Assembly (NCBI RefSeq): GCF_020283565.1
Contig: NC_060064.1
Location: 8,112,266 to 8,176,265, forward strand
From: Trifolium pratense
Taxonomy: Eukaryota > Streptophyta > Magnoliopsida > Fabales > Fabaceae
Reading direction: 5' to 3'
Length of the DNA stretch: 64,000 nt
Positions within the stretch are counted from its first letter, which is position 1, and each line of letters opens with the position of its first letter. The notes below the pieces were generated by a model that was given only the letters and a program-made list of their open reading frames with translations, was not told where the DNA came from and did not search any database. A program made the translations under genes and the position numbers. Shown here piece after piece: positions 1 to 64,000 of the stretch.

Positions 1-2722
1 CAAGGATTTTGTGAAGTTGCCTGAATCATAGAGGGACTGAGCTGTTTCTAGCGCACTTTGAGCTTGCAATAGCTGAGAAAGCTCCTTTTCTGCAGCTGAA
101 TGTCCGGGTTTTAACTCCAGAAACTTTTTGTAGCTCCTTTCAGATTGCTCATATCTACATTAGCCAAAAAGCACCTGAATGATATAACTATCCAATTAGG
201 AGTTTGAGTGACTTGGGACATGGAGGGGGGAAGAGTGACACAATGATCATTTTCTTAAACTAATATCTTAAAGTTTACTTCATTTGCTAACTTCAGAAAT
301 GATAAGGGTCAAATGGTGTTTCAGATTTATGATTGATAATAAGAAGGTTTGGTCCCCGCTCCTATATCCCAAAACAAAAATGACGAAAATTCTAAAATAT
401 GAATAATTTTGAACTAGTGGACATTTAACTAAAAACAGCATTGTCTAAAAGCAACTCGAATGTGCATAAAGAGATTCTCACGAGGAAGCACAATTTAGTA
501 TGAAACATATTAGATTGTTTTTTTCAGTTTCTCGTATCCTGATGAAACACAATTTATATCATTTATCAAACTTACAAAAGCTAGAGCATCATTTGGCAGG
601 AAATGTTCTTTAAGCAAAAAATGCACAGTGGCGGGGTATACTTGTAAAAGAATCGCACCTGCATAACTGGCGAAGAACTGAAGCACGGGAAAGGTACGCT
701 TCTGAAAGGTTTGGATCAGCTTCTATTGCAGAATTTAGATCATTAAGTGCCTCAGCATAATGTCTCCCTTTTATACTTTGAGATGCTCTCTCGAATAACT
801 CAGCTGCATTTCCTGGTTTTCCATCAGATCACAACAAAAAAAAGACTGTTCAGGCAACAAATTTCACTTGAACACTGAATCATCGCATTCACAGGACTTC
901 TAGAGAAGTAAGAAAGTTAGGAGTAATATTTTCCAATGGAATTGTCTACACAAACTTAAAATCAAATGAAAAATTTTAAATGAAGATGCAAACTACTATT
1001 AGCCTGTTTGGATTAGATTATATTTAACACAAACTGGATAAAGTTTCCGTTATGTGGCAATTTTGCCAAAAGCTTTCAAGAGGCAGTTCTGGTCAAACTC
1101 GGTTTTGACCAGCTTTAACGCCAATACAAACAGACCTTATATGGTACATACTATACTACATCATAGTGTAATTAACAAATGTGGACATGCAATTTGAAGA
1201 TGTATATGACAGACCAATATTTCACTTTGCAATGATACTATCTTAGTTTCTTTTTTCTCACTAGGTGTAATAAATGTTATAGGGAAGGGATTTAATTCAC
1301 CCTTCCATCCTCTTTTTTATGAACTAAGCCTATCAATGAAATACAGTGTTTTGATTGGTACACTAGTATATAATGCCACTTACCTTTTTCATTTGTTGAT
1401 AAATGAAAAAGATGTATCAAAGATTGACTAATGTAAAAAGTCTAATGATAATCCATGGCATAAAAACAACAGAAAACAATAGCGCAATCCATGAGATCGG
1501 GGAAAAAAAATTATATGATGTCACTGTGAAGTATACACAAGGAATTCATGATGAAATCATTCAGAATTAGATGTTCACGACATTTTTTTAGGACACGTAA
1601 GCGAAGGAAGTTGAGACAGTAATTACAATAGATATGGAACTAGTAAGGTGGTCAAGACCAAAGATAGTTTGTTAGGTAAACTAGTAGGAAAGAGTAGAAA
1701 TTATGATTCATTCTAAACTGTTAATATTGAAGAAACAAACAACGTCACATTTGTAACGGGGAAAAACCTTGAAACTAGAATCCTCTCATTTTTTTTAACC
1801 AAGACATTGGGCTCAAGTGGTTAGTGAACTCTCCCTAGGACGAATCGTTCGGGAGAACCCGGGTTTGATTCCTAGTGGGAACAGTTATTGGCTTGGGAAC
1901 CAGATTGTTTACTTACCTTGTGGCCGAACTCTGGATTACCGGGGCCCCCTTCCCCAGGAACCGGAGGGTTAACACAAAAAAAAAAAGAATTCTCTCATTT
2001 TCTTTATTTACCATTCAGTCTAACACCACATAAGCACCATTCTTCCACTTCATCTGTTATTTGTTTTCTAAGCTCTCTCTCAGTTTCTCACAAATCTCAG
2101 ATTCTGTTTTTAGGTTCCTAAACTCTTTTTATACCATTCAAACATGTCTTACTAAAGCCTATTTAGTTTTCAAATTTCAATGTTCAAACTACACGAAAAG
2201 TCCCAAAAAAACAAAAGCTCTAAAATCCTAAATAAATTCAACCTAATCAAAATCAACCAAACCATGCTGCACAATCTAACATCTATAGAGATGACATAAA
2301 TATGAAATATATCTAAATAAAATTATGCAATTTAGTCAACAACAGTTTACTAAATCAAATGCACTAATTTCCCTTAAAATCTAAAATCTCCATTAACACT
2401 AAACTAAAATGCAGTAACTAAAACCTAAAAGTAATAATAAAAACAAAAGAGAAAATCGACCCACAAAAACAAAGTTTGATCAAAGCATTAAAGTTATGAA
2501 ATTTATTAAAGGGAAAGTGAAAAGGAACATTAAATCATAATGGGGTTAAGCGAAACTATAAAAAAAAAAAAAAATTAAAAGGGTCTCAACAAATCAAGTT
2601 ATACCTGAAGCAGAAACAAAGGGTTGAACAAAAACAAAATTGAGAACAAAGAATGTGTGGAACAATCCCTTATAAGGCACCGAATCCATAGACAACAATG
2701 AGAAACCGATGAGATTACGCAT
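1..2722 (-). CDS. P58IPK: P58IPK/DNAJC3-type ER-lumenal TPR-J co-chaperone, 5' part (gene continues beyond the left edge)
   Basis: Three exons read on the minus strand: 2722-2605, 812-659 and 154 to the window edge. Both introns have GT-AG ends and the codon phases join exactly. Exon 1 starts at an ATG (2722-2720) and encodes a short basic N-terminus followed by a hydrophobic stretch (VPYKGLFHTFFVLNFVF) ending near FVSASG, which fits an ER signal sequence. Exon 2 encodes a TPR repeat with AAELFERASQSIKGRHYAEA and EADPNLSEAYLSRASVLRQL. Exon 3 continues with KPGHSAAEKELSQLLQAQSA, the register seen in plant P58IPK proteins as I recall them. Family members have several TPRs followed by a C-terminal J domain and assist BiP in the ER lumen. 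The J domain is not in this window. Intron 1 is about 1.8 kb and contains a SINE. Family assignment is strong and the exact orthologue is inferred. Confidence 0.9.
1797..1986 (+). mobile_element. SINE with target-site duplication, inside intron 1 of the P58IPK gene
   Basis: The element has a tRNA-like Pol III promoter: an A-box-like GGCTCAAGTGGTTAGTG and a B-box-like GGGTTTGATTCC. It ends in an A-rich tail (AACACAAAAAAAAAA). A near-perfect direct repeat, GAAtCCTCTCATTTT at 1778 and GAAtTCTCTCATTTT at 1987, flanks it and reads as the target-site duplication. Its sense orientation is opposite to the host gene. Confidence 0.75.
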
Positions 2723-2914
2723 TGAGATCTTTCTCTATGGTTTCAAAATCTGTATATTTTGGTGTTAACACATTAGAAGAGGAAGAAGACAGTGTTCGCA
2801 GGTTGTTTGAGAAATTGAAAGATTTGGAAAGGGAAAAAACGAAACCTTGTAGCTTTCGACATTTGCATAAATGTTACATGTCATCACACGTAGTTTCTGC
2901 CTATCAATGTTTGA

Positions 2915-2920
2915 CACGTG
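2915..2920. promoter_or_regulatory. G-box CACGTG upstream of the P58IPK start
   Basis: A perfect CACGTG lies about 195 bp upstream of the start codon. Further ACGT cores of the form CCACGTA lie near 2989 and 3031. bZIP factors, including those of the ER stress response, bind ACGT-core elements in general. A role in inducing this ER chaperone gene is inference. Confidence 0.4.
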
Positions 2921-3561
2921 GATTTTATGTAGAAACGATGTTTCATGTTCGTAGCCACATGTGCATGATAGTAACTAATTAGAATTTGCCACGTAGTCTT
3001 TGATACAAAACACGCTCAAATGACTATATGCCACGTAACATTCCTATGTTCGGAGTACTAATTTGGTTAATTAGAGTCTGTCTGATATGCATAATGTAAG
3101 TACCGGACAGTACAAGACAGAATAGTACAAAACAAACGTTTAAAGGGTTGAACAGTTTTTGTGTTGTCCGATGTTGGGTGGCCAAAAATGTTATTTTGAT
3201 GTTTTAGACAACTTGTGCATAGGATAAAAAGTTGTCACGTGATTCAGTGGGGACAAATAATTCAGTTTTTGTTCCGTCCTTTGGCTTCTAGTTTTTTCGG
3301 TACTAAGAACAGTTTTAAAATCAAATACAATACAGCTGAAGTAATCGTGTTAAGTCCCATATTTTTTAGTAGATCAAACACACTTGTGTTACTTTAATTA
3401 ATAAAATTTAGATATATTAAAATAACTGTGAATCTATTTGAAAGCGATTTACAAACATCGACAAATTATTCAATTATTCTAAATTGTTTTTGCTTTTCTT
3501 TTCATTTAAATAAGTGATTATTCACATAAATTTGCTTCTTCGTTTTTTGTTTTTAAAATTT

Positions 3562-3638
3562 GTGGTCGTCTTGTGCGGCGTTGTGTTTGTGGTCGTCTTG
3601 TGCGGCGTTGTGTTTATCGTTGTCTTGTGCGGCGTTTG
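3562..3638. repeat. 27-bp tandem repeat, nearly 3 copies
   Basis: The unit GTGGTCGTCTTGTGCGGCG plus TTGTGTTT occurs exactly twice (3562-3588, 3589-3615) and a third, slightly changed and shortened copy follows. The unit is much more GC-rich than its surroundings. Confidence 0.85.
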
Positions 3639-4232
3639 TTGGTTTTTCATTTTAGTACGATGTTTTGTTTATTCAAATTGACATATCTACCTCAACTCAT
3701 TACAGATCTGATGAAGATTTGGATGTCAACGTTGCAGATCCGGGAGTATGAAGATTTCGGTTACAATACATGATGTCGTTGTATGCTATTAACTTAGACG
3801 CTGCAAGATTGTTTGTAGATTCACCTTTTTCAGTTTTTAGCAATCTTGAATTTGTAATGATCGATATATTTTCAATTTGAATTAATGAATATACATATTT
3901 TTAGTAAAAAACAAAAAAGTTAGTTTGATCTTCTATAACAATATATAAAAAAGATAGGTGAGTTTGGGCTGCATTTTTTATATTGTCCAAATTACCCTTT
4001 ATTTTAAATTCAAATAACACAATAGATCTAATAAGACATCTAATAACGTAACATATTATAAATGCACAATGGTTGTTTCTTATTAAGGTCTTCCAACAAT
4101 CACAATTCTTGCAGAAATTTAAATAAGGTAAATTGCAAAATTTTATTAATCTTTGATTTTTAATTCATAACATAATTTTTTTTTTACATAAGTTAGACAC
4201 AGACAGACATGAAACTAGCCCGCTAGTTTAAA

Positions 4233-5036
4233 ATAAGTCGGATTTTGTTCCTTCACTTAACAAATGAATATGATAGTATATTTTTCGGATAAATTACCAT
4301 TTTAGTTTATAAGTGTAACTCGTGTTATATTGATAATTGAATGTATTAAAATTGCAAACACATTCATAAGTGTATATTTTGTAGTCATTTTGATTCTCAA
4401 ATATATTATTAGGTAGTTAATTTAGTTCTCAAATTTATTTATTTTTTGATGATTAGTTTCGTTCATGAAATTAGTAAAAATAAAATAAAAATTAAAGATG
4501 TGTTTACCATTAAAAAATGTGTTTACAATTTTAACACTTTTAAGGTCTGTTTGATGCGCATAATAAGAGATATGATATGATAACTATATCGTATCCTATC
4601 GTAATCCAATATTTAGTGAGACATCAGAATATGATAAATTAATCATAAAACTTATCTAATCTTTCTAGTTCTAGTTAAAAGTCTTATCCTAAATTTATTC
4701 CGTAAAATATATTTTAAGAGTTATGATATCTTCTCACACATTCCCAAACATATACTATTTGCTCATTTATTTTCGTAAGTTATAAACTATTCTCACATGA
4801 ATTTTTGTTTCATAATTTTTTTAATCAATACTTCAAACTGAAAAATATAAAATATTTTAACTAGGAGTATCAATTTAAACATTTGGGCCTCACGCTGAAA
4901 TTGGCCCGAACATGGATTAGAAAAAAGAACAAGTTAATTTATAATTAAATATAATTATCTAGAACTTCATATTGTCTGTTTCCCAAATAGCCACTTGGTT
5001 GAGAAGTTATTTTACGACCAAAAAATTAACTTGTTC
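4233..5036 (+). repeat. Dispersed repeat, copy A (core GGGCCTCACGCTGAAATTGG)
   Basis: Copy A runs from the AGTCGG..TTCCTTCACTTA region through AGTTAATTTAGTTCTC, ACTATTTGCTC, CTTCAAACTGAAAAATATAAA and the conserved core GGGCCTCACGCTGAAATTGG to an end near ACTTGGTTGAGAAGT. The same order of blocks is present in copy B (7160-8560), and the 3' half is present inverted in copy C (27470-27735). Copy A has about 160 bp (near 4555-4720) missing from B. No coding capacity is seen and the repeat class is unknown. Confidence 0.7.
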
Positions 5037-5289
5037 TACTGGGTTCTACTGGGTTGGTTGCTTATTGCCGAGTAAAATTGAAATTTATGGTTTGTTCTGA
5101 AAATTGGTATTGTGTGATAATGGTGTATATATTTATTTATGGTTTGCTTAATCTTCAAAAATATAGGGGACTTTACTTGATAGATCATTTTCTATATATT
5201 TTTGTTTCTTTTTTTCAATTTCAGATTCTCCACTATTACCAGTTTGCCTAATGGCTTTGAAGTTCTTACTTGATATTCTAAATTTCTAA

Positions 5290-5450
5290 TCAAAACATGC
5301 TCAAATGACCATCTGCCACGCAACCTCCCCATGTATTAATTTGGTTAATTAGTTTCACTTTGATTGATTAAATTTAGATATGAAACAGTCAACCCACTAT
5401 TTGAGAGCGAATTATAAAGACATCGGTTAATTTGATAGTTTATTGAATGA
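5290..5450 (+). repeat. Diverged duplicate of the 3005-3480 promoter-proximal region
   Basis: Blocks such as CTCAAATGACcATcTGCCACG and TTTGGTTAATTAG match 3008-3072. Following blocks (AAATTTAGATAT, TTTGAGAGCGA/TTTGAAAGCGA) match 3402-3475. About 320 bp present between these blocks in the first copy are absent here. Confidence 0.6.
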
Positions 5451-5584
5451 AAAAAAAGAACTTAAATCCATCTTTCATTCCTATCTTATGTTGGTTTTGC
5501 AATAAACTTAATTTTGAATAAATTGATTTTATAAACTTGAGTTAAAAATAAAGTAATTTCTTGATAAAAAAAATTAAAATGTTT

Positions 5585-6617
5585 GGTTAAATTGCACTTT
5601 TGGCCCCTTAAGTTTTAGAAAGTTGTGATTTTAGCCTCCTATGTTTCAAAATAGCATTTTTGGCCCCCTATCTTTACCCCATTTTGCAAAAGGTCAATTT
5701 TGACCAAATCAATGCTGATGTGGCAAGTCACTTAAGTGACTCAGCTGCCACATCAGCTTTTTTTTGTCACTTATAATTTTTTTTATTTTTTAAAAAAAAA
5801 AAAGAAAAATCAAAAGGAAGAGTCACATTGAGATTGTCCTGCTTAACTTTCTCCTGGGATTTCATAAACTTGAGTGTTATATTATATGGCGATACTATTC
5901 CTATGTTAATTAATTTTCTTCTTTGTCCTCATGAACACTGTCAGAACAAAACGAAAAATACATTATTACACATATAAATGCATAACTAATACCAAGGCTG
6001 AAGATTTCTTCTTCATTGCAATACAACATAAAAGTTTAAAAGAAAATAGAATTTGACCTTTATTAAGGCTTTTGATTATCTCAGAAATAACTCCAACCTT
6101 AACCATGTTCTTTAAGACTTTGTCCATCTCCAAGTTTCTCTTTACCCTTAGTTATGTTAATAAAAGAATAAGAAGAATACATTTTTCCTTCAAGGAAAAG
6201 CTTGTTATAGTTTTTTTTCCTGACAAGTGCATTAGAAAGCTTTTCATCATAGAACTCTTTGCACGGGAACATTCTAATTGAAGGATGCATTATGTACCGA
6301 ACATTAACCATATGCCTTCTGTATCCTAAAATTACCAACCTCTCAAACATACTTCGTCCAGATTTCGGCATGTGTTTGTCACTTAAGTGACTCTTCCTTT
6401 TGATATATTTTTTTGTTTTTAAAATTATAAGTGACAAAAAAAAAAGTTGATGTGGCAGCTGAGTTACTTAAGTGACTTGCCACATCAGCGTTGACTTGGT
6501 CAAAATTGACCTTTTGCAAAAGGGGTAAAGATAGGGGGCCAAAAATGCTATTTTGAAACATAGGGGGTCAAAATCGTAACTTTCTTAAATTTAAGGGGCC
6601 AAAAATGCAATTTAGCC
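5585..6617. mobile_element. Pack-MULE-like non-autonomous Mutator element with long TIRs and 9-bp TSD
   Basis: Terminal inverted repeats of about 240 bp (5585-5826 and 6387-6617) begin with GG(T/C)TAAATTGCA and contain the ATTTTTGGCCCCCTA blocks. The flanks carry a perfect 9-bp direct repeat, AAAATGTTT at 5576-5584 and 6618-6626, the hallmark TSD length of Mutator-like elements. There is no transposase. The roughly 560 bp between the TIRs hold a captured host-gene fragment on the minus strand, which makes this a Pack-MULE by structure. Confidence 0.9.
5835..6375 (-). pseudogene. Captured fragment of a SEN1/UPF1-like SF1 helicase gene inside the Pack-MULE
   Basis: Read on the minus strand, 6375-6099 encodes SGRSMFERLVILGYRRHMVN, then MHPSIRMFP and EFYDEKL, then a MYSSYSFINI block. 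This matches the C-terminal helicase domain of plant SEN1/MAGATAMA3-like P-loop proteins, in which a Y/I-R-MHPSI..FP..FY motif is conserved. After SLK the frame shifts by one nucleotide and continues as VGVISEIIKSLN. A second piece near 5960-5835 contains INIGIVSPYN, which resembles the following helicase segment, and it also carries frameshifts. The reading is broken, so no functional protein is expected. Loss of intermediate sequence and an intron-like spacer between the pieces suggest capture of genomic DNA rather than cDNA. Confidence 0.75.
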
Positions 6618-6784
6618 AAAATGTTTTACGTTTGGATACATTAATTAATGTGAAATTGAGTCGAATAATAATTTTGAATGTAAAATTCAATTCTATGATT
6701 ACAAGCTACAATCCGTCAAAAAATGATTATAAGCTACAATTTATTGCATAAGCATAATTAATTTTAAAGGAAAAATCGATTATA

Positions 6785-6937
6785 CTCTCTTCGATCCTTA
6801 ATATAAAATAAACTTTACTTTTGAGATTCATTGAAAATCTAATGTATTTAGTCTATAATATGATTATAGACTAGGTACATTAGATTTTCAATTAATCTAA
6901 AAACCAAAATTTTTCTTATATTAAGAACCGAAGAGAG
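6785..6937. mobile_element. Stowaway-like MITE
   Basis: The termini CTCTCTTCGATCCTTAATAT and its inverted partner ATATTAAGAACCGAAGAGAG are flanked by TA on both sides. The interior is a further inverted repeat around AGTCTATAATATGATTATAGACT. Confidence 0.8.
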
Positions 6938-7159
6938 TACTCTAGAAAATTCAAACAAGCCAAAATCAATTCTACACTTCTAAAATTAATTTTTTATTTT
7001 TTGGTCAAGCCTCTAAAATCAATTTTATATCCTTCAAAAGTGAAATCAAACATAAACTTCAAAAGCTCTATTTAGTCCATTAATTTTAATATTTTAAAGT
7101 TAGTTAATTTGATCTCTTAACTTAACTAAGCTAATGCAATTTAGTCTCTTAAACTTTAA

Positions 7160-8560
7160 AAGTCGGTTTGGTTCCTTCACTTATTTTAAGTTAATGCAAC
7201 TTGATTTCTTGACAAATGAATATTACAACATGAAAGTATATTTTCCGGACAACATGAAGATCCCCATTTTAGTCCCTAATGTAACTTGTGTTACATTGAT
7301 CATTAATGTATTGAAATTTGAAATTACCAACACATTCACAAGTGTATCTTATTTTAATCATTTTAATCCTCAAATATGTTGTTTGGTAGTTAATTTAGTT
7401 CTCAAAATTTATTTATTTTTGTTGATTATTTTAGTTCATAAAATTACTAACAAAAGAAGCATAAAAAATGTGTTTAATTACCGTAAAAAAATGTGTTTAC
7501 AATTTTAATTTAATTATTTATGAGTTATATTGATATCGTCTCACACATTTTCAAATGAGTTTAATTGATATGCACTGACGGTGTAAAATAGTTTTACACG
7601 ATCGTCTAATAAATAACCATCATTGTTCTGGTGAACACTCAAAGGGGGGTGTATTATTTATATTGGATTAAATAATGTTACACAGGCCTAGACCAAAGAA
7701 AGGTCCATATGTGTGAGAATAGAAAAATGTGTGTGTATGACCATGAATGATCAATGTTATTTATAAAGTCTCCTTCCTTCTTCTCCAAGCTCTACTACCC
7801 TGTTTTTCGGCCACCTCCTTCTTCTTCCGTGAATGGCGCTCTTAGGGGTGGTTATTTTCCTCCTTACCCCCAGTTCCGGTGGATCATGATGGGTGGTTAC
7901 TATCTTCTTCCTCAAGAGTCATCAGAGTGGGAGATCATGGGGGAGGAGATACTTTTCTCCACTTAACGCCATAATTTCCAAATATTGGCGCCATCCCAGC
8001 TCGTCCCGCCTTGCATTATTTGAAACCGTGGATTGGATCATATTGGGCCACTTCTTGTTGGGCCTTGGTAAAATTTTCCTATCCACACCCGGTCCAATCA
8101 TTTTGCCATGTCATGTCAAGAAAGTGGGGTGAAGTGGGGGTAATGTTGCGAAAAACATAATTGGTATTGGTTGACAGTGTAAAATTATTTTACATCGGTG
8201 CATATCAATTAAATCCTTTTCAAATAGACTATTTGCTCATATATATTTTCATAATTTATCAACTATTCTCACATGAATTTTTTACACTCACAAATTTTTG
8301 TTTCATAATTTTTGAATCAAATACTTCAAACCGAAAAATATAAAATGTTTTAACATCAATATTGTTAATTATATCGATTTAAACCTTTGGGCCTCACGCT
8401 GAAATTGGCCCAAATATAAATTAGAAAAAAATCACAACTTTATAGTTAAATAAAATTATCTAGAGTTCCATATTGCATTTTTCTCAAGTAGTCACTTGAC
8501 TGAGAAGTCATTTTGCAATCAAGAGATATCTGGTTCGAAACTTAGCATTGGAAAAAAAGT
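7160..8560 (+). repeat. Dispersed repeat, copy B, interrupted by a TIR element
   Basis: Copy B is collinear with copy A (4233-5036), including the blocks ACACATTCACAAGTGTAT, GGTAGTTAATTTAGTTCTCA, ACTATTTGCTC and GGGCCTCACGCTGAAATTGG. A 660-bp insertion (7557-8216) splits it. The two copies lie about 3 kb apart in direct orientation. Confidence 0.7.
7557..8216. mobile_element. TIR element with 9-bp TSD inserted in repeat copy B
   Basis: The inverted ends (TTTAATTGATATGCACtGAcG against TTTAATTGATATGCACcGAtG, then GTGTAAAAtAgTTTTACAC) extend about 44 bp. The 9-bp repeat TTTTCAAAT flanks both sides (7548-7556, 8217-8225). The orthologous position in copy A (near 4740) is an empty site, which independently confirms the boundaries. 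TSD length suggests a Mutator-like non-autonomous element. The interior contains a TATTTATAAAG motif and CT-rich leader-like DNA, but no recognisable gene. Confidence 0.85.
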
Positions 8561-9037
8561 ATAGATTGTAGCTACAAATGAGGTATTTCAAAATACTTTG
8601 CAGTGCTATGAGATTTCAGCTAAGAGCAACTATAACTTTGAGAAGCTTTTTCGTTATCTTGCCAGGAAACTTGCTGGTGATCCTAACCTGCACTTTGTAG
8701 AATCTAAGCTATTTTAAAACACCTCTTTTTTTACATATATAATTTTTATTTTTATTTCAATTTCAATATAATAATTTATTTATATTTAGAAAATTAGTGA
8801 CATCAGTATAAAATCAAACTCTTTGAGATAATCTGTTTATTTTAAAATTTAGAGATAATTTATTTTAGGTATGGTTAAATCTCTGTAAATCTGTAATACA
8901 TATTCATTAGTCGTAGTTCAAATATGTAATTCTCCACTTATTCACCTTAAATGATAAAATTTTAGTCACTAAATTACTTGACAAAAAAAAAAATCTCTCA
9001 GCTAAAATTTAAATATTAATTCACGTTATGAAAATCC
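8561..9037. other. AT-rich intergenic DNA
   Basis: No gene, RNA or bounded repeat is recognised. The sequence directly right of repeat copy B (8561-8640) looks unique in the window. Confidence 0.5.
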
Positions 9038-9072
9038 AACATATTTAACTAAACCGTCTATTATCCCAAACC

Positions 9073-11043
9073 GGTTTGGGATAATAGATGGGTGTCTGAT
9101 GGTTCAGTTTTTACAAGACCCTTGCAACTGGATCCAATGTTAAGCTATTTGAATGTATCTGATTTGTTAATGGCAAATGCAAAAAAGTGGAATATGCCTC
9201 TTATTTGCTCTATTTTTTATAACAGCAGTGCAACAAAAATTTCGCAAACTCCTTTATTAGAGTCGTTGTTGAAGATAAATTGATCTGGAGACTTGAGAAA
9301 AATGTACACTACTCTGTTAAGAGTGCATGTCGTTACTGCATCAATGAAGCAATTGACACAACCGGTTTGCAAATTCCGAGTCAATGGAATAAAATTTGGA
9401 GAGTTGAAGTTCCGCCAAAAATTAAGAATTTTATTTGGCGATTATGTCGAAATTGTATTCCGACTTGTGCTAGCCTTATTAAAAAAGGCGTTAACTGTCC
9501 TGATATTTGTGCTCTCTGTGAAAATGAACAGGAAAATAATTTACACATATTCCTCTTGTGTAACAAAGCAAAGGAAATTTGGAAAAGTGTTGGATGGTGG
9601 AATACTTGCAAACTCACTTGCATCATAATAATATTGCAGACGTTATCTTCTCTGTGTTACAGGTTTTCAATTCAGATCAAATGTCACTTTTCATGGCTTT
9701 GTTATGAAGTATTTGACAACAAAGAAATGCAAAGGTTTGGAGAGACAAGGTTGAACCGTTTCAACATGTACGTGCACGTGCTATCAACTTGCTTACAAAT
9801 TGGAAAAGTGCGCAGAATCACAAGAACTTACACTCCCAGCAACGACAACATAATACTGCAATTCGTTGGTCAAAACCTCCAACTGGTCGGTACAAATGCA
9901 ATATACAGTAGATGCATCATTCTCCAAACAGCAGAACAAAGTTGGAATAGATATGTGCATCTAGGGGTGCTCAAATCCAAACCAATCCAAATAAAAACCG
10001 AAAATCGATCCAAAAAAACCGAAAACCGGAAAAAACCGAAGTTTTTTGGATGTGTTTGGATGTTCTTTTGTGAAAACCGTTGGATCGGATCGGATTTTGG
10101 ATTGATTTCTTAAAACCGATCCAAACCGAACCAAACCGCGTATATATATTTTAATATTTATTTATCTTTTTATTAGTATAAATATATATATTGCATTAAC
10201 TTTTTTTTCATTTTAAATTTTGTTAATACTATATGTTAGTTTAATTTAATCTATTTTTTTTTTTTACTTTTTATATGTTTCGAATATAATTGGTAATTGT
10301 CATTCCAAAATATTAATTTTCAATATATTATATGTTATATTTTACATCAAACTTAATATTTTATGTCCAAAAAAAATCAAACTTAATATTTATTTTGTCA
10401 AAAATGTCAAACTATTATTTTATAGCGTTTTTTATAATATTTATATTTATTAAAAAAAATTACAATTTATAATTTGGATATCCAAAAACCGATCCAAATT
10501 AAACCGCATAATATTGGATCGGATTGGATCGGATTTTTTTTATTTGTCATCCAAAACCGAACCAAACCGCAAATGAATTTATTTTTGGATCGGATGAGTT
10601 TTTGCCTCAAAACCGATCCAAACCGAACCGCGAGCACCCCAGTGCATCCGAGATGATCAAGGAAGGTTTGTTTTGGCCAAAACAGAATGGTTATCGCCCA
10701 TTACTGATGTTGATACAGGAGAAGCTCTTGGCTTACTCAATGCTCTCAATTGGGTCCATGACTTGTAGCAGGAAAATGTTGATTTTGAACTTGATTCAAA
10801 AAATATTGTCACTAGTTTCCATAGTAAGCATCCTAACGCGTCTGAGCTCATAGATATTATTAAGGATTGCGTACGTGTCTATAACACTTATTTTAGAAAC
10901 TCTCGTATCAAGTTTATTAAGAGACAAACCAATGAGGTTGCTCATGCCTTAGCAAAGGTGACCACATCTCTAACTAGTTTCCACCTCTTTATTGATGTAC
11001 CCATATGTATTGATAACATAATTAATAATGAAATGCTATAAGT
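9073..11043 (+). pseudogene. LINE ORF2 C-terminus: zinc-binding RT domain and RNase H, broken
   Basis: The frame starts at WDNRWVSDGS, a motif seen just upstream of the reverse-transcriptase zinc-binding (zf-RVT) domain. A frameshift near 9278 is followed by IWRLEKNVHYSVKSACRY, VPPKIKNFIWRLCRNCIP and a Cys-rich CPDICALCENEQENNLHIF. RNase H-like sequence follows (RYKCNI, DASFS, then after the hAT insertion DDQGRFVLAKTEWLSP, GEALGLLNALNWV, ELDSKNI, RQTNEVAHALAK). There is an in-frame TAG after NWVHDL, several frameshifts and the hAT insertion. It is dead. The long frame spanning 9280-10113 is partly an artefact of reading into the hAT element. Confidence 0.88.
9962..10640. mobile_element. hAT-type non-autonomous element inserted in the LINE RNase H region
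   Basis: The ends TAGGGGTGCTC and GAGCACCCCA are inverted repeats typical of hAT MITEs. GTGCATC is duplicated at both flanks (7 of 8 positions of an 8-bp TSD agree: TGTGCATC and AGTGCATC). The subterminal regions are rich in inverted AAACCGATCC / GGATCGGTTT motifs and the centre is AT-rich without coding capacity. Confidence 0.85.
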
Positions 11044-11084
11044 CTTTTTCCTTCAGAAGAAAAAAAACATATTTAACTAAACCG

Positions 11085-12186
11085 AACTCCTAATGGACAA
11101 TTGCTTTTGGTTCTTATACCCTTAGAAGAGAAAATTAAAATTTGCTTCAAAAAAGAAGAAGAGAAAATAAACATTGAATATAATCAGACAAATTTTGACA
11201 CTCCTTAAATTGTTGTTTCATATGCTTTTTTAGTCATGAGTACCATTTTAAAACCAAACATTTTTTTTGACAAATAAAACCATAGTTCCTCAGGGAAAAA
11301 AACCATAGTTAATTTTTTTTTGTTAAAAAATCATAGTTAATTAGTTATATGTACAATTGTGAAGTGTTATACATTTGCCAGTTTCCTGAGAACTTACATG
11401 GTTGAAAGGTAGCTCGCCTTAACCTTAATATCTTATGGTACTCAGTTCAAGACTTGGCATTGGTCAAAAAAAAAAAAAACTTGGCATTAGTGTTGTGAAA
11501 AACTTACTTAAGAAGTCCTCTAATTTTACTAGTGTCTTAGAGGTGGAAAACTTGTTAGCATTTGCTTAATACTCCCTCTAATTTTTAATAAAAGAATTTT
11601 TTTTTTTTAATTTATTGAGTAACTGTAACTAATGTATTTTTTTTCAGAAACAGTAACTAATATATCTAATCTATAACATAAACATGGCCGTATTCAAGTT
11701 TTTAGAGGCTATGTGCAAATATTATAAGTGGCCCTTAATCATAAAAAAATGCAATTTTTTCCTAAAAAAATCATCATTGATTTAAATTATAAATAATATA
11801 AAATAAAAATAATCATCCTTGTAATTAACACAAAAGTAGATTCATATTATAATTAATAACAACAAATTACATTCTAACTACTTAAAACGAGTCATTGTTC
11901 TAGCATTTTCTTAAACAAATTCATCAACCGAATCTTTATATTGTATGTCCTTTAAGAGATGATTCTCGATTGATGTCATGATATACTACTAGTGTGCATA
12001 TATTTACTCATTTTTATTTGATAACGCCGCTAAATATAATTAATATTCTATTTATTTTTCTTCCAATTTAATAAAATCCTTCTGCATAGTTTTAGATCTA
12101 TATATTAAGAAGGAAAAAAAAAACAATTAAGATATATTATTCATATGAATTATCGATAAGTATGTGTATTCACAAAATTACAACAT
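11085..12186. other. Intergenic AT-rich DNA with tail-only micro-insertions
   Basis: No gene is recognised. At 11276-11342 the motif CATAGTT occurs three times separated by A- or T-rich spacers. At 11452-11488 a 10-bp repeat flanks GGTCA13. The stretch 11398-11460 has a tRNA-like look (GGTAGCTCGCC, AGTTCAAGACTTGG) and may be a SINE remnant. A one-sided CTCCCTCTAATTTTTAATAAAAG near 11572 is a degraded MITE end. Confidence 0.5.
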
Positions 12187-12560
12187 TTCATTTAAGGCTT
12201 AAATGATCAATTCGTCCCTGTAAGTTTTTGGTTTTCGTCCCTGTATTTTTTTTAAAAAAAAATATAGTCCATAAATGTATAAATCCTTTTGGTTTTAGTT
12301 CCTAATGTTAAGTGTTATTTTAAAAATGATGACGTGGCAAACAAGGGGTGGCGCGACAATGTGTGACGTGACAATCAAGGATGATATAACAATTTATTGA
12401 AATATTTTTTGTTTTGGAGATATTGGGTCTGGAAATGTTGGACCTTATAATATAATGAAACATTTTAAGTTTTACACCCCTATTTATTAATAGTACTATA
12501 TACATTTTTTTAGGCTCATTTTTTTAAGTCCAATGTCATAGTCCATGTGGCACATGCAAT
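12187..12560. mobile_element. Single-ended remnant of a long-TIR Mutator-like element
   Basis: The sequence GGCTTAAATGATCAATTCGT followed by TCCCTGTAAGTTTTTGGTTT, GTTCCTAATGTTAAG and GATGACGTGGCA is the style of terminus seen in the intact elements at 5585 and 61556. I found no matching inverted partner nearby. Confidence 0.45.
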
Positions 12561-12617
12561 TGAGTCGAGCCTATATATAGAATAAATATATTAATTACTC
12601 AATAAATTTAAAAAGGA

Positions 12618-12940
12618 AAATGTTAACGAGTACCATTGGGACGCTCTTTAAGCAAGCATCTTGAATAGTACTCCCTCTGGACATAGTTATAAGCAAAATT
12701 CACTTTTTAGGTTAATTGAAAAAATAATGTATCTAGTCAATAGTGATGTATCTAGTTAATAATATAGATCAAATACATTACTTTTTCAATGAATTTAAAA
12801 AGTGTTTTTTGCTTATAATTGTGTCCGGAGGGAGTAAATTTTTGTGAAGTTTTTATGAAAATTTGTGAAGTCTTTATGAAAATTTGTAAGGTCAACGCAT
12901 TGAAAATTATAATGTTTTGATTTGGGTAGTATAATAAAAG
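12618..12940. mobile_element. MITE-like repeat split by a Stowaway-like insertion
   Basis: The left part (AAATGTTAACGAGTaCC..ACGCTCTTTAAG) and right part (TTATGAAAATTTG..TCAACGCATTGAAAATTATAAT) both match the continuous repeat at 24085-24240. The interruption is the element at 12671-12834. Confidence 0.6.
12671..12834. mobile_element. Stowaway-like MITE nested in another repeat
   Basis: The termini CTCCCTCTGGACATAGTTAT and ATAATTGTGTCCGGAGGGAG are inverted repeats flanked by TA. The interior contains AATGTATCTAGTCAATAG-type inverted blocks. A truncated relative lies at about 13307-13414 (CTCCTTCCACCATATTTATA). Confidence 0.85.
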
Positions 12941-12957
12941 TAGAGGTAAGTAGAAGT

Positions 12958-13625
12958 GAGAATATGTCAGACCGGCCTACAGAGGCATATCACCTAGCCT
13001 ACATAGACTCAGGTCAGGCCAGCCTATTTCTTTAAATAGAACGGACCAAAACTTTTTTATAAGTCTATTTAGTCAAATAAGTCAGGCTGCAGACCATTAA
13101 AAAAGTCATTTAGCTTACTAGACCGACCTATTTAAGTTAATATTAATATGTTTACTGCTATTATTATTTAAATACTAAAATTTGTATTTTGATTAAATTA
13201 TAAATTTATTAACTTTTTCGATAGTTTAAGTCTGTTAATCTACCTTAGTTCTTCACGTATATTAATGTATTATTATAAACTATAATTGAAATATGATGAG
13301 ATATACTCCTTCCACCATATTTATAAGCAAAAGTTTCTTTTTAGATTGATTGAAAAACCAATGTATCTAGTTTATATTTAAGCTAGATACATCAATTATT
13401 CAATGAATCTAAGATATCATGTTAAATTCTCTAAAATATCATGTTAAATATCAAAAGGATATTGATTTATTAATTGATAAGTATATTTAAAAATAAATAT
13501 AATTATTTATTTAAATATGTTCATTTAAAATAGACTTTTAAACAAGCTAACATTGGTCAGACTCAAACTTAAAAAATAAGTCTATAATAAGTCACAACCA
13601 AACTCAATTTTTTGATTTTATTTTT
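12958..13625. mobile_element. Degenerate hAT-like repeat rich in AGGTCAGGCC motifs
   Basis: Motifs such as GACCGGCCTA, CTCAGGTCAGGCCAGCCTA and GTCAGACTCAAACTT recall the bounded hAT element at 28849-29412. A truncated MITE lies inside at about 13307. I could not define clean ends. Confidence 0.4.
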
Positions 13626-14007
13626 TTGACAAAACTTACCTCAGCCTAACCTATTTCCTAAATAAAATTAGTCAACAATATTGAAAGTAGGAGTTCAAAC
13701 TACCAAGAAATTGCTACAGTATACCGGGACTCGGGTCTCAAAAAGCTGTTTGTTTGTGAAAGTACCAATAAAAAGTTTTAATAATCTCGTTAAGCAATTT
13801 AAAAATACTGCTTGCCTTTTCTCTTCTTATTATCATACTATTCACTATGCCCTGCCAATTAGCTTTTGGGTAAGGACAAGCTCTCCTATTCATTTCATTT
13901 TCAATTCATAAAGGCTAGACCCTTTTTCACTTAGTAGTAAGTAGTACTCCATTGCAAAGTCAAACATACAGTCTTATAATGATCACCAAGGCCCGTATAT
14001 AATACAA

Positions 14008-14267
14008 CTCGCTCCGTCCTATTCGATAAGACTTTATTTGACTAAATATATTATTCATTTATTTTGTTTTAACTATGTTTTTGTTAATAATATATGAATG
14101 TAAATATTATTATATAAGATTTTGTTTGACTTGTTTTAATGAATATTTTTAAAATATTAATTTTTTATAATTTTTACCAATAAACAATTAAAGATATTAG
14201 TGATTGAAATTATGCATTAACATACGTGCAGTGATCAACAATACCTTATATTTTGGGACGGAGGAAG
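14008..14267. mobile_element. Stowaway-like MITE
   Basis: The ends CTCGCTCCGTCCTATTCGAT and TTTTGGGACGGAGGAAG are imperfect inverted repeats. TA follows the right end, while the left TA is not clear. The interior resembles 22834-23092 (TAAAGATATTAGTGATTGAA, TATGCATTAACATACGTGCA). Confidence 0.65.
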
Positions 14268-15644
14268 TATAAGATATTGTTAACAAGTGTTCCGGTCTTT
14301 CTTTCGGAGCAATTAAAATTTTATTTAGTAATTATTATTTTTCTTTTAAAACTTATTAATAGTTATAAAGGATATATTTTTATATATCCCCTATACAGTT
14401 AATAATTTTTAATTGTTCAAATAATACTACTCAATTCTAATAGGATGACCATGATGATTAAGGTGTATTCAAAACTCATTAAACTACATTCCAAAAACAA
14501 AAAAACAAAAAAAACTCATTAAACTACATTATAAAGTTTGATAGTACTTTGAAGACATCGTAATGAAGAATTTTATGACCGAGAATCTATGAAGCACAGA
14601 CACACACGGACACGACACGAACACTGAAACGTCGATACTAATAAAAATTTGGAAAAATGACATAATTTAATGTAATTGTAAGTGTCGATGTCGGACACGG
14701 ACACGCCTAATCTAAGGAGTGTCAGTGTTTCCTAGCCCAGAATTACATAAGGTTTGAGACTTGCTTCGTTGGGATACGGAAGACAAGCAATGTAGGCCGC
14801 GACCGTTCTAAAAATGTAGCAGTAACTCGATTAAAACCGGTCAATAAGACAAATATCGATCTTAGTGCTTTTGATATCTTCATGTGGGAGAGGAATAATA
14901 GCCCTACAGGTAACGGAAAAAATGTAATGAAGAATTTCTTAAAAGAGAATATTATTCTTTTCCAACTATATACTCCAAAGAGGTTACTAGTCAAATTAAA
15001 TGAAACACACTTTTTTCATTTTTTTCCTTCAACGGTAAATCAAAACTTAAGAAGTTTCCCGGTACCTCCACACTCTCCCAACATGGTGGAAACAAGTTAA
15101 GACACACAAAGACAATCCTCCAAATTTCTTTAGGCATAGAGTGTGTAAAGAAAATGTGGTTATGTGCATATTTCAACCTCCTCAAAACTTAAAACACAAC
15201 ATAATGACATATATTGTAGTATTTTGGTGACAATAATTAAAAATTACTACTACTAGTTTCTACAGCAAAGCTATCCCAAAGTTAGAATCTAGCTAGATTC
15301 TGGCTACATAAAACTAGTACTCATGTGTAGGCGTTAGATATCTGCCAAAATATATGGCAACCAGCCAACCAATTAAGAAAAGCAAAATTCGTTATCGCCT
15401 CTCATCATCATCATCGTCTCTTATACCATTATTTATTTATTTATTTATTTTTTGTTTTCCTACCGCAAGTATCCGGCACACATGAACTATCTAATTTGGT
15501 TCGGAAGTCGGTTATGACATTATGTCTTTTTAGCCCCCGATTGTAGTTACGAAAAATCGAAGTGTAGTCCTCCATACCAAGTTACAATTACCACATGACC
15601 AACTACCTGTTAATCCATTATTCTTATTCCATAATAACCAAATA
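14268..15644. other. Intergenic DNA
   Basis: No gene is supported; the frames at 14743-15185 on both strands have no recognisable domain. A perfect 20-bp direct repeat flanks an A-rich 20-mer at 14471-14530. A GACACGGACACG-rich stretch lies near 14600-14720. Confidence 0.5.
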
Positions 15645-16109
15645 CTCTCTCCGTCCCAAATTATAAGAGAAAAAACAAAAAACACACTTATTAAGAAAAT
15701 CATTTAATATTCTAAAATTTGTCAAAAACATAATTTTGTTTCCAAAAGTACCCTTATTAACTTATCACATGAAAAATCAAATGATAATCATAATATTAAT
15801 TAGAGCGACTCTATAAAGGAATAAATGTTGTTGATGAAGCAATTGAAATACGTAAAGTTGGTTAATTCATGGGTTCAATACCAAGAAAGAGGGGGAAAGA
15901 AGGGTCATCCATTAATTCAAATTTTAATACCAAGAAGTTCTTGACCATAATAAATTCTAGTAATCATAATAAATTGAATTGTTTTGGAAAACATAACTAA
16001 GGGTATTTCTGGAACTTTAGAGTTAAATTGGTTAAATTTGAGTTTTTTCCATTATAATTTGGGACAAAAAAAAGAGACTTTTTTCCCTTATAATTTGGGA
16101 CGGGGGGAG
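15645..16109. mobile_element. Stowaway-like MITE, 465 bp
   Basis: The ends CTCTCTCCGTCCCAAATTAT and ATAATTTGGGACGGGGGGAG are inverted repeats flanked by TA. The copy is longer than its relatives and contains unrelated sequence inside. An internal copy of the right-hand motif (ATAATTTGGGACAAAAAAAA) lies at about 16052, which suggests two overlapping insertions. Confidence 0.7.
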
Positions 16110-16177
16110 TACTTCTTTCGGATAAGTAAAAAGTTATTTTTTACCATTATAAAAAAAATTAATTATTATTATTATAA

Positions 16178-16357
16178 GGGTCATGCTAAACAGTACCCCT
16201 GGGGCACTTGTTAAGCATACCTAAAAAGGAAATAAAAAATAAACTTTATATTAAAAAGACAACTTTTTATACATTTGAGACATTGAACGCACGTAGTTCG
16301 AGACAAAAATTTTATTTTAACATGTTTAACCACCCGGAGGCATTGTTTAGCATTTTC
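16178..16357. mobile_element. Small TIR element (180 bp) with 9-10-bp TSD
   Basis: The left end contains ATGCTAAACAGTACCCC and the right end its imperfect inverse GGCATTGTTTAGCAT. The direct repeat ATTATTATAA lies at 16168-16177 and 16358-16367. The TSD length fits a Mutator-like MITE, although the low complexity of the TSD makes its exact length uncertain. Confidence 0.65.
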
Positions 16358-16679
16358 ATTATTATAAAAACTTTAAACATCACACCACATCTTATGCGAG
16401 CGCCCACGAATGGAAAAAAGATGTGGTGATAATGATCACTACGTACCACACCCTGGATTATAAAGTTGAGTATCAACCTTCAAAATACCCTCTCCTGAAA
16501 AGATTAGCTACCAACAAATTGAGCTCAATAGTGAAAATCTGAACCTTAAAATTAAATAACAGTCACGAGTTCATTCAACTGGGAGAAAACACTATAACAA
16601 CGAAAATTTTGTATTTAACAGGATGACAATAAAAAATTCATATTAAAAAGAAACTACCTACATAAATTTTTGTTATTAT

Positions 16680-16853
16680 TGTTAGAATAAGAGATATACA
16701 AATAGAAAAATAGAAAGATAAACGACGGCTAGAGTTTCATAGAATACCAATAGCGTAACATTACAAAAAGGTTACTAGAGAATATATAATAAAACCTAAT
16801 GGACTCTAAACTAACAGGCCCAATAACAAAAACTATTATTTTATTATCTAACA
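16680..16853 (-). repeat. 3' LTR of the TRIM-like element
   Basis: This is a TG..CA-bounded direct repeat of 174 bp next to the purine tract. It looks identical to 18039-18212. Confidence 0.9.
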
Positions 16854-17130
16854 CCTACTCTCAAACTCATGATGCATCAACAAGAAGCATTATGAGTTTG
16901 TCAAACAAAATACGAAAATAAAATAAACTACCAAATAAAATAAACTTCTAACATCACCCCTCAGGTTAAAGCTTACTAAGCTTTAAGCTTGTTACAAATT
17001 AGCCCTGACAACAAATCAACCCAATTAAGATCACGATCAAATTAATCCAACATCCAATCCAATGCAGTCCAAGCTAACCAAAAACCAAATCAATCGAACA
17101 AATTCAAACTAAACCAATCATAAGAATCAA

Positions 17131-17521
17131 TAGGGAGAAGTGCAATCAATCAGAAGAAGTGCAATAGGGAGAAGTGCAATGCAATCAGAAGAGAAGTGCA
17201 ATAGGGGGAGAAGTGCAATGCAATCAGAAGAAAAGTGCAATAGGGCAAATGCAATGCAATCAGAAGTGCAATAGGGGGAGAAGTGCAATACAATCAGAAA
17301 AGAAGTGCAATAGGGGGAGAAGTGCAATACAATCAGAAGAAGTGCGATAGAGAGAAGTGCAATGCAATCAGAAGAGAAGTGCAATAGGGGGAGAAGTGCA
17401 ATACAATCAGAAAAGAAGTGCAATAGGGGGAGCAGTGCAATGAAGAAGTGCAATAGGGAGAAGTGCAATGCAATCAGAAAAGAAGTGCAATAGGGGAAGA
17501 AGTGCAATGCAATCAGAAGAA
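17131..17521. repeat. Tandem array of about 39-bp units inside the TRIM-like element
   Basis: The array has roughly ten irregular copies of a unit built from GAAGTGCAAT, GCAATCAGAAG and GTGCAATAGGGGGAGAA. An open minus-strand frame of 133 codons through it (17528-17127) is only the translation of the repeat, with LHFSSDCIALLP recurring. Confidence 0.9.
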
Positions 17522-18038
17522 CCAACAAAATTCAAATTGTGAGACTCACCAAACAACCGAATTGTGAGCACTATCATGACTCACCAAACAAATTCAAATG
17601 GAACCAAACCAACTAAATCAAATTGAACAGAAGGAAACCGAAACTAATTAACTAACCGACATAATAACCAAACCAATAACCACGAACCGAAAACCATAAG
17701 ATTTGTTGACGAAATTGGGTCCACTAGGCACCCAGGAAGAAACATATTCATGTGAGTAGGGATAAGCAAACTAACGTCTCCAAGTGAGAAAAATAAATTT
17801 GCCTTCAAATTATACAGTTACTCGTCCATGGTGAGCAATCTGCAACCAATCTATACATAGCCTTTTTCAAACACCTTTCAATCCTACATCATTCTCCTTT
17901 TTTTTTTTTTTTCTTTCTTTTTCTTCAATACAACCAAGCATCAAACGAATACAAAAAAAACATAGTCCCAAATTTTGGGAATTCGACGGCGGAAGCGACA
18001 AATGATTCATGGCGGATCGTACCATGCTCTAGATACCA

Positions 18039-18212
18039 TGTTAGAATAAGAGATATACAAATAGAAAAATAGAAAGATAAACGACGGCTAGAGTTTCATA
18101 GAATACCAATAGCGTAACATTACAAAAAGGTTACTAGAGAATATATAATAAAACCTAATGGACTCTAAACTAACAGGCCCAATAACAAAAACTATTATTT
18201 TATTATCTAACA
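18039..18212 (-). repeat. 5' LTR of the TRIM-like element
   Basis: This is a 174-bp LTR next to the putative primer-binding site. It looks identical to the other LTR. Confidence 0.9.
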
Positions 18213-18490
18213 ATTATAATATACTACTTTACTATATACAAACGAGAAGGAACCATCAACTCTTGATACCACTGTTGAGTCACAAGAAGGTTGCAACCAA
18301 ACAATCATCCACATTAAACTTAGAATAAATATACAACCGAATTAGACACTATTCTTTTACTCAAATAGCTAGTAGTTCTATATGCAAATTTTCCCTTTGC
18401 CCTAAGACTTTTGAGTGTATATTTTTTCGGACCAGCGTTGCTGTTGTTTTAGTGGATGCAGTTCTGTTGAATTTCAAATGTAAATAATTA

Positions 18491-18778
18491 CTCCCTCCGG
18501 TCCTTTTTATAAGAAACAATTTGGAAAAAAAATTTGGTCCTTTTTATAAGAAACAATCATTAAATTTATTCTTACAATTCCATTTCTACCCTTATTAAAT
18601 TGTATCTATTCCAAAGTTATGCATTAATTAGAGTGACATATTCCCTAAGAATAAATTAATACACCAAGGTTAGTTTTGGAATAGATTGTAAAATTTTAGA
18701 ATTTTTATTAAGAAAGATAAGGTTTCTTGGTATGTGTGTTTTTACCAAATTGTTTCTTATAATAAGGACCGGAGGGAG
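18491..18778. mobile_element. Stowaway-like MITE
   Basis: The ends CTCCCTCCGGTCCTTTTTAT and ATAATAAGGACCGGAGGGAG are inverted repeats flanked by TA. TTTTTATAAGAAACAATTTG near the left end recurs inverted near the right end. Confidence 0.88.
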
Positions 18779-18829
18779 TAGTAAGTTATACAATAATTAT
18801 GAATGAGATTGCTCTTAAGTCTTAATTAA

Positions 18830-18960
18830 GTAACGTAACTCAAATGGTAGCTATCAGAGATATTATTGGAGTGGTCAGGGTTTGAACTCCGGATTCGACA
18901 TTTCTTTACATTTAAATATGTGAATCTAGCCACTAAACTATCCTTAACCAAAATAAAAAA
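18830..18960 (+). mobile_element. SINE candidate
   Basis: It has an A-box-like TAACTCAAATGGTAGC and a B-box-like GGGTTTGAACTCC about 50 bp downstream, and ends in an A-rich stretch (CCAAAATAAAAAATAAAAG). No clear TSD is visible. Confidence 0.5.
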
Positions 18961-19269
18961 TAAAAGACCAAAAATAAGATCAATATTTCCGGTTTATTAA
19001 TTTATTTTATTATTTATATATTTTAATTTTCACTTGTCAAAATACAATAAGAGAAAGCCAAAAACGATAACAAGGTTACGACAGAAAAACAAAACCAACT
19101 ACACAATAACACAATGCATAGGACTCGAGGAGAATTCTCTATCCTATTTCATTATCTTCTCAAACATGCACTGGGTCCCATGTACTATATCTCATACACT
19201 ACTCCATAATCTATTCACATGCACATCTTCACAAATTAATTAACAACAACTAATTAATTTTCATTGATG

Positions 19270-19400
19270 CCATGTGGAATGACTAGCTTAACTTAAGTTG
19301 AGTAAAAGGTTAAGCAATTTGAAGGTCTAGAGTTCAAGACCTGTCAAGATGTAAGCATTGATGCAGACAATCTCAGGTCTCGAGTCAATACTACCAGACC
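19270..19400 (+). mobile_element. SINE-like remnant downstream of the IDD gene
   Basis: A B-box-like GAGTTCAAGACCTG is preceded by TTAAGTTGAGTAAAAGG. It lies within about 150 bp of the IDD stop codon and so is probably in or near its 3'UTR. The ends are undefined. Confidence 0.35.
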
Positions 19401-19417
19401 AACTCAAGTGAGTTTCA

Positions 19418-21237
19418 TCATGCATTGAATTGATTGAAACTCATCATAGATGAAGTCATTGAAGCAAACTTTGCCAGCTCTTGAGGTAGAAATGAATGAT
19501 GAGGATGATCATTACTCACACCAAGAAAATCTCTAAATCCATTACTTGAATTACCATTACCAACCATAGCTGCATTATTATAATTCTCATGCTGCTTCAT
19601 ATTCTGATTAATGACCATATTAACCTCATCATGATTTTGGTTTAGAGTACTATTATTAGTTTGTGTTGAAGATGAACTCATTAAACCAAAACTTCCATTA
19701 AAAATGGAAGGATTAGTGCTACTTCTTGTTGAACCCATTTGAGCTGCTTTTTGAAGAAGTGCAGTAGCTGACATTGGAGCAGTACTAGTTTGTGTCATTT
19801 GCATAACATCACAAAAACTTGATGAAGCATGATCCTCAAGTGAATCATGTTGAATTTGATGATGATGTTGATGATTCATTTGTTGATTTTCTTGGTTTAG
19901 CCATAATGACAAGTTTGGTCTTTGTTCATGATGAAACAGTGCATTATGTGGAGTATTAAATTGTGGAAGATTTTGAAGTCCTTGACATGATAATAATCCA
20001 TTATGTGACAAACTAGTTTGATTGTTCATCATATTTGATTCTTCATTCTTGAAATTTAGAGTTGTTGGAGGTGGGAGTGAGGTTTGTCTTGCACTCTCTT
20101 CTGCTAATGCATCACAGAAAGCTCTGTGTGTTATAAAGCTATCCTTCCTGTGTACAAAATCCAATGAAATCTAACATTAATTCCTATATATATCGTACAT
20201 TCGTCCCTAAATATAAGACTTTCCTGATATTTGTCTCTGAATGATAAATTGTAAAATACTACAAATTGTGAACAAAATAAGTATAAATTACATCTAACAA
20301 CAAAAAGAAAATTACATAAACTATTGTGAATATGAATGAATTGCCGATGTAGATTGACCTAATCGGTAAGAATGCACGCGATATATCTTATAAGGACACA
20401 TGAGATTTTGTCAATGTATAGAACTAAATATTCTTCAATAATAAATAACTAAATATTTTGTAAACATTTGAGTATTGAGATTTGTCCTAATCTTGGTTTC
20501 ATCTAAAAAAATTATATAAAAAAAAATGAATGAATTGAATTACCTAGAGAAGAGGGTACCACAATCACATTTATATTCTCTAGTACCACAAGTTTTGGTG
20601 TGAGCTTTCCAATCAGATTGAACTGCATATTTCTTGGAACACTTATCACACTTCCATTTCTTTTCTCCATGTTTTCTGCTAAAATGTTTCTTTATTCCGG
20701 TAAGGTCTCCGAGTGCCCTGGCTGCGTCGTGATGGACGCAGGTTTTCTCCGGACAGATGTATACCTTTTTTCTTGGTTCTTTGTTGGATCTTTGCTTTAG
20801 CTTCCATGGTAAGTTGTGACCTCTTCTATGAAGTTGAAGATTTTGATCCCTTTGGAATCCTTTGTTGCATATTTCACAGACAAATCGGTTTGTCGCCATT
20901 AGAGTCTTTGGCGAAAGAGCAATGACTTCAGCATCTGGATCTATAATAGTGTAATCCAAATTATAAAATATTTGAAAAAACAAATTGGAAAATTTCATAT
21001 TTATCAACAAAAGGAAAATAAAAATGAAAGTTGAATCACATAGTACTATTAGTTTAGTACTATCTGAAAAACTCGGTATCTGGCCCATGAACATACTAGT
21101 TTAGTAATATTACCTGGTGTTCCTGGTAGATTTCTTTTCTTCTTGTTGGTTTGTGGTGGATTAGGGTTTGGATTTTGGATTTTGTCAAAACCACTAGTGG
21201 AAGAGGATAGTGAAAAGGGGTCACCAAGTATATTCAT
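19418..21237 (-). CDS. INDETERMINATE DOMAIN (IDD) C2H2 zinc-finger transcription factor, 416 aa
   Basis: The three exons are 21237-21114, 20940-20544 and 20147-19418, with GT-AG introns and matching phases; the coding length is 1251 nt. Exon 1 supplies the start MNILGDPF and a basic KKKRNLPGTP nuclear-localisation segment (about residues 32-41). Exon 2 carries the ID domain: DPDAEVIALSPKTLMATNRF, a first C2H2 finger (FVCEICNKGFQRDQNLQLHR), CPEKTCVHHDAARALGDLTG, GIKKHFSRKHGEKKWKCDKC and KYAVQSDWKAHTKTC. The fourth finger (YKCDCGTLFSRKDSFITHR) spans the last splice. Exon 3 holds the conserved MSATALLQKAAQMG and FRDFLGVS motifs of the family. IDD proteins are nuclear DNA-binding factors that often partner GRAS proteins. 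The motif set and length fit a complete member; the subgroup (IDD1/2/5-like) is not resolved. The upstream in-frame ATG at 21315 is less likely because it precedes the family-typical N-terminus and lies close to a TATA-like box. Confidence 0.95.
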
Positions 21238-21318
21238 TTGTGTTAGGAAAGTAGTGAGGAGAAGAAAACAGATAACTATATGAAAGGTTTTTAGAAAATA
21301 CAAGGAAGAAAACAAAGG

Positions 21319-21325
21319 TTATATA
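21319..21325 (-). promoter_or_regulatory. TATA-like box upstream of the IDD gene
   Basis: TATATAA on the minus strand lies 82 bp before the chosen ATG, leaving room for a short leader. If used, transcription would begin after the alternative upstream ATG at 21315. Confidence 0.35.
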
Positions 21326-21339
21326 AAAGTAGCTAAACA

Positions 21340-22200
21340 AAAGCTAAGAAATGAGCATAAATTCTTTTGGAGGGTACCTAAATGTTGTAAGAGAGACTGG
21401 CTTTGGTTGGTTATAAGTGATTATATTCAGTTAAAAGACAAGAAAAAGCTATCATATAGTTTAAGCTTTGTGCAAGAGCTAGCTAATTGTAACATGGTGA
21501 TCTGGTTTGCTTCTTTTGATTTCACTTGCACATATGTGAAAGATATATAAAACCAAAAGTTCATATAATATAGAGAATATAATATGTCAGCTTTTTACCT
21601 TATCTCTCTCCTTGATCACATGTGGAGTAGTCTGTTTAGTCTTTACTCAATATATATACTAGTATATATTTTCAGGAGAAAAAAGAGTTAGCAGTACTAT
21701 AGGGAAAAAAAGGATTTTGTGATGATGCAGTTATATTTTTTAACCATTTGATTTGAATGGGTAGTTGAGATTATTTTATTATATGAGTGATTTAAATCGT
21801 TGGATTTCAGATGAATAGTCTAAATTTATTACTACATGAAACAACGGGTATATTGGATTGCAAGCAATTATGGTATGTAATATAGTATATCATGTATTCA
21901 TATCTTGAAATTACTCATATAATTTTACACACATTATAAAAAAAATTAGTTAAGTGTATTAATCTCTTTAGAAAGTAAAATGTACTATCAAAAGCAAGAG
22001 CATGCTACTAAATTTCTAATGTTTCACTCGGTGGAAATTGTACTAACATTTAAGTTGTTTATAATATATATGACATAATTTGTGATTTTTAAAGATTTTA
22101 ATGTGAAATCCTCCTTTAATATCTTGGATTAAATGCCATGGTAACCCATGCAGCATGTACGTGCTGGTGTGTTTAGAGACTATTAAGCTAATTTTTTTAG
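21340..22200. other. Upstream region of the IDD gene
   Basis: The stretch is AT-rich and probably includes the IDD promoter. It contains TATATA tracts near 21545 and 21650, but I can support no gene or bounded element. Confidence 0.4.
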
Positions 22201-22204
22201 GTTG

Positions 22205-22546
22205 ATATGCTTTCAATATTGGTGTCTTTTTTGCTCTCCATGTTGAATTGATAAGAATTATTTTGGCCATCAAAATTGCTTTTGATAAGGGTTTACATCA
22301 TCTTTGGCTAGAGACTCATTCACATCTTTTTACATTGACTTTCAACCTCGGATTATCTCGTGGACTCTTCACAAGATGGTGGAATTGCATGAAACTTCTT
22401 TCAAAAATAGATTTCAAAATCACTCACATTTTCAGAGAACGGAATTGTTGTGCTCATAAAATGGTGAACATTGGTTTATCTACAAATAGTTTCACTAGGT
22501 GGGTGGAAATAGTTTGCCTAGCTAGAATGATTTCAATCACAACAAG
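22205..22546 (+). pseudogene. LINE RNase H fragment
   Basis: The translation contains GVFFALHVEL, RIILAIKIAFDKGLHHLWLE and IFRERNCCAHKMVNIGLSTN, which are the alpha-helix/LWLETDS and HIFREGN..AD.LAN blocks of the RNase H domain in plant L1-type LINEs. It is truncated at the 5' side and carries no reverse transcriptase. Frames are largely open over 100 codons, but the active-site start of the domain is missing. Confidence 0.75.
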
Positions 22547-22833
22547 TTAGGTTTACCTTTATATAGAACTTGTTGATATTTTTGTTTATGTTTGAATCTT
22601 TATTTTATCTTTGCACTCTTTTTCTCTTTATCAAGTTTTTATTCCATTGATTTTTTTTTTATAAAATTTTTAATGAAGCAGAGAAATTCTTACAACTTCG
22701 ATTTTGATCTAATACCCCAATATTCATTTTTTTTAGCTGTTTCTTTAGAGCGACAACACATTTAGGACGTCTTAGATGTGTGGACTTTATTAAAAAAATT
22801 ACTAGCACTAGTGCTAATAATACTAGTATAGTA

Positions 22834-23092
22834 CTCCCTCCGTCCCAAAAAGAATGACCCATTTTGAATATATGCACTATTCATATATATTGTTTTGACC
22901 ATATTTTTCTACTAATAAATAAAAATAAATATTAACATATAAGATGTTGTTAGATTCGTCTCGATGAGTATTTTCAAAATATCAATTTTTTATAATTTTT
23001 ACTATTATACAATTAAAGATATTAGTCGCCAAAGTTATGCATTGGCATGCGTGTTTCGGTCAACTAGGTCATTCTTTTTGGGACGGAGGGAG
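22834..23092. mobile_element. Stowaway-like MITE
   Basis: The ends CTCCCTCCGTCCCAAAAAGA and TCTTTTTGGGACGGAGGGAG (inverted repeats, TA-flanked) bound 259 bp. Related copies lie at 14008 and 38412. Confidence 0.9.
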
Positions 23093-23102
23093 TAACACGT
23101 TC

Positions 23103-23153
23103 AATGTTTGTATTTTTGGTCTTTTTTTTTTTTAATGTTTGTATTTTTGGTCT
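23103..23153. repeat. 20-bp direct repeat flanking a pure T11 run
   Basis: AATGTTTGTATTTTTGGTCT occurs exactly at 23103-23122 and 23134-23153, separated only by 11 T. This is discussed as a tail-only retroinsertion. Confidence 0.9.
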
Positions 23154-23159
23154 AGTGTT

Positions 23160-23744
23160 ATTTCAATGGTGTCCTCAAAGGAAACTGTCATCCTCAGCCA
23201 TAAATTTGAATGGGCCACCACATAACAGACACACATTCTCTCTCTATCTTGCAGTACAAATTTACGAGAAATTTCTCAGAACATCAAGTCCAACAACACA
23301 ACACAGATTATCAAGAAGAAGAAAAATGGTCCAACACGACACATACATTAGTCCTCTATACTATAGTCTAGCTACATTTCGTTAGTAGCACTAGCAGCGC
23401 ATAATTTAACACAAACTCCAACTTCATTCATGCTTTCTCAAGACGGAACTCTATCTCTCCATGCCAAGATACTACTAATATTTGTAAAAACAATTCTTCT
23501 GCATTGATTATCCATTTTATTATGGTAATTAACCCAAAAATATAAAAGTATGACAAAGCTGAATAATCAAGTAAAAATAATCAAGTATTAATTTCTCCCT
23601 CTGTCTTGACTCTTGAGTTATAAACAAAAAAATTTATTTAAAGATTGTTAAGAAAACCAAAATAAAAGTAATCTGGAGTATGATTTTTTATCCATTTTTT
23701 TAAAAATAAATTTCATAAAAAGATATAAAAAAAAAATTTTCTTT
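23160..23744. other. Intergenic DNA
   Basis: The open frame 23104-23385 shows no domain. A degraded MITE end (CTCCCTCTGTCTTGACTCTT) lies at about 23596. Nothing else is seen. Confidence 0.4.
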
Positions 23745-23870
23745 TAGTCAAGTAGTAGTTTAGTAGTTAAAAATTTGTCCTTAAGATAAATAAGTGGGGT
23801 GTCCAAAGTTCGAACACTGACCTCATGCATTGTCTCTATCAACTGAGTTAAGTTCATGGGGACAAAGATA
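23745..23870 (+). mobile_element. SINE candidate, first of a pair
   Basis: TTTAGTCAAGTAGTAGTTTAG is followed by a B-box-like AAAGTTCGAACACTGACC and ends in CAACTGAGTTAAGTTCATGG plus GGACAAAG. It shares layout and 3' end with 23927-24062. Confidence 0.55.
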
Positions 23871-23926
23871 TAAAAATAATTTTCATTGATAGTTTATTAT
23901 TAAAAAAATTAGAGAGTGCTGTATTT

Positions 23927-24062
23927 TTTTTTGTCTAGTAGCTTAATGTATAGAATTTCACCTTTTAAGGTGAAAAAGTGAGAGTATCAGAATTCGAACA
24001 CCGATTCATGTTTCCTGTATATGCAATGTTCCTACCAACTGTGTTATGCTCACGGGGACAAA
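23927..24062 (+). mobile_element. SINE candidate, second of a pair
   Basis: TTGTCTAGTAGCTTAATGTA, an internal GAATTCGAACACCGATTCATG-type B-box region and the end CCAACTGTGTTATGCTCACG plus GGGACAAAGAA align with the preceding copy. Confidence 0.55.
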
Positions 24063-24084
24063 GAATATTTTATTTAGGCAAATG

Positions 24085-24240
24085 TTAATGAGTGTCCTCG
24101 AAATACTCTTTAAGATTTTAAATAGTAAGTGTTTTTATGGAAATACCTAAAATCAACGCATTAAAAATTATAATAGTAGTGTTTAATTTTTTTTAATATA
24201 AAAGGGTCTTGTTAACTAGTAACGAGTGTCGGACACTCTT
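24085..24240. repeat. Repeat of the GTTAAcGAGTGTC family
   Basis: Both ends carry the motif GTTAAtGAGTGTCCTCG..ACTCTTTAAGA or AACGAGTGTCGGACACTCTTT in the same orientation. The middle (TCAACGCATTAAAAATTATAAT) matches 12890-12915. Confidence 0.5.
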
Positions 24241-25105
24241 TAAGATTAGATGTTGATGATCATGTGAACATGTTTGAGATCAGAAACCATGTAGTAGTAG
24301 TACAGTTGTACTAATCCTGTTTGCACATTTACTTGAATATGTGCATGTGGACATGGCTATATATGTTCTTGAATACGAGGGAGGGGGTAACAGAAAAGTG
24401 ATTTGCCTTTATAAGCTGGCTGGTATTTAATGATTAAACCATAATTACAGTGAAGGTTCCTTTTTAGCATGCGAGACACTGTAACAGATTGTAGGTCAGC
24501 GTCAATGGAGCATTCATGCACAAACAGTGACACTGCTACGTGGGCTCTCTTTTTCCAATGCTAGACTGATAGGACCGTCCGTGATACTCTGTCTCTGTCT
24601 TAGTCTTTGTGAGGGTCCCCAAAATTGAACTCTGTGGGTCCTTCTTATGGTACTACTAATCTTTATTTTTTGTTACTTGATTTTAGAACATTAAAACATG
24701 ATACTATACTATTTGAATTTTTTAAGAAAATTTTAAAAAAAGCATAGAGAGATTAAAATTTGAAGAAAATTTGATATGTGAAAGGAAAGAAAATTATGTA
24801 AATCAATGCATGAACTTAGAGTAAAGTTAGTATAAATTCATGCATTGATTTGTGTAATTTTCTTTTCTGCCACTTTTTTTCATAGAATCAAACAGACAAT
24901 TACAGTGACTAAAAATATATATTTAACTCTTGATTATACTTTAGATTTTGAACATGTATGTATTATGTATGTGCGGGCATGCTGAATTTAATGTCATGTG
25001 TCGAGTGTGTAATGATATTGGACCATCAAATTTTGAAGTCTCTAAATTATGAGGCCCAAGCCCAATTAATAGTGTTATATCGTTAATTTATCTATATGGA
25101 AGTCC
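24241..25105. other. Intergenic DNA
   Basis: No gene is seen apart from the hairpin repeat at 24770-24880. The stretch 25095-25135 (GTCCTTGATTCAAATCCTAAC) has a tRNA-like B-box. Confidence 0.4.
24770..24880. repeat. Hairpin repeat (MITE-like)
   Basis: GAAAATTATGTAAATCAATGC and TCATGCATTGATTTGTGTAA plus TTTTC are near-perfect inverted arms separated by about 25 bp. No TSD was identified. Confidence 0.6.
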
Positions 25106-26480
25106 TTGATTCAAATCCTAACATTATATTTTTTTTGCATAATTTTATTTCTAGTCATATTACAAATTAAAATGGTTAAATTATCTGCTTGGAAGACCTC
25201 TATATTCGGTAGGGTGAAGCTTGTTAAAAGCATTGTTCTTAGACCTCAATGCTTGGTGTCTTTTTCGTGTACCAATATTTTTCAAGAATTTCCTATTCTT
25301 AGATCCTTATTCCACAAAGTTCATATATTTCCAAATTTATTTGTGAAGATCAATTAATGTGGTCTCCCTCCAAATCTGGCTTGCTTATTTTTAAGGATGC
25401 ATATCTTCACTTTACTCCTTTTGGGCGATGTGTTCATTGGGCTAATTTTATATGGCATCAACACATGCCTCCATCAAAATTAGAGAGGTTGCAATATAAT
25501 ATCGCCTCTTGTGTTAGTATGTGAGTCTATCGTCTAACATAGATGCTAGTCATCACACTTTTATTGATTATAGATTTGCTAGAAAGTTTTGACATTAGTT
25601 CAACTCTATTTTACATATAATTATTGACATTTCAATGGGCACTAATTGTTGATTTATATGATAAAAGTTGGTTTAAGCAATGTGGTGAGGTGGTGTTTCC
25701 AGGTATCGTTAACATTGTTGATTCTATTTTTTTATTTTTTTTTTACTATAATACTATTTTGTTTGGTTCGCAACCAAGCTCGTCTCCATGATAAAAAAGA
25801 TTAATTTTCAAACCGTTGTTAATCGTATTTGTGCTAGTGTTTCTATCACCGATAATTTTACCAAGGCTACAACTTCGATAAAGGTTCATTCACTTGATGC
25901 TTATATCGTCCGAGAAGTTTACCGGTACCCTCCTAAAGCATATTGGATTGAATGCAGCACTGACAGGGCTGCTCTAGGGGGTCCAGACCTATCTTCCCGT
26001 GGATGTATTTTTAGAGATATATAGTTCAGTTGTTACGCTTGGCTGTTTTGCTAAAAACCTTGGTATCTCTTATGCTTTCCATGTTGAGATTGTTGGTGTG
26101 ATGATGATGATTGAAATTGCTTATTCGAAGGGTTGAAATTTACTTTGGATTGAGACTGATTCCTTAATGGTCACTCTTGCCTTCAAAAATTCATTTATGA
26201 TTCATTGACAGCGAAGAAATCATATTGGTTAAATTGTGTTGTGCTTATAAAGAAGATAATTTTCACTATTTCTCGCATTTATATAAAAAAACAGTCATAT
26301 TGTGATGATGATATTGCTAATATTGGGCTTCAATTACAATTCTCTCATTGATGAGATGCGATTCTTGTTAATACCGGTCATGCTTTTGCTAGAAATAGGT
26401 TTGGTTTCCAGAAATATAGATTTTGTGAATTTTTCTTTGGAGCACTGAGCTCTTTTTCCTATATTTTTCTTCTTCTTCTT
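25106..26480 (+). pseudogene. Degenerate LINE ORF2 fragment (RT, zinc-binding and RNase H remnants)
   Basis: KLSAWKTSIFGRVKLVKSI (25160-25230) is the LSxWKxxxxSxxGRxxLxKSV block of plant LINE reverse transcriptases. WSPSKSGLLIFKDAYLHF and WANFIWHQHMPPSKLER (25365-25480) match the zinc-binding region. YWIECSTDRAALGGPDLSSR and GCIFRD (25930-26020) match the RNase H start. Stops and frameshifts interrupt all segments. An A-rich tail (GAAAAAAAATAAAAATAAAA) follows near 26590. No convincing TSD was found. Confidence 0.75.
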
Positions 26481-26620
26481 TTTAATATATTTGCGAGATA
26501 GGTTGTCTGTTGGATGGTTAAAAGGATGTCAATCTACTTGAGATTCATAATTATAAGTTTTCAACCTAGCTTTCTCTTTTTCTTGTTTCGAAAAAAAATA
26601 AAAATAAAACCGTTAAATTC

Positions 26621-27469
26621 AATCTTTGCAACAAATTTAATCAATGTCTCTTTTTGATGTTATTTACGATGATAATTATATATATATTATATGTCTCTTT
26701 TATATATTTATAATTTAAATAGAGACAATTCTTTTTTAAGAAAAGATGGTTTTTCCTATTATAGGATCATTTTTAATTTTCAAGTAGAACCTCCAAATAT
26801 TAAAGTTTGTGTCCTCTTTGTGGGGAATGGGAATACGATACTTAAATGGGGGACGAAGAAACATATACCATCTATATTAATAGATCGTGAGAAGCTCCAA
26901 ATACTTGAAGACAAAAGCAGTTGAATTGTCTATTATACTAAATAGTGTATATCTAGGAAAAGAATTATGTAAACTAAATTAATTATATAGTATCTCTTCC
27001 ACATGTCAATATGTAACTTTGTATATATATATTATCTAATTCTACTTCAAAATAGAATTCTAATCAATTAATGTATATTGTCTAAAGATCGATGACAATA
27101 AAATTGCCACAAGATTTAGAAAGCCTTGCCCTTAAATTATTTCCAGTTTAGATAAATTGCAATAGTAAAGAGTTTTGTTGAAATTGATAAATTATGCATT
27201 GCACATGCAAGCTCTAAATAGATAAATTATGATCTTTATACAAGTTTGCTATATAGTATCAAAAAAGAAATCAAAAAAGAAATTATTATTAATTAAAGTG
27301 ATATTAATAAATTAACATTTTACAATTGTCTCTAAGTCTCAACTTGAGGGGTTGAGTAAAAAAATCAAGTGGAGAGTATGAAACAAAATATATGAGAGAA
27401 TGATAAAGAGATTAAAGTCGGTGACAACTAATTTGCGGCAAAAAGAGAGGTATTTTGAAATACCTCATC
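26621..27469. other. Intergenic AT-rich DNA
   Basis: No gene is recognised. A 12-bp tandem duplication (TCAAAAAAGAAA) lies at about 27259-27282. Confidence 0.4.
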
Positions 27470-27735
27470 CGAATCATTTTTTTTGATTATGTCAAGTTTC
27501 GAATCAAGTACCTCTAGGTTGTAAAGTAACTCATCAACTAAGGGGCTACCCAGAAAACAGACAATATGGAACCTAAATAATTGTATTTAACCATAACCTG
27601 CGCTTTTTTTCTAATTCATGTTTGGGCCAATTTCAGCGTGAGGCCCAAGGGTTTAAATTGATATAATTAACAATATTGATGTTAAAACAATTTATGTTGT
27701 TCAGTTTGAAGTATTGATTAAAAAAATAAATTAGG
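27470..27735 (-). repeat. Dispersed repeat, copy C (inverted, 3' half only)
   Basis: The core CCAATTTCAGCGTGAGGCCC, TAATTAACAATATTGATGTTAA and GTTCAGTTTGAAGTATTGAT are the reverse complements of blocks in copies A and B. The distal GGTATTTTGAAATACCTC block at 27450 also matches copy B (8580-8600). Confidence 0.7.
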
Positions 27736-28350
27736 GTTAAATATGTTTTTAGTCCCAATATTTTGCCTTATAGTCAAGAATAGTCTATACTTTTTATTTA
27801 TGGTAAAAAAATATCCTACATTTTTTTCCGTTATCAAGTTTAATCCCCGCCGTCAGTTTAATTAACGGAATGCTGACATGCCATGATATGGTCCAATTGT
27901 TTTAATGAGTTGACCAATAACAATGTGACACGCGTCTCCAAAATATCTAGAATTTAAAAAAAAATCAAAACTTAATTAAAAATGAATTACTACAAATTAA
28001 CAACAAAAAAAAAACTGAAGCTAAAAAAAATTAGTCGATCTTCATCAATTATTCCTTGTTCATCTTCCATTTTCAATCTTCACCCAGAAAAAATTAATCA
28101 ATCTTCAATCCGGAGAAAACTAGATATGAGTTTTTTTTTAACCTTATTCAATTTCTCAAAATCTGAGATTTGTGTTATTTTTAACTCACAAGCCTTTTTA
28201 TGACAGACTCTCGAAATCCCTGACACACCCAGTGTAATTTTTAAATCATGTTGGTTACACAATCTTCTTCTCGAATTACATTGTCTCGTTCTCAAGACCA
28301 CTTTAGTCTACTGTAACAAAGCCATCTACCTCTTCAGCAATTCGATCGAA
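27736..28350. mobile_element. Single-ended long-TIR (Mutator-like) remnant
   Basis: GGTTAAATATGTTTTTAGTC, followed by ATCAAGTTTAATCCCCGCCG and GCTGACATGCCATG, resembles the terminal regions of long-TIR elements. No inverted partner was found within the window. Confidence 0.4.
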
Positions 28351-28848
28351 CATCAGCACACTTTTTTTTTTGGTATAACATTGGTGCACTTTATATAGCT
28401 TAACAACATAGTACATTTTGTTAGACTAGTGACTAAAAAACTTAAAAAGCCCAATAGCATAAGTTCGCTAACTTTTTTTTTTTTTTTGAAACAGCATAAG
28501 TCCGCTAACTTATTATCTAACAAAATGTACAAATTTTAAAGTGAAATTTCTTTATTAATTTTCCATATACTTAATAATTCTTTATTAATACACTTAACAA
28601 TTGTTTCATAAGCACTAATTAGCATTTCTCATTTATAGATGTATATATATACAGCACTCGAGAGTAATTTGTATGTTACATAAATTGTTCAAAATCTGGT
28701 GTAGAGCTCGATGCCTTCCGTTATACATAAAACAAATTGAAAGCCTCGGTTTGAACATTTATATTTCAAAGGTAACGTAATATCATTTTCAATTTCAATC
28801 CCCATGCATGTCACACACGCAAGATATATGTCATGCAGTGTCCCTATA

Positions 28849-29412
28849 TAGGATTGGGAATAGGCCAGGTCAGGCTTTGACAGACCTGAGTCTGGCCTAC
28901 AATTTTTCTTCAAGCCTAAGCCTGGTCTATGGCCTATCAAATGCAATTTTTTTTTGCCTGGCCTGAGTCTGTTTAAAGTCTGACCTGACCTTGTAGTCTG
29001 TTTAAAAGTCTGTGTTACATAAATGCCTCTATATAATCTTTTTAAATAGGCTAAACAGGCCTTAAAGCCTATTTCACATTTAAATTTTTATAATTTCTAC
29101 AACATTAAGAAAAAACTAATAAAATGATTAACACAAGAATTAAAAATTAATAAAATAACAAATACGATTACGACAAAGTCTATTAAGTATGCAATAATAC
29201 AATTACTATATAAATAATAATTATTAAATATAAACAGGCCGGCCTATCAGGCTTTGTTGGCTTTTTTAAAGGCCTGAGTCTGACCTATTTATGTAAATAG
29301 GCTCTTTTCAAAGCCTGAGTCTGACATTTTTAATAAACAGGTCAGGCCAGGCCAGACTTAAACAGGTCAGGCCGAAGACGCCTGTAGGCCGCCTGGCCTA
29401 TTCCCAACCCTA
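28849..29412. mobile_element. hAT-type non-autonomous element with perfect 8-bp TSD
   Basis: The ends TAGGATTGGGAATAGGCCAG and GGCCTATTCCCAACCCTA are inverted repeats. TCCCTATA is duplicated exactly at 28841-28848 and 29413-29420. The interior carries many AGGCC / GGCCTGAGTCTGACC motifs in both orientations, typical of transposase-binding subterminal repeats, and has no coding capacity. Confidence 0.92.
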
Positions 29413-29420
29413 TCCCTATA

Positions 29421-29974
29421 AGATTTTGGGTGCCCTGCTCTTATTATAAATTTAATGCTCCGTTTTTTTAATTATAATATGTTACAGAATAATTATATAT
29501 TTTTTTAATTAATTGGAAATCTGTCCTTATTTATATTGTATGTATATATGTTAGTGTAAACATTTTTTTTTTTGGAGTTTATGCTTATTCTAAAAAATAT
29601 TTATATTACTTATTCAATTTTTTTCTATAACACACACTCATTTGTATTGTACGTTAGTGTAAACCTTTTCTTTTTCTAAAAAATATTCATATTACTTATT
29701 CAATTTTTCTATAACACACACACACATATATATATATTGCTGCCCTAAAAGCTTGGGGTTCTGTCCGACCACACCTCCCGAACACGCTCCGGAACCCCTT
29801 GATGTCATGCCAGTTTGTAAATGTTTTCCATACATTTCATTTTCTATCATAATGCTCTTGACTTTGTATATATCTGATATAAATTTTCTAAAAAGAAAAA
29901 ATAAATTAAATAATAATTTTTATAACTTACTCTTGGAGTCAATATAACCCTCATCTAATAATAATAATAATAAA
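29421..29974. other. AT-rich intergenic DNA
   Basis: There are low-complexity stretches and an imperfect duplication of AAATATTcATATTACTTATTC with AACACACACTCA-type tails (29590-29720). No gene is seen. Confidence 0.45.
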
Positions 29975-30200
29975 AAAATTTAAATGCAGTTTTAATCCCT
30001 CTAATTTTTTAATAGTGTGATTTTGAACCCTTAATTTTAAATGTGCAATTTTAGTCCTCAAATTTACCCTTTTTAATTTGGAGGTGCCCAGCTCCATTTC
30101 ACATGACTTGGCAACTTGGAGGTCCCCCAGCTTTGTGACAAGATTTTATTTTATTTTTTACGAAATTGTGACAAGATGTCATGTGGATTTTAATCAATTA
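29975..30200. mobile_element. Single-ended TIR remnant
   Basis: AATGCAGTTTTAATCCCTCT, TGTGCAATTTTAGTCCTCAA and paired CAGCT/ GGCAACTTGGAGGTCCC motifs resemble the outer parts of long-TIR elements. No second end was located. Confidence 0.35.
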
Positions 30201-32270
30201 AAATAATAATAAATATCAAATACATATATTGAATAATTTTTATTAAATTAAAATTCTAAAAAACAGAATAATGTGAAAACAACCTGTCCAATAAGGAGAG
30301 AACATAAATTGGGGACATTGAGTTAAATTGGCTAATTCCAAGAAGAAGAAGCCAAATTACAGAATCAAGTTGGTCTTATGGTGCTTTCATTCATGTTCCA
30401 TTTCTTGGAGTTTTGTGCAATGGAACTATCATCAGCTATTCAGTAGAGAAAACAGGAAATACAAGCATATCCATCTCCCACATGCCCATCATTTTATTTT
30501 GAAACCTGTTTGCTCTATTATTTATTTTCTGATGTAATCTTCCAAACTAATAGAATCTCCCTGCCGGTAATGCACACCCTTAAGCTATGTGTCTGAACTC
30601 TGAAGTTTTCCTAAATTACATTTTTTGTTACCATTTGTTTTCATCTGAGATCTATTTCAACGTAACCAGTAACCATTGAGTATGACTCATATTCACCGAT
30701 AAGTAGGTGGACGATCGAGTGTAGCAAAGCAAGTGGAGCTAAAAGCATAATGAGCATAGCGGAGAAGAGTCCCATTTAAGGGGTTTTAGTAGGTCGGCAT
30801 GTTTTCTTCATGAGCTGCTAAATTGAGCCTGGCCCAATTAGTAATGGGCTATGTGGGGCTATGTGTGGCATGATGGGTCAACCCGACTAATTTTTATCTT
30901 ATTTTTTTCTTTTAAAAAAAAGATTTAATGGACAATAAAATTACATATCACAGAAATTATTATACATCAAATAAGTGGGTGTCATGATTTTATAACAAAT
31001 GTTTTTGTCCTTTCGTTCTTAGTATTTTATTTTTATCAGAGTCTCCCTCATAACATTATTTGTATTACCAACCGGATGAGATTCTAACATTACTAAATCA
31101 TCATCATTCTCTGATTCTTTGCCAATAACTACTAAAGTTAAATCAAAATCATTTGACGCTGAAGCTTGAGATGAAAGTTAGGGTTCTTTCAACAAGGAAT
31201 AATAGGAGGAAAAAAAAAGGTTATGACATACGAAAACCCAATTGTACCCTTAAAATTTAGGAAATTTTTTAAATTTGCCATTGAGAATGAAAACAATTGA
31301 GGATACACTCTATTTTTTAAATTATTTTTTTAGAAAAAAAAAAATTAAGGGGCCAACCTGCAAGCCCGACGGGCTGGCCCACACCAACCCATGAAAAATA
31401 TAGGCTCGGTGGGCTGGCCCAGAAAGATACGACCGTTTTTTCCTGTGCTTTTTTGAAGTTTGGTCCATCTTAAAATACAAGGTCAGTGCGTCGACACGGT
31501 AGCCCGACCCATTTTGACAACTCTAACCACCGATAAAACAAAAAACATAGCCAAAACCCACAAGAAATAACAAAATGATTCTAACATTAACCATTTCAAA
31601 CCCTTAACCACATTTTTCCATACATTGTACATGTGTAGGGGAGTCCGAAGAAACTCAAAAGAAACATCGGATCAAATGATCCAATACCAGAATCCACTCT
31701 CGCTCCCCTCCCTCCACCAAGCCGAACCACAACTCTAATACCATTCATACTTGAAATGCTAAGTGACTGAACCCTTAACCATATAGTAAGGAAACTAAAA
31801 CATGTATGATCTACCACTTGTGTCATGTCGGCAATATAAGCCTCTTTAGCTGGTCACTATATCATGCTACATGAGCTAAGCTCCATCTATGTCACATCCC
31901 CGTATAGCCCTACGAATCTACAATTATATGAAGTTCTGACCCACAACCACGTCTTTTAATTTTGAAATCCAACGTATTGCTTACAACTTGAGGAAGAGAA
32001 GCAATTTGATTTAGAAATATTTGACAAACTTGGTCGTTCAAGTTTAAAACCAAGCTGTATCCTGTGATGTAACCTGATTTTGGTCACCATAGGACTCAAT
32101 CTTTTGTCAAAATCTCAAAGTAATCATGCTGATTAAATATATCTTTTGAAGAATGTTGTCATATAGCAAGGGACAAAAAGGTTATTTTCCCCATCTCTCT
32201 TCATACACACCTACCTAGTATTATATTACAAGATAATTGTCCTTGTCTGCATGATCAAACAGCATACACA
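30201..32270. other. Region between IDD-side repeats and the NAC gene
   Basis: No gene is supported. The stretch 30780-31530 contains motifs of a degraded hAT-like element (GGGCTGGCCC repeated, and ACCCATTTTGACAACTCTAA near 31515, a common hAT-like terminus). The frame at 31596-31826 (-) has no recognisable domain. Confidence 0.45.
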
Positions 32271-32272
32271 CA

Positions 32273-32280
32273 TATATATA
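32273..32280 (+). promoter_or_regulatory. TATA-like box of the NAC gene
   Basis: TATATATA lies about 100 bp upstream of the start codon, so a leader of about 70 nt is plausible. Confidence 0.4.
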
Positions 32281-32376
32281 ATCTATGCACAGTGATTCCA
32301 AGCTTACAACCATTTTGGTCGATAATATCGGCAACTGAATAATAAATTTCCTAGTTTCCTACGTTGACATTGTATC

Positions 32377-33693
32377 ATGGACAAAAATCCTCACTCCGAA
32401 ATTCAACTCCCTCCTGGATTTAGATTTCATCCTTCTGATGCAGAACTCATTGTTCATTATCTAAGAAACAAAGTGAATTCATCTCCTCTTCCTGCTTCAT
32501 TCATAGCAGAAATAGATCTTTACAAATACAATCCATGGGAGCTTCCAAGTCTGTCTTTAACAACTTCACTAATTTATAGTTTTCATTTGGATGAATGTTT
32601 AATAAGGAATGGTAACTTTTCATTTTAACAGGTAAAGCTTTGTTTGGAGAGGAAGAATGGTATTTCTTTACTCCAAGGGACAGAAAGTATCCCAAAGGAT
32701 TGAGGCCTAATAGAGCAGCTGGTGCAGGTTATTGGAAAGCTACTGGAACTGATAAACCTATTCTTACTTCACGTGGATTGAAAAGCATTGGAGTGAAGAA
32801 AGCCCTTGTGTTCTATAAGGGTCGTCCACCAAAAGGATCTAAAACTGACTGGATTATGCATGAGTATAGGTTGCATGATTCAATGATCTCAAATTCTAAG
32901 CATAGTGGTTCTATGAGAGTAGGTCAATTCCATGAGTTCAATTTTTCATCTTTTAAAATCTATGAAACACCGACACATACACAGACACACATTGAGCATA
33001 ACACTGACACTTCGACGTCTACTAAAGAAACTTAATGCATGTTAGTCATGCCTTTAATACGAAGTTTCAATGCTACATAGTTTAGAATATTTTGTGGTTT
33101 ATAAGCCGGTATGATAGTATGAAGTTTTGACAGTTTCTTTTGTTTTTCGTCTTTTGCTTCAGCTGGATGAGTGGGTGTTATGCAGAGTTCGACAAAAAAT
33201 AGGAAGTCCAAGAAGCAGCTGGGAAGATTCAAATGAACTAAGTTATGAACCAACAAATCAGTTTCAACAAATGAATGAGATCTCTAATCCTGAACCAGTA
33301 AAAAACTATGTGCAGAATGAATACCCATTGTTACCTTATATTTTGGCTTCTAAGACTGTTCTGCCTAGTTCCATTTGTATGGCCTCAGACAATGCAAAGC
33401 CCCATGCTTCATATTATGAAGACAAAGACAACTTAAACATAATAGGAGCACAGTTCTTATCATCTGCAACTGAGGGATTTTTCAATCCCCTGAAGAGAAA
33501 AGCTGTCGAAGATGATATCGAGATGGATTTTTATGCTGTCCTCAATAAAAATCTAAGCAGAGAAGGTGATAGTGTGAAGGAGAGACTTGAGAAAGATTTA
33601 AACAAAGAGTACAATTTCTACAACTTTGATCAGTGGACTTCAATCATACAACCTCATGAGCTTAATAGCTTAGCCTTTACTGGATATACATAA
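32377..33693 (+). CDS. NAC-domain transcription factor, 329 aa
   Basis: The exons are 32377-32548, 32632-32918 and 33163-33693 (990 nt), with GT-AG introns and consistent phases. The NAC domain is complete: subdomain [20 protein letters not shown] (residues 11-29), B ending at [30 protein letters not shown] and [39 protein letters not shown] and WIMHEYRL, and [13 protein letters not shown] opening exon 3 at residue 154. The intron positions are those typical of the family. The remainder is a variable, acidic and Ser/Asn-rich regulatory tail with a [10 protein letters not shown] segment. NAC factors bind CACG-core promoters as dimers in the nucleus. The sequence resembles the NAP/ATAF-side clade, but I do not assign an orthologue. 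Confidence 0.96.
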
Positions 33694-33781
33694 GTAATTT
33701 AGGTGTATGTACATACATGCTTATTTGTGTGCATATATAGAACCTGTAAGGTTCATAGATGGAAAGTGAATTCTATATGTA

Positions 33782-33787
33782 AATAAA
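33782..33787 (+). terminator. Polyadenylation signal AATAAA after the NAC stop codon
   Basis: AATAAA lies 89 bp after the stop, and a second AATAAA occurs near 33911. Either could direct 3' end formation. Confidence 0.4.
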
Positions 33788-34450
33788 GAAGAATGTATTT
33801 TGATGTGTGATTATTCTTTGCAGGACATAGTAGTTTAGTATTTAGCTGAAAGAATAGAGTATTATTTTAGTAGTGTGTGTATATATTGTATATGTGAAAT
33901 ACAGTTTGAAGAATAAAGTTCCACCATAATGGAACTAAATTGTTGATATATGCAAATTTTAATTATTTATAGCTTTCTTTCTATTTTATCATCACTGATA
34001 AAAAAGTTATTTGTAAGTACTGGAAATCCACTGCACTAAAAGATGTACACCGAGGTCTTGGATTCAGGAATATAATATACTTGTAATTAACATAGTTCAA
34101 ACAATGGCTTGGTATTGGAAACTACTTTGTCCCTGCCGTGTACAAAGATGTATGCACAGTATTTAAATTTTTTAACTTAAGGAATCTGAAAAGATATTTG
34201 AAAAGTAATTGCAATTTGCAACCTTGTTTCATGTTTGTATATTTAAGGTATCAAGAATATCATATATGGGGATTGGAAGAGCTCAGCAGCAACCTGGTAT
34301 ACGGCCCTTGCAAGCTAGGAATCATTGACAGGTAAGGTAACCTGGTGAAGATTTACAAGTAAAGAAAGCAAGACAGTGCTTTTTAGAGTAGATAGGCATA
34401 ACTTGGGGATGTCCAACATTCAAGTTTGAATTTTGAAGGCTTTTATTTAT

Positions 34451-34632
34451 GGACAAAACTTACATGCATTTCCATACATGCATTTCTTACTTTTCCTCTC
34501 ACAAAGAGGTAGTTTTTTTTATTAAAAAATAATTTTCTTTTATTTTTTCAAAATGAAAAAACACAAATAACCACCTCTTTGTGAGTGGAAAAGTAAGAAA
34601 TGCATGTATGGAAATGCATGTAAGTTTTGTCC
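34451..34632. mobile_element. Hairpin MITE (182 bp) with 9-bp TSD
   Basis: The arms GGACAAAACTTACATGCATT..CCATACATGCATTTCTTAC and their reverse complement are about 70 bp each and almost perfect. TTTATTTAT flanks both sides (34442-34450, 34633-34641). The TSD length suggests a Mutator-like MITE. It lies about 760 bp downstream of the NAC stop codon. Confidence 0.85.
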
Positions 34633-34641
34633 TTTATTTAT

Positions 34642-35128
34642 TTATTTTTTGCCAACATGATTGTTGTGATAATGTGTATAGTATGGTGGATTTCTTCACA
34701 TATCACACGATTTCAAAGTTACTGTAAATTAAAACAAAAGAGAAACTTTCGTCCCTCCGACATGACTTCAAATGTACAGATCTTTAAAAAACGAAAGTAC
34801 AATTTAAGAACATGCATGGTTTTTTGGAACATTTGGGGCAAACAATTGCGCCCGCAAACAAATATTGAAGGCACAAAACAAGCACAAAAAGTTATTTGCA
34901 CACTAAGATTCTACATGTTTTCTCTAGTCTTGTTTTTAGCTTGATAATTTCGATAACCCGCCTTCTATCCTTTGTTCCTAACGAAAGAAAAAGATGGGAT
35001 GCAAGAGTCAGAATAAATGTCGATAAATCCTAGAAAAAATATCCGCAACTATTTGACAGGCAGCATATGGGCATGCATAGTCTGTTTATAATGGACAAGT
35101 GGAAGGAAAAATTCACACCAAGATGTTT

Positions 35129-35209
<81 letters not shown>

Positions 35210-36040
35210 AATCAGAGGATATTCTCAGGAAAATACAAGAAAAAGAAATACACGTATACCACAAGAATAAATACAACAGCCTTGTATGTCGTATTGTTTT
35301 AGCACATTGCAACAAAAGTATGTCGTATCATTTTAGCACACTGCAACAAAAGCAAAGCAAGTCAGAATGATATTTCATCTCTTGAAGCAAAAACGAAATA
35401 AATAATACTAGTAATAGTAAGCACCACCTAAAACATGCTATGATATTAAAGGTACCAGAAACAGACAAAAAGCAACCATTTCAGAAGTTTGAAGATTTCA
35501 TTAACAATAACAAAGCCTCAAATTGAGAATAACATCCTTAATTCAAGTACAAACAGGACATAAAATGTTTCAATAAATTGCTTGAAAACTGACTCATACT
35601 GTAGTTTTAATTTTAGTATTTAAAAGATAGAATACGAGGAGGGAAGACATGAGAATGAGAAATAGATAGATAACCTGAAAGGCTAAAACATCAGAAGAAT
35701 TATAATCCCTCTCATTAAGCTTTTTATCTGTCTGTAGTCGATTAACCAGCCTAATAAAGACATTATGCTAATATGCTTTTGTTAAGAAACCACTCGCCTC
35801 ATTTCTAACTTCAGGGGCAGCTTATTAAAGCTACCAAATGAAATTTTACATTTTAAAGTCTTCAGATGGAAAAAAAAAGTTAAACATGGACCTTTAGTTC
35901 ACACTTAAGCATATTAGTTAACACCTACATTTCCAATACTCAAGTAGAAAAGAGAGACATGTAGCAGTAACAGAATAACTGGACTAAAACTCGATACAGT
36001 TTTGGCATATTTTTTGAGTTGTACAAGAGAAAAAGAAGCC
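34642..36040. other. Intergenic DNA including the 3' side of the SYP71 gene
   Basis: No coding gene is present. A long TA microsatellite occupies 35131-35206. The part nearest 36040 is the probable 3'UTR of the SYP71 gene on the minus strand. Confidence 0.45.
35131..35206. repeat. (AT)n microsatellite, about 38 units
   Basis: The alternation of A and T is uninterrupted. The reading frames running through it are artefacts. Confidence 0.98.
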
Positions 36041-37849
36041 TTACTTGTACAAATAGGCAGCAATTCCCAAAATTATAATCAACAAAACAATATCAATACA
36101 GAAGTTTCGACTGGATCGTAGCTGGATGAAAACAAAAGATCATATAAGATTTAACAAGAAATCTATCACTGATGCAACCATAAATTGATGGAAATATAAG
36201 ACTGGATGAGCTAATAACCTGGGTAACTGTGTCTTTAAGTTTAACGTTGGTATTTTTAAGGTCAGAGGATGCCTTGTCCACCTGTAAAGACGAAAAATCA
36301 TAACACCATGTTAACTTCAGCTTCTAATTTCCAGAGTTTTGAGAACATCAATTTCCATATTTCCAGAGTCTTCAATTTACAGGAAGAAATTGATGAATTT
36401 CACCTTTGTGTCAATCTCATCCATCAGTGGAACTTGCTTATCAAATTCCTGCATTTTGCACATATGTAGAAATATATAAATAAAATATATATAACAAACT
36501 TAAACATTAAAAAAAAATATCACACACAAAGGATGAATGTTAAACAATAAGGAAATATCTGACCTCATTCATATCATGTGCCATGTTTTTCAAAGTATCC
36601 AATCCTTCTGCAATCACATCCAAACCTTGATCCTAAAAGGTCTGTGTAATTAGATTCAAAACCATGTCCAAGTTAACACTCTACATATAATATCATGCAA
36701 AAGTTAGCAGCTCTCTGTTACAACTTCAAAAAGCAACTTGCCTGTTTCATTTTACGCATTTCATACTCCTCCCTAAACTGACTTGATTCTTTGGTTTGTT
36801 CAAAGTATCCATCTTCGAATCGGCCATCTGTGTTGAAATAATACACAGAAATGAATAGAAACAATTAATTAAAAAACATCTTCAAGAACTTCTATACCTG
36901 TATAGCTATTAAACTTGGACATTTATTTCAATTACCTGAATCAAATTTAATTTCAGGACGTAAGGCAGAAGCTCCCCAACCTCCAGTTTGTTTGGGTGCA
37001 GCAGGGGTCCCATCCGGGATAGCTTGGATCCTCTCTGGCAATGAAAGAACCAAATCATTACGGGCAGCAAATTCTTGCGACGAAAGCCCCTTTACCTGTG
37101 AATACAAAGTACCAATTTAACAAATTAATAATGATTATGTCATTAACTTTGAACACACTTGTATGCTATTAATGTTACCAACTGTGCAAGGACACAATCA
37201 ATCGACCTATCTGAGATAATAACACAGGCGGCAAATATTTTATGACAACAGTAATTCGATGAAATCATGGTGGAATTGTGCTCAAAATTATAGTAATCTG
37301 TCAAAGTCACAGTAAATTAAATTCAAACATACATACACTACTACAAATGTGATATGCGAATATAATGAATTCATCATTCATTCCAACCAAAATATCAGAA
37401 AGAAAAAGACACTCCAATGACAATTTAACCTTTTTTACTGCCAATCTCTGCAACTTGGGGATCTCTTCAAGTAACCTAGCCTTAGTACGACGAATTTCAG
37501 CATTGGTTGCTACAGTTGAAGCCCTATTTTTCTCCTTAGAAGCAGTTTCTGCTTTCTACACAAAATTAATTCCACATTACATAATTAATTAACAATCTTC
37601 TTATAAGAAACTCAATATTGAAACAAAAAATTATCATCAATTAGTTAGTATGCAATGTGAATTTTGTGATAGAATGAAAATGAAATTGAATACCTGAAGT
37701 GCAGCCTCGATGTCGGCGTCAACGACGGAGTAGAGTTTGGCGAATGCATCGTCGGCGGAGAAATTGGAATCGTTTTGCTTAACGACGTCGTATCGGTCGT
37801 ATTTCTTGCAAATTGAATCGACTCGGGTTAGAATGTCGATGACGCTCAT
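36041..37849 (-). CDS. SYP71: SYP71-type Qc-SNARE (syntaxin of plants 7 family), 261 aa
   Basis: Eight exons are read on the minus strand: 37849-37694, 37555-37430, 37095-36936, 36827-36742, 36632-36564, 36448-36404, 36281-36219 and 36121-36041 (786 nt, all phases consistent). The N-terminus MSVIDILTRVDSICKKYDRY is diagnostic of the plant SYP7 family. It is followed by a coiled-coil block (ASTVATNAEIRRTKARLLEE, IPKLQRLAVKK) and a linker IQAIPDGTPAAPKQTGGWG. The Qc SNARE motif runs from QGLDVIAEGLDTLKNMAHDM through EFDKQVPLMDEIDTKVDKA (probable zero-layer Gln in DKQV) to KLKDTVTQ. It ends in a C-terminal membrane anchor, IDIVLLIIILGIAAYLYK. Family members act in membrane fusion at the ER and plasma membrane. 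In Lotus a SYP71 is, from memory, needed for nitrogen-fixing nodules. Exon 4 ends at a GC splice donor (CAG/GCAAGT). Confidence 0.97.
36733..36742 (-). other. Non-canonical GC-AG intron of the SYP71 gene
   Basis: Exon 4 ends in AAACAG followed by GCAAGTTG, and the intron ends TTTTAG at 36633. The donor matches the consensus AG/GCAAGT of GC-AG introns. A GT donor that keeps the frame was not found nearby. Confidence 0.85.
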
Positions 37850-38411
37850 GTTGTTGCAATGTTACTTTTGTACTGAAAGTGAGAAATGAGTGCGTAGAGA
37901 AGAGGTTGATCCCTTTCCCTTCGTTCGTTGTTACTACTCTTACTATCAACATAGAAACATAGTCCAGCCTGGAGAGAAACAACAATGTACACAATAGTAA
38001 GTAACACACCAATGAGTTCTTTTCTTTTCTTTTTTTCAAAATTTTCAAGTTTTTTTATTTTTATTTTTTATCAGGCGAAATTTCTAATATTATATTTTAT
38101 GCTCAATTCTATTCTTAGTGTCTTTGTTGTCAACTTGTCAATTGTCATAGCCTAATCCCCCAAGCATGTTTATTGATAAAAAATTTGTTTATGATGTAAA
38201 CTCTCATGTTAAGCTATAATAATAGCAGTTGTATAAGCCGTTTATTTAAACCTAATTCATATGCTCCAAAGTTATTTGAGGACCGCAACATGTGGCACAA
38301 CCATGCACTAGCATAGGATTCTGTAACACATGGCACAACACTAGTGTTTTTCCAACAAGAAAGGCATCAACATGAATCACCAACTCATACGATTGACACA
38401 ATTGACTGTTG
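37850..38411. other. Upstream region of the SYP71 gene
   Basis: This is the probable promoter and 5' leader on the minus strand. No clear TATA box or gene is recognised. Confidence 0.4.
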
Positions 38412-38707
38412 TGCAATATTCACATATATTGATTTGACCTTACTTTTTTACTAATAAATAAAAATAAATATTAGTCTATCTCGGTACGTCTTGTGCTGGG
38501 AAGACTGTTTGTGTTAATATATTCCATTTTGGCTTCTTCAAAAAAAAAAAAAACTTATAAGATGTTTGATTCGTCTCGATGAGTATTGTCAAAATATCAA
38601 ATTTTTATAATTTTTACTATTATACAATTAAAAATATTAATCGTCAAAGTTATGCATCGACATGCGTGAAACAGTCAACCGTATCAATCAAATTGGGACG
38701 TAGGGAG
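38412..38707. mobile_element. 5'-truncated Stowaway-like MITE with a small retroinsertion
   Basis: The sequence aligns with the element at 22834-23092 (ATATATTGaTTTGACC, ACTAATAAATAAAAATAAAT, ATGCATcGaCATGCGTG, GGGACGtAGGGAG) but lacks the left terminus. About 78 bp at 38474-38551, ending in A13, interrupt it. Confidence 0.7.
38474..38551 (+). mobile_element. Very short LINE/SINE 3' end inserted in the MITE
   Basis: GTCTATCTCGGTACGTCTTG through CATTTTGGCTTCTTC followed by 13 A is absent from the related MITE at 22834. A severely 5'-truncated retroposon is the simplest reading. The TSD is not clear. Confidence 0.55.
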
Positions 38708-39140
38708 TATTATTTTAAAGAATTAATCTTCTTCTGGTCTCTAACTTTAAAGTTGTTTTTTCACTCAAAGAATTAACCTCTCTTATTATTTAACTTTAAA
38801 GGAGTTGTTGTTGAAATATTTTAATGGAATTGCATTACCCTAAGGTATTTAAACCCAATTCATATACTAACCTACCTTGATAACATTCCTAGGGGTGGAG
38901 ACAATGTCAAAAATTAGAAATTTCCCATTAATAAGAGGGATAATCAAAAAGATAGAAAGTCAAACACTCTTTAGAAATTACTAGCCAAAAACACAATGTT
39001 CAATAAATAGCTATAGGACACACAATATAACTAAAGATATGATAAACAAAAAATAAATATTGGTCAAGTTTGAGAGCCATAATCGCTAGGGGAGGGACCC
39101 ATAACACACTAACACCACATTTCCTTTCCTCCTTCTTAAT
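38708..39140. other. Intergenic DNA between the MITE and the CACTA element
   Basis: No gene or bounded element is seen. Confidence 0.4.
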
Positions 39141-39149
39141 CGTCACTAG

Positions 39150-39590
39150 TGCAGAAAGGGGATTCCACTACTGGCCAAACAGACTTTCCACTACTGGCCG
39201 TGGCCGTAGTGAATGCTGGCGTCGTTGTAAGTCCAGACTTTCCACGTCGGGTCTTTTAATACCCGTCGTGGTATGTATATTTCTTCTTTAATTATTATTT
39301 AAAATTATGGACTTTCCACGTCGGTTTTTCCAATTACCCGTAGTGGTATGTATGGGATTCCACGTCGGTTATAGTGAATATCAGTAGTGGTATGTATGGT
39401 TTCAAATTTTTTAAATATAAATCATGGGGATTCCACTACGGGTATTTACACATATCCGTAGTGGTATGTATGGTTTTCCAGTTTTTTATTAAAGAATTGG
39501 GGATTCCACTACGGGTATTTACACATATCCGTAGTGGTATGTATGGTTTTCCAAGAATTGGGGATTCCACTACGGGTAATTACTTTTGAG
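39150..39590. repeat. Left subterminal hairpin array of the CACTA element
   Basis: About seven units each pair a TTCCAC(G/T)(A/T)CGG-type arm with its inverse CCGTAGTGGTATG, spaced by 10-20 bp. Successive units are 55-75 bp apart. Confidence 0.85.
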
Positions 39591-40767
39591 CAGGTTCTTC
39601 TAAGAAAATTTAACAAAAAAGTTAGATACAAAATTCACAATTCACGTAACAGAACAAACAACAATGAGTATAGGTAGATTATATCTTATAAGCTTCAATT
39701 CTCATAACACATCAGAGAGCAGTTAAATACCAAGATGAACACAAAAAGGTCCTATTAACAAATAAGGTAGAAGAGAAACCCACTACTTTATACGATTTTA
39801 ATATGAAACTTCCAATAATCTCTTGAACAATTCAAACAATATCAGTATTCAATAACAGATGATGCAACAAAAGATGGTTGGCAAAAATCCTGGAACTTGA
39901 CTTGGGTCTTCCCCACATGAAAAACAAGCCTTCAAAAATGAGGACGCCATCGAACCATCTGTTACAATTAAGAATTTACATGCTTAAACATATGCTCATA
40001 TGAATTACATTACATAGTAAAGTAAAGAGATTGTTTTAACCCTGAGAACAACAACAGAACATTTTTAGACAAAAACAAGTAACAGGATCTCAGTAATAGA
40101 CGTTTTTGCAGGAACTGCCTATATAGCCTATCATAATGTAGTCTACAGAAGTGGTATAGTTATTAACTACAAGGAAAAGGAAAACATATCATACAAAAAT
40201 TCATTGTTTTTATATTAATTGGAGATCTCTGCAATGGATTCAGTTATTCTCCTTGTCATGTAAAGAGTGACAAAACAAAAAGACCAAGTGCAGGGCTCGT
40301 GTCTTGTGTCCTAAGACCCAGCGTAGCGCAGGTCTATCTACATGACCCTTTGAAGTGAAAAATTCATAAGAGGGGATCCATGGCTTACTAATGAAATGCT
40401 AAAAATTTAATATTCATATGGAAACTAATACAGATAGACATATGGAGAATAAAGAGCTATAGGAATTACTTTCTTTGCCTGGAAACTGATACAGATAATT
40501 CAGTAAGTTACTTAATACAGATAATTACATAGGGGAGAGCAATACAGATAATTCAGTGAAACTTCTAAAACTTTTTGAGTGTGCGCTGTATTATAGATAT
40601 ACCTATTGGATAAAAGTCAATAATTGGCAAGTTTGGATCGGTCATAAGTTTCCTATATGGCTCGGGCAGAGCATGAGAGCTGCAGATATATCATATTTTC
40701 AAGGTTACATAAACTTACATTTTGTTGAAGTTACAATATTAAGGGAAAAATGGGATAGCAATTAAAC

Positions 40768-40866
40768 CTTGCAGCAGGAAAAACTCCGAGAAGCTGATCA
40801 AATGGTTTGAATGGAGTAACCAACTCAAAGTTAATATTGAGCTCACCAAGGTCCTTAAGATCAGAC
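40768..40866 (-). pseudogene. Captured XRN-type 5'-3' exoribonuclease exon fragment
   Basis: The minus strand encodes SDLKDLGELNINFELVTPFK followed by PFDQLLGVFPAA, which corresponds to the PFKPFDQLMGVLPAAS region of plant XRN2/3/4 proteins. It is bounded by a plausible AG acceptor (before 40866) and GT donor (after 40768), and 99 nt is a multiple of three. No other XRN exon is recognised here. Confidence 0.75.
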
Positions 40867-41362
40867 CTGTTTTGCAAAAAGAAATAACAAAAAGGATAAA
40901 CATAAAACAATCAAGGAATGGTTTAAACCAAGAAATTTGATTCTTGTATTCGGTCAATATAAATAAAGCTATGATCTTACTTATCAAAATTTTAAACCCA
41001 ATTCATATTTTGCACATTGCCAAGAAAAAATGGACTTGATTTATACCAAAACCGAGAAAGTTATTCATCAAGAATTGGTCAGGTGGCGGTGATCTATGAC
41101 ACACATCCAACATTCACTTAGAATACCACATAAGATCTATACAGAAATATCAATAGAACAATGGAAAGACAAAGTCAAGGAACATGTTCTGAGCGCGTAC
41201 CACTTATCTCACGATAAATTTCTATCTAACAAAATTTTGTTACAACAACTGAAGATTCATATAGCATTCCAAAGAAAATTAGAAAAAGAACTCACCATTG
41301 CCAAGAACAAACACCTTCATAATAATCACAAACTATCTATATAAACGCTTGAACGATATTAC

Positions 41363-41511
41363 CTCTCCACCCACAAATAGAAGTGCCAGATCGAGAGGAT
41401 CCTGAGATTTCTTCCCTTTGCACTATCCAAAAAAATAAATTTTGAAAAAGGGAATTAAAAATACAACAGCAGACACAATTGTAGAAGAAACATAAACTGA
41501 ATAAATACTAG

Positions 41512-41562
<51 letters not shown>

Positions 41563-42637
41563 AGCAAAATAGCAGGCCATTCTTCTTGATAAAGGTTGAG
41601 AAAAGGATGAAGAGAAGTGCGGAATACATAATAGGAAAGTAGTGTTGTGGATATGTATAATACCAGAAAATTTGACCAGCCTGCTTCAGATAAAACAGAC
41701 TTTGCTAGGTCTTTTGGAGAAATGACCTGATAATTAACAGACTCCTTCAATCCATTGTCTGAGACTCTGCAGAGGTCCAAAAAGATATAAACAATTTTCT
41801 GATTTGTTGAACAACATAATGTAAACATGAAACATGAAGCATCTAGCATATTAACACTGTTACCACTAAGCACAACAAGAACAAGATGAGGGTGTTGCAT
41901 ATTTTTCCATTTTAACCCTGTTTATCTTTTCTGGTTATCGGCTTCTTTTCATTCTAACCTGGTTTATGTTTTTAGATTATCTTCTGCTTTTATTCTCTAC
42001 TTACTATACATCTTAAAAACCACCATAAATCATAGAATGAAACTTTGTTGAATAATCCATGAAACCTATCCCCAGCCTGACCATGACTGTGATGAATGAA
42101 ATGTGGTGCCAATCTGAAAAGAAACCTAAAATTGCTGATCTATTAGAATTACACTATTATTAATTACTAAATCTCGGTAGATCAAGCCACGCACGCGACT
42201 TCTACTATCATCTCCTAAACCTTGGAGAACCACAAAAAATTTGTATCTCCTAAATTAAAACAAATCTAGCGTTGCTAGCTATCTAATAATTCTGATTATT
42301 ACTAGCGACGCAGACATGAATGAAACAGCATAAAGAGATTGATCAAGCCACACGACTTTTACTATCATCATCTCCTAAACCCTTGGAAAACCAGAAAACT
42401 TTTCTATCTCCTAAATTATAACAAATCTACTGTTTCTAGCTATATCTAACTTTAATTCTAATTATTCGCGATGCAGAGACATGAATCAAATGGCATAAAG
42501 AGATGAATTACAGGTTATAATGAGATGACCAAAGAAATGCGGGAACTGTGGAAGAGGGAATTGACAAAACTCCATTTGGAATGAAAATTGCAACAATCAA
42601 AGCAAGTATCGGCAACATCATCGTTCTAACTTCGCCC
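41363..42637 (-). pseudogene. Captured first coding exons of a BIG1/V-ATPase-S1-like membrane protein gene
   Basis: Three exon-like segments join in phase on the minus strand. The first (42637-42512) has MMLPILALIVAIFIPNGVLS as signal-like start and STVPAFLWSSHY. The second (41766-41664) has VSDNGLKESVNYQVISPKDL and AKSVLSEAGWSNFL. The third (41422-41363) has CKGKKSQDPLDLALLFVGGE. Splice sites are GT-AG. From memory the STVPAFLWS and NYQVISPKDLAKSVLSEGGW motifs belong to a plant ER membrane protein with a V-ATPase S1/BIG1 domain; this name is less certain than the capture itself. The rest of the gene is absent. Confidence 0.65.
41517..41559. repeat. (AT)n microsatellite
   Basis: About 21 AT units occur in an intron-like part of the captured gene fragment. 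Confidence 0.95.
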
Positions 42638-43064
42638 CTGAAATAACCAAATACAAATTAATTAATGAATCGAATAAACTTCAGATTGAGTTCAAAACTG
42701 AAAACAATTACTGTTGCAGATTTAAGAAAGGAATGAATTCGGATGAGATTTGAATTCAGAATTGAATCGAGAATGAAAACCTAATCGTAACTAACCTCTT
42801 TGAACACAATCTGAAGGTACATCACAATCACAATGAGAATTTTATGTGTTTGCTGTGATTTGGGATTTAGGGATTTGGGATTTAGGGATTTCAAAGAGTT
42901 TTATGCCATGATTTGGAATTTCGAAGTCACGATTTGGGATTTGTGGGACGAAGACGAAGAAGATGAAGTCTAGCTCACTGCGTTTCGCTGCGTTTGGATG
43001 AAAAAACGAACGCTGCGTGAATGAATTGAATGAAAAGAACAGCATATAATTAATTCTCAGTTAA

Positions 43065-43310
43065 GGGATTCCACTACGGGTGAATACCAAATCCGTAGTG
43101 AAATTCAATTAAAACAAATTTCAACGTAATTACAACAATGCCACCGTGTCTACTTTTCACTACTGATTTAAGAAAACCAGTAGTGAAATCCCTTGTCTAT
43201 GAACTTTTCACTACTGGTATTCAAATATCAGTAGTGGAATCCTTTGGTTAAATGTGTTTCACTACTGGTATTCACATACCAGTAGTGGAATCCCTTATCC
43301 AAAAGTCATT
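43065..43310. repeat. Right subterminal hairpin array of the CACTA element
   Basis: Inverted TTCCACTACGGGT / ACTGGTATTCA / TACCAGTAGTGGAATCC units repeat every 55-65 bp next to the right terminus. Confidence 0.85.
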
Positions 43311-43325
43311 TTTCTACTAGTGCGT

Positions 43326-46300
43326 GCATCAATTACTAAGCTTAAATGTTGCTAAAGTTAGGAAGAGTCCATAGTCAACATGATTTACTTGTACCATGCA
43401 ACATGTTCTTGGCGTGCCATAAAAAAAACCACATCAACACCAAGGTTTGACATATAACATTCATGAGAAGGATTGAAGCACACGAAAACTAGTCCCAATT
43501 ATTACCTCACTAATCACGTCACATGGGGGGATATTGGATAACTTCTATATCCCCTAATATATAAACATGTTTGTCTTTTGAAATAAAAAAAAAAAATTAT
43601 TATTAACATAATGTAAGAAAGATAAGGAATATAACTATTTAATCAATTTCATTGGCTATACTTCTAGATAAGGTGAAGATGAGAACATGGTGATAATTGA
43701 ATAGATGGACTACTTATTAGTATTATTTTAAAATGGATAGATGCACTATTGTTCAAAAAAAGATAGAGTACTATTGTTACTTGTCAAATAAATGATGGCC
43801 TCTATTGTTAAATAAGGGAGCACTCACCTCATAATCTAGACTACTATTTAACAACACTACATTGACAATAGTACAAAATAGATGATGATCTAATTGATCA
43901 AGAGTAAACATATATAGAAAAAATGCACTTGTGTTCTTTTAATAGTGGAGGATAAAGAATTGAAACATGCATGTTTCATTGTTTATAAGATGCTTTGTTG
44001 AAACTTGAAACTATATGTGGTCAAATACGTCACCTCTTTGGTATGGTTTAATCTATGCACCAATAATTAGGCCATTGTGAAATCACAAAGGGTCAAAGTA
44101 AGTGGGGGGCCTAGTGAATTTATGCTGCATATATATAAATATTAACAATTGGAGCATTAGCCAAAGCCTAATCCAATGCATATGCTCTTGGTGAGTTAGG
44201 TCCACTGTCCCTTATCCTTTAATTTATCTCTCTCTTTTTCTTCCTAGTGCATTGTACATATTCTTCAATTATCTACTGTTTACTGTTGTATATATTTCTT
44301 ACGTTCGAGTTGATTTTACTTTTTAATATCTGACTCAATAATCGACTAATTCTATAAAATAAAATAAAAAAACGATTTTATTATCCACTAACTACTAACT
44401 AGAGCAAAACTTTATACATAGATTCATTATTTCACCGAGTTAAATAATACTACTAAATAGTAGTGATACTTCAACTGTCAAAAAAAAAAAGTAGTGATAC
44501 TTCAAAAAATATGAATAAAGAGACAATGTAAATGTAAATGTGTGTCGACATGCCATGGTTCTAATACATTTTCAGCCAAAGAAAACGTGTCGTTCATTGT
44601 AAGGGAAGATCGACATGGCCACGTATTAACAAAATAATATGTTGACATCCATTGTACCGATCGGGCTTTGAACTCTTCTTTTTGAAGTTTACACTCCAAC
44701 TGCAACAATATGTAATTGGGAAGATAGTATGTATGTATGATATATTCAACATGAGGACAACGAGGTGAAATATATAATCATTTCAACTTTTAACTCGATA
44801 AAAGCTTAAACAAAATGATCACCAACAAATGTTTTTGTAGGAATGATTTTTAATCCTATTTTATTTATTTTGGGAAGCTATTATAACATTTGTACAATTG
44901 ACCTTTCTTTGACACAATACATTAGGACTAAAACAGTCGAGTTTCTACTATTCAAATATAATAACAAGCATTGACCAAAAAAAATACTATAACACAAGCA
45001 TGATAATTAATTTATTAGAAACTTATTTTGTCAGTTCTGGTGAGCATAAGTTGTAGTGATATTATATGTAATATGCAGCGATGAAAATTTGAACTTTGTA
45101 TTTTTATTTATTTGTCTTAAAAATTGAAATTCTAACCACTAAACTATTTGGAAAAAAAAAACTTGATTTCTCCTATAGTTTTTTGATAAGACGAAGAATA
45201 TCTAAACATCAGGGGACAAAGCAACCTTCGCCCCCGTCCTCTGCCTATATATCCTTATTATATTAAAAAAAGAAAAAGAAATATATACAATAACTAGGGG
45301 GACATAAACCTTAACACAGTGATTCCAAGGACCATGAAACAAAATAGACCAACTTGTAGATAATCCTAAAAGACAAAATAGAAGTCCTAAATGTCAAAGC
45401 GAATGAAATGACCGTCAACACGAGAAAGATTCACGTACTCGCTACTCCCTGCACCAAGCAGTAAGCGATTATGGTTTTTTCAAGCTAACAATCCGAAATC
45501 AAAGAATGATATGTATATTGAGATAGATCCGACACAAAATAGGCAATATGAAATCACTCTATCAAACATTGAGGAAAAAGTTTTGTTGTGAATCCAAATC
45601 ACCCAGAACCAGTTGAAAGCCAAATCGAGGGATATATCAATCAATGGGACTAGGCACCACAAGCAAACGAATCACCAAAACATACAGGAACCTGTTAGCA
45701 CGACAAACGACTACTACCTCGTCAACACGGAGTATCTGTGCACCTAGCCCTTTCGAGCAATATTAGGCCAAATCCGATCTTGATTAATCCAACTCGTAGA
45801 AAGCTTCCAACAAAACATGCAGTAGGCGAAGCCGCCTATCTAAACAACATCTCCGTCTGTGGCATAAGAACAAAAAACAACAAAAAATAGAACCCACCAT
45901 GAATGAGAATGTCAAATGGATCCCGTCAACATGAAAACAACTGACCCACTGGCGAACTCACGACAACAACAAATACTCTCGTCGGCATGTCTGTCGAAAG
46001 CTTTCGCCTCCTTCTTGTTGTGTCAATTTTGTTCCTCCACCGCCGAAAACGAGTTTACGTAACACACTGTTCATCCGTTTGACCCAGACTGCAAACAGGA
46101 CACGCGAACCCAAACTGCCAGAGAGAAGGCTCAAAACCGACCTGACAGACACAAAATTGATTTCTCTTATCTTCTTTTTAAAATACCATTGCAAATTATC
46201 GATCAAGGATACATTCTACAAAAATTGAACAAAGAAATCAATTTGTAATTTCTCTCCTTATTTTTAATAACAATATTGAAGATCACTTTATAAATTCCCC

Positions 46301-48700
46301 TTCTCATCTGTCACGTCCACTCATAATTTCTTTAGTTTGTGCACATTTTGTGCCAAACTATGATTATGTTTAATGTATAGATTGTTTTAGTTGCTTCAAT
46401 TTTTTTTATTTATAAAAACTACTAAAACAATTTCTTATTTTAATAAAAATACCATTCTTTCAAATTATGATTAATTTAAAAAGCTTAAACAAATTAATAC
46501 AATCATAAAATAAATAAACTAAAAAAATGGTTAGAATTAGATAAAAAGTAAACGAATAAAAGTACAACAATGAAATTAATCGAAAGTTAAAAAACTTTGG
46601 TTTTTTTTTTTATGGGAATTTTTGTCGCTTTATTTATATATATAAGATAAGATAGACTAATAGGTATAAGAAAAAGAATCTCTAGAAGAAAAAAAGGTTT
46701 TCTTTACGCACTAAAAAAGTATTAGAAGAAGGAAAAATCCTATGTCAAAAATAAAAGTTGAAAAAACTTTGGCCTCAAGCCAGAGGCCCAGAGCACCCCA
46801 CATGAATGCGTTGAGAATTGAGTCATTGTACGAAACAAATTTATTTTCTTGGCGTTGCGGTATAATGGGTTGGGTTGTTTGTTGAGTCAACACACGCATC
46901 TACGAAACGATGCAGCCGTGGCGCGAAGTATCTTACGGGATTTTGGCGCAAATTATTTGGTTTGTCTAATATAACCTCGTATAATGTTTTTTTTTCCTTC
47001 TAAGAATAAAAAATCAGAGATATAATATAATGATATAGAATAAACATTTTAGGACATAAATTTATTTAACAAATTATTGTACAGTTTGTGTCAAAAAATA
47101 AATTATTGTACATTATTTTATTTAATATTTGTTTTTTTAATTGATAGAAACATCACATATATTATACATGCAAGAATCGATGTTCGAACTCCAGATATTC
47201 CACTAGACTACTAGACAAAAAAAAATATTTAATAACTGTTAAGCCACAATTTAAAAACACAATTAATTAATTATTTTTAATAAAATTCTATTAATTTTAG
47301 ATTTAAAGTAGGAGTACTAGAATATCTCCTCTTCTTTTAAGGGTGATTTAATTAACTTAGCTTATCCATTACTGATGTGTTTGATCTACTAAAACTAGAT
47401 GATTGGACCGAACAACTTTTATTCTACAATATTTGATTTAAAAATTAACTATCAAACTTGACAAAATAGGTAACAAGAGACAAGATAAAAGTTAGATAAC
47501 TTTTTTTTTTTTACTATAATACAACTATGAAAAATATGTAAATATCTATTTTAATTTTGAATATAAAAAATATTATCTCTTTATATTTCTCTTTACTATC
47601 TTGTTCTGTTCAATACTTACTATTTTACGAATCAAACACATCTTACATTTTAATTTTTTTTTGGAAGATGTAAGAGGTGTAACATACTAATTCACTCAAC
47701 CACTTCACAAAATATCTCTAATTCTCATAAATACATAAATAATTCATTAAATTACTTGAGAAAAAAAAAGAAGTAAAAATAGAAGCAGTAGAGTATTAAG
47801 ATATTTTAGAATCAAATCAAAGAGTATAAAGATTTTACACTATTTTTTTTGTCCAAACACTACATTTTAATAAGAGATTTTTGAATTATACTACTTTTTT
47901 TTATATGTCAAAATATATTATATTTTTCTCTTTTATGTTGAAATCTACACTTTACATGCTGAGAAAATGAATATTATCTATTTCTGTCAAATATATTTTA
48001 TTGAGATTGAAATATTTAGATGCTTTTATTATACCTAGGGGTATTCATAATCTAAATAACCCTCCATATGTGTGCATTAATCTTTTATGGAAGGATAATA
48101 TTGGTGTTCATTTCAATAGTAGAATTTCTTTGTAATCTGGCCTAGCAGTCTCCCTTGTAAAAAAATAAAAAAAGAATAATTTATTAGTTTTATATTTTTT
48201 CTGTTTTATGTGTCATCCATTTGGACTGATTTTCACTTTTGTGTGAATTTATAAAATCTGATTTTATGTCTCTCAATATTTATATTTCATAATTTAATAT
48301 TTTTCTTATAAAAAAATAGTATAAACACAATTTTTGAATGCGATGATCAAATTGTGGTCGTCCCTACTAAATTTAGCATCAATCGTCACTAATCAACTAA
48401 TTATTGACCACACTCAGTAATTTTAGTAATTGATACTATGAGATGATAACAAATAATTTAAAAAAGTAGTAAATATTTTATTTTTTTATAGAAAATCTAT
48501 GATAATAATTAGATTTGGTACCTTTTGATTCATAAAAGGAAAGAAAATCTTAAACGGCAGAGTAATAGTATGTGAAGAAGACGGAGCAGTTAACGCATTG
48601 TATCGGTAACCGGTTAATAATTGGGCCGTGCAATTCAATATACAAATTCTTTTTCTTCTCATCCTCTTGTTTCTTTCTTTTTATTATTTATTTATTATTT
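43326..48700. other. Gene-poor region between the CACTA element and the RING gene
   Basis: No host gene is supported across about 5.4 kb. Tail-only micro-insertions lie at 43736-43778, 44460-44505, 44956-45001 and 47071-47112. SINE-like fragments are suspected at 45030-45160 (GTGAGCATAAGTTGTAGTG, AAAATTTGAACTTTG) and 47140-47230 (GATGTTCGAACTCCAGA). The stretch 45170-46200 is less AT-rich than its surroundings and its minus strand may be the 5' part of a LINE, but I recognise no domain. Confidence 0.45.
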
Positions 48701-48712
48701 ATATTTTTTCTC

Positions 48713-48718
48713 TATAAA
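48713..48718 (+). promoter_or_regulatory. TATA box of the RING-H2 gene
   Basis: TATAAA in TCTCTATAAACAACAAC lies about 30 bp before a CT-rich leader typical of plant 5'UTRs. Confidence 0.55.
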
Positions 48719-48744
48719 CAACAACCGCTTTATTTCATTGTCTC

Positions 48745-48860
48745 CTTCCTTCTTCAAACAAACCCCTCACACCATCCTTCCTTCTTCCTCTCCTCTCTCT
48801 CTCTCTCATCTTCCGTTTTCCAGATCGTTACTCAACCGATTCCTCTTCCATCTCCGATTC
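48745..48860 (+). other. Putative 5'UTR exon of the RING-H2 gene
   Basis: A CT-rich leader (CTTCCTCTCCTCTCTCTCTC) ends at GATTC/GTAAGC, a strong splice donor at 48861. The next host exon in the same direction with a coding start is at 54184. Possible extra leader exons are bounded by AG and GT near 49969-50008 and 52489-52540. Linkage to the RING gene is inferred from position and strand. Confidence 0.55.
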
Positions 48861-48949
48861 GTAAGCCACCTTTATCTTCTCATTTATGATTTCTGATTCT
48901 ATTACATCGATTCTCTATGATTACCGTTTTCAATTTTGTTTACTTTTTG

Positions 48950-48950
<1 letters not shown>

Positions 48951-48994
<44 letters not shown>
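48951..48994. repeat. (TCA)n microsatellite
   Basis: About 14 TCA units. The poly-His frame across it is an artefact. Confidence 0.95.
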
Positions 48995-48996
<2 letters not shown>

Positions 48997-50636
48997 AATC
49001 ATCTTCTTACGGTTTATGTTTCGTACTTTTTTTTTGTATGTGTAACTCGAATCGCTTACTTGATCAGTTTCTGATTTTCGATTATTTTGCTTCTGATTCA
49101 TCATCAATCATAGTTTTCACCTTTATTTTGATTTTTATGTATTGATGATTTTAGTTATTCTCAGATTGCTTTGTTTGGTTGAGATTTTTGGATTTCTCAT
49201 GAAATCCTATGGTTTATTACTTTATTATATTATATAATAATTTATTTATATGAATTTTTATTCTATGATTTTTTTTCCTGGATTTGTATTTTTTGTTTGC
49301 CTTAGCTTATGTAACAGATATAAATACATAAAGTCTCTATGGTGAGACTCAAGTGTGTGTGGTGGCATCATTGTTATTTTTCATGGTTGTGGATTTATAT
49401 ATATTTTTTGTGTGCTTGTTTGTTCATAAAGGAATCTGATTGTGGTAGTTGGTTTTTTAAGTGGATATATTTTTATGCCTCATTACAATTTGGTGCTGAT
49501 TTGAAGTGCTGTGAATCACTCAAATTTGCATGATTTTACTATGTGATGGAAAGCTTTCACATTTGACATCTCTTTATAATAGAAGTGAAAAAGCCACGAA
49601 TTGTTAACGTTTGTTTATACTACAGGATGTACATAATGTCCATTATATGTAGTTCATACTGATACTTCATATACACTACTAACTCTTCGTTAGAATTTCT
49701 TTCATTGTCTTATATATATGAAGGGAAGAAAATAATATTATTTTGGTCTGTGTTATATCATCTTTGGTTGTCTTCATATTTGCGTCATTAAGCTCGTGGT
49801 TCATGATTTTTAGTCCTCATAATTTTGTTTATATTTTTGATATTTTATACTAATTGTCTATAAAAAATTATAGTTTTGTATATTTGGTGCTACTGCAGAT
49901 TTTTGGTCTTGTTATTTATTAAATTTTCTTAGAATCAATTAGGTTTAGATGGTTTTTTTATAATGCAGGTTTCTTGTTGCTGTTGGTGTGTTGTACATCT
50001 TCAAGCGCAGGTGAGATGCGAGTTAATTGGAAATTTATTCTTTATAATATTTGATATATCTTTTAAAAAGGTTTTAATAATTTGCACCCCTCTATGGGTT
50101 TATACATTAAAAATTTATTATTGTTGCCATTTGCAAAAACTGGTTTTGCCTTCGCATCTGCGTTGTGCAGGTTATGGGAACGGGTGAACTCTTCTTCATT
50201 TGGCCCATTCCATTACATTGTCTGAATTGCAGATGGTGTTGTAGGTCCTTTTCAATCTTAGTTTAATGGGGTAACTATAGAACTCATAAGTGATGACAAT
50301 TGGCATGTTCTATTTTCTCAGGATTTATTAGCATGATGATATGCCGCAGTTATGGAGTAGTAAGCCCAGTTTCTTATAGGATGAAGAAAGAATATTATAC
50401 CAACGAACCTTTGTTAATTGGAAGATTGTATAAGCCTCGTTAATATGGAATGTGTCCTTTAGATCTTGAACATGCAATATCCATCTTCTGGGATTGGATG
50501 CTTGTTTGGTATGAAATGGCCTAGCAATTATGCTGAAGATATTGTGGCCATAAATTTGTTGACAACCAATGTCTAGTGATGCAAGATGTTGAATTGGGAT
50601 GTTACATGAATTTTAAGGAGGGTCCTGGAACTTTAC

Positions 50637-50810
50637 ACATATCGTTGTTCTAGTTGGTGCTCTGAGGTTCTAAGATATGGATGTTGGCAAACCTTAGTAA
50701 TATCTGCCCTGTGACTTGTATTGTGGAACTTTACACATATCATTGTTCTTGTCGGTGCTCTGAGGTTCAAAGATATGGATGTTGGCAAACCTCAGTAATA
50801 TCTGCCCTGT
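50637..50810 (+). repeat. 87-bp tandem duplication
   Basis: The segment starting GGAACTTTACACATATCgTT is repeated at 50724 with about six differences and the same end (CTGCCCTGTGACTTGTA). Confidence 0.9.
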
Positions 50811-53229
50811 GACTTGTAAATGCTCTAGTCAAATTTGTCCTGTTCTCTTGGTTTGGGATCTGCTTTGGAGATGGTGCTACTTAGTGGGGTTGGGTATAAT
50901 GAGCTTAGCTATACATTGAACAAAATTTTATATAGCATTCACAGTAGTCAAGTATGCGCTACAGTTATGCAGATTGAAAGTTTGAACCTTTAGTGCATAC
51001 CATTGGTGGTGGCTGCTGTAGTACTGTGCATCCACTCTTAACATTGACTGCCCTTTATGTTGGCGCAGTTTCTAATTCTGCTAACAGTTGGTTCTCCAAT
51101 AATTCAACAACCCATGGTGGGTTTTGTTTAGTCAGGATGATGCTATATTTTGGATTTGGACCTTTGAATTTGTGGACATAGAAGCTGTTTGATAAGCATG
51201 AGTTGGTCATAATCTTCACTTATGATTTCTAAATGTTGTGGAATGAAGTGAAACCAATGTCAAGATGTTGATAGTCTAACCAAATTGCAGGGCACTCTTC
51301 CGGTTGCTTTGCCAATTAATAAGGGATGCAAAATATCTTACTTCCATGATCAAGCCTACATATCCTAATTTAAATTCTGTCGCCTTACTAAAGGGAAATG
51401 GATGGTCTAGGAGGACAAAAACCTGTGTTTGATTATGAAGAAAAATGATTAGGCTTGGAGATGGGCAATGTGTTTTGATTGTTAATTTTATGGTAAATAG
51501 AACATTTCTAGATGGAGAAAGCCATACTACTTACTTTGAAGCTTTTCCATCATTTTAGTGTTAAAGCCATTTTGCCACTGGATCATATCTTGAAAGATGA
51601 ACATAAGTAGGGATGTATTTGCTAGAAAGAAAATATCATATACAAAACTATTAACATTGAAACCATTATAATTTGAAAGCACAATGATTAATTCTCTATC
51701 ATGATGTTTTGATATATTAATTCTCTGTCAGTCTGTATTATTTTCTTATGTTTCCTGTTTTCTATAACTAATGGTTTAAGAAAGCTTCACAGTTAAGTGA
51801 GTTTTCAGTGTGTTCGGAATGACTTATTTTGAGTTTTTCAAAATGCTGAAGATAGAGCTTTTAACCGAGTTATTTTTGTTGGCATATGATCAAAATTTGT
51901 AATACATATACATGTGCTGATTTTAATTTGCCAAGCTTTTTGCAAATAGGTTCATTTGAATTATCTGAGTATATTAAGGGTGACGAGTTATGTGAGGCCT
52001 TCTCTGTTTTCTCAAAGTAAGCCAAGTTTTGATTCTTTTGAATCTCCTGCTTTATAAAATAATGAGATTTTTATTTTAATTTTTAATAATAATGATAGTA
52101 TTTGACCTACTATTGCACCAATGTAAGTTTTCTATTTTAATATTTCTCTTGTCAATGTTCTGTCTAGTAGTAAACTGCTTTTTTATATTTGCAAACTCTG
52201 TTCTGTATGCTTTTATCAATACATTTCCTACCTTTTGCCTTTTCTGCCAACTCAAAGGACATATATTTTATTTTAATTCTTAAAAGAGATTTTCACTGCC
52301 ATTTTTTCCCATTCGTTTTAAACAAACAAGTTTTGTATGAAATTGTATATTTTTTGCTGGTCTCTAGGATTTACTTAATTTGTTGTTGTAGTTCTTTGGT
52401 CTTGATTACTGATTAGAAGGCACAAATAGGAGTGTTTCGCTGCTCTTTGTTTGTTGCCTCTGCACAGTTGATTATCTTTTTCGAATGCAGGAAATGATTA
52501 GAAAATGCTAACACTTCTAACACTTGCTAAACCTAGCCCAGGTAATATCTGATGTGGTTGTCATCCAATTTTCTGATCCCTCCTTTTTTTATTAAGTTAA
52601 ATCTGAATTTTTGCTTCCATTAATAAACATCTAGAGTGAGGATCCATCATCTAATTTAAATCTCAACAATGTTGTATTTCTTTCTTGTGTTCATTATTCC
52701 CTCCTTTGTTTTATTGCCTCAGACGAGAAGGTGCTCTTTCTGTATCAGTGGATAGAGGCGTGAGTAAATTGGCTTCAAGTGAGTCGGCTTATTTGGGCCA
52801 TTGGTTATTCATTATGATTAAGGAGACACTAGTGGCTAGTGTTTAGTGTTTATGGTCTTGTTCAGTAGATTGGTTGCAAACTCCTTTCATCCTCCACAAA
52901 TAATTGCCTGTGGTGATTCTCCTCTTTGGTCGAATTGTTGTGGCTGTTGTTTATACTTCAATTTTCACCCATGCCTATTGATGGCATTTTACTCTCCAAG
53001 CTTACCTTCATTTTTCATGCAATTTTTGGCAGTGTCATATTCCTTCGAATGGTTGCATTGACCTGTTGGACAATTAAAGACATCATTTGAATCTTAATAT
53101 TCATCAATCTCATATATGAATTTTTAATTATTTAGTCAAAAGAAAATCAGTAGTCTCTGTGGGTTGTTTTTTGTTTGCTAGACCCTTGGGCCCTATAAAG
53201 GGTTTAATAAAAAGTACAAAGTAGCGAAA

Positions 53230-53424
53230 CCTAATGAGTGACTTATGAGAAATTTAAGGAAGTGCGGTAATGATGTGGAAGTGGCAATAGTGATTCCTAA
53301 TGAGTGCCTTATGAGAAATTTAAGGAATTGTGATAGTGATGTGGAAGTGGCATTAGTGAATCCTAATGAGGGCCTTATGAGAAATTTAAGGAATTGTGAT
53401 AGTGATGTGGAAGTGGAAATAGTG
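53230..53424 (+). repeat. 66-bp tandem repeat, three copies
   Basis: Units start CCTAATGAG at 53230, 53296 and 53362 and contain CTTATGAGAAATTTAAGGAA and GATGTGGAAGTGG. The unit length is a multiple of three and the frame 53245-53559 stays open, but this looks like an intronic minisatellite. Confidence 0.9.
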
Positions 53425-54243
53425 GTTGTATTTATTCATATGCTGTACGTGGGAAAGGAAAGTTTGGCTTCATATGTAACTGCAGTAGTACTCTTTTCCT
53501 ACTTAGGAAGGTCATGGAAAACTTACTCTTCCCACGCATCTTACTTCATTTCTAAGTAGTGAGCCCTGCTGCGCTTGTCAGTAGTTACAGTTATTGACTT
53601 TGTTCTTACCCTTGACATGCTGCTTACAGTTCATGATAGAAAGAACCAATAACTTTTAACTTCTAAAATTTCACCTTTTGGGAGTTGTAACTTCTGGTCC
53701 AACTTTCTTTCCACAGATCTGAATGCATATGGGTTCTGTTGTACAAATAACACCGATGACATTTTCAGCAGTGCTTTACTCTTCGCATATACTACTTACT
53801 CATGGTTTTACATGTAATATTTGGTTGTCATTGATGTTTTGTTTTGAATTGAATCTGGCATCCATACAAGTTTTAGTTTATGCATTGTCATTTTCTTGCA
53901 TAATCATTTTCAGTGGATTTGTATTAGCAATATGTGTGGTACTGGTATATATCTGATAATGCAGGGCTGGACAGCACCAGTAGAGCATGTTTGAACCATA
54001 ATAGTTTAGACATTTGATACACTTGAGTATTTAATAACAGTTTTTTTTTCCTTCATAAGTTGTACCCATAGAGATGCTTTGGTCTCTTGCAAAAGTTTTT
54101 TGGTTTGGTTGTAGTTTTTCTCGATTGTTTTGAATTATTTGTTTTTAAATATTGAACTTGTTCAAATGGTCTTTGCATTGTAGGTTGAGTTATTTGCATA
54201 TCTGACTCAATACTCTCAATTTTTGGGGTTGCAAGTAACAGTT

Positions 54244-56467
54244 ATGGGGCATAGACACCTATACAATGCATCATCTCCAATGTTTGAGGGTGAGGCTGAC
54301 CAAAATTGGAATCAAATGCATACTGATCAACATCATGTGAACCATGGTAATGTTAAATCAATATGCTTTATTTTCACTTTGATTTTGTTTCATTAGCCTT
54401 TTTTTCGTTGCAATTAACTGCATTTCTTGCACGAAACCATATCACTCATATTGAATGAACCTTCATTGCAGGGGGGACCAGCTCTTCAGAGAATGGTTCT
54501 TTCAATTATCCTGTGGAAAATATATCTATAGATAACATTTATTTCCCCTCTCATTGGAATGCCAACACAAGGTCAAATGGATATGCATCCTCTGGACTCA
54601 ACATTGAAGTACCTCCTCCTCCTCATCAATTGGATACACCAGGCACTTCTAACAATCATTTTATGCATTCATCTAGTGCTGGACCTTTCTTTACAGTGTC
54701 TGAAAACTATGTACACCAGCCTTCTTCTTCTTCCAATTATGATAGACAAGCATTTCATGTTGATAGTGGTTTTATTGATCTTACAATGGGAAGTGGACGA
54801 GGACATCACAAGAGAAAGAGCCCTGGAATTCCTTCAGTCTATGAGAGAGGCAGTTCAAGTGGATATTTCAATGCTGGGAGTTCAACTGATCTTCCTATGC
54901 CTTCAGAATCACGGCCAGAGAAGCCAAATATGGATTCTCAATATATGCCGTGGGATCATGTTGCTATGACAACACCCAATTTCAGAGGTGCTGGCCTCTC
55001 AATGAAGGGTGAGAGTTCTGTAAGGAACGTGAGGAGCCGTTCTGCACTTGATTTGGAATCCAACCTGTCTAGGACCCATTTGTCAAATAACCATTCACAC
55101 AACTCGTTCCCTAATGTCCCACCAGTCGGCCATTCTAGCTTGGCGGATCTTTCAGCTCAGGTTTCTACCTCTTTGACAAGAGATTGGAGCCAAATGAACG
55201 TAACTCCTGCTAATGGAAGAGTGTTATTATCAGGTTAGTTTGTGGTCAATAAATCTTTGAATCAAAACATAAACATTATATTCTCCTTGCTTGTATGTCT
55301 AAACAATCTATCTAAAAATACAGATTCTAGTACTTTTGGTCTTGAGACAAGTCACTTCCCGGTTGGAAATGCTGCTGCTACTGCTGCTAGTAATGCTACT
55401 TTAGATGTCGGAAGCTTCCATCATGAATATGGTACAAGCAGAAATCCTACTACTGCTCAAAGTTTTCAAAATTTGACTCAGACTGCTAGGGGAACACGAA
55501 GTAATTACTCTCAAAGATCCGCTCCAGCTTATAGGGCTTCTTCAAGCTTGCGCCTGGGACATCCACCTTCAGAAAATAATGGATTGCCCATGGTAGCTGA
55601 AAGTCACCCTTCTAGACATCCTAGGCCGTTGACCACTATTGGTTGGCGGAACAGTGATAGAAATGGAAGGTCAAGAATTTCGAGTGAAAGATATAGAGCA
55701 TTGGCTGATGAGGCTAGTCTCCATGCTAGATTTGCTTCTGAGGTACCGGTCAGTATATCGGAACTCTAATTCTGTTTGTCAGTATTAAAGGATATATCTG
55801 TAAAATTTGACAGTTATAACACCTGCTCTCGTGTTCTGTTGCACATCATATATTTAAAACCTTAAATAGGGATGCTTGGTTTTTTTTTTTGGTAGAGAAT
55901 AGGGATGCTTGGTTTATTTGCACAATTTAAGCAAATTGCTTCCATTGCAGTAATTTTTTTTTGCAGTATTCATCAGGAGCTGCAAAGCTGTTCTTTCTAG
56001 CTTTACTTCTTTTTTGCAGTATTCATCAGGAGCTGCAAAATTGTTCTTTCTAGCTTTTCTTCTACCGACTCAAATTTATTTATTTATTTTGGGTTTTCAG
56101 GGTTTCATGATTGTTGAGCGTGCTTCACTATATGGTTCTAGGAATATGCTTGATCAGCACAGAGACATGAGGTTGGACGTAGATAGCATGAGCTATGAGG
56201 TGATTACTATTACAGTTTCTTGTGTTACAATCAGTGTTATTTACTTTCAAATTTGTTAAATTACTTTATGGTTGATTTCATTAGGAACTGCTTGCACTTG
56301 GGGAGAGGATTGGCCAGGTGAACACAGGATTGTCTGAGGATGTGGTTTCCAAGTGTTTGACGGAAACAATATATTGTTCATCTGACCAATGTCAGGATGA
56401 AGGAAGCTGTGTGATCTGTCTGGTATGTTTTTCTTGGATTTGGATCCTCTCCTTCATATTTTCTCTA

Positions 56468-56516
<49 letters not shown>

Positions 56517-56739
56517 ATTATGGATTTGTAACTTTTTGTCTTTGGATGACATTAACCAGGTGCATATTTTTTTATTTTTAAACTTACAGGAAGAGTACAA
56601 GAACATGGATGATGTTGGGACACTTAAAACTTGTGGACACGACTACCATGTGAGCTGCATTAAAAAGTGGTTATCTATGAAGAAACTATGTCCTATCTGC
56701 AAAGCTTCTGCTTTGCCTGAGGATAAGAAGGATAAATAA
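54244..56739 (+). CDS. RING-H2 (C3H2C3) E3 ubiquitin-protein ligase, 556 aa
   Basis: The coding exons are 54244-54346, 54472-55233, 55324-55742, 56101-56199, 56285-56422 and 56590-56739 (1671 nt), all GT-AG and phase-consistent. The leader exon begins after the AG at 54183. The protein starts MGHRHLYNASSPMFEGEADQ, a start I recall from plant proteins of the MBR/HIP1/ZFP1-like RING family. Exons 2 and 3 encode a long Ser/Asn/His-rich low-complexity region with PPPPH and a basic GRGHHKRKSPG segment. Exons 4 and 5 carry the conserved ELLALGERIGQVNTGLSEDV block. The C-terminus is the RING-H2 finger CVICLEEYKNMDDVGTLKTC, GHDYHVSCIKKWLSMKKLCP and IC (residues about 503-543), with all eight metal ligands present. 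The likely role is E2-dependent ubiquitin transfer; the substrate is unknown. The last intron holds a (CT)n tract. Confidence 0.96.
55957..56063 (+). repeat. 53-bp tandem duplication containing a splice-acceptor-like TTGCAG
   Basis: TTTGCAGTATTCATCAGGAG, then CTGCAAA(G/A)(C/T)TGTTCTTTCTAGCTTT, is present twice with a 53-bp offset (TTGCAG at 55961 and 56014) inside intron 4 of the RING gene, upstream of the acceptor used at 56100. Confidence 0.9.
56471..56514. repeat. (CT)n microsatellite in the last intron of the RING gene
   Basis: About 22 CT units occur between the donor at 56423 and the acceptor at 56589. Confidence 0.97.
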
Positions 56740-57339
56740 TTTATGCTTATAGTATTTATTGATCTCATTTGTACATAAATTTGGACATCCTTCAAAGGGT
56801 AGGAAACAGACTAGCTTTTGGAAATGGTGTAACAAGAATGCTACTTCATGTTAATGCATTTGTTTGGCTTCAATCTCAATTTAGTGAAGCCAGGAAATCA
56901 TTATGTGAATTTGAAGCGGGTCTGGATTGCTTCTATTTTTTAAATAATAAGATATGAATAGGTTTAGCCGTTTAAGTGTTCCTTTAAACTTCTGCAATGT
57001 GTGCACCTTACTCTTGCTCTATACATTGACTTAAATTCAAGAAGTTCATATACAAGCTGATGGATCTGTGTTCAAACTATCAAATCTATTTTAAACAAGT
57101 GCAAACCCTTTTTTAAGTAATCGGAAGGTATTGAAACTGTTTTTGAGCATCGGTAGGACTGGGCTCTCAGCATAAAGTATATTCTGAGAGCACCTTCTTA
57201 TAAATTTAGATTTAATCTCTCAAATATATGTTAGATTAAAACCACTCCATTGGTTGAGAATTAAGTGGATAGGGTGAAATTCTTGAAAATGTTTTTTAGG
57301 TAAAAACTTAATAGTCCCTGCTCTTTTTATGAGAGGTGT

Positions 57340-57630
57340 AATCTTTCTTATGTTGGACTCGATATCTTAGTGTAGGAGTGTTTTTGTCTGGATTGTTGGG
57401 ATCTTGGTTGGTTTGTTCTTTCCGGTGGTTAGCCTCCCTTCTTTAGTCCTTTTGTGGTTGGTGCCCTTAGGTGTTGGGGAGTTCCTCTGTTATTTCCCCT
57501 AGGGCTTTAGGCAGCTTTGTTTTTTTGTGGTCTTTGTCTCGAGTACTTATGATGCTCCTTTGATGTACCTCTCGAATTATTTGTAGTTTTATTTTCTACA
57601 TGTTTATATATTCATTTGCTATTAAAAAAA
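57340..57630 (+). mobile_element. Probable LINE 3'UTR fragment
   Basis: A GT-rich non-coding stretch (GATCTTGGTTGGTTTGTTC, TTAGTCCTTTTGTGGTTGG, TTATTTCCCCTAGGGC) ends in TCATTTGCTATTAAAAAAAAA. Composition and terminal A-run are those of a 5'-truncated plant LINE. No secure TSD was found. Confidence 0.5.
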
Positions 57631-57779
57631 AAGTTGTAGGAAACTATAGATAAATGATGGGTCACAACTCACAACCTCCATTACATTATTTTTATTTTGA
57701 AGCAACTATTACATTATGATTTTGCACTTAAGAAACTAATATTTTCAAATATTATAGTGCATATGGTTCACAACAAAAT

Positions 57780-58290
57780 ATCTTCTTCCCCCTGATTCCC
57801 ATCATTATTATCACACGTGAAAAACACCATCACCATAGTTTAGAGAAGAAGGAAAAAGCTTGGAGAAGAAGGAAAGGAAACCACCCACTACCCTTGAATT
57901 TCTCTACAAGCAAGGCAGTTACTTAAGAAGGAAGAGGAGATTTTTTGCCTATAAATAGGGTCTGCTTCAAGAGAAGAAGGAGGACAATTTTCATTGGTTC
58001 TACATACAGAATTCATCCATTCTATAGACAATTCTTTCAATCTTGTAAAGAGAAACAATTTCTTCTCTGATCATACTTGTATCCATTATCAATCTTGAAT
58101 AATACAAACCCCTATGTTCGTCACCGAAACAGGTAGCATCTGTATACATTCTGTGTTAACTGTGTTCATGTGCATTGATACACTGTATTGCAGGGCTTTA
58201 AGTTATGGTGGATGTAATGGCTTTGAAGCGTGACTTAGACTATGGCATTGATCATACTTGTATTACATGAACTTAAAAAGATCTATATTG
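57780..58290 (+). promoter_or_regulatory. TATA-driven leader: solo LTR candidate or short non-coding transcription unit
   Basis: A very good TATA box (GCCTATAAATAGGG at 57949) is followed by an A/T-poor leader, a GAATAATACAAACCCC motif and a possible intron (GAAACAG/GTAGCA at 58131 to TTGCAG at 58194). A 21-codon frame starts downstream at 58207 (MVDVMALKRDL). It may be a solo LTR of a retroelement or an unannotated small gene. I could not find TSDs or a second LTR. Confidence 0.35.
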
Positions 58291-58511
58291 TTTATGTGTG
58301 TTCAATAACCATTATCAACGGTTTACAAAAATAAGTTTATTAATATCCTATATTATGATGTCAATTTTTTTATGAAATATTATGTTACTATAATATCAAT
58401 TTTATATGATGTATGCCATATACAAATATCAATTTTAGGAGAAAATATCCACAATTTAGAGTTTGGTTTGAAGGTAAGTAAAACATGATCAATAATAGTT
58501 TCAAGTCAAGA

Positions 58512-58552
58512 TTCGAACTCGAGTTATACAAAATAATTTGTCCTTAACAAAA
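58512..58552. repeat. 38-bp direct repeat, copy 1
   Basis: ACTCGAGTTATACAAAATAA plus TTTGTCCTTAACAAAA is repeated exactly at about 59994-60029. Upstream GATTCGAACTCGAG gives it a tRNA-like B-box look. Confidence 0.8.
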
Positions 58553-61090
58553 CATATCCCGGAAAATAATAATCATGTAACACAATATATGTTCACAATT
58601 CAAACATTTTTGTAAAAAATAAAATAAAAAATCATCCAATATAGCCTATATAGGACACCTTTTATCATGAAGATAAGACCACAGTTCATGCATATATTTT
58701 TTTTTAGTAAAAAGAAAAAGTTCATGCATTTTTGTCGAAAAAATAAATAAAAGCATGTACTAATAGTGCGCCTTTTACACAACTATATTGTGATTTGTGA
58801 ATAACAGCAGTTCATGCATTTGCTTTGAGGGGTTCCAGAAATACTTGAATTCCATCGATGAATAATATGTGCATGCATAATAGCTATAAAATTTACCATC
58901 TAATTTACTTTTCCATTTCACTCTTCTTCTTCTTCTTCTTTTTTTATTTTTTTATTTCATTATAATAAATTTATATGTACGTAGCAGAGATGCATTGAAT
59001 CTAAGAGTAAGTGACGAATTAAGTCGTTTAATAATTCGATATTAATATTAATAATAATAATTTTATTTTATCAAAAGTGTTTTTATTTATTTATCAAAAG
59101 TGTTGATTATTGTTATGATTATAATATATTAATGATCAAACACACAAAATTTTATATAATTAAATTCAAAATTTATAGGTAATCTAGCCATCGATATTTA
59201 CTTATTTTTTAATTAAATTTACTTATGTTTTTTAAAAGCTTATTATACGTTCATTTGAAATTATTTAGTGATGCATCTAAATAGTTTAAAAAATTTATAC
59301 AAATTTGAGAAGTTAATCTACTTAATAAGAGTTTTTGATCGGATGGTTAGATTAATAAAATTCATTGTTAATAATGAATTATTAAGTAGAATAACCCATC
59401 TCATGGTTACTTTTGGAGTGAACATATCACAACTCATAAATATATTATCTTAAGACAGGTAAAAAAATCATATTGTCTTACATTGAGTGTAATTCTATTT
59501 TATTAACTCATTTCATATCAATTTTTAAGAACTTATTTATTTTTTATTTTGGTGCTTTAATTCAATATAAAATTTATAATAAAAATGTAATGATGAGCTT
59601 ATATTCAATATAATATATTTTAAAAACATGGTGCTTTAATCGACGATCTTCTAGATGATACCGGGACCTAGACCATCAACGAAAATGAGAACGAGAGAGG
59701 AACTTTGTTAGCTGGGATTGTTTTGTCAAATGATCTCACCGGGCATAAGGTAACAAAATGGACTAATGAAGAAGATACTATTATCATGGAGCATGGTAAG
59801 AATGCATCATCATCTCTTGATGATGTTGTTAAGATTTAGAGGAGAAAAAACTTCCAAATGCAGAGCCAAGGGCATGCATCAGCTGTTTATAGGAGATTTT
59901 TGAGATCCAAAGACAAAGTGAAGAAGTAAAGCAACATAGAGAAAAAAGAAAAACTCAAAACAGAACTGGATGCCTTAAAAGTCAATATTCTGACTCGAGT
60001 TATACAAAATAATTTGTCCTTAACAAAAGTTCATCAACCTCTTAAGTTCAACCACTTGATTACAATTGAATGTTTGCATAAAAAAAAATATTGTCAGTCA
60101 GAGTTGTCAAAGAGGCCGACCCGGGGTGCCAGGACATATAAAGGGGCTTAAGTGGGTCGATCCGTTAAACTTCATGGCTCGACCCACTTAGTCCGACCCG
60201 ATAAGCAAATGGCTACATGGCCTGATGGGCCGACCTGACCAATTTTCATATTTTTTATTTTAAAAAACATATTTAACTAAATCTATGTTATATTTCTCAA
60301 CTAAATCTCCAAAGATTAAGAGGGATACTAATAGGGTAGCCCACATGCTTGCGAATTTGGCCCACTCTTAGCCGCCAATAAGATTCGGTTAGAGTATTCC
60401 CAAATTGCACCTTTTTAATCATGGATGTAAACCATTAATAATAATATTTATTAAAAAAAAATTATTCAAGAAGGTAATTCGTATCCCTATATTTTCTCAC
60501 ATAATCCTCCAAACAACGATATATTCCTCTTTATCCTCATCAAACAAACAAACAAATCTCTAACAAATAATGTCATCCTAATCCAATAAATTTTTTGTCA
60601 TATTATAATTATTTCCACCTCATATCTTAGTATTTTATATCCACTTCTATCTAATATAATAATAAAATTAATTACTACCAAAGTTACTAATTTATCCTTA
60701 GTAGGTTTAATCATATTCCAAGTTTTATATCCTTCATTATAATTTAACTAAAAATATATATAAAAAAAGTATAGAAAAAAATATAAAATAAATACAATAA
60801 AAAGATGATATGCTTAAAATAACCATTTTCCAAGTTGTATATCCTTCATTGTAATTTCACTAAAACAATATTAAAAAAAATATAGAAAAAATATAAGATA
60901 AATATAATAAAAATATGATATGCTTAAAAATAGGAATAAAATAGATTATAGATAGGAACAAAACAATCTATACGAATAAAAATTTCAATAAAAAAATATA
61001 AAATAAAAAACAAAAATAATAAAAAAGATTATATATGAATTTACAACTCTATTGTTAGAGTTAAACAATTGAATTAGGTTCATTAGGCTA
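58553..61090. other. AT-rich repeat-remnant region
   Basis: No gene is recognised. The second copy of the 38-bp repeat lies at 59994-60029. The stretch 60100-60250 is rich in GGGTCGA / CCGACCC motifs and resembles a degraded hAT-like element. The segment 60700-60930 contains an imperfect direct duplication (CAAGTTtTATATCCTTCATT..AAATATAGAAAAAA..GATATGCTTAAAAT). Confidence 0.4.
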
Positions 61091-61099
61091 ATGGTACGT

Positions 61100-61392
61100 T
61101 GGACCACGTTCACAAGTGGTCCACCGTGGACAAGTGATCTATCGAATACAAATTTTACAAAATTTACCGTTTGATTGAAAGTTTATATCATATAGATCAA
61201 TAATAAAAAAATTAGAAAAATTGAAAATCATTCATCATACGAATGATTTTCAATTTTTCTAAATTTTTCTTTTCTATGGATGATCTATATGATATAAACT
61301 TTCAATCTAACGGTGAATTTTGTAAAATTCGTATTCGTTATAATGTTATTCATGACTTGTTCACCATGGATCAGTTGATGAAATGATCCATA
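61100..61392. mobile_element. Long hairpin MITE
   Basis: The arms AATTTTACAAAATTtACCGTT, GAAAGTTTATATCATATAGAT and AAAATTGAAAATCATTC are repeated inverted, meeting at about 61240. The outer parts (GTGGACAAGTGATCtATCGAA against GATCCATGGTGAACAAGTCA) are less conserved. The TSD was not determined. Confidence 0.7.
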
Positions 61393-61555
61393 TTAAAACT
61401 TACCCATTATAAAGTTTAATAAGCATGCATTCATGATTCAAAAAAAAAAAAAAACATGCATTCATAATAATAAAATCTATACATATACTAATGTTTATAT
61501 CGTAAAATATGATTGGATGAATGTATAAACTTATTCACAATGTTTATATTAAAAA

Positions 61556-62372
61556 GGGTAAATAGTGTTATACCCCCCTGCAAAATAGGCGAGTTTTGCG
61601 TTACCCCCTGCAAAATATTTTTTTGAGATTACCCCCCTGCAATGTCAAGATTCTTTGCGTTACCCCCCTGGCTCAACAAGTGGGCATATGACATGGAAGA
61701 ATCTTGACGTGGCATGACACATGGAAATTAATTTATTTTTTATTTATTTTTAATTGCCAACTCATTAATTAATGTGGGTTTTTAATTAAAAAAATGAAAA
61801 AAAAAACTTAAAAGTTGTTATATTTTTATGACGTAGTAACCAAAAAACTAATAATAATAATAATAATAACTAATAATAATAGAGTAACCCAAAAAAAAAA
61901 CTGCAATCACATAGTAACGCAAGAACAATCGCTTTGCCCTAACCCCCAAATTGAAAACGAAGAACAATCGCTGCATATGAACGGAACGAAAAAAAAAAAG
62001 TTTCTTTAAATAAAAAAATTTCTTTAAAAAAAAAAGTTTCTTTAAAAAAAAGTTTTTTTTAAAAAAAAAGTTTCTTTAAAAAAAAAAAGATTTCTTTAAA
62101 AAACAAGTTACCGTAAAAAAAAAGTTTTTTTCATTTTTTTTTAATTAAAAAATAAATAATTACTGAGTTGGCAATTAAAAATAAATAAAAAATAAATTAA
62201 TTTACACGTGTCATGCCACGTCAAGATTCGTCCATGTCATATGTCCACTTGTTGAGCCAGGGGGGTAACGCAAGGAATCTTGACATTGCAGGGGGGTAAT
62301 CTCAAAAAAATATTTTGCAGGGGGTAACGCAAAACTCGCCTATTTTGCAGGGGGGTATGACACTATTTACCC
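61556..62372. mobile_element. Long-TIR Mutator-like non-autonomous element with 9-bp TSD
   Basis: Termini of about 250 bp, starting GGGTAAATAGTGT(T/C)ATACC and containing repeated ACCCCCCTGCAA blocks and TTGACGTGGCATGACAC, are inverted copies of each other. The flanks carry the 9-bp repeat TATTAAAAA (61547-61555, 62373-62381). The interior is short and mostly simple sequence: an (ATA)n tract and five or six AAAAAGTTTCTTTAAA units (61996-62110). No captured gene is recognised. Confidence 0.9.
61996..62110. repeat. Tandem A-rich repeat inside the MULE
   Basis: Five to six units of A(7-11)GTTTCTTTAA lie in tandem with length variation in the A-run. Confidence 0.8.
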
Positions 62373-62564
62373 TATTAAAAAAAATATTTAAAATGTCAAT
62401 TTTTTTTTTTTACAATAAGCTGATGATTGAATCCAAAATCTTAATCATACTATCATAATCCCTCACCACTAGACCAAATTCTAGTGGCTTAAATGTCGAT
62501 TCATACTAGTTAAAAATCTGCATGCTAATTAAATACTTATTATATGCTTATTTTGTGTTATGTT

Positions 62565-62864
62565 TAAGAGTTGAATTATCAAAGGGATAGTTTTATTAGA
62601 AAGATAGTTCACTCCTCCTATTGCTTATTGATGAGTAAGGCTTCATGTGATTTGCTTCTTGTGGCATCTTTTGAGGTAGTTTTAACTTCTCTTGTGGGTT
62701 GGCTTTGCAATTGGAGTATCAATTTATCTCTTCAGGTTAAGCTGATTAAAATTATTTATGCAATTCAAATTGCTCACCAAAATAAATGGTTTAACTTTTG
62801 GTTGGAATGTGAATTGCTTTTGGTGGTCATAACTTTTAAACCTTTAATTCAAATAAATTTTTGA
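62565..62864 (+). pseudogene. LINE RNase H fragment
   Basis: VKLIKIIYAIQIAHQNKWFN and FWLECELLLVV match the AIExAxxxxWxxLWLExDS helix of plant LINE RNase H domains. Only about 100 codons remain, without the N-terminal active-site part or a tail. Confidence 0.65.
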
Positions 62865-62996
62865 GAATCTCATATTTTCTTAGAAGAAAATACTTGTGAA
62901 GACAAGCTAATTAATTTTGAGCTTTATACTCAGAATTAATGATGGATGCGAGGCTTGTCAGTTGGGTGTTAAATGAATTGGTAAAAAGTTTGGAAG

Positions 62997-63000
62997 AAAA
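62997..63000 (-). terminator. Pol III terminator (TTTT) of the tRNA
   Basis: Four T on the minus strand directly follow the discriminator base. Confidence 0.85.
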
Positions 63001-63072
63001 GGGGCATTCCGAGAATTGAACTCGGGACCTCTCGCACCCTAAGCGAGAATCATACCACTAGACCAAATGCCC
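63001..63072 (-). tRNA. tRNA-Pro (anticodon AGG)
   Basis: The minus strand folds as a cloverleaf: acceptor arm GGGCATT / AATGCCC with discriminator C, D arm with A-box TGGTCTAGTGGTATG, anticodon stem CTCGC/GCGAG around loop TTAGGGT (anticodon AGG), and T arm with B-box GAGTTCAATTC. The length is 72 nt without an intron. A T-run follows immediately. All invariant positions look intact, so it is probably functional. Confidence 0.97.
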
Positions 63073-64000
63073 TATTTGTTGTTGCTGTCATGCACAGAAT
63101 CAATTTGACCAAAGCTCAGTTTCTGTTTTAATTTATTTATACATCAAAATAAAAATATATTGTACCAAAAAATATTTCTACAAAAAAGTATTTAGGATAA
63201 AAAAGAAGATATATTTCTAATATAATTTTTTTTTTGGATGGATAAAAGTTTAAGTAAGTTTATGGTAAAAAAGTAAAATTAGGCGAGTTCAATCTCTAAA
63301 GCTCAAAAGAATCGAGAAAAATTTAAGACTGAAAGAGCGGTTGTAAATTTTTTTACTCATTATTAATATGGTATTATATGAGTAATAAATATATTTTGTT
63401 TAATGAAACGAATAATAAATATTTGGATCTCCAATTATTTGGATTTCAATTATTTTGATGGATTAGTCATCGTAGTTGCACGTGAAAATACTTACTATTT
63501 GTAGATTAGTGTCTAACATAAAGCAAGAATAACTTGTAAAGGAATACACTGTAAATGTAGTGTTGTTCCAGCTGAAATGCCAAATCTAGAGGAGTAACAA
63601 GAGTTGGAACTTCAAAGCAGAAAAAAAGTGTTGATTATTTGATTCTATTGAATGTCACATTCATTTGGAGGATATGAATACTTCCTATTACATCAGACTA
63701 AATCACTTTAACTTTTCTATATCTATGATCTTTCAATTGACTTGTGATACTGAAATAGTAAAAAAAAATACTGTATACAGCTGCATAAGAAAATAAGGTA
63801 TATTATCATCCAAACAATAACCAACCCTTATTCCATTAGAAAAATATTCACCGGACTCTAAAATTTAATTTACATCTCATAGTTGATGGGGATACTTAAG
63901 TCCCTTAACCATTTGGTCTTGTATTCAACATATGGCCGGTGCGTAGGAAAAAATATTTGTTAAAAGAGAATAATCTCTTAAATGAATTTTAGTTACCTCA
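63073..64000. other. Right flank
   Basis: No gene is supported. The last 120 bp (TTAAGTCCCTTAACCATTTG, TGGCCGGTGCGTAGGAAAAA) may be a SINE-like fragment. Confidence 0.4.

Follow-up and report, generated by a model that had tools for sequence, protein, structure and literature searches.

In a 64-kb window of red clover DNA (the whole stretch that was analysed), we observed about 15 tiny inserts that look like bare poly(A) tails between target-site duplications (TSDs). One protein encoded in this window matches a Trifolium pratense protein with 100% identity. The final set has 15 sites, with inserts of 8 to 21 nt and TSDs of 10 to 20 bp. Among the 14 ungapped pairs, 10 have perfect TSDs, and the total is 4 mismatches over 221 bp. 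The best-supported reading is that these sites were formed by LINE-type target-primed reverse transcription (TPRT) that copied little beyond the tail, and we consider this reading to be probably correct. The sites are listed below, together with a LINE and a SINE from the same window:

1777..2006, + strand: tRNA-type SINE (insert 1798-1985); TSD 21 bp with 2 mismatches, box A and box B, end TTAACAC-A11
6695..6740, + strand: tail-only insert CCGTC-A5; TSD 18 bp, 1 mismatch
6979..7026, - strand: tail-only insert GGCTTGACC-A6TAA; TSD 15 bp, 1 mismatch; not previously listed
9038..11084, + strand: L1-type LINE, 5'-truncated (insert 9057-11065); perfect 19-bp TSD, A6 tail, zf-RVT and RVT_3 domains
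10346..10391, + strand: tail-only insert TATGTCC-A7; perfect TSD 16 bp; lies within a hAT-like element, itself inside a LINE
11297..11342, - strand: tail-only insert AAC-A7; TSD 18 bp, 1 mismatch
11452..11488, + strand: tail-only insert GGTC-A13; perfect TSD 10 bp
14471..14530, + strand: tail-only insert CC-A5CA7CA4; perfect TSD 20 bp
23103..23153, - strand: tail-only insert A11, without a leader; perfect TSD 20 bp; adjoins a Stowaway-like MITE
28456..28511, - strand: tail-only insert GTTTC-A13; TSD 19 bp, 1 mismatch
30133..30177, - strand: tail-only insert TTTCGT-A6TA4TA3; perfect TSD 12 bp; not previously listed
43736..43778, + strand: tail-only insert C-A7; gapped TSD 17-18 bp
44459..44505, + strand: tail-only insert CTGTC-A10; perfect TSD 16 bp
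47071..47112, + strand: tail-only insert GTTTGTGTC-A6T; perfect TSD 13 bp
55865..55915, - strand: tail-only insert CTCTACC-A8; perfect TSD 18 bp
59067..59104, - strand: weak tail insert TAAATAAA; perfect TSD 15 bp; not previously listed
61424..61465, + strand: tail-only insert GATTC-A15; perfect TSD 11 bp

This set comprises the 15 tail-type pairs from an ungapped scan, minus three that were dropped (4498, 38742, and 39425) and plus three that were added (11297, 23103, and 43736). The candidate at 4498 is part of a duplicated segment, and the paralogous copy at 7463 has it too; the spacers of the other two dropped pairs are long or MITE-like. The scan had placed two of the added sites, 11297 and 23103, in the "both ways" class. 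The third, 43736, is a gapped site, and the scan was ungapped. Weaker candidates at 11637, 12841, 57680, 58683, and 59196 are not counted. The preliminary description of this window had listed 11 sites by coordinate, and a repeat, an A- or T-run, and a second repeat are present at all 11 of them, if a gap is allowed at 43736. It also mentioned two diverged cases: the region 11276-11342 does hold a good site (11297-11342), but 44956-45001, which by eye is a weak indel-containing repeat around CC-A8, is not counted. Self-BLAST within the window, with 19 query regions, did not identify an empty paralogous copy for any of them.

Such structures had been predicted to be more frequent than in random sequence of the same composition, and they are: the scan (ungapped repeats, score of at least 10, inserts of 4-40) found 15 tail-type pairs, versus about 0.2 expected. 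The means were 0.25 and 0.17 in 60 order-3 and 60 order-5 Markov sequences, respectively. Not all of the rows in these scan counts are true tail insertions. The same scan of the window found just 2 pairs with reversed polarity (0.2 expected). The A-run thus lies at the 3' end of the insert in 15 cases versus 2 reversed (two-sided binomial P = 0.002); if only the 12 scan pairs that were kept are considered, the ratio is 12 to 2 (P = 0.013). Short-spaced repeats without a tail are also in excess (35 versus about 4 expected in the ungapped scan), and therefore another duplicating process is active. This other process could account for the weak sites at 59067, 30133, and 11297.

The LINE and the SINE, each with its TSD, show that TPRT machinery has acted in this window. 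The tail-only inserts are not themselves SINEs: 8-21 nt leaves no room for the Pol III boxes A and B, and when we scanned the window for these boxes, the sole paired match was the SINE at 1798-1985. At the gathering level, Rfam identified only a tRNA in the whole window, and over the SINE it gave only a sub-threshold match. No confirmed homologue of the LINE relative P0001 was found among viral contigs. Separately, a pattern scan of the viral contigs gave 14 exact matches (L001-L014).

Most of the short leaders that precede the tails share one feature. The base directly before the tail is C in 12 of the 14 leaders, as compared to 27.1% of 705 A-runs in the background (P = 8e-6). Four of the 14 sites with a leader have GTC before the tail, and one more has GTCC. 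The remaining leaders end in TTC, ACC, CC, AAC, C, or CGT, and the site at 59067 has TAAATAAA.

The recurring GTC had been taken as a sign of a common LINE or SINE 3' end. In its strongest form, this would mean that all of the tails derive from a single LINE or SINE family with an RNA that terminates in (T)GTC-poly(A); this is a claim about the origin of the RNA and is compatible with TPRT. The enrichment itself was confirmed: 4 of the 10 A-runs inside site spans are GTC-A, versus 18 of 695 elsewhere (Fisher's exact test, P = 1.3e-4, counting every A-run within a site span). Support for a common end is only partial: the leaders vary and 10 of 14 end otherwise, and neither the window's LINE (which ends in CAGAAG-A) nor its SINE (TTAACAC-A) matches. 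We rejected a single GTC source as the sole explanation because the leaders are diverse, and we rejected an origin from the window's own SINE or LINE because their 3' ends differ. Overall, we think it rather doubtful that one family supplied all of the tails. We did not find any body sequence that could be traced to a source RNA: the leaders are 0-9 nt, varied, and too short to assign. Because the leader bodies cannot be traced in this way, we describe the sites as working like TPRT, with membership unproven.

There is also a modest signal at the target site (P of about 0.01), and it runs in the direction expected of TPRT. The TSD begins with A at 13 of the 15 sites, versus 55% under a null in which the start is shifted leftward across any A (P = 0.011), which is a weak bias. 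Plant Sadhu elements have a published aaY|A-type target (an excerpt of PMC2848041). With a matrix built from the 14 Sadhu target sites in that excerpt, the 15 sites average +0.65, versus -1.56 under the corrected null (P = 0.007). When they are read in the wrong orientation, these sites score -0.65; the value for 25 of the 35 non-tail repeats is -1.39. An earlier null, which ignored the extension of the repeat into the A-tail, gave P = 4e-5 and 5e-5; correcting it raised these values to about 0.01. The match to the matrix lacks significance if positions -1 and +1 are left out (P = 0.12, n = 13), as does the number of leading As at the TSD (mean of 1.73 versus 1.15, P = 0.10). The LINE nick consensus TT/AAAA, which had been suggested for the first repeat, does not fit most of the sites, which bear a closer resemblance to aaY|A.

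We also considered whether the sites could be due to staggered double-strand breaks whose single-stranded ends were filled in, so that 10-20 bp was duplicated and the A-run is captured filler rather than a product of TPRT. The excess of non-tail repeats with arbitrary fillers (35 versus about 4) favors this explanation, and comparable repair insertions are summarized for rice in part of PMC7407515, where the short duplications with inserted filler resemble the clover sites. Also, under the corrected null, tail and non-tail repeats differ only modestly at the target site. However, neither tail polarity nor a target preference would be expected for the rice events. Filler should lack a fixed polarity, but the clover inserts have A at the 3' end by 15 to 2; nor does break repair predict that 12 of 14 leaders have a C next to the tail or, modest as the contrast is, that tail repeats score higher as targets than non-tail repeats (+0.65 versus -1.39). 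We therefore consider break repair to be an improbable origin for these sites.

Chance repeats around the abundant A-runs of a sequence with 31-32% GC are a far weaker explanation still, and we reject it for the strong sites: 8 tail-type pairs have scores of at least 14, versus 0.00 in 120 Markov sequences, and an anchored exact scan of 704 A-runs of at least 5 found 22 repeats of at least 10, versus means of only 1.2 (or 0.2 for lengths of at least 14) if the flanks are permuted. Similarly, a gapped scan of 323 A-runs of at least 6 found 15 with scores of at least 12, versus 0.4 when permuted. The mirrored controls of these two scans (8 and 6) are inflated, as very short leaders match both ways. 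With the thresholds at their loosest, the margin shrinks: 26 versus 4.5 for the anchored scan (mirrored, 11) and 26 versus 4.7 for the gapped scan (mirrored, 20), so some of the weak candidates may be due to chance.

Tail-only TPRT, as first proposed for these sites, fits the polarity, the repeat length, the C bias of the leaders, and the excess over chance, and it fits the target start weakly. The substantial rate that was also suggested is conjectural, as the sites come from a single window. The TSDs are of variable length (10-20 bp at 15 sites, within the range of ~7-20 bp for TPRT), and the A-rich 3' end of the insert lies directly before the second repeat (15 tail versus 2 reversed). The anatomy of the sites, their excess, their polarity, and the C bias are shown directly, and the bias in the target start is shown weakly; which enzyme acted, which RNA was copied, and that copying stopped early are inferred. 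An L1-type endonuclease would make its nick where the target resembles aaY|A, and the freed target strand would serve as a primer on the poly(A) of some RNA. Copying would take in the tail plus 0-9 nt of RNA body and then stop. A nick in the second strand 10-20 bp away, with fill-in, would complete the insertion and duplicate the target.

Bare-tail insertion is already known in kind. In humans, a bare homopolymer tail in NF1 exon 25 was counted as 1 of 18 L1-endonuclease-mediated insertions, and the authors suggested that it is an Alu, an L1, or a processed pseudogene with severe truncation (an excerpt of PMC3219598). As in clover, a bare poly(A)/poly(T) tail was inserted; however, the NF1 insert is ~120 bp and disease-causing, while the clover inserts number about 15 per 64 kb, are 8-21 nt, and often carry a few body nucleotides. 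Apart from human NF1, an open-access word search (titles and starts of abstracts, which does not establish absence from print) had no bare-tail insertions, in plants or elsewhere, among the matches listed. Sadhu elements, which are 5'-truncated plant retroposons, share the poly(A) and the TSDs (7-16 bp in Sadhu), and the modest target signal in clover resembles their TSD start in adenines and their 5' nick that favors T after adenines, but they keep a recognizable body (again as excerpted from PMC2848041), versus 0-9 nt of body in clover. Relaxed plant LINEs of the L1 clade prime on the poly(A) of unrelated RNAs (part of PMC3747384), and this is the machinery that we propose for the clover sites; unlike for those LINEs, no source element could be identified for the clover tails. 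What appears to be new is the density of the sites and their apparent dominance over longer insertions.

We tentatively raise the possibility, which may well not hold, that the bare tail is the commonest product of the LINE machinery in this clover: copying would mostly abort within ~10 nt of the junction between poly(A) and body, on RNAs with C as the final base of the body, with integration completed all the same. If so, then short A-tracts and 10-20 bp duplications are being written genome-wide in very large numbers and are invisible to repeat annotation. Homology-based annotation should miss tail-only inserts because they have almost no body. If they outnumber longer LINE and SINE insertions, then they would supply A-tracts, small duplications, and indel polymorphism unnoticed, and counting them would show directly where reverse transcription by LINEs comes to a stop. 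In an exact-repeat search of the window (repeats of at least 12, A-runs of at least 5, and distances of up to 9 kb, which misses the SINE because its TSD has two mismatches), tail-only sites made up 5 of the 10 pairs listed, and just one of the 5 longer pairs, the LINE, was convincing.

We scanned the window without gaps for direct repeats (repeat score of at least 10, insert of 4-40 nt), taking out low-complexity and multi-copy repeats. Among the 54 remaining pairs, 15 were tail-type, with an insert that ended (3') in A or began (5') with T; 2 were reversed, 2 matched both ways, and 35 were other. In Markov sequences of order 3 and order 5 (n = 60 each), the mean number of tail-type pairs was 0.25 and 0.17, the reversed class averaged 0.2, and the other class averaged about 4. 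Thus, the preliminary description's claim that such sites exceed chance holds for this window (15 versus 0.17-0.25), and each of the 11 coordinate sets that it listed has the structure claimed. Compared with permuted flanks, an anchored scan gave 22 observed versus 1.2 (repeat length of at least 10) and a gapped scan gave 15 versus 0.4 (gapped score of at least 12); the corresponding mirrored controls, 8 and 6, include, in part, the same sites matching both ways.

From the 15 tail-type pairs of the ungapped scan, we removed three and added three (sites are named by the start of the first repeat). Site 4498 belongs to a duplicated segment shared with 7463, and the spacers of 38742 and 39425 are long or resemble a MITE (a short non-autonomous DNA element). 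The additions were 11297 and 23103, from the both-ways class, and 43736, from the gapped scan. Two diverged cases had also been proposed: 11297 (within 11276-11342) was kept, but 44956 was left among the weaker candidates, such as 11637, 12841, and 57680. The list, from one window, was curated after the sites had been inspected, so p-values from it are indicative. At the 15 sites, repeats span 10-20 bp and inserts 8-21 nt. Their target-site duplications (TSDs) have diverged little, with 4 mismatches in 221 bp over 14 pairs, but the scan is biased toward intact pairs.

With the tail at the right, each insert consists of an A-run preceded by a leader (0-9 nt). In site order, the leaders are:

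CCGTC, GGCTTGACC, TATGTCC, AAC, GGTC, CC, none, GTTTC
TTTCGT, C, CTGTC, GTTTGTGTC, CTCTACC, GATTC
Site 59067: insert TAAATAAA, without a long A-run

The base immediately before the tail is C in 12 of 14 leaders, versus 27% of 705 A-runs of at least 5 (binomial p = 8e-6). Candidate 11637 carries G, so counting it gives 12/15 (p = 3e-5). GTC, proposed as the mark of a common source, is enriched before the tail, by Fisher counts that take in all A-runs within site spans, even those inside repeats, but it is not the rule among leaders. Plant poly(A) sites prefer pyrimidine-A cleavage; the C could reflect this preference or a source family.

Two elements indicate that poly(A)-priming retroposition has acted in the window, the LINE fragment and the SINE below:

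9057-11065: LINE fragment of 2,009 bp that contains zf-RVT and RVT_3 domains and ends in an A6 tail; its 19-bp TSD is perfect, and its best protein match, at 67% identity and 36% query coverage, is from T. pratense
1798-1985: tRNA-type SINE, 188 bp; boxes A and B are both present, the tail is A11, and the TSD is 21 bp long
9962-10641: non-autonomous element nested in the LINE, which we take to be hAT-like from its ends (TAGGGGTGCTC / GAGCACCCCA); GTGCATC is common to both flanks, and tail-only site 10346 lies inside
29550-29667, minus strand: possible 88-bp retroinsertion that ends in CTCC-A11 and overlaps a local tandem duplication; its 15-bp repeat has 1 mismatch

The simplest account of the tail-only inserts is target-primed reverse transcription (TPRT) that copied the tail and little else: the enzyme would copy the poly(A) tail and almost nothing of the RNA body. 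Bare homopolymer insertion has a human precedent, as an NF1 study describes a bare poly(T) among 18 insertions (1/18; PMC3219598), and relaxed L1s recognizing poly(A) are proposed for plants (PMC3747384). Capture of A-runs as filler during break repair is a real rival, because the 35 non-tail pairs (for example, 18499-18557, 35297-35352, and 17543-17591) also exceed chance; these probably include both duplications left by break repair and repeats lying within mobile elements. However, break repair explains neither the polarity of the A-runs nor the C before the tail.

Target sites bear on TPRT as well. For Sadhu, an Arabidopsis retroposon, PMC2848041 reports that the 5' nick favors T after adenines and that the TSD begins in adenines. 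In this window, the first repeat begins with A at 13 of the 15 tail-only sites, versus 55% under a sliding null (p = 0.011); because a repeat adjoining an A-tail takes in every A on its left, the right null slides random starts likewise. Under a matrix built from 14 Sadhu sites published there, the 15 sites scored +0.65 versus -1.56 for the sliding null (p = 0.007), and -0.65 when the same sites were taken in the wrong orientation; non-tail repeats scored -1.39 (25 of 35, both orientations; the other 10 were judged part of local repeat families). The final TSD base is T in 10/15 sites (p = 0.01). Neither the mean leading-A run of the TSDs (p = 0.10) nor the matrix once positions -1 and +1 were left out (p = 0.12) was significant. 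Overall, the target-site evidence is supportive of TPRT but modest.

The 64-kb window (31.6% GC by base counts) holds a two-exon IDD zinc-finger gene, whose 361 encoded residues match a 416-aa Trifolium pratense protein at 100% identity; the second-best match is from T. repens (90%), so the DNA very probably comes from red clover. Other elements are:

16680-18212: short, probably young LTR or TRIM-like element (1.5 kb), with two identical 174-bp terminal repeats (TGTTAG...CTAACA), a 5-bp flanking duplication (ATTAT), and a minisatellite at ~17130-17531; the inner flank beside the right repeat is TGGTATCTAGAGC (minus strand), which we take to resemble an initiator-tRNA primer site
22832-23094: presumably a Stowaway-like MITE, with ends TACTCCCTCCGTCCC; copies that have diverged from it lie at 14079-14269 and 38519-38709
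61539-61803 and 62125-62388: inverted repeat (~265 bp, 92.5% identity) around an A/T-rich array (~61989-62130)
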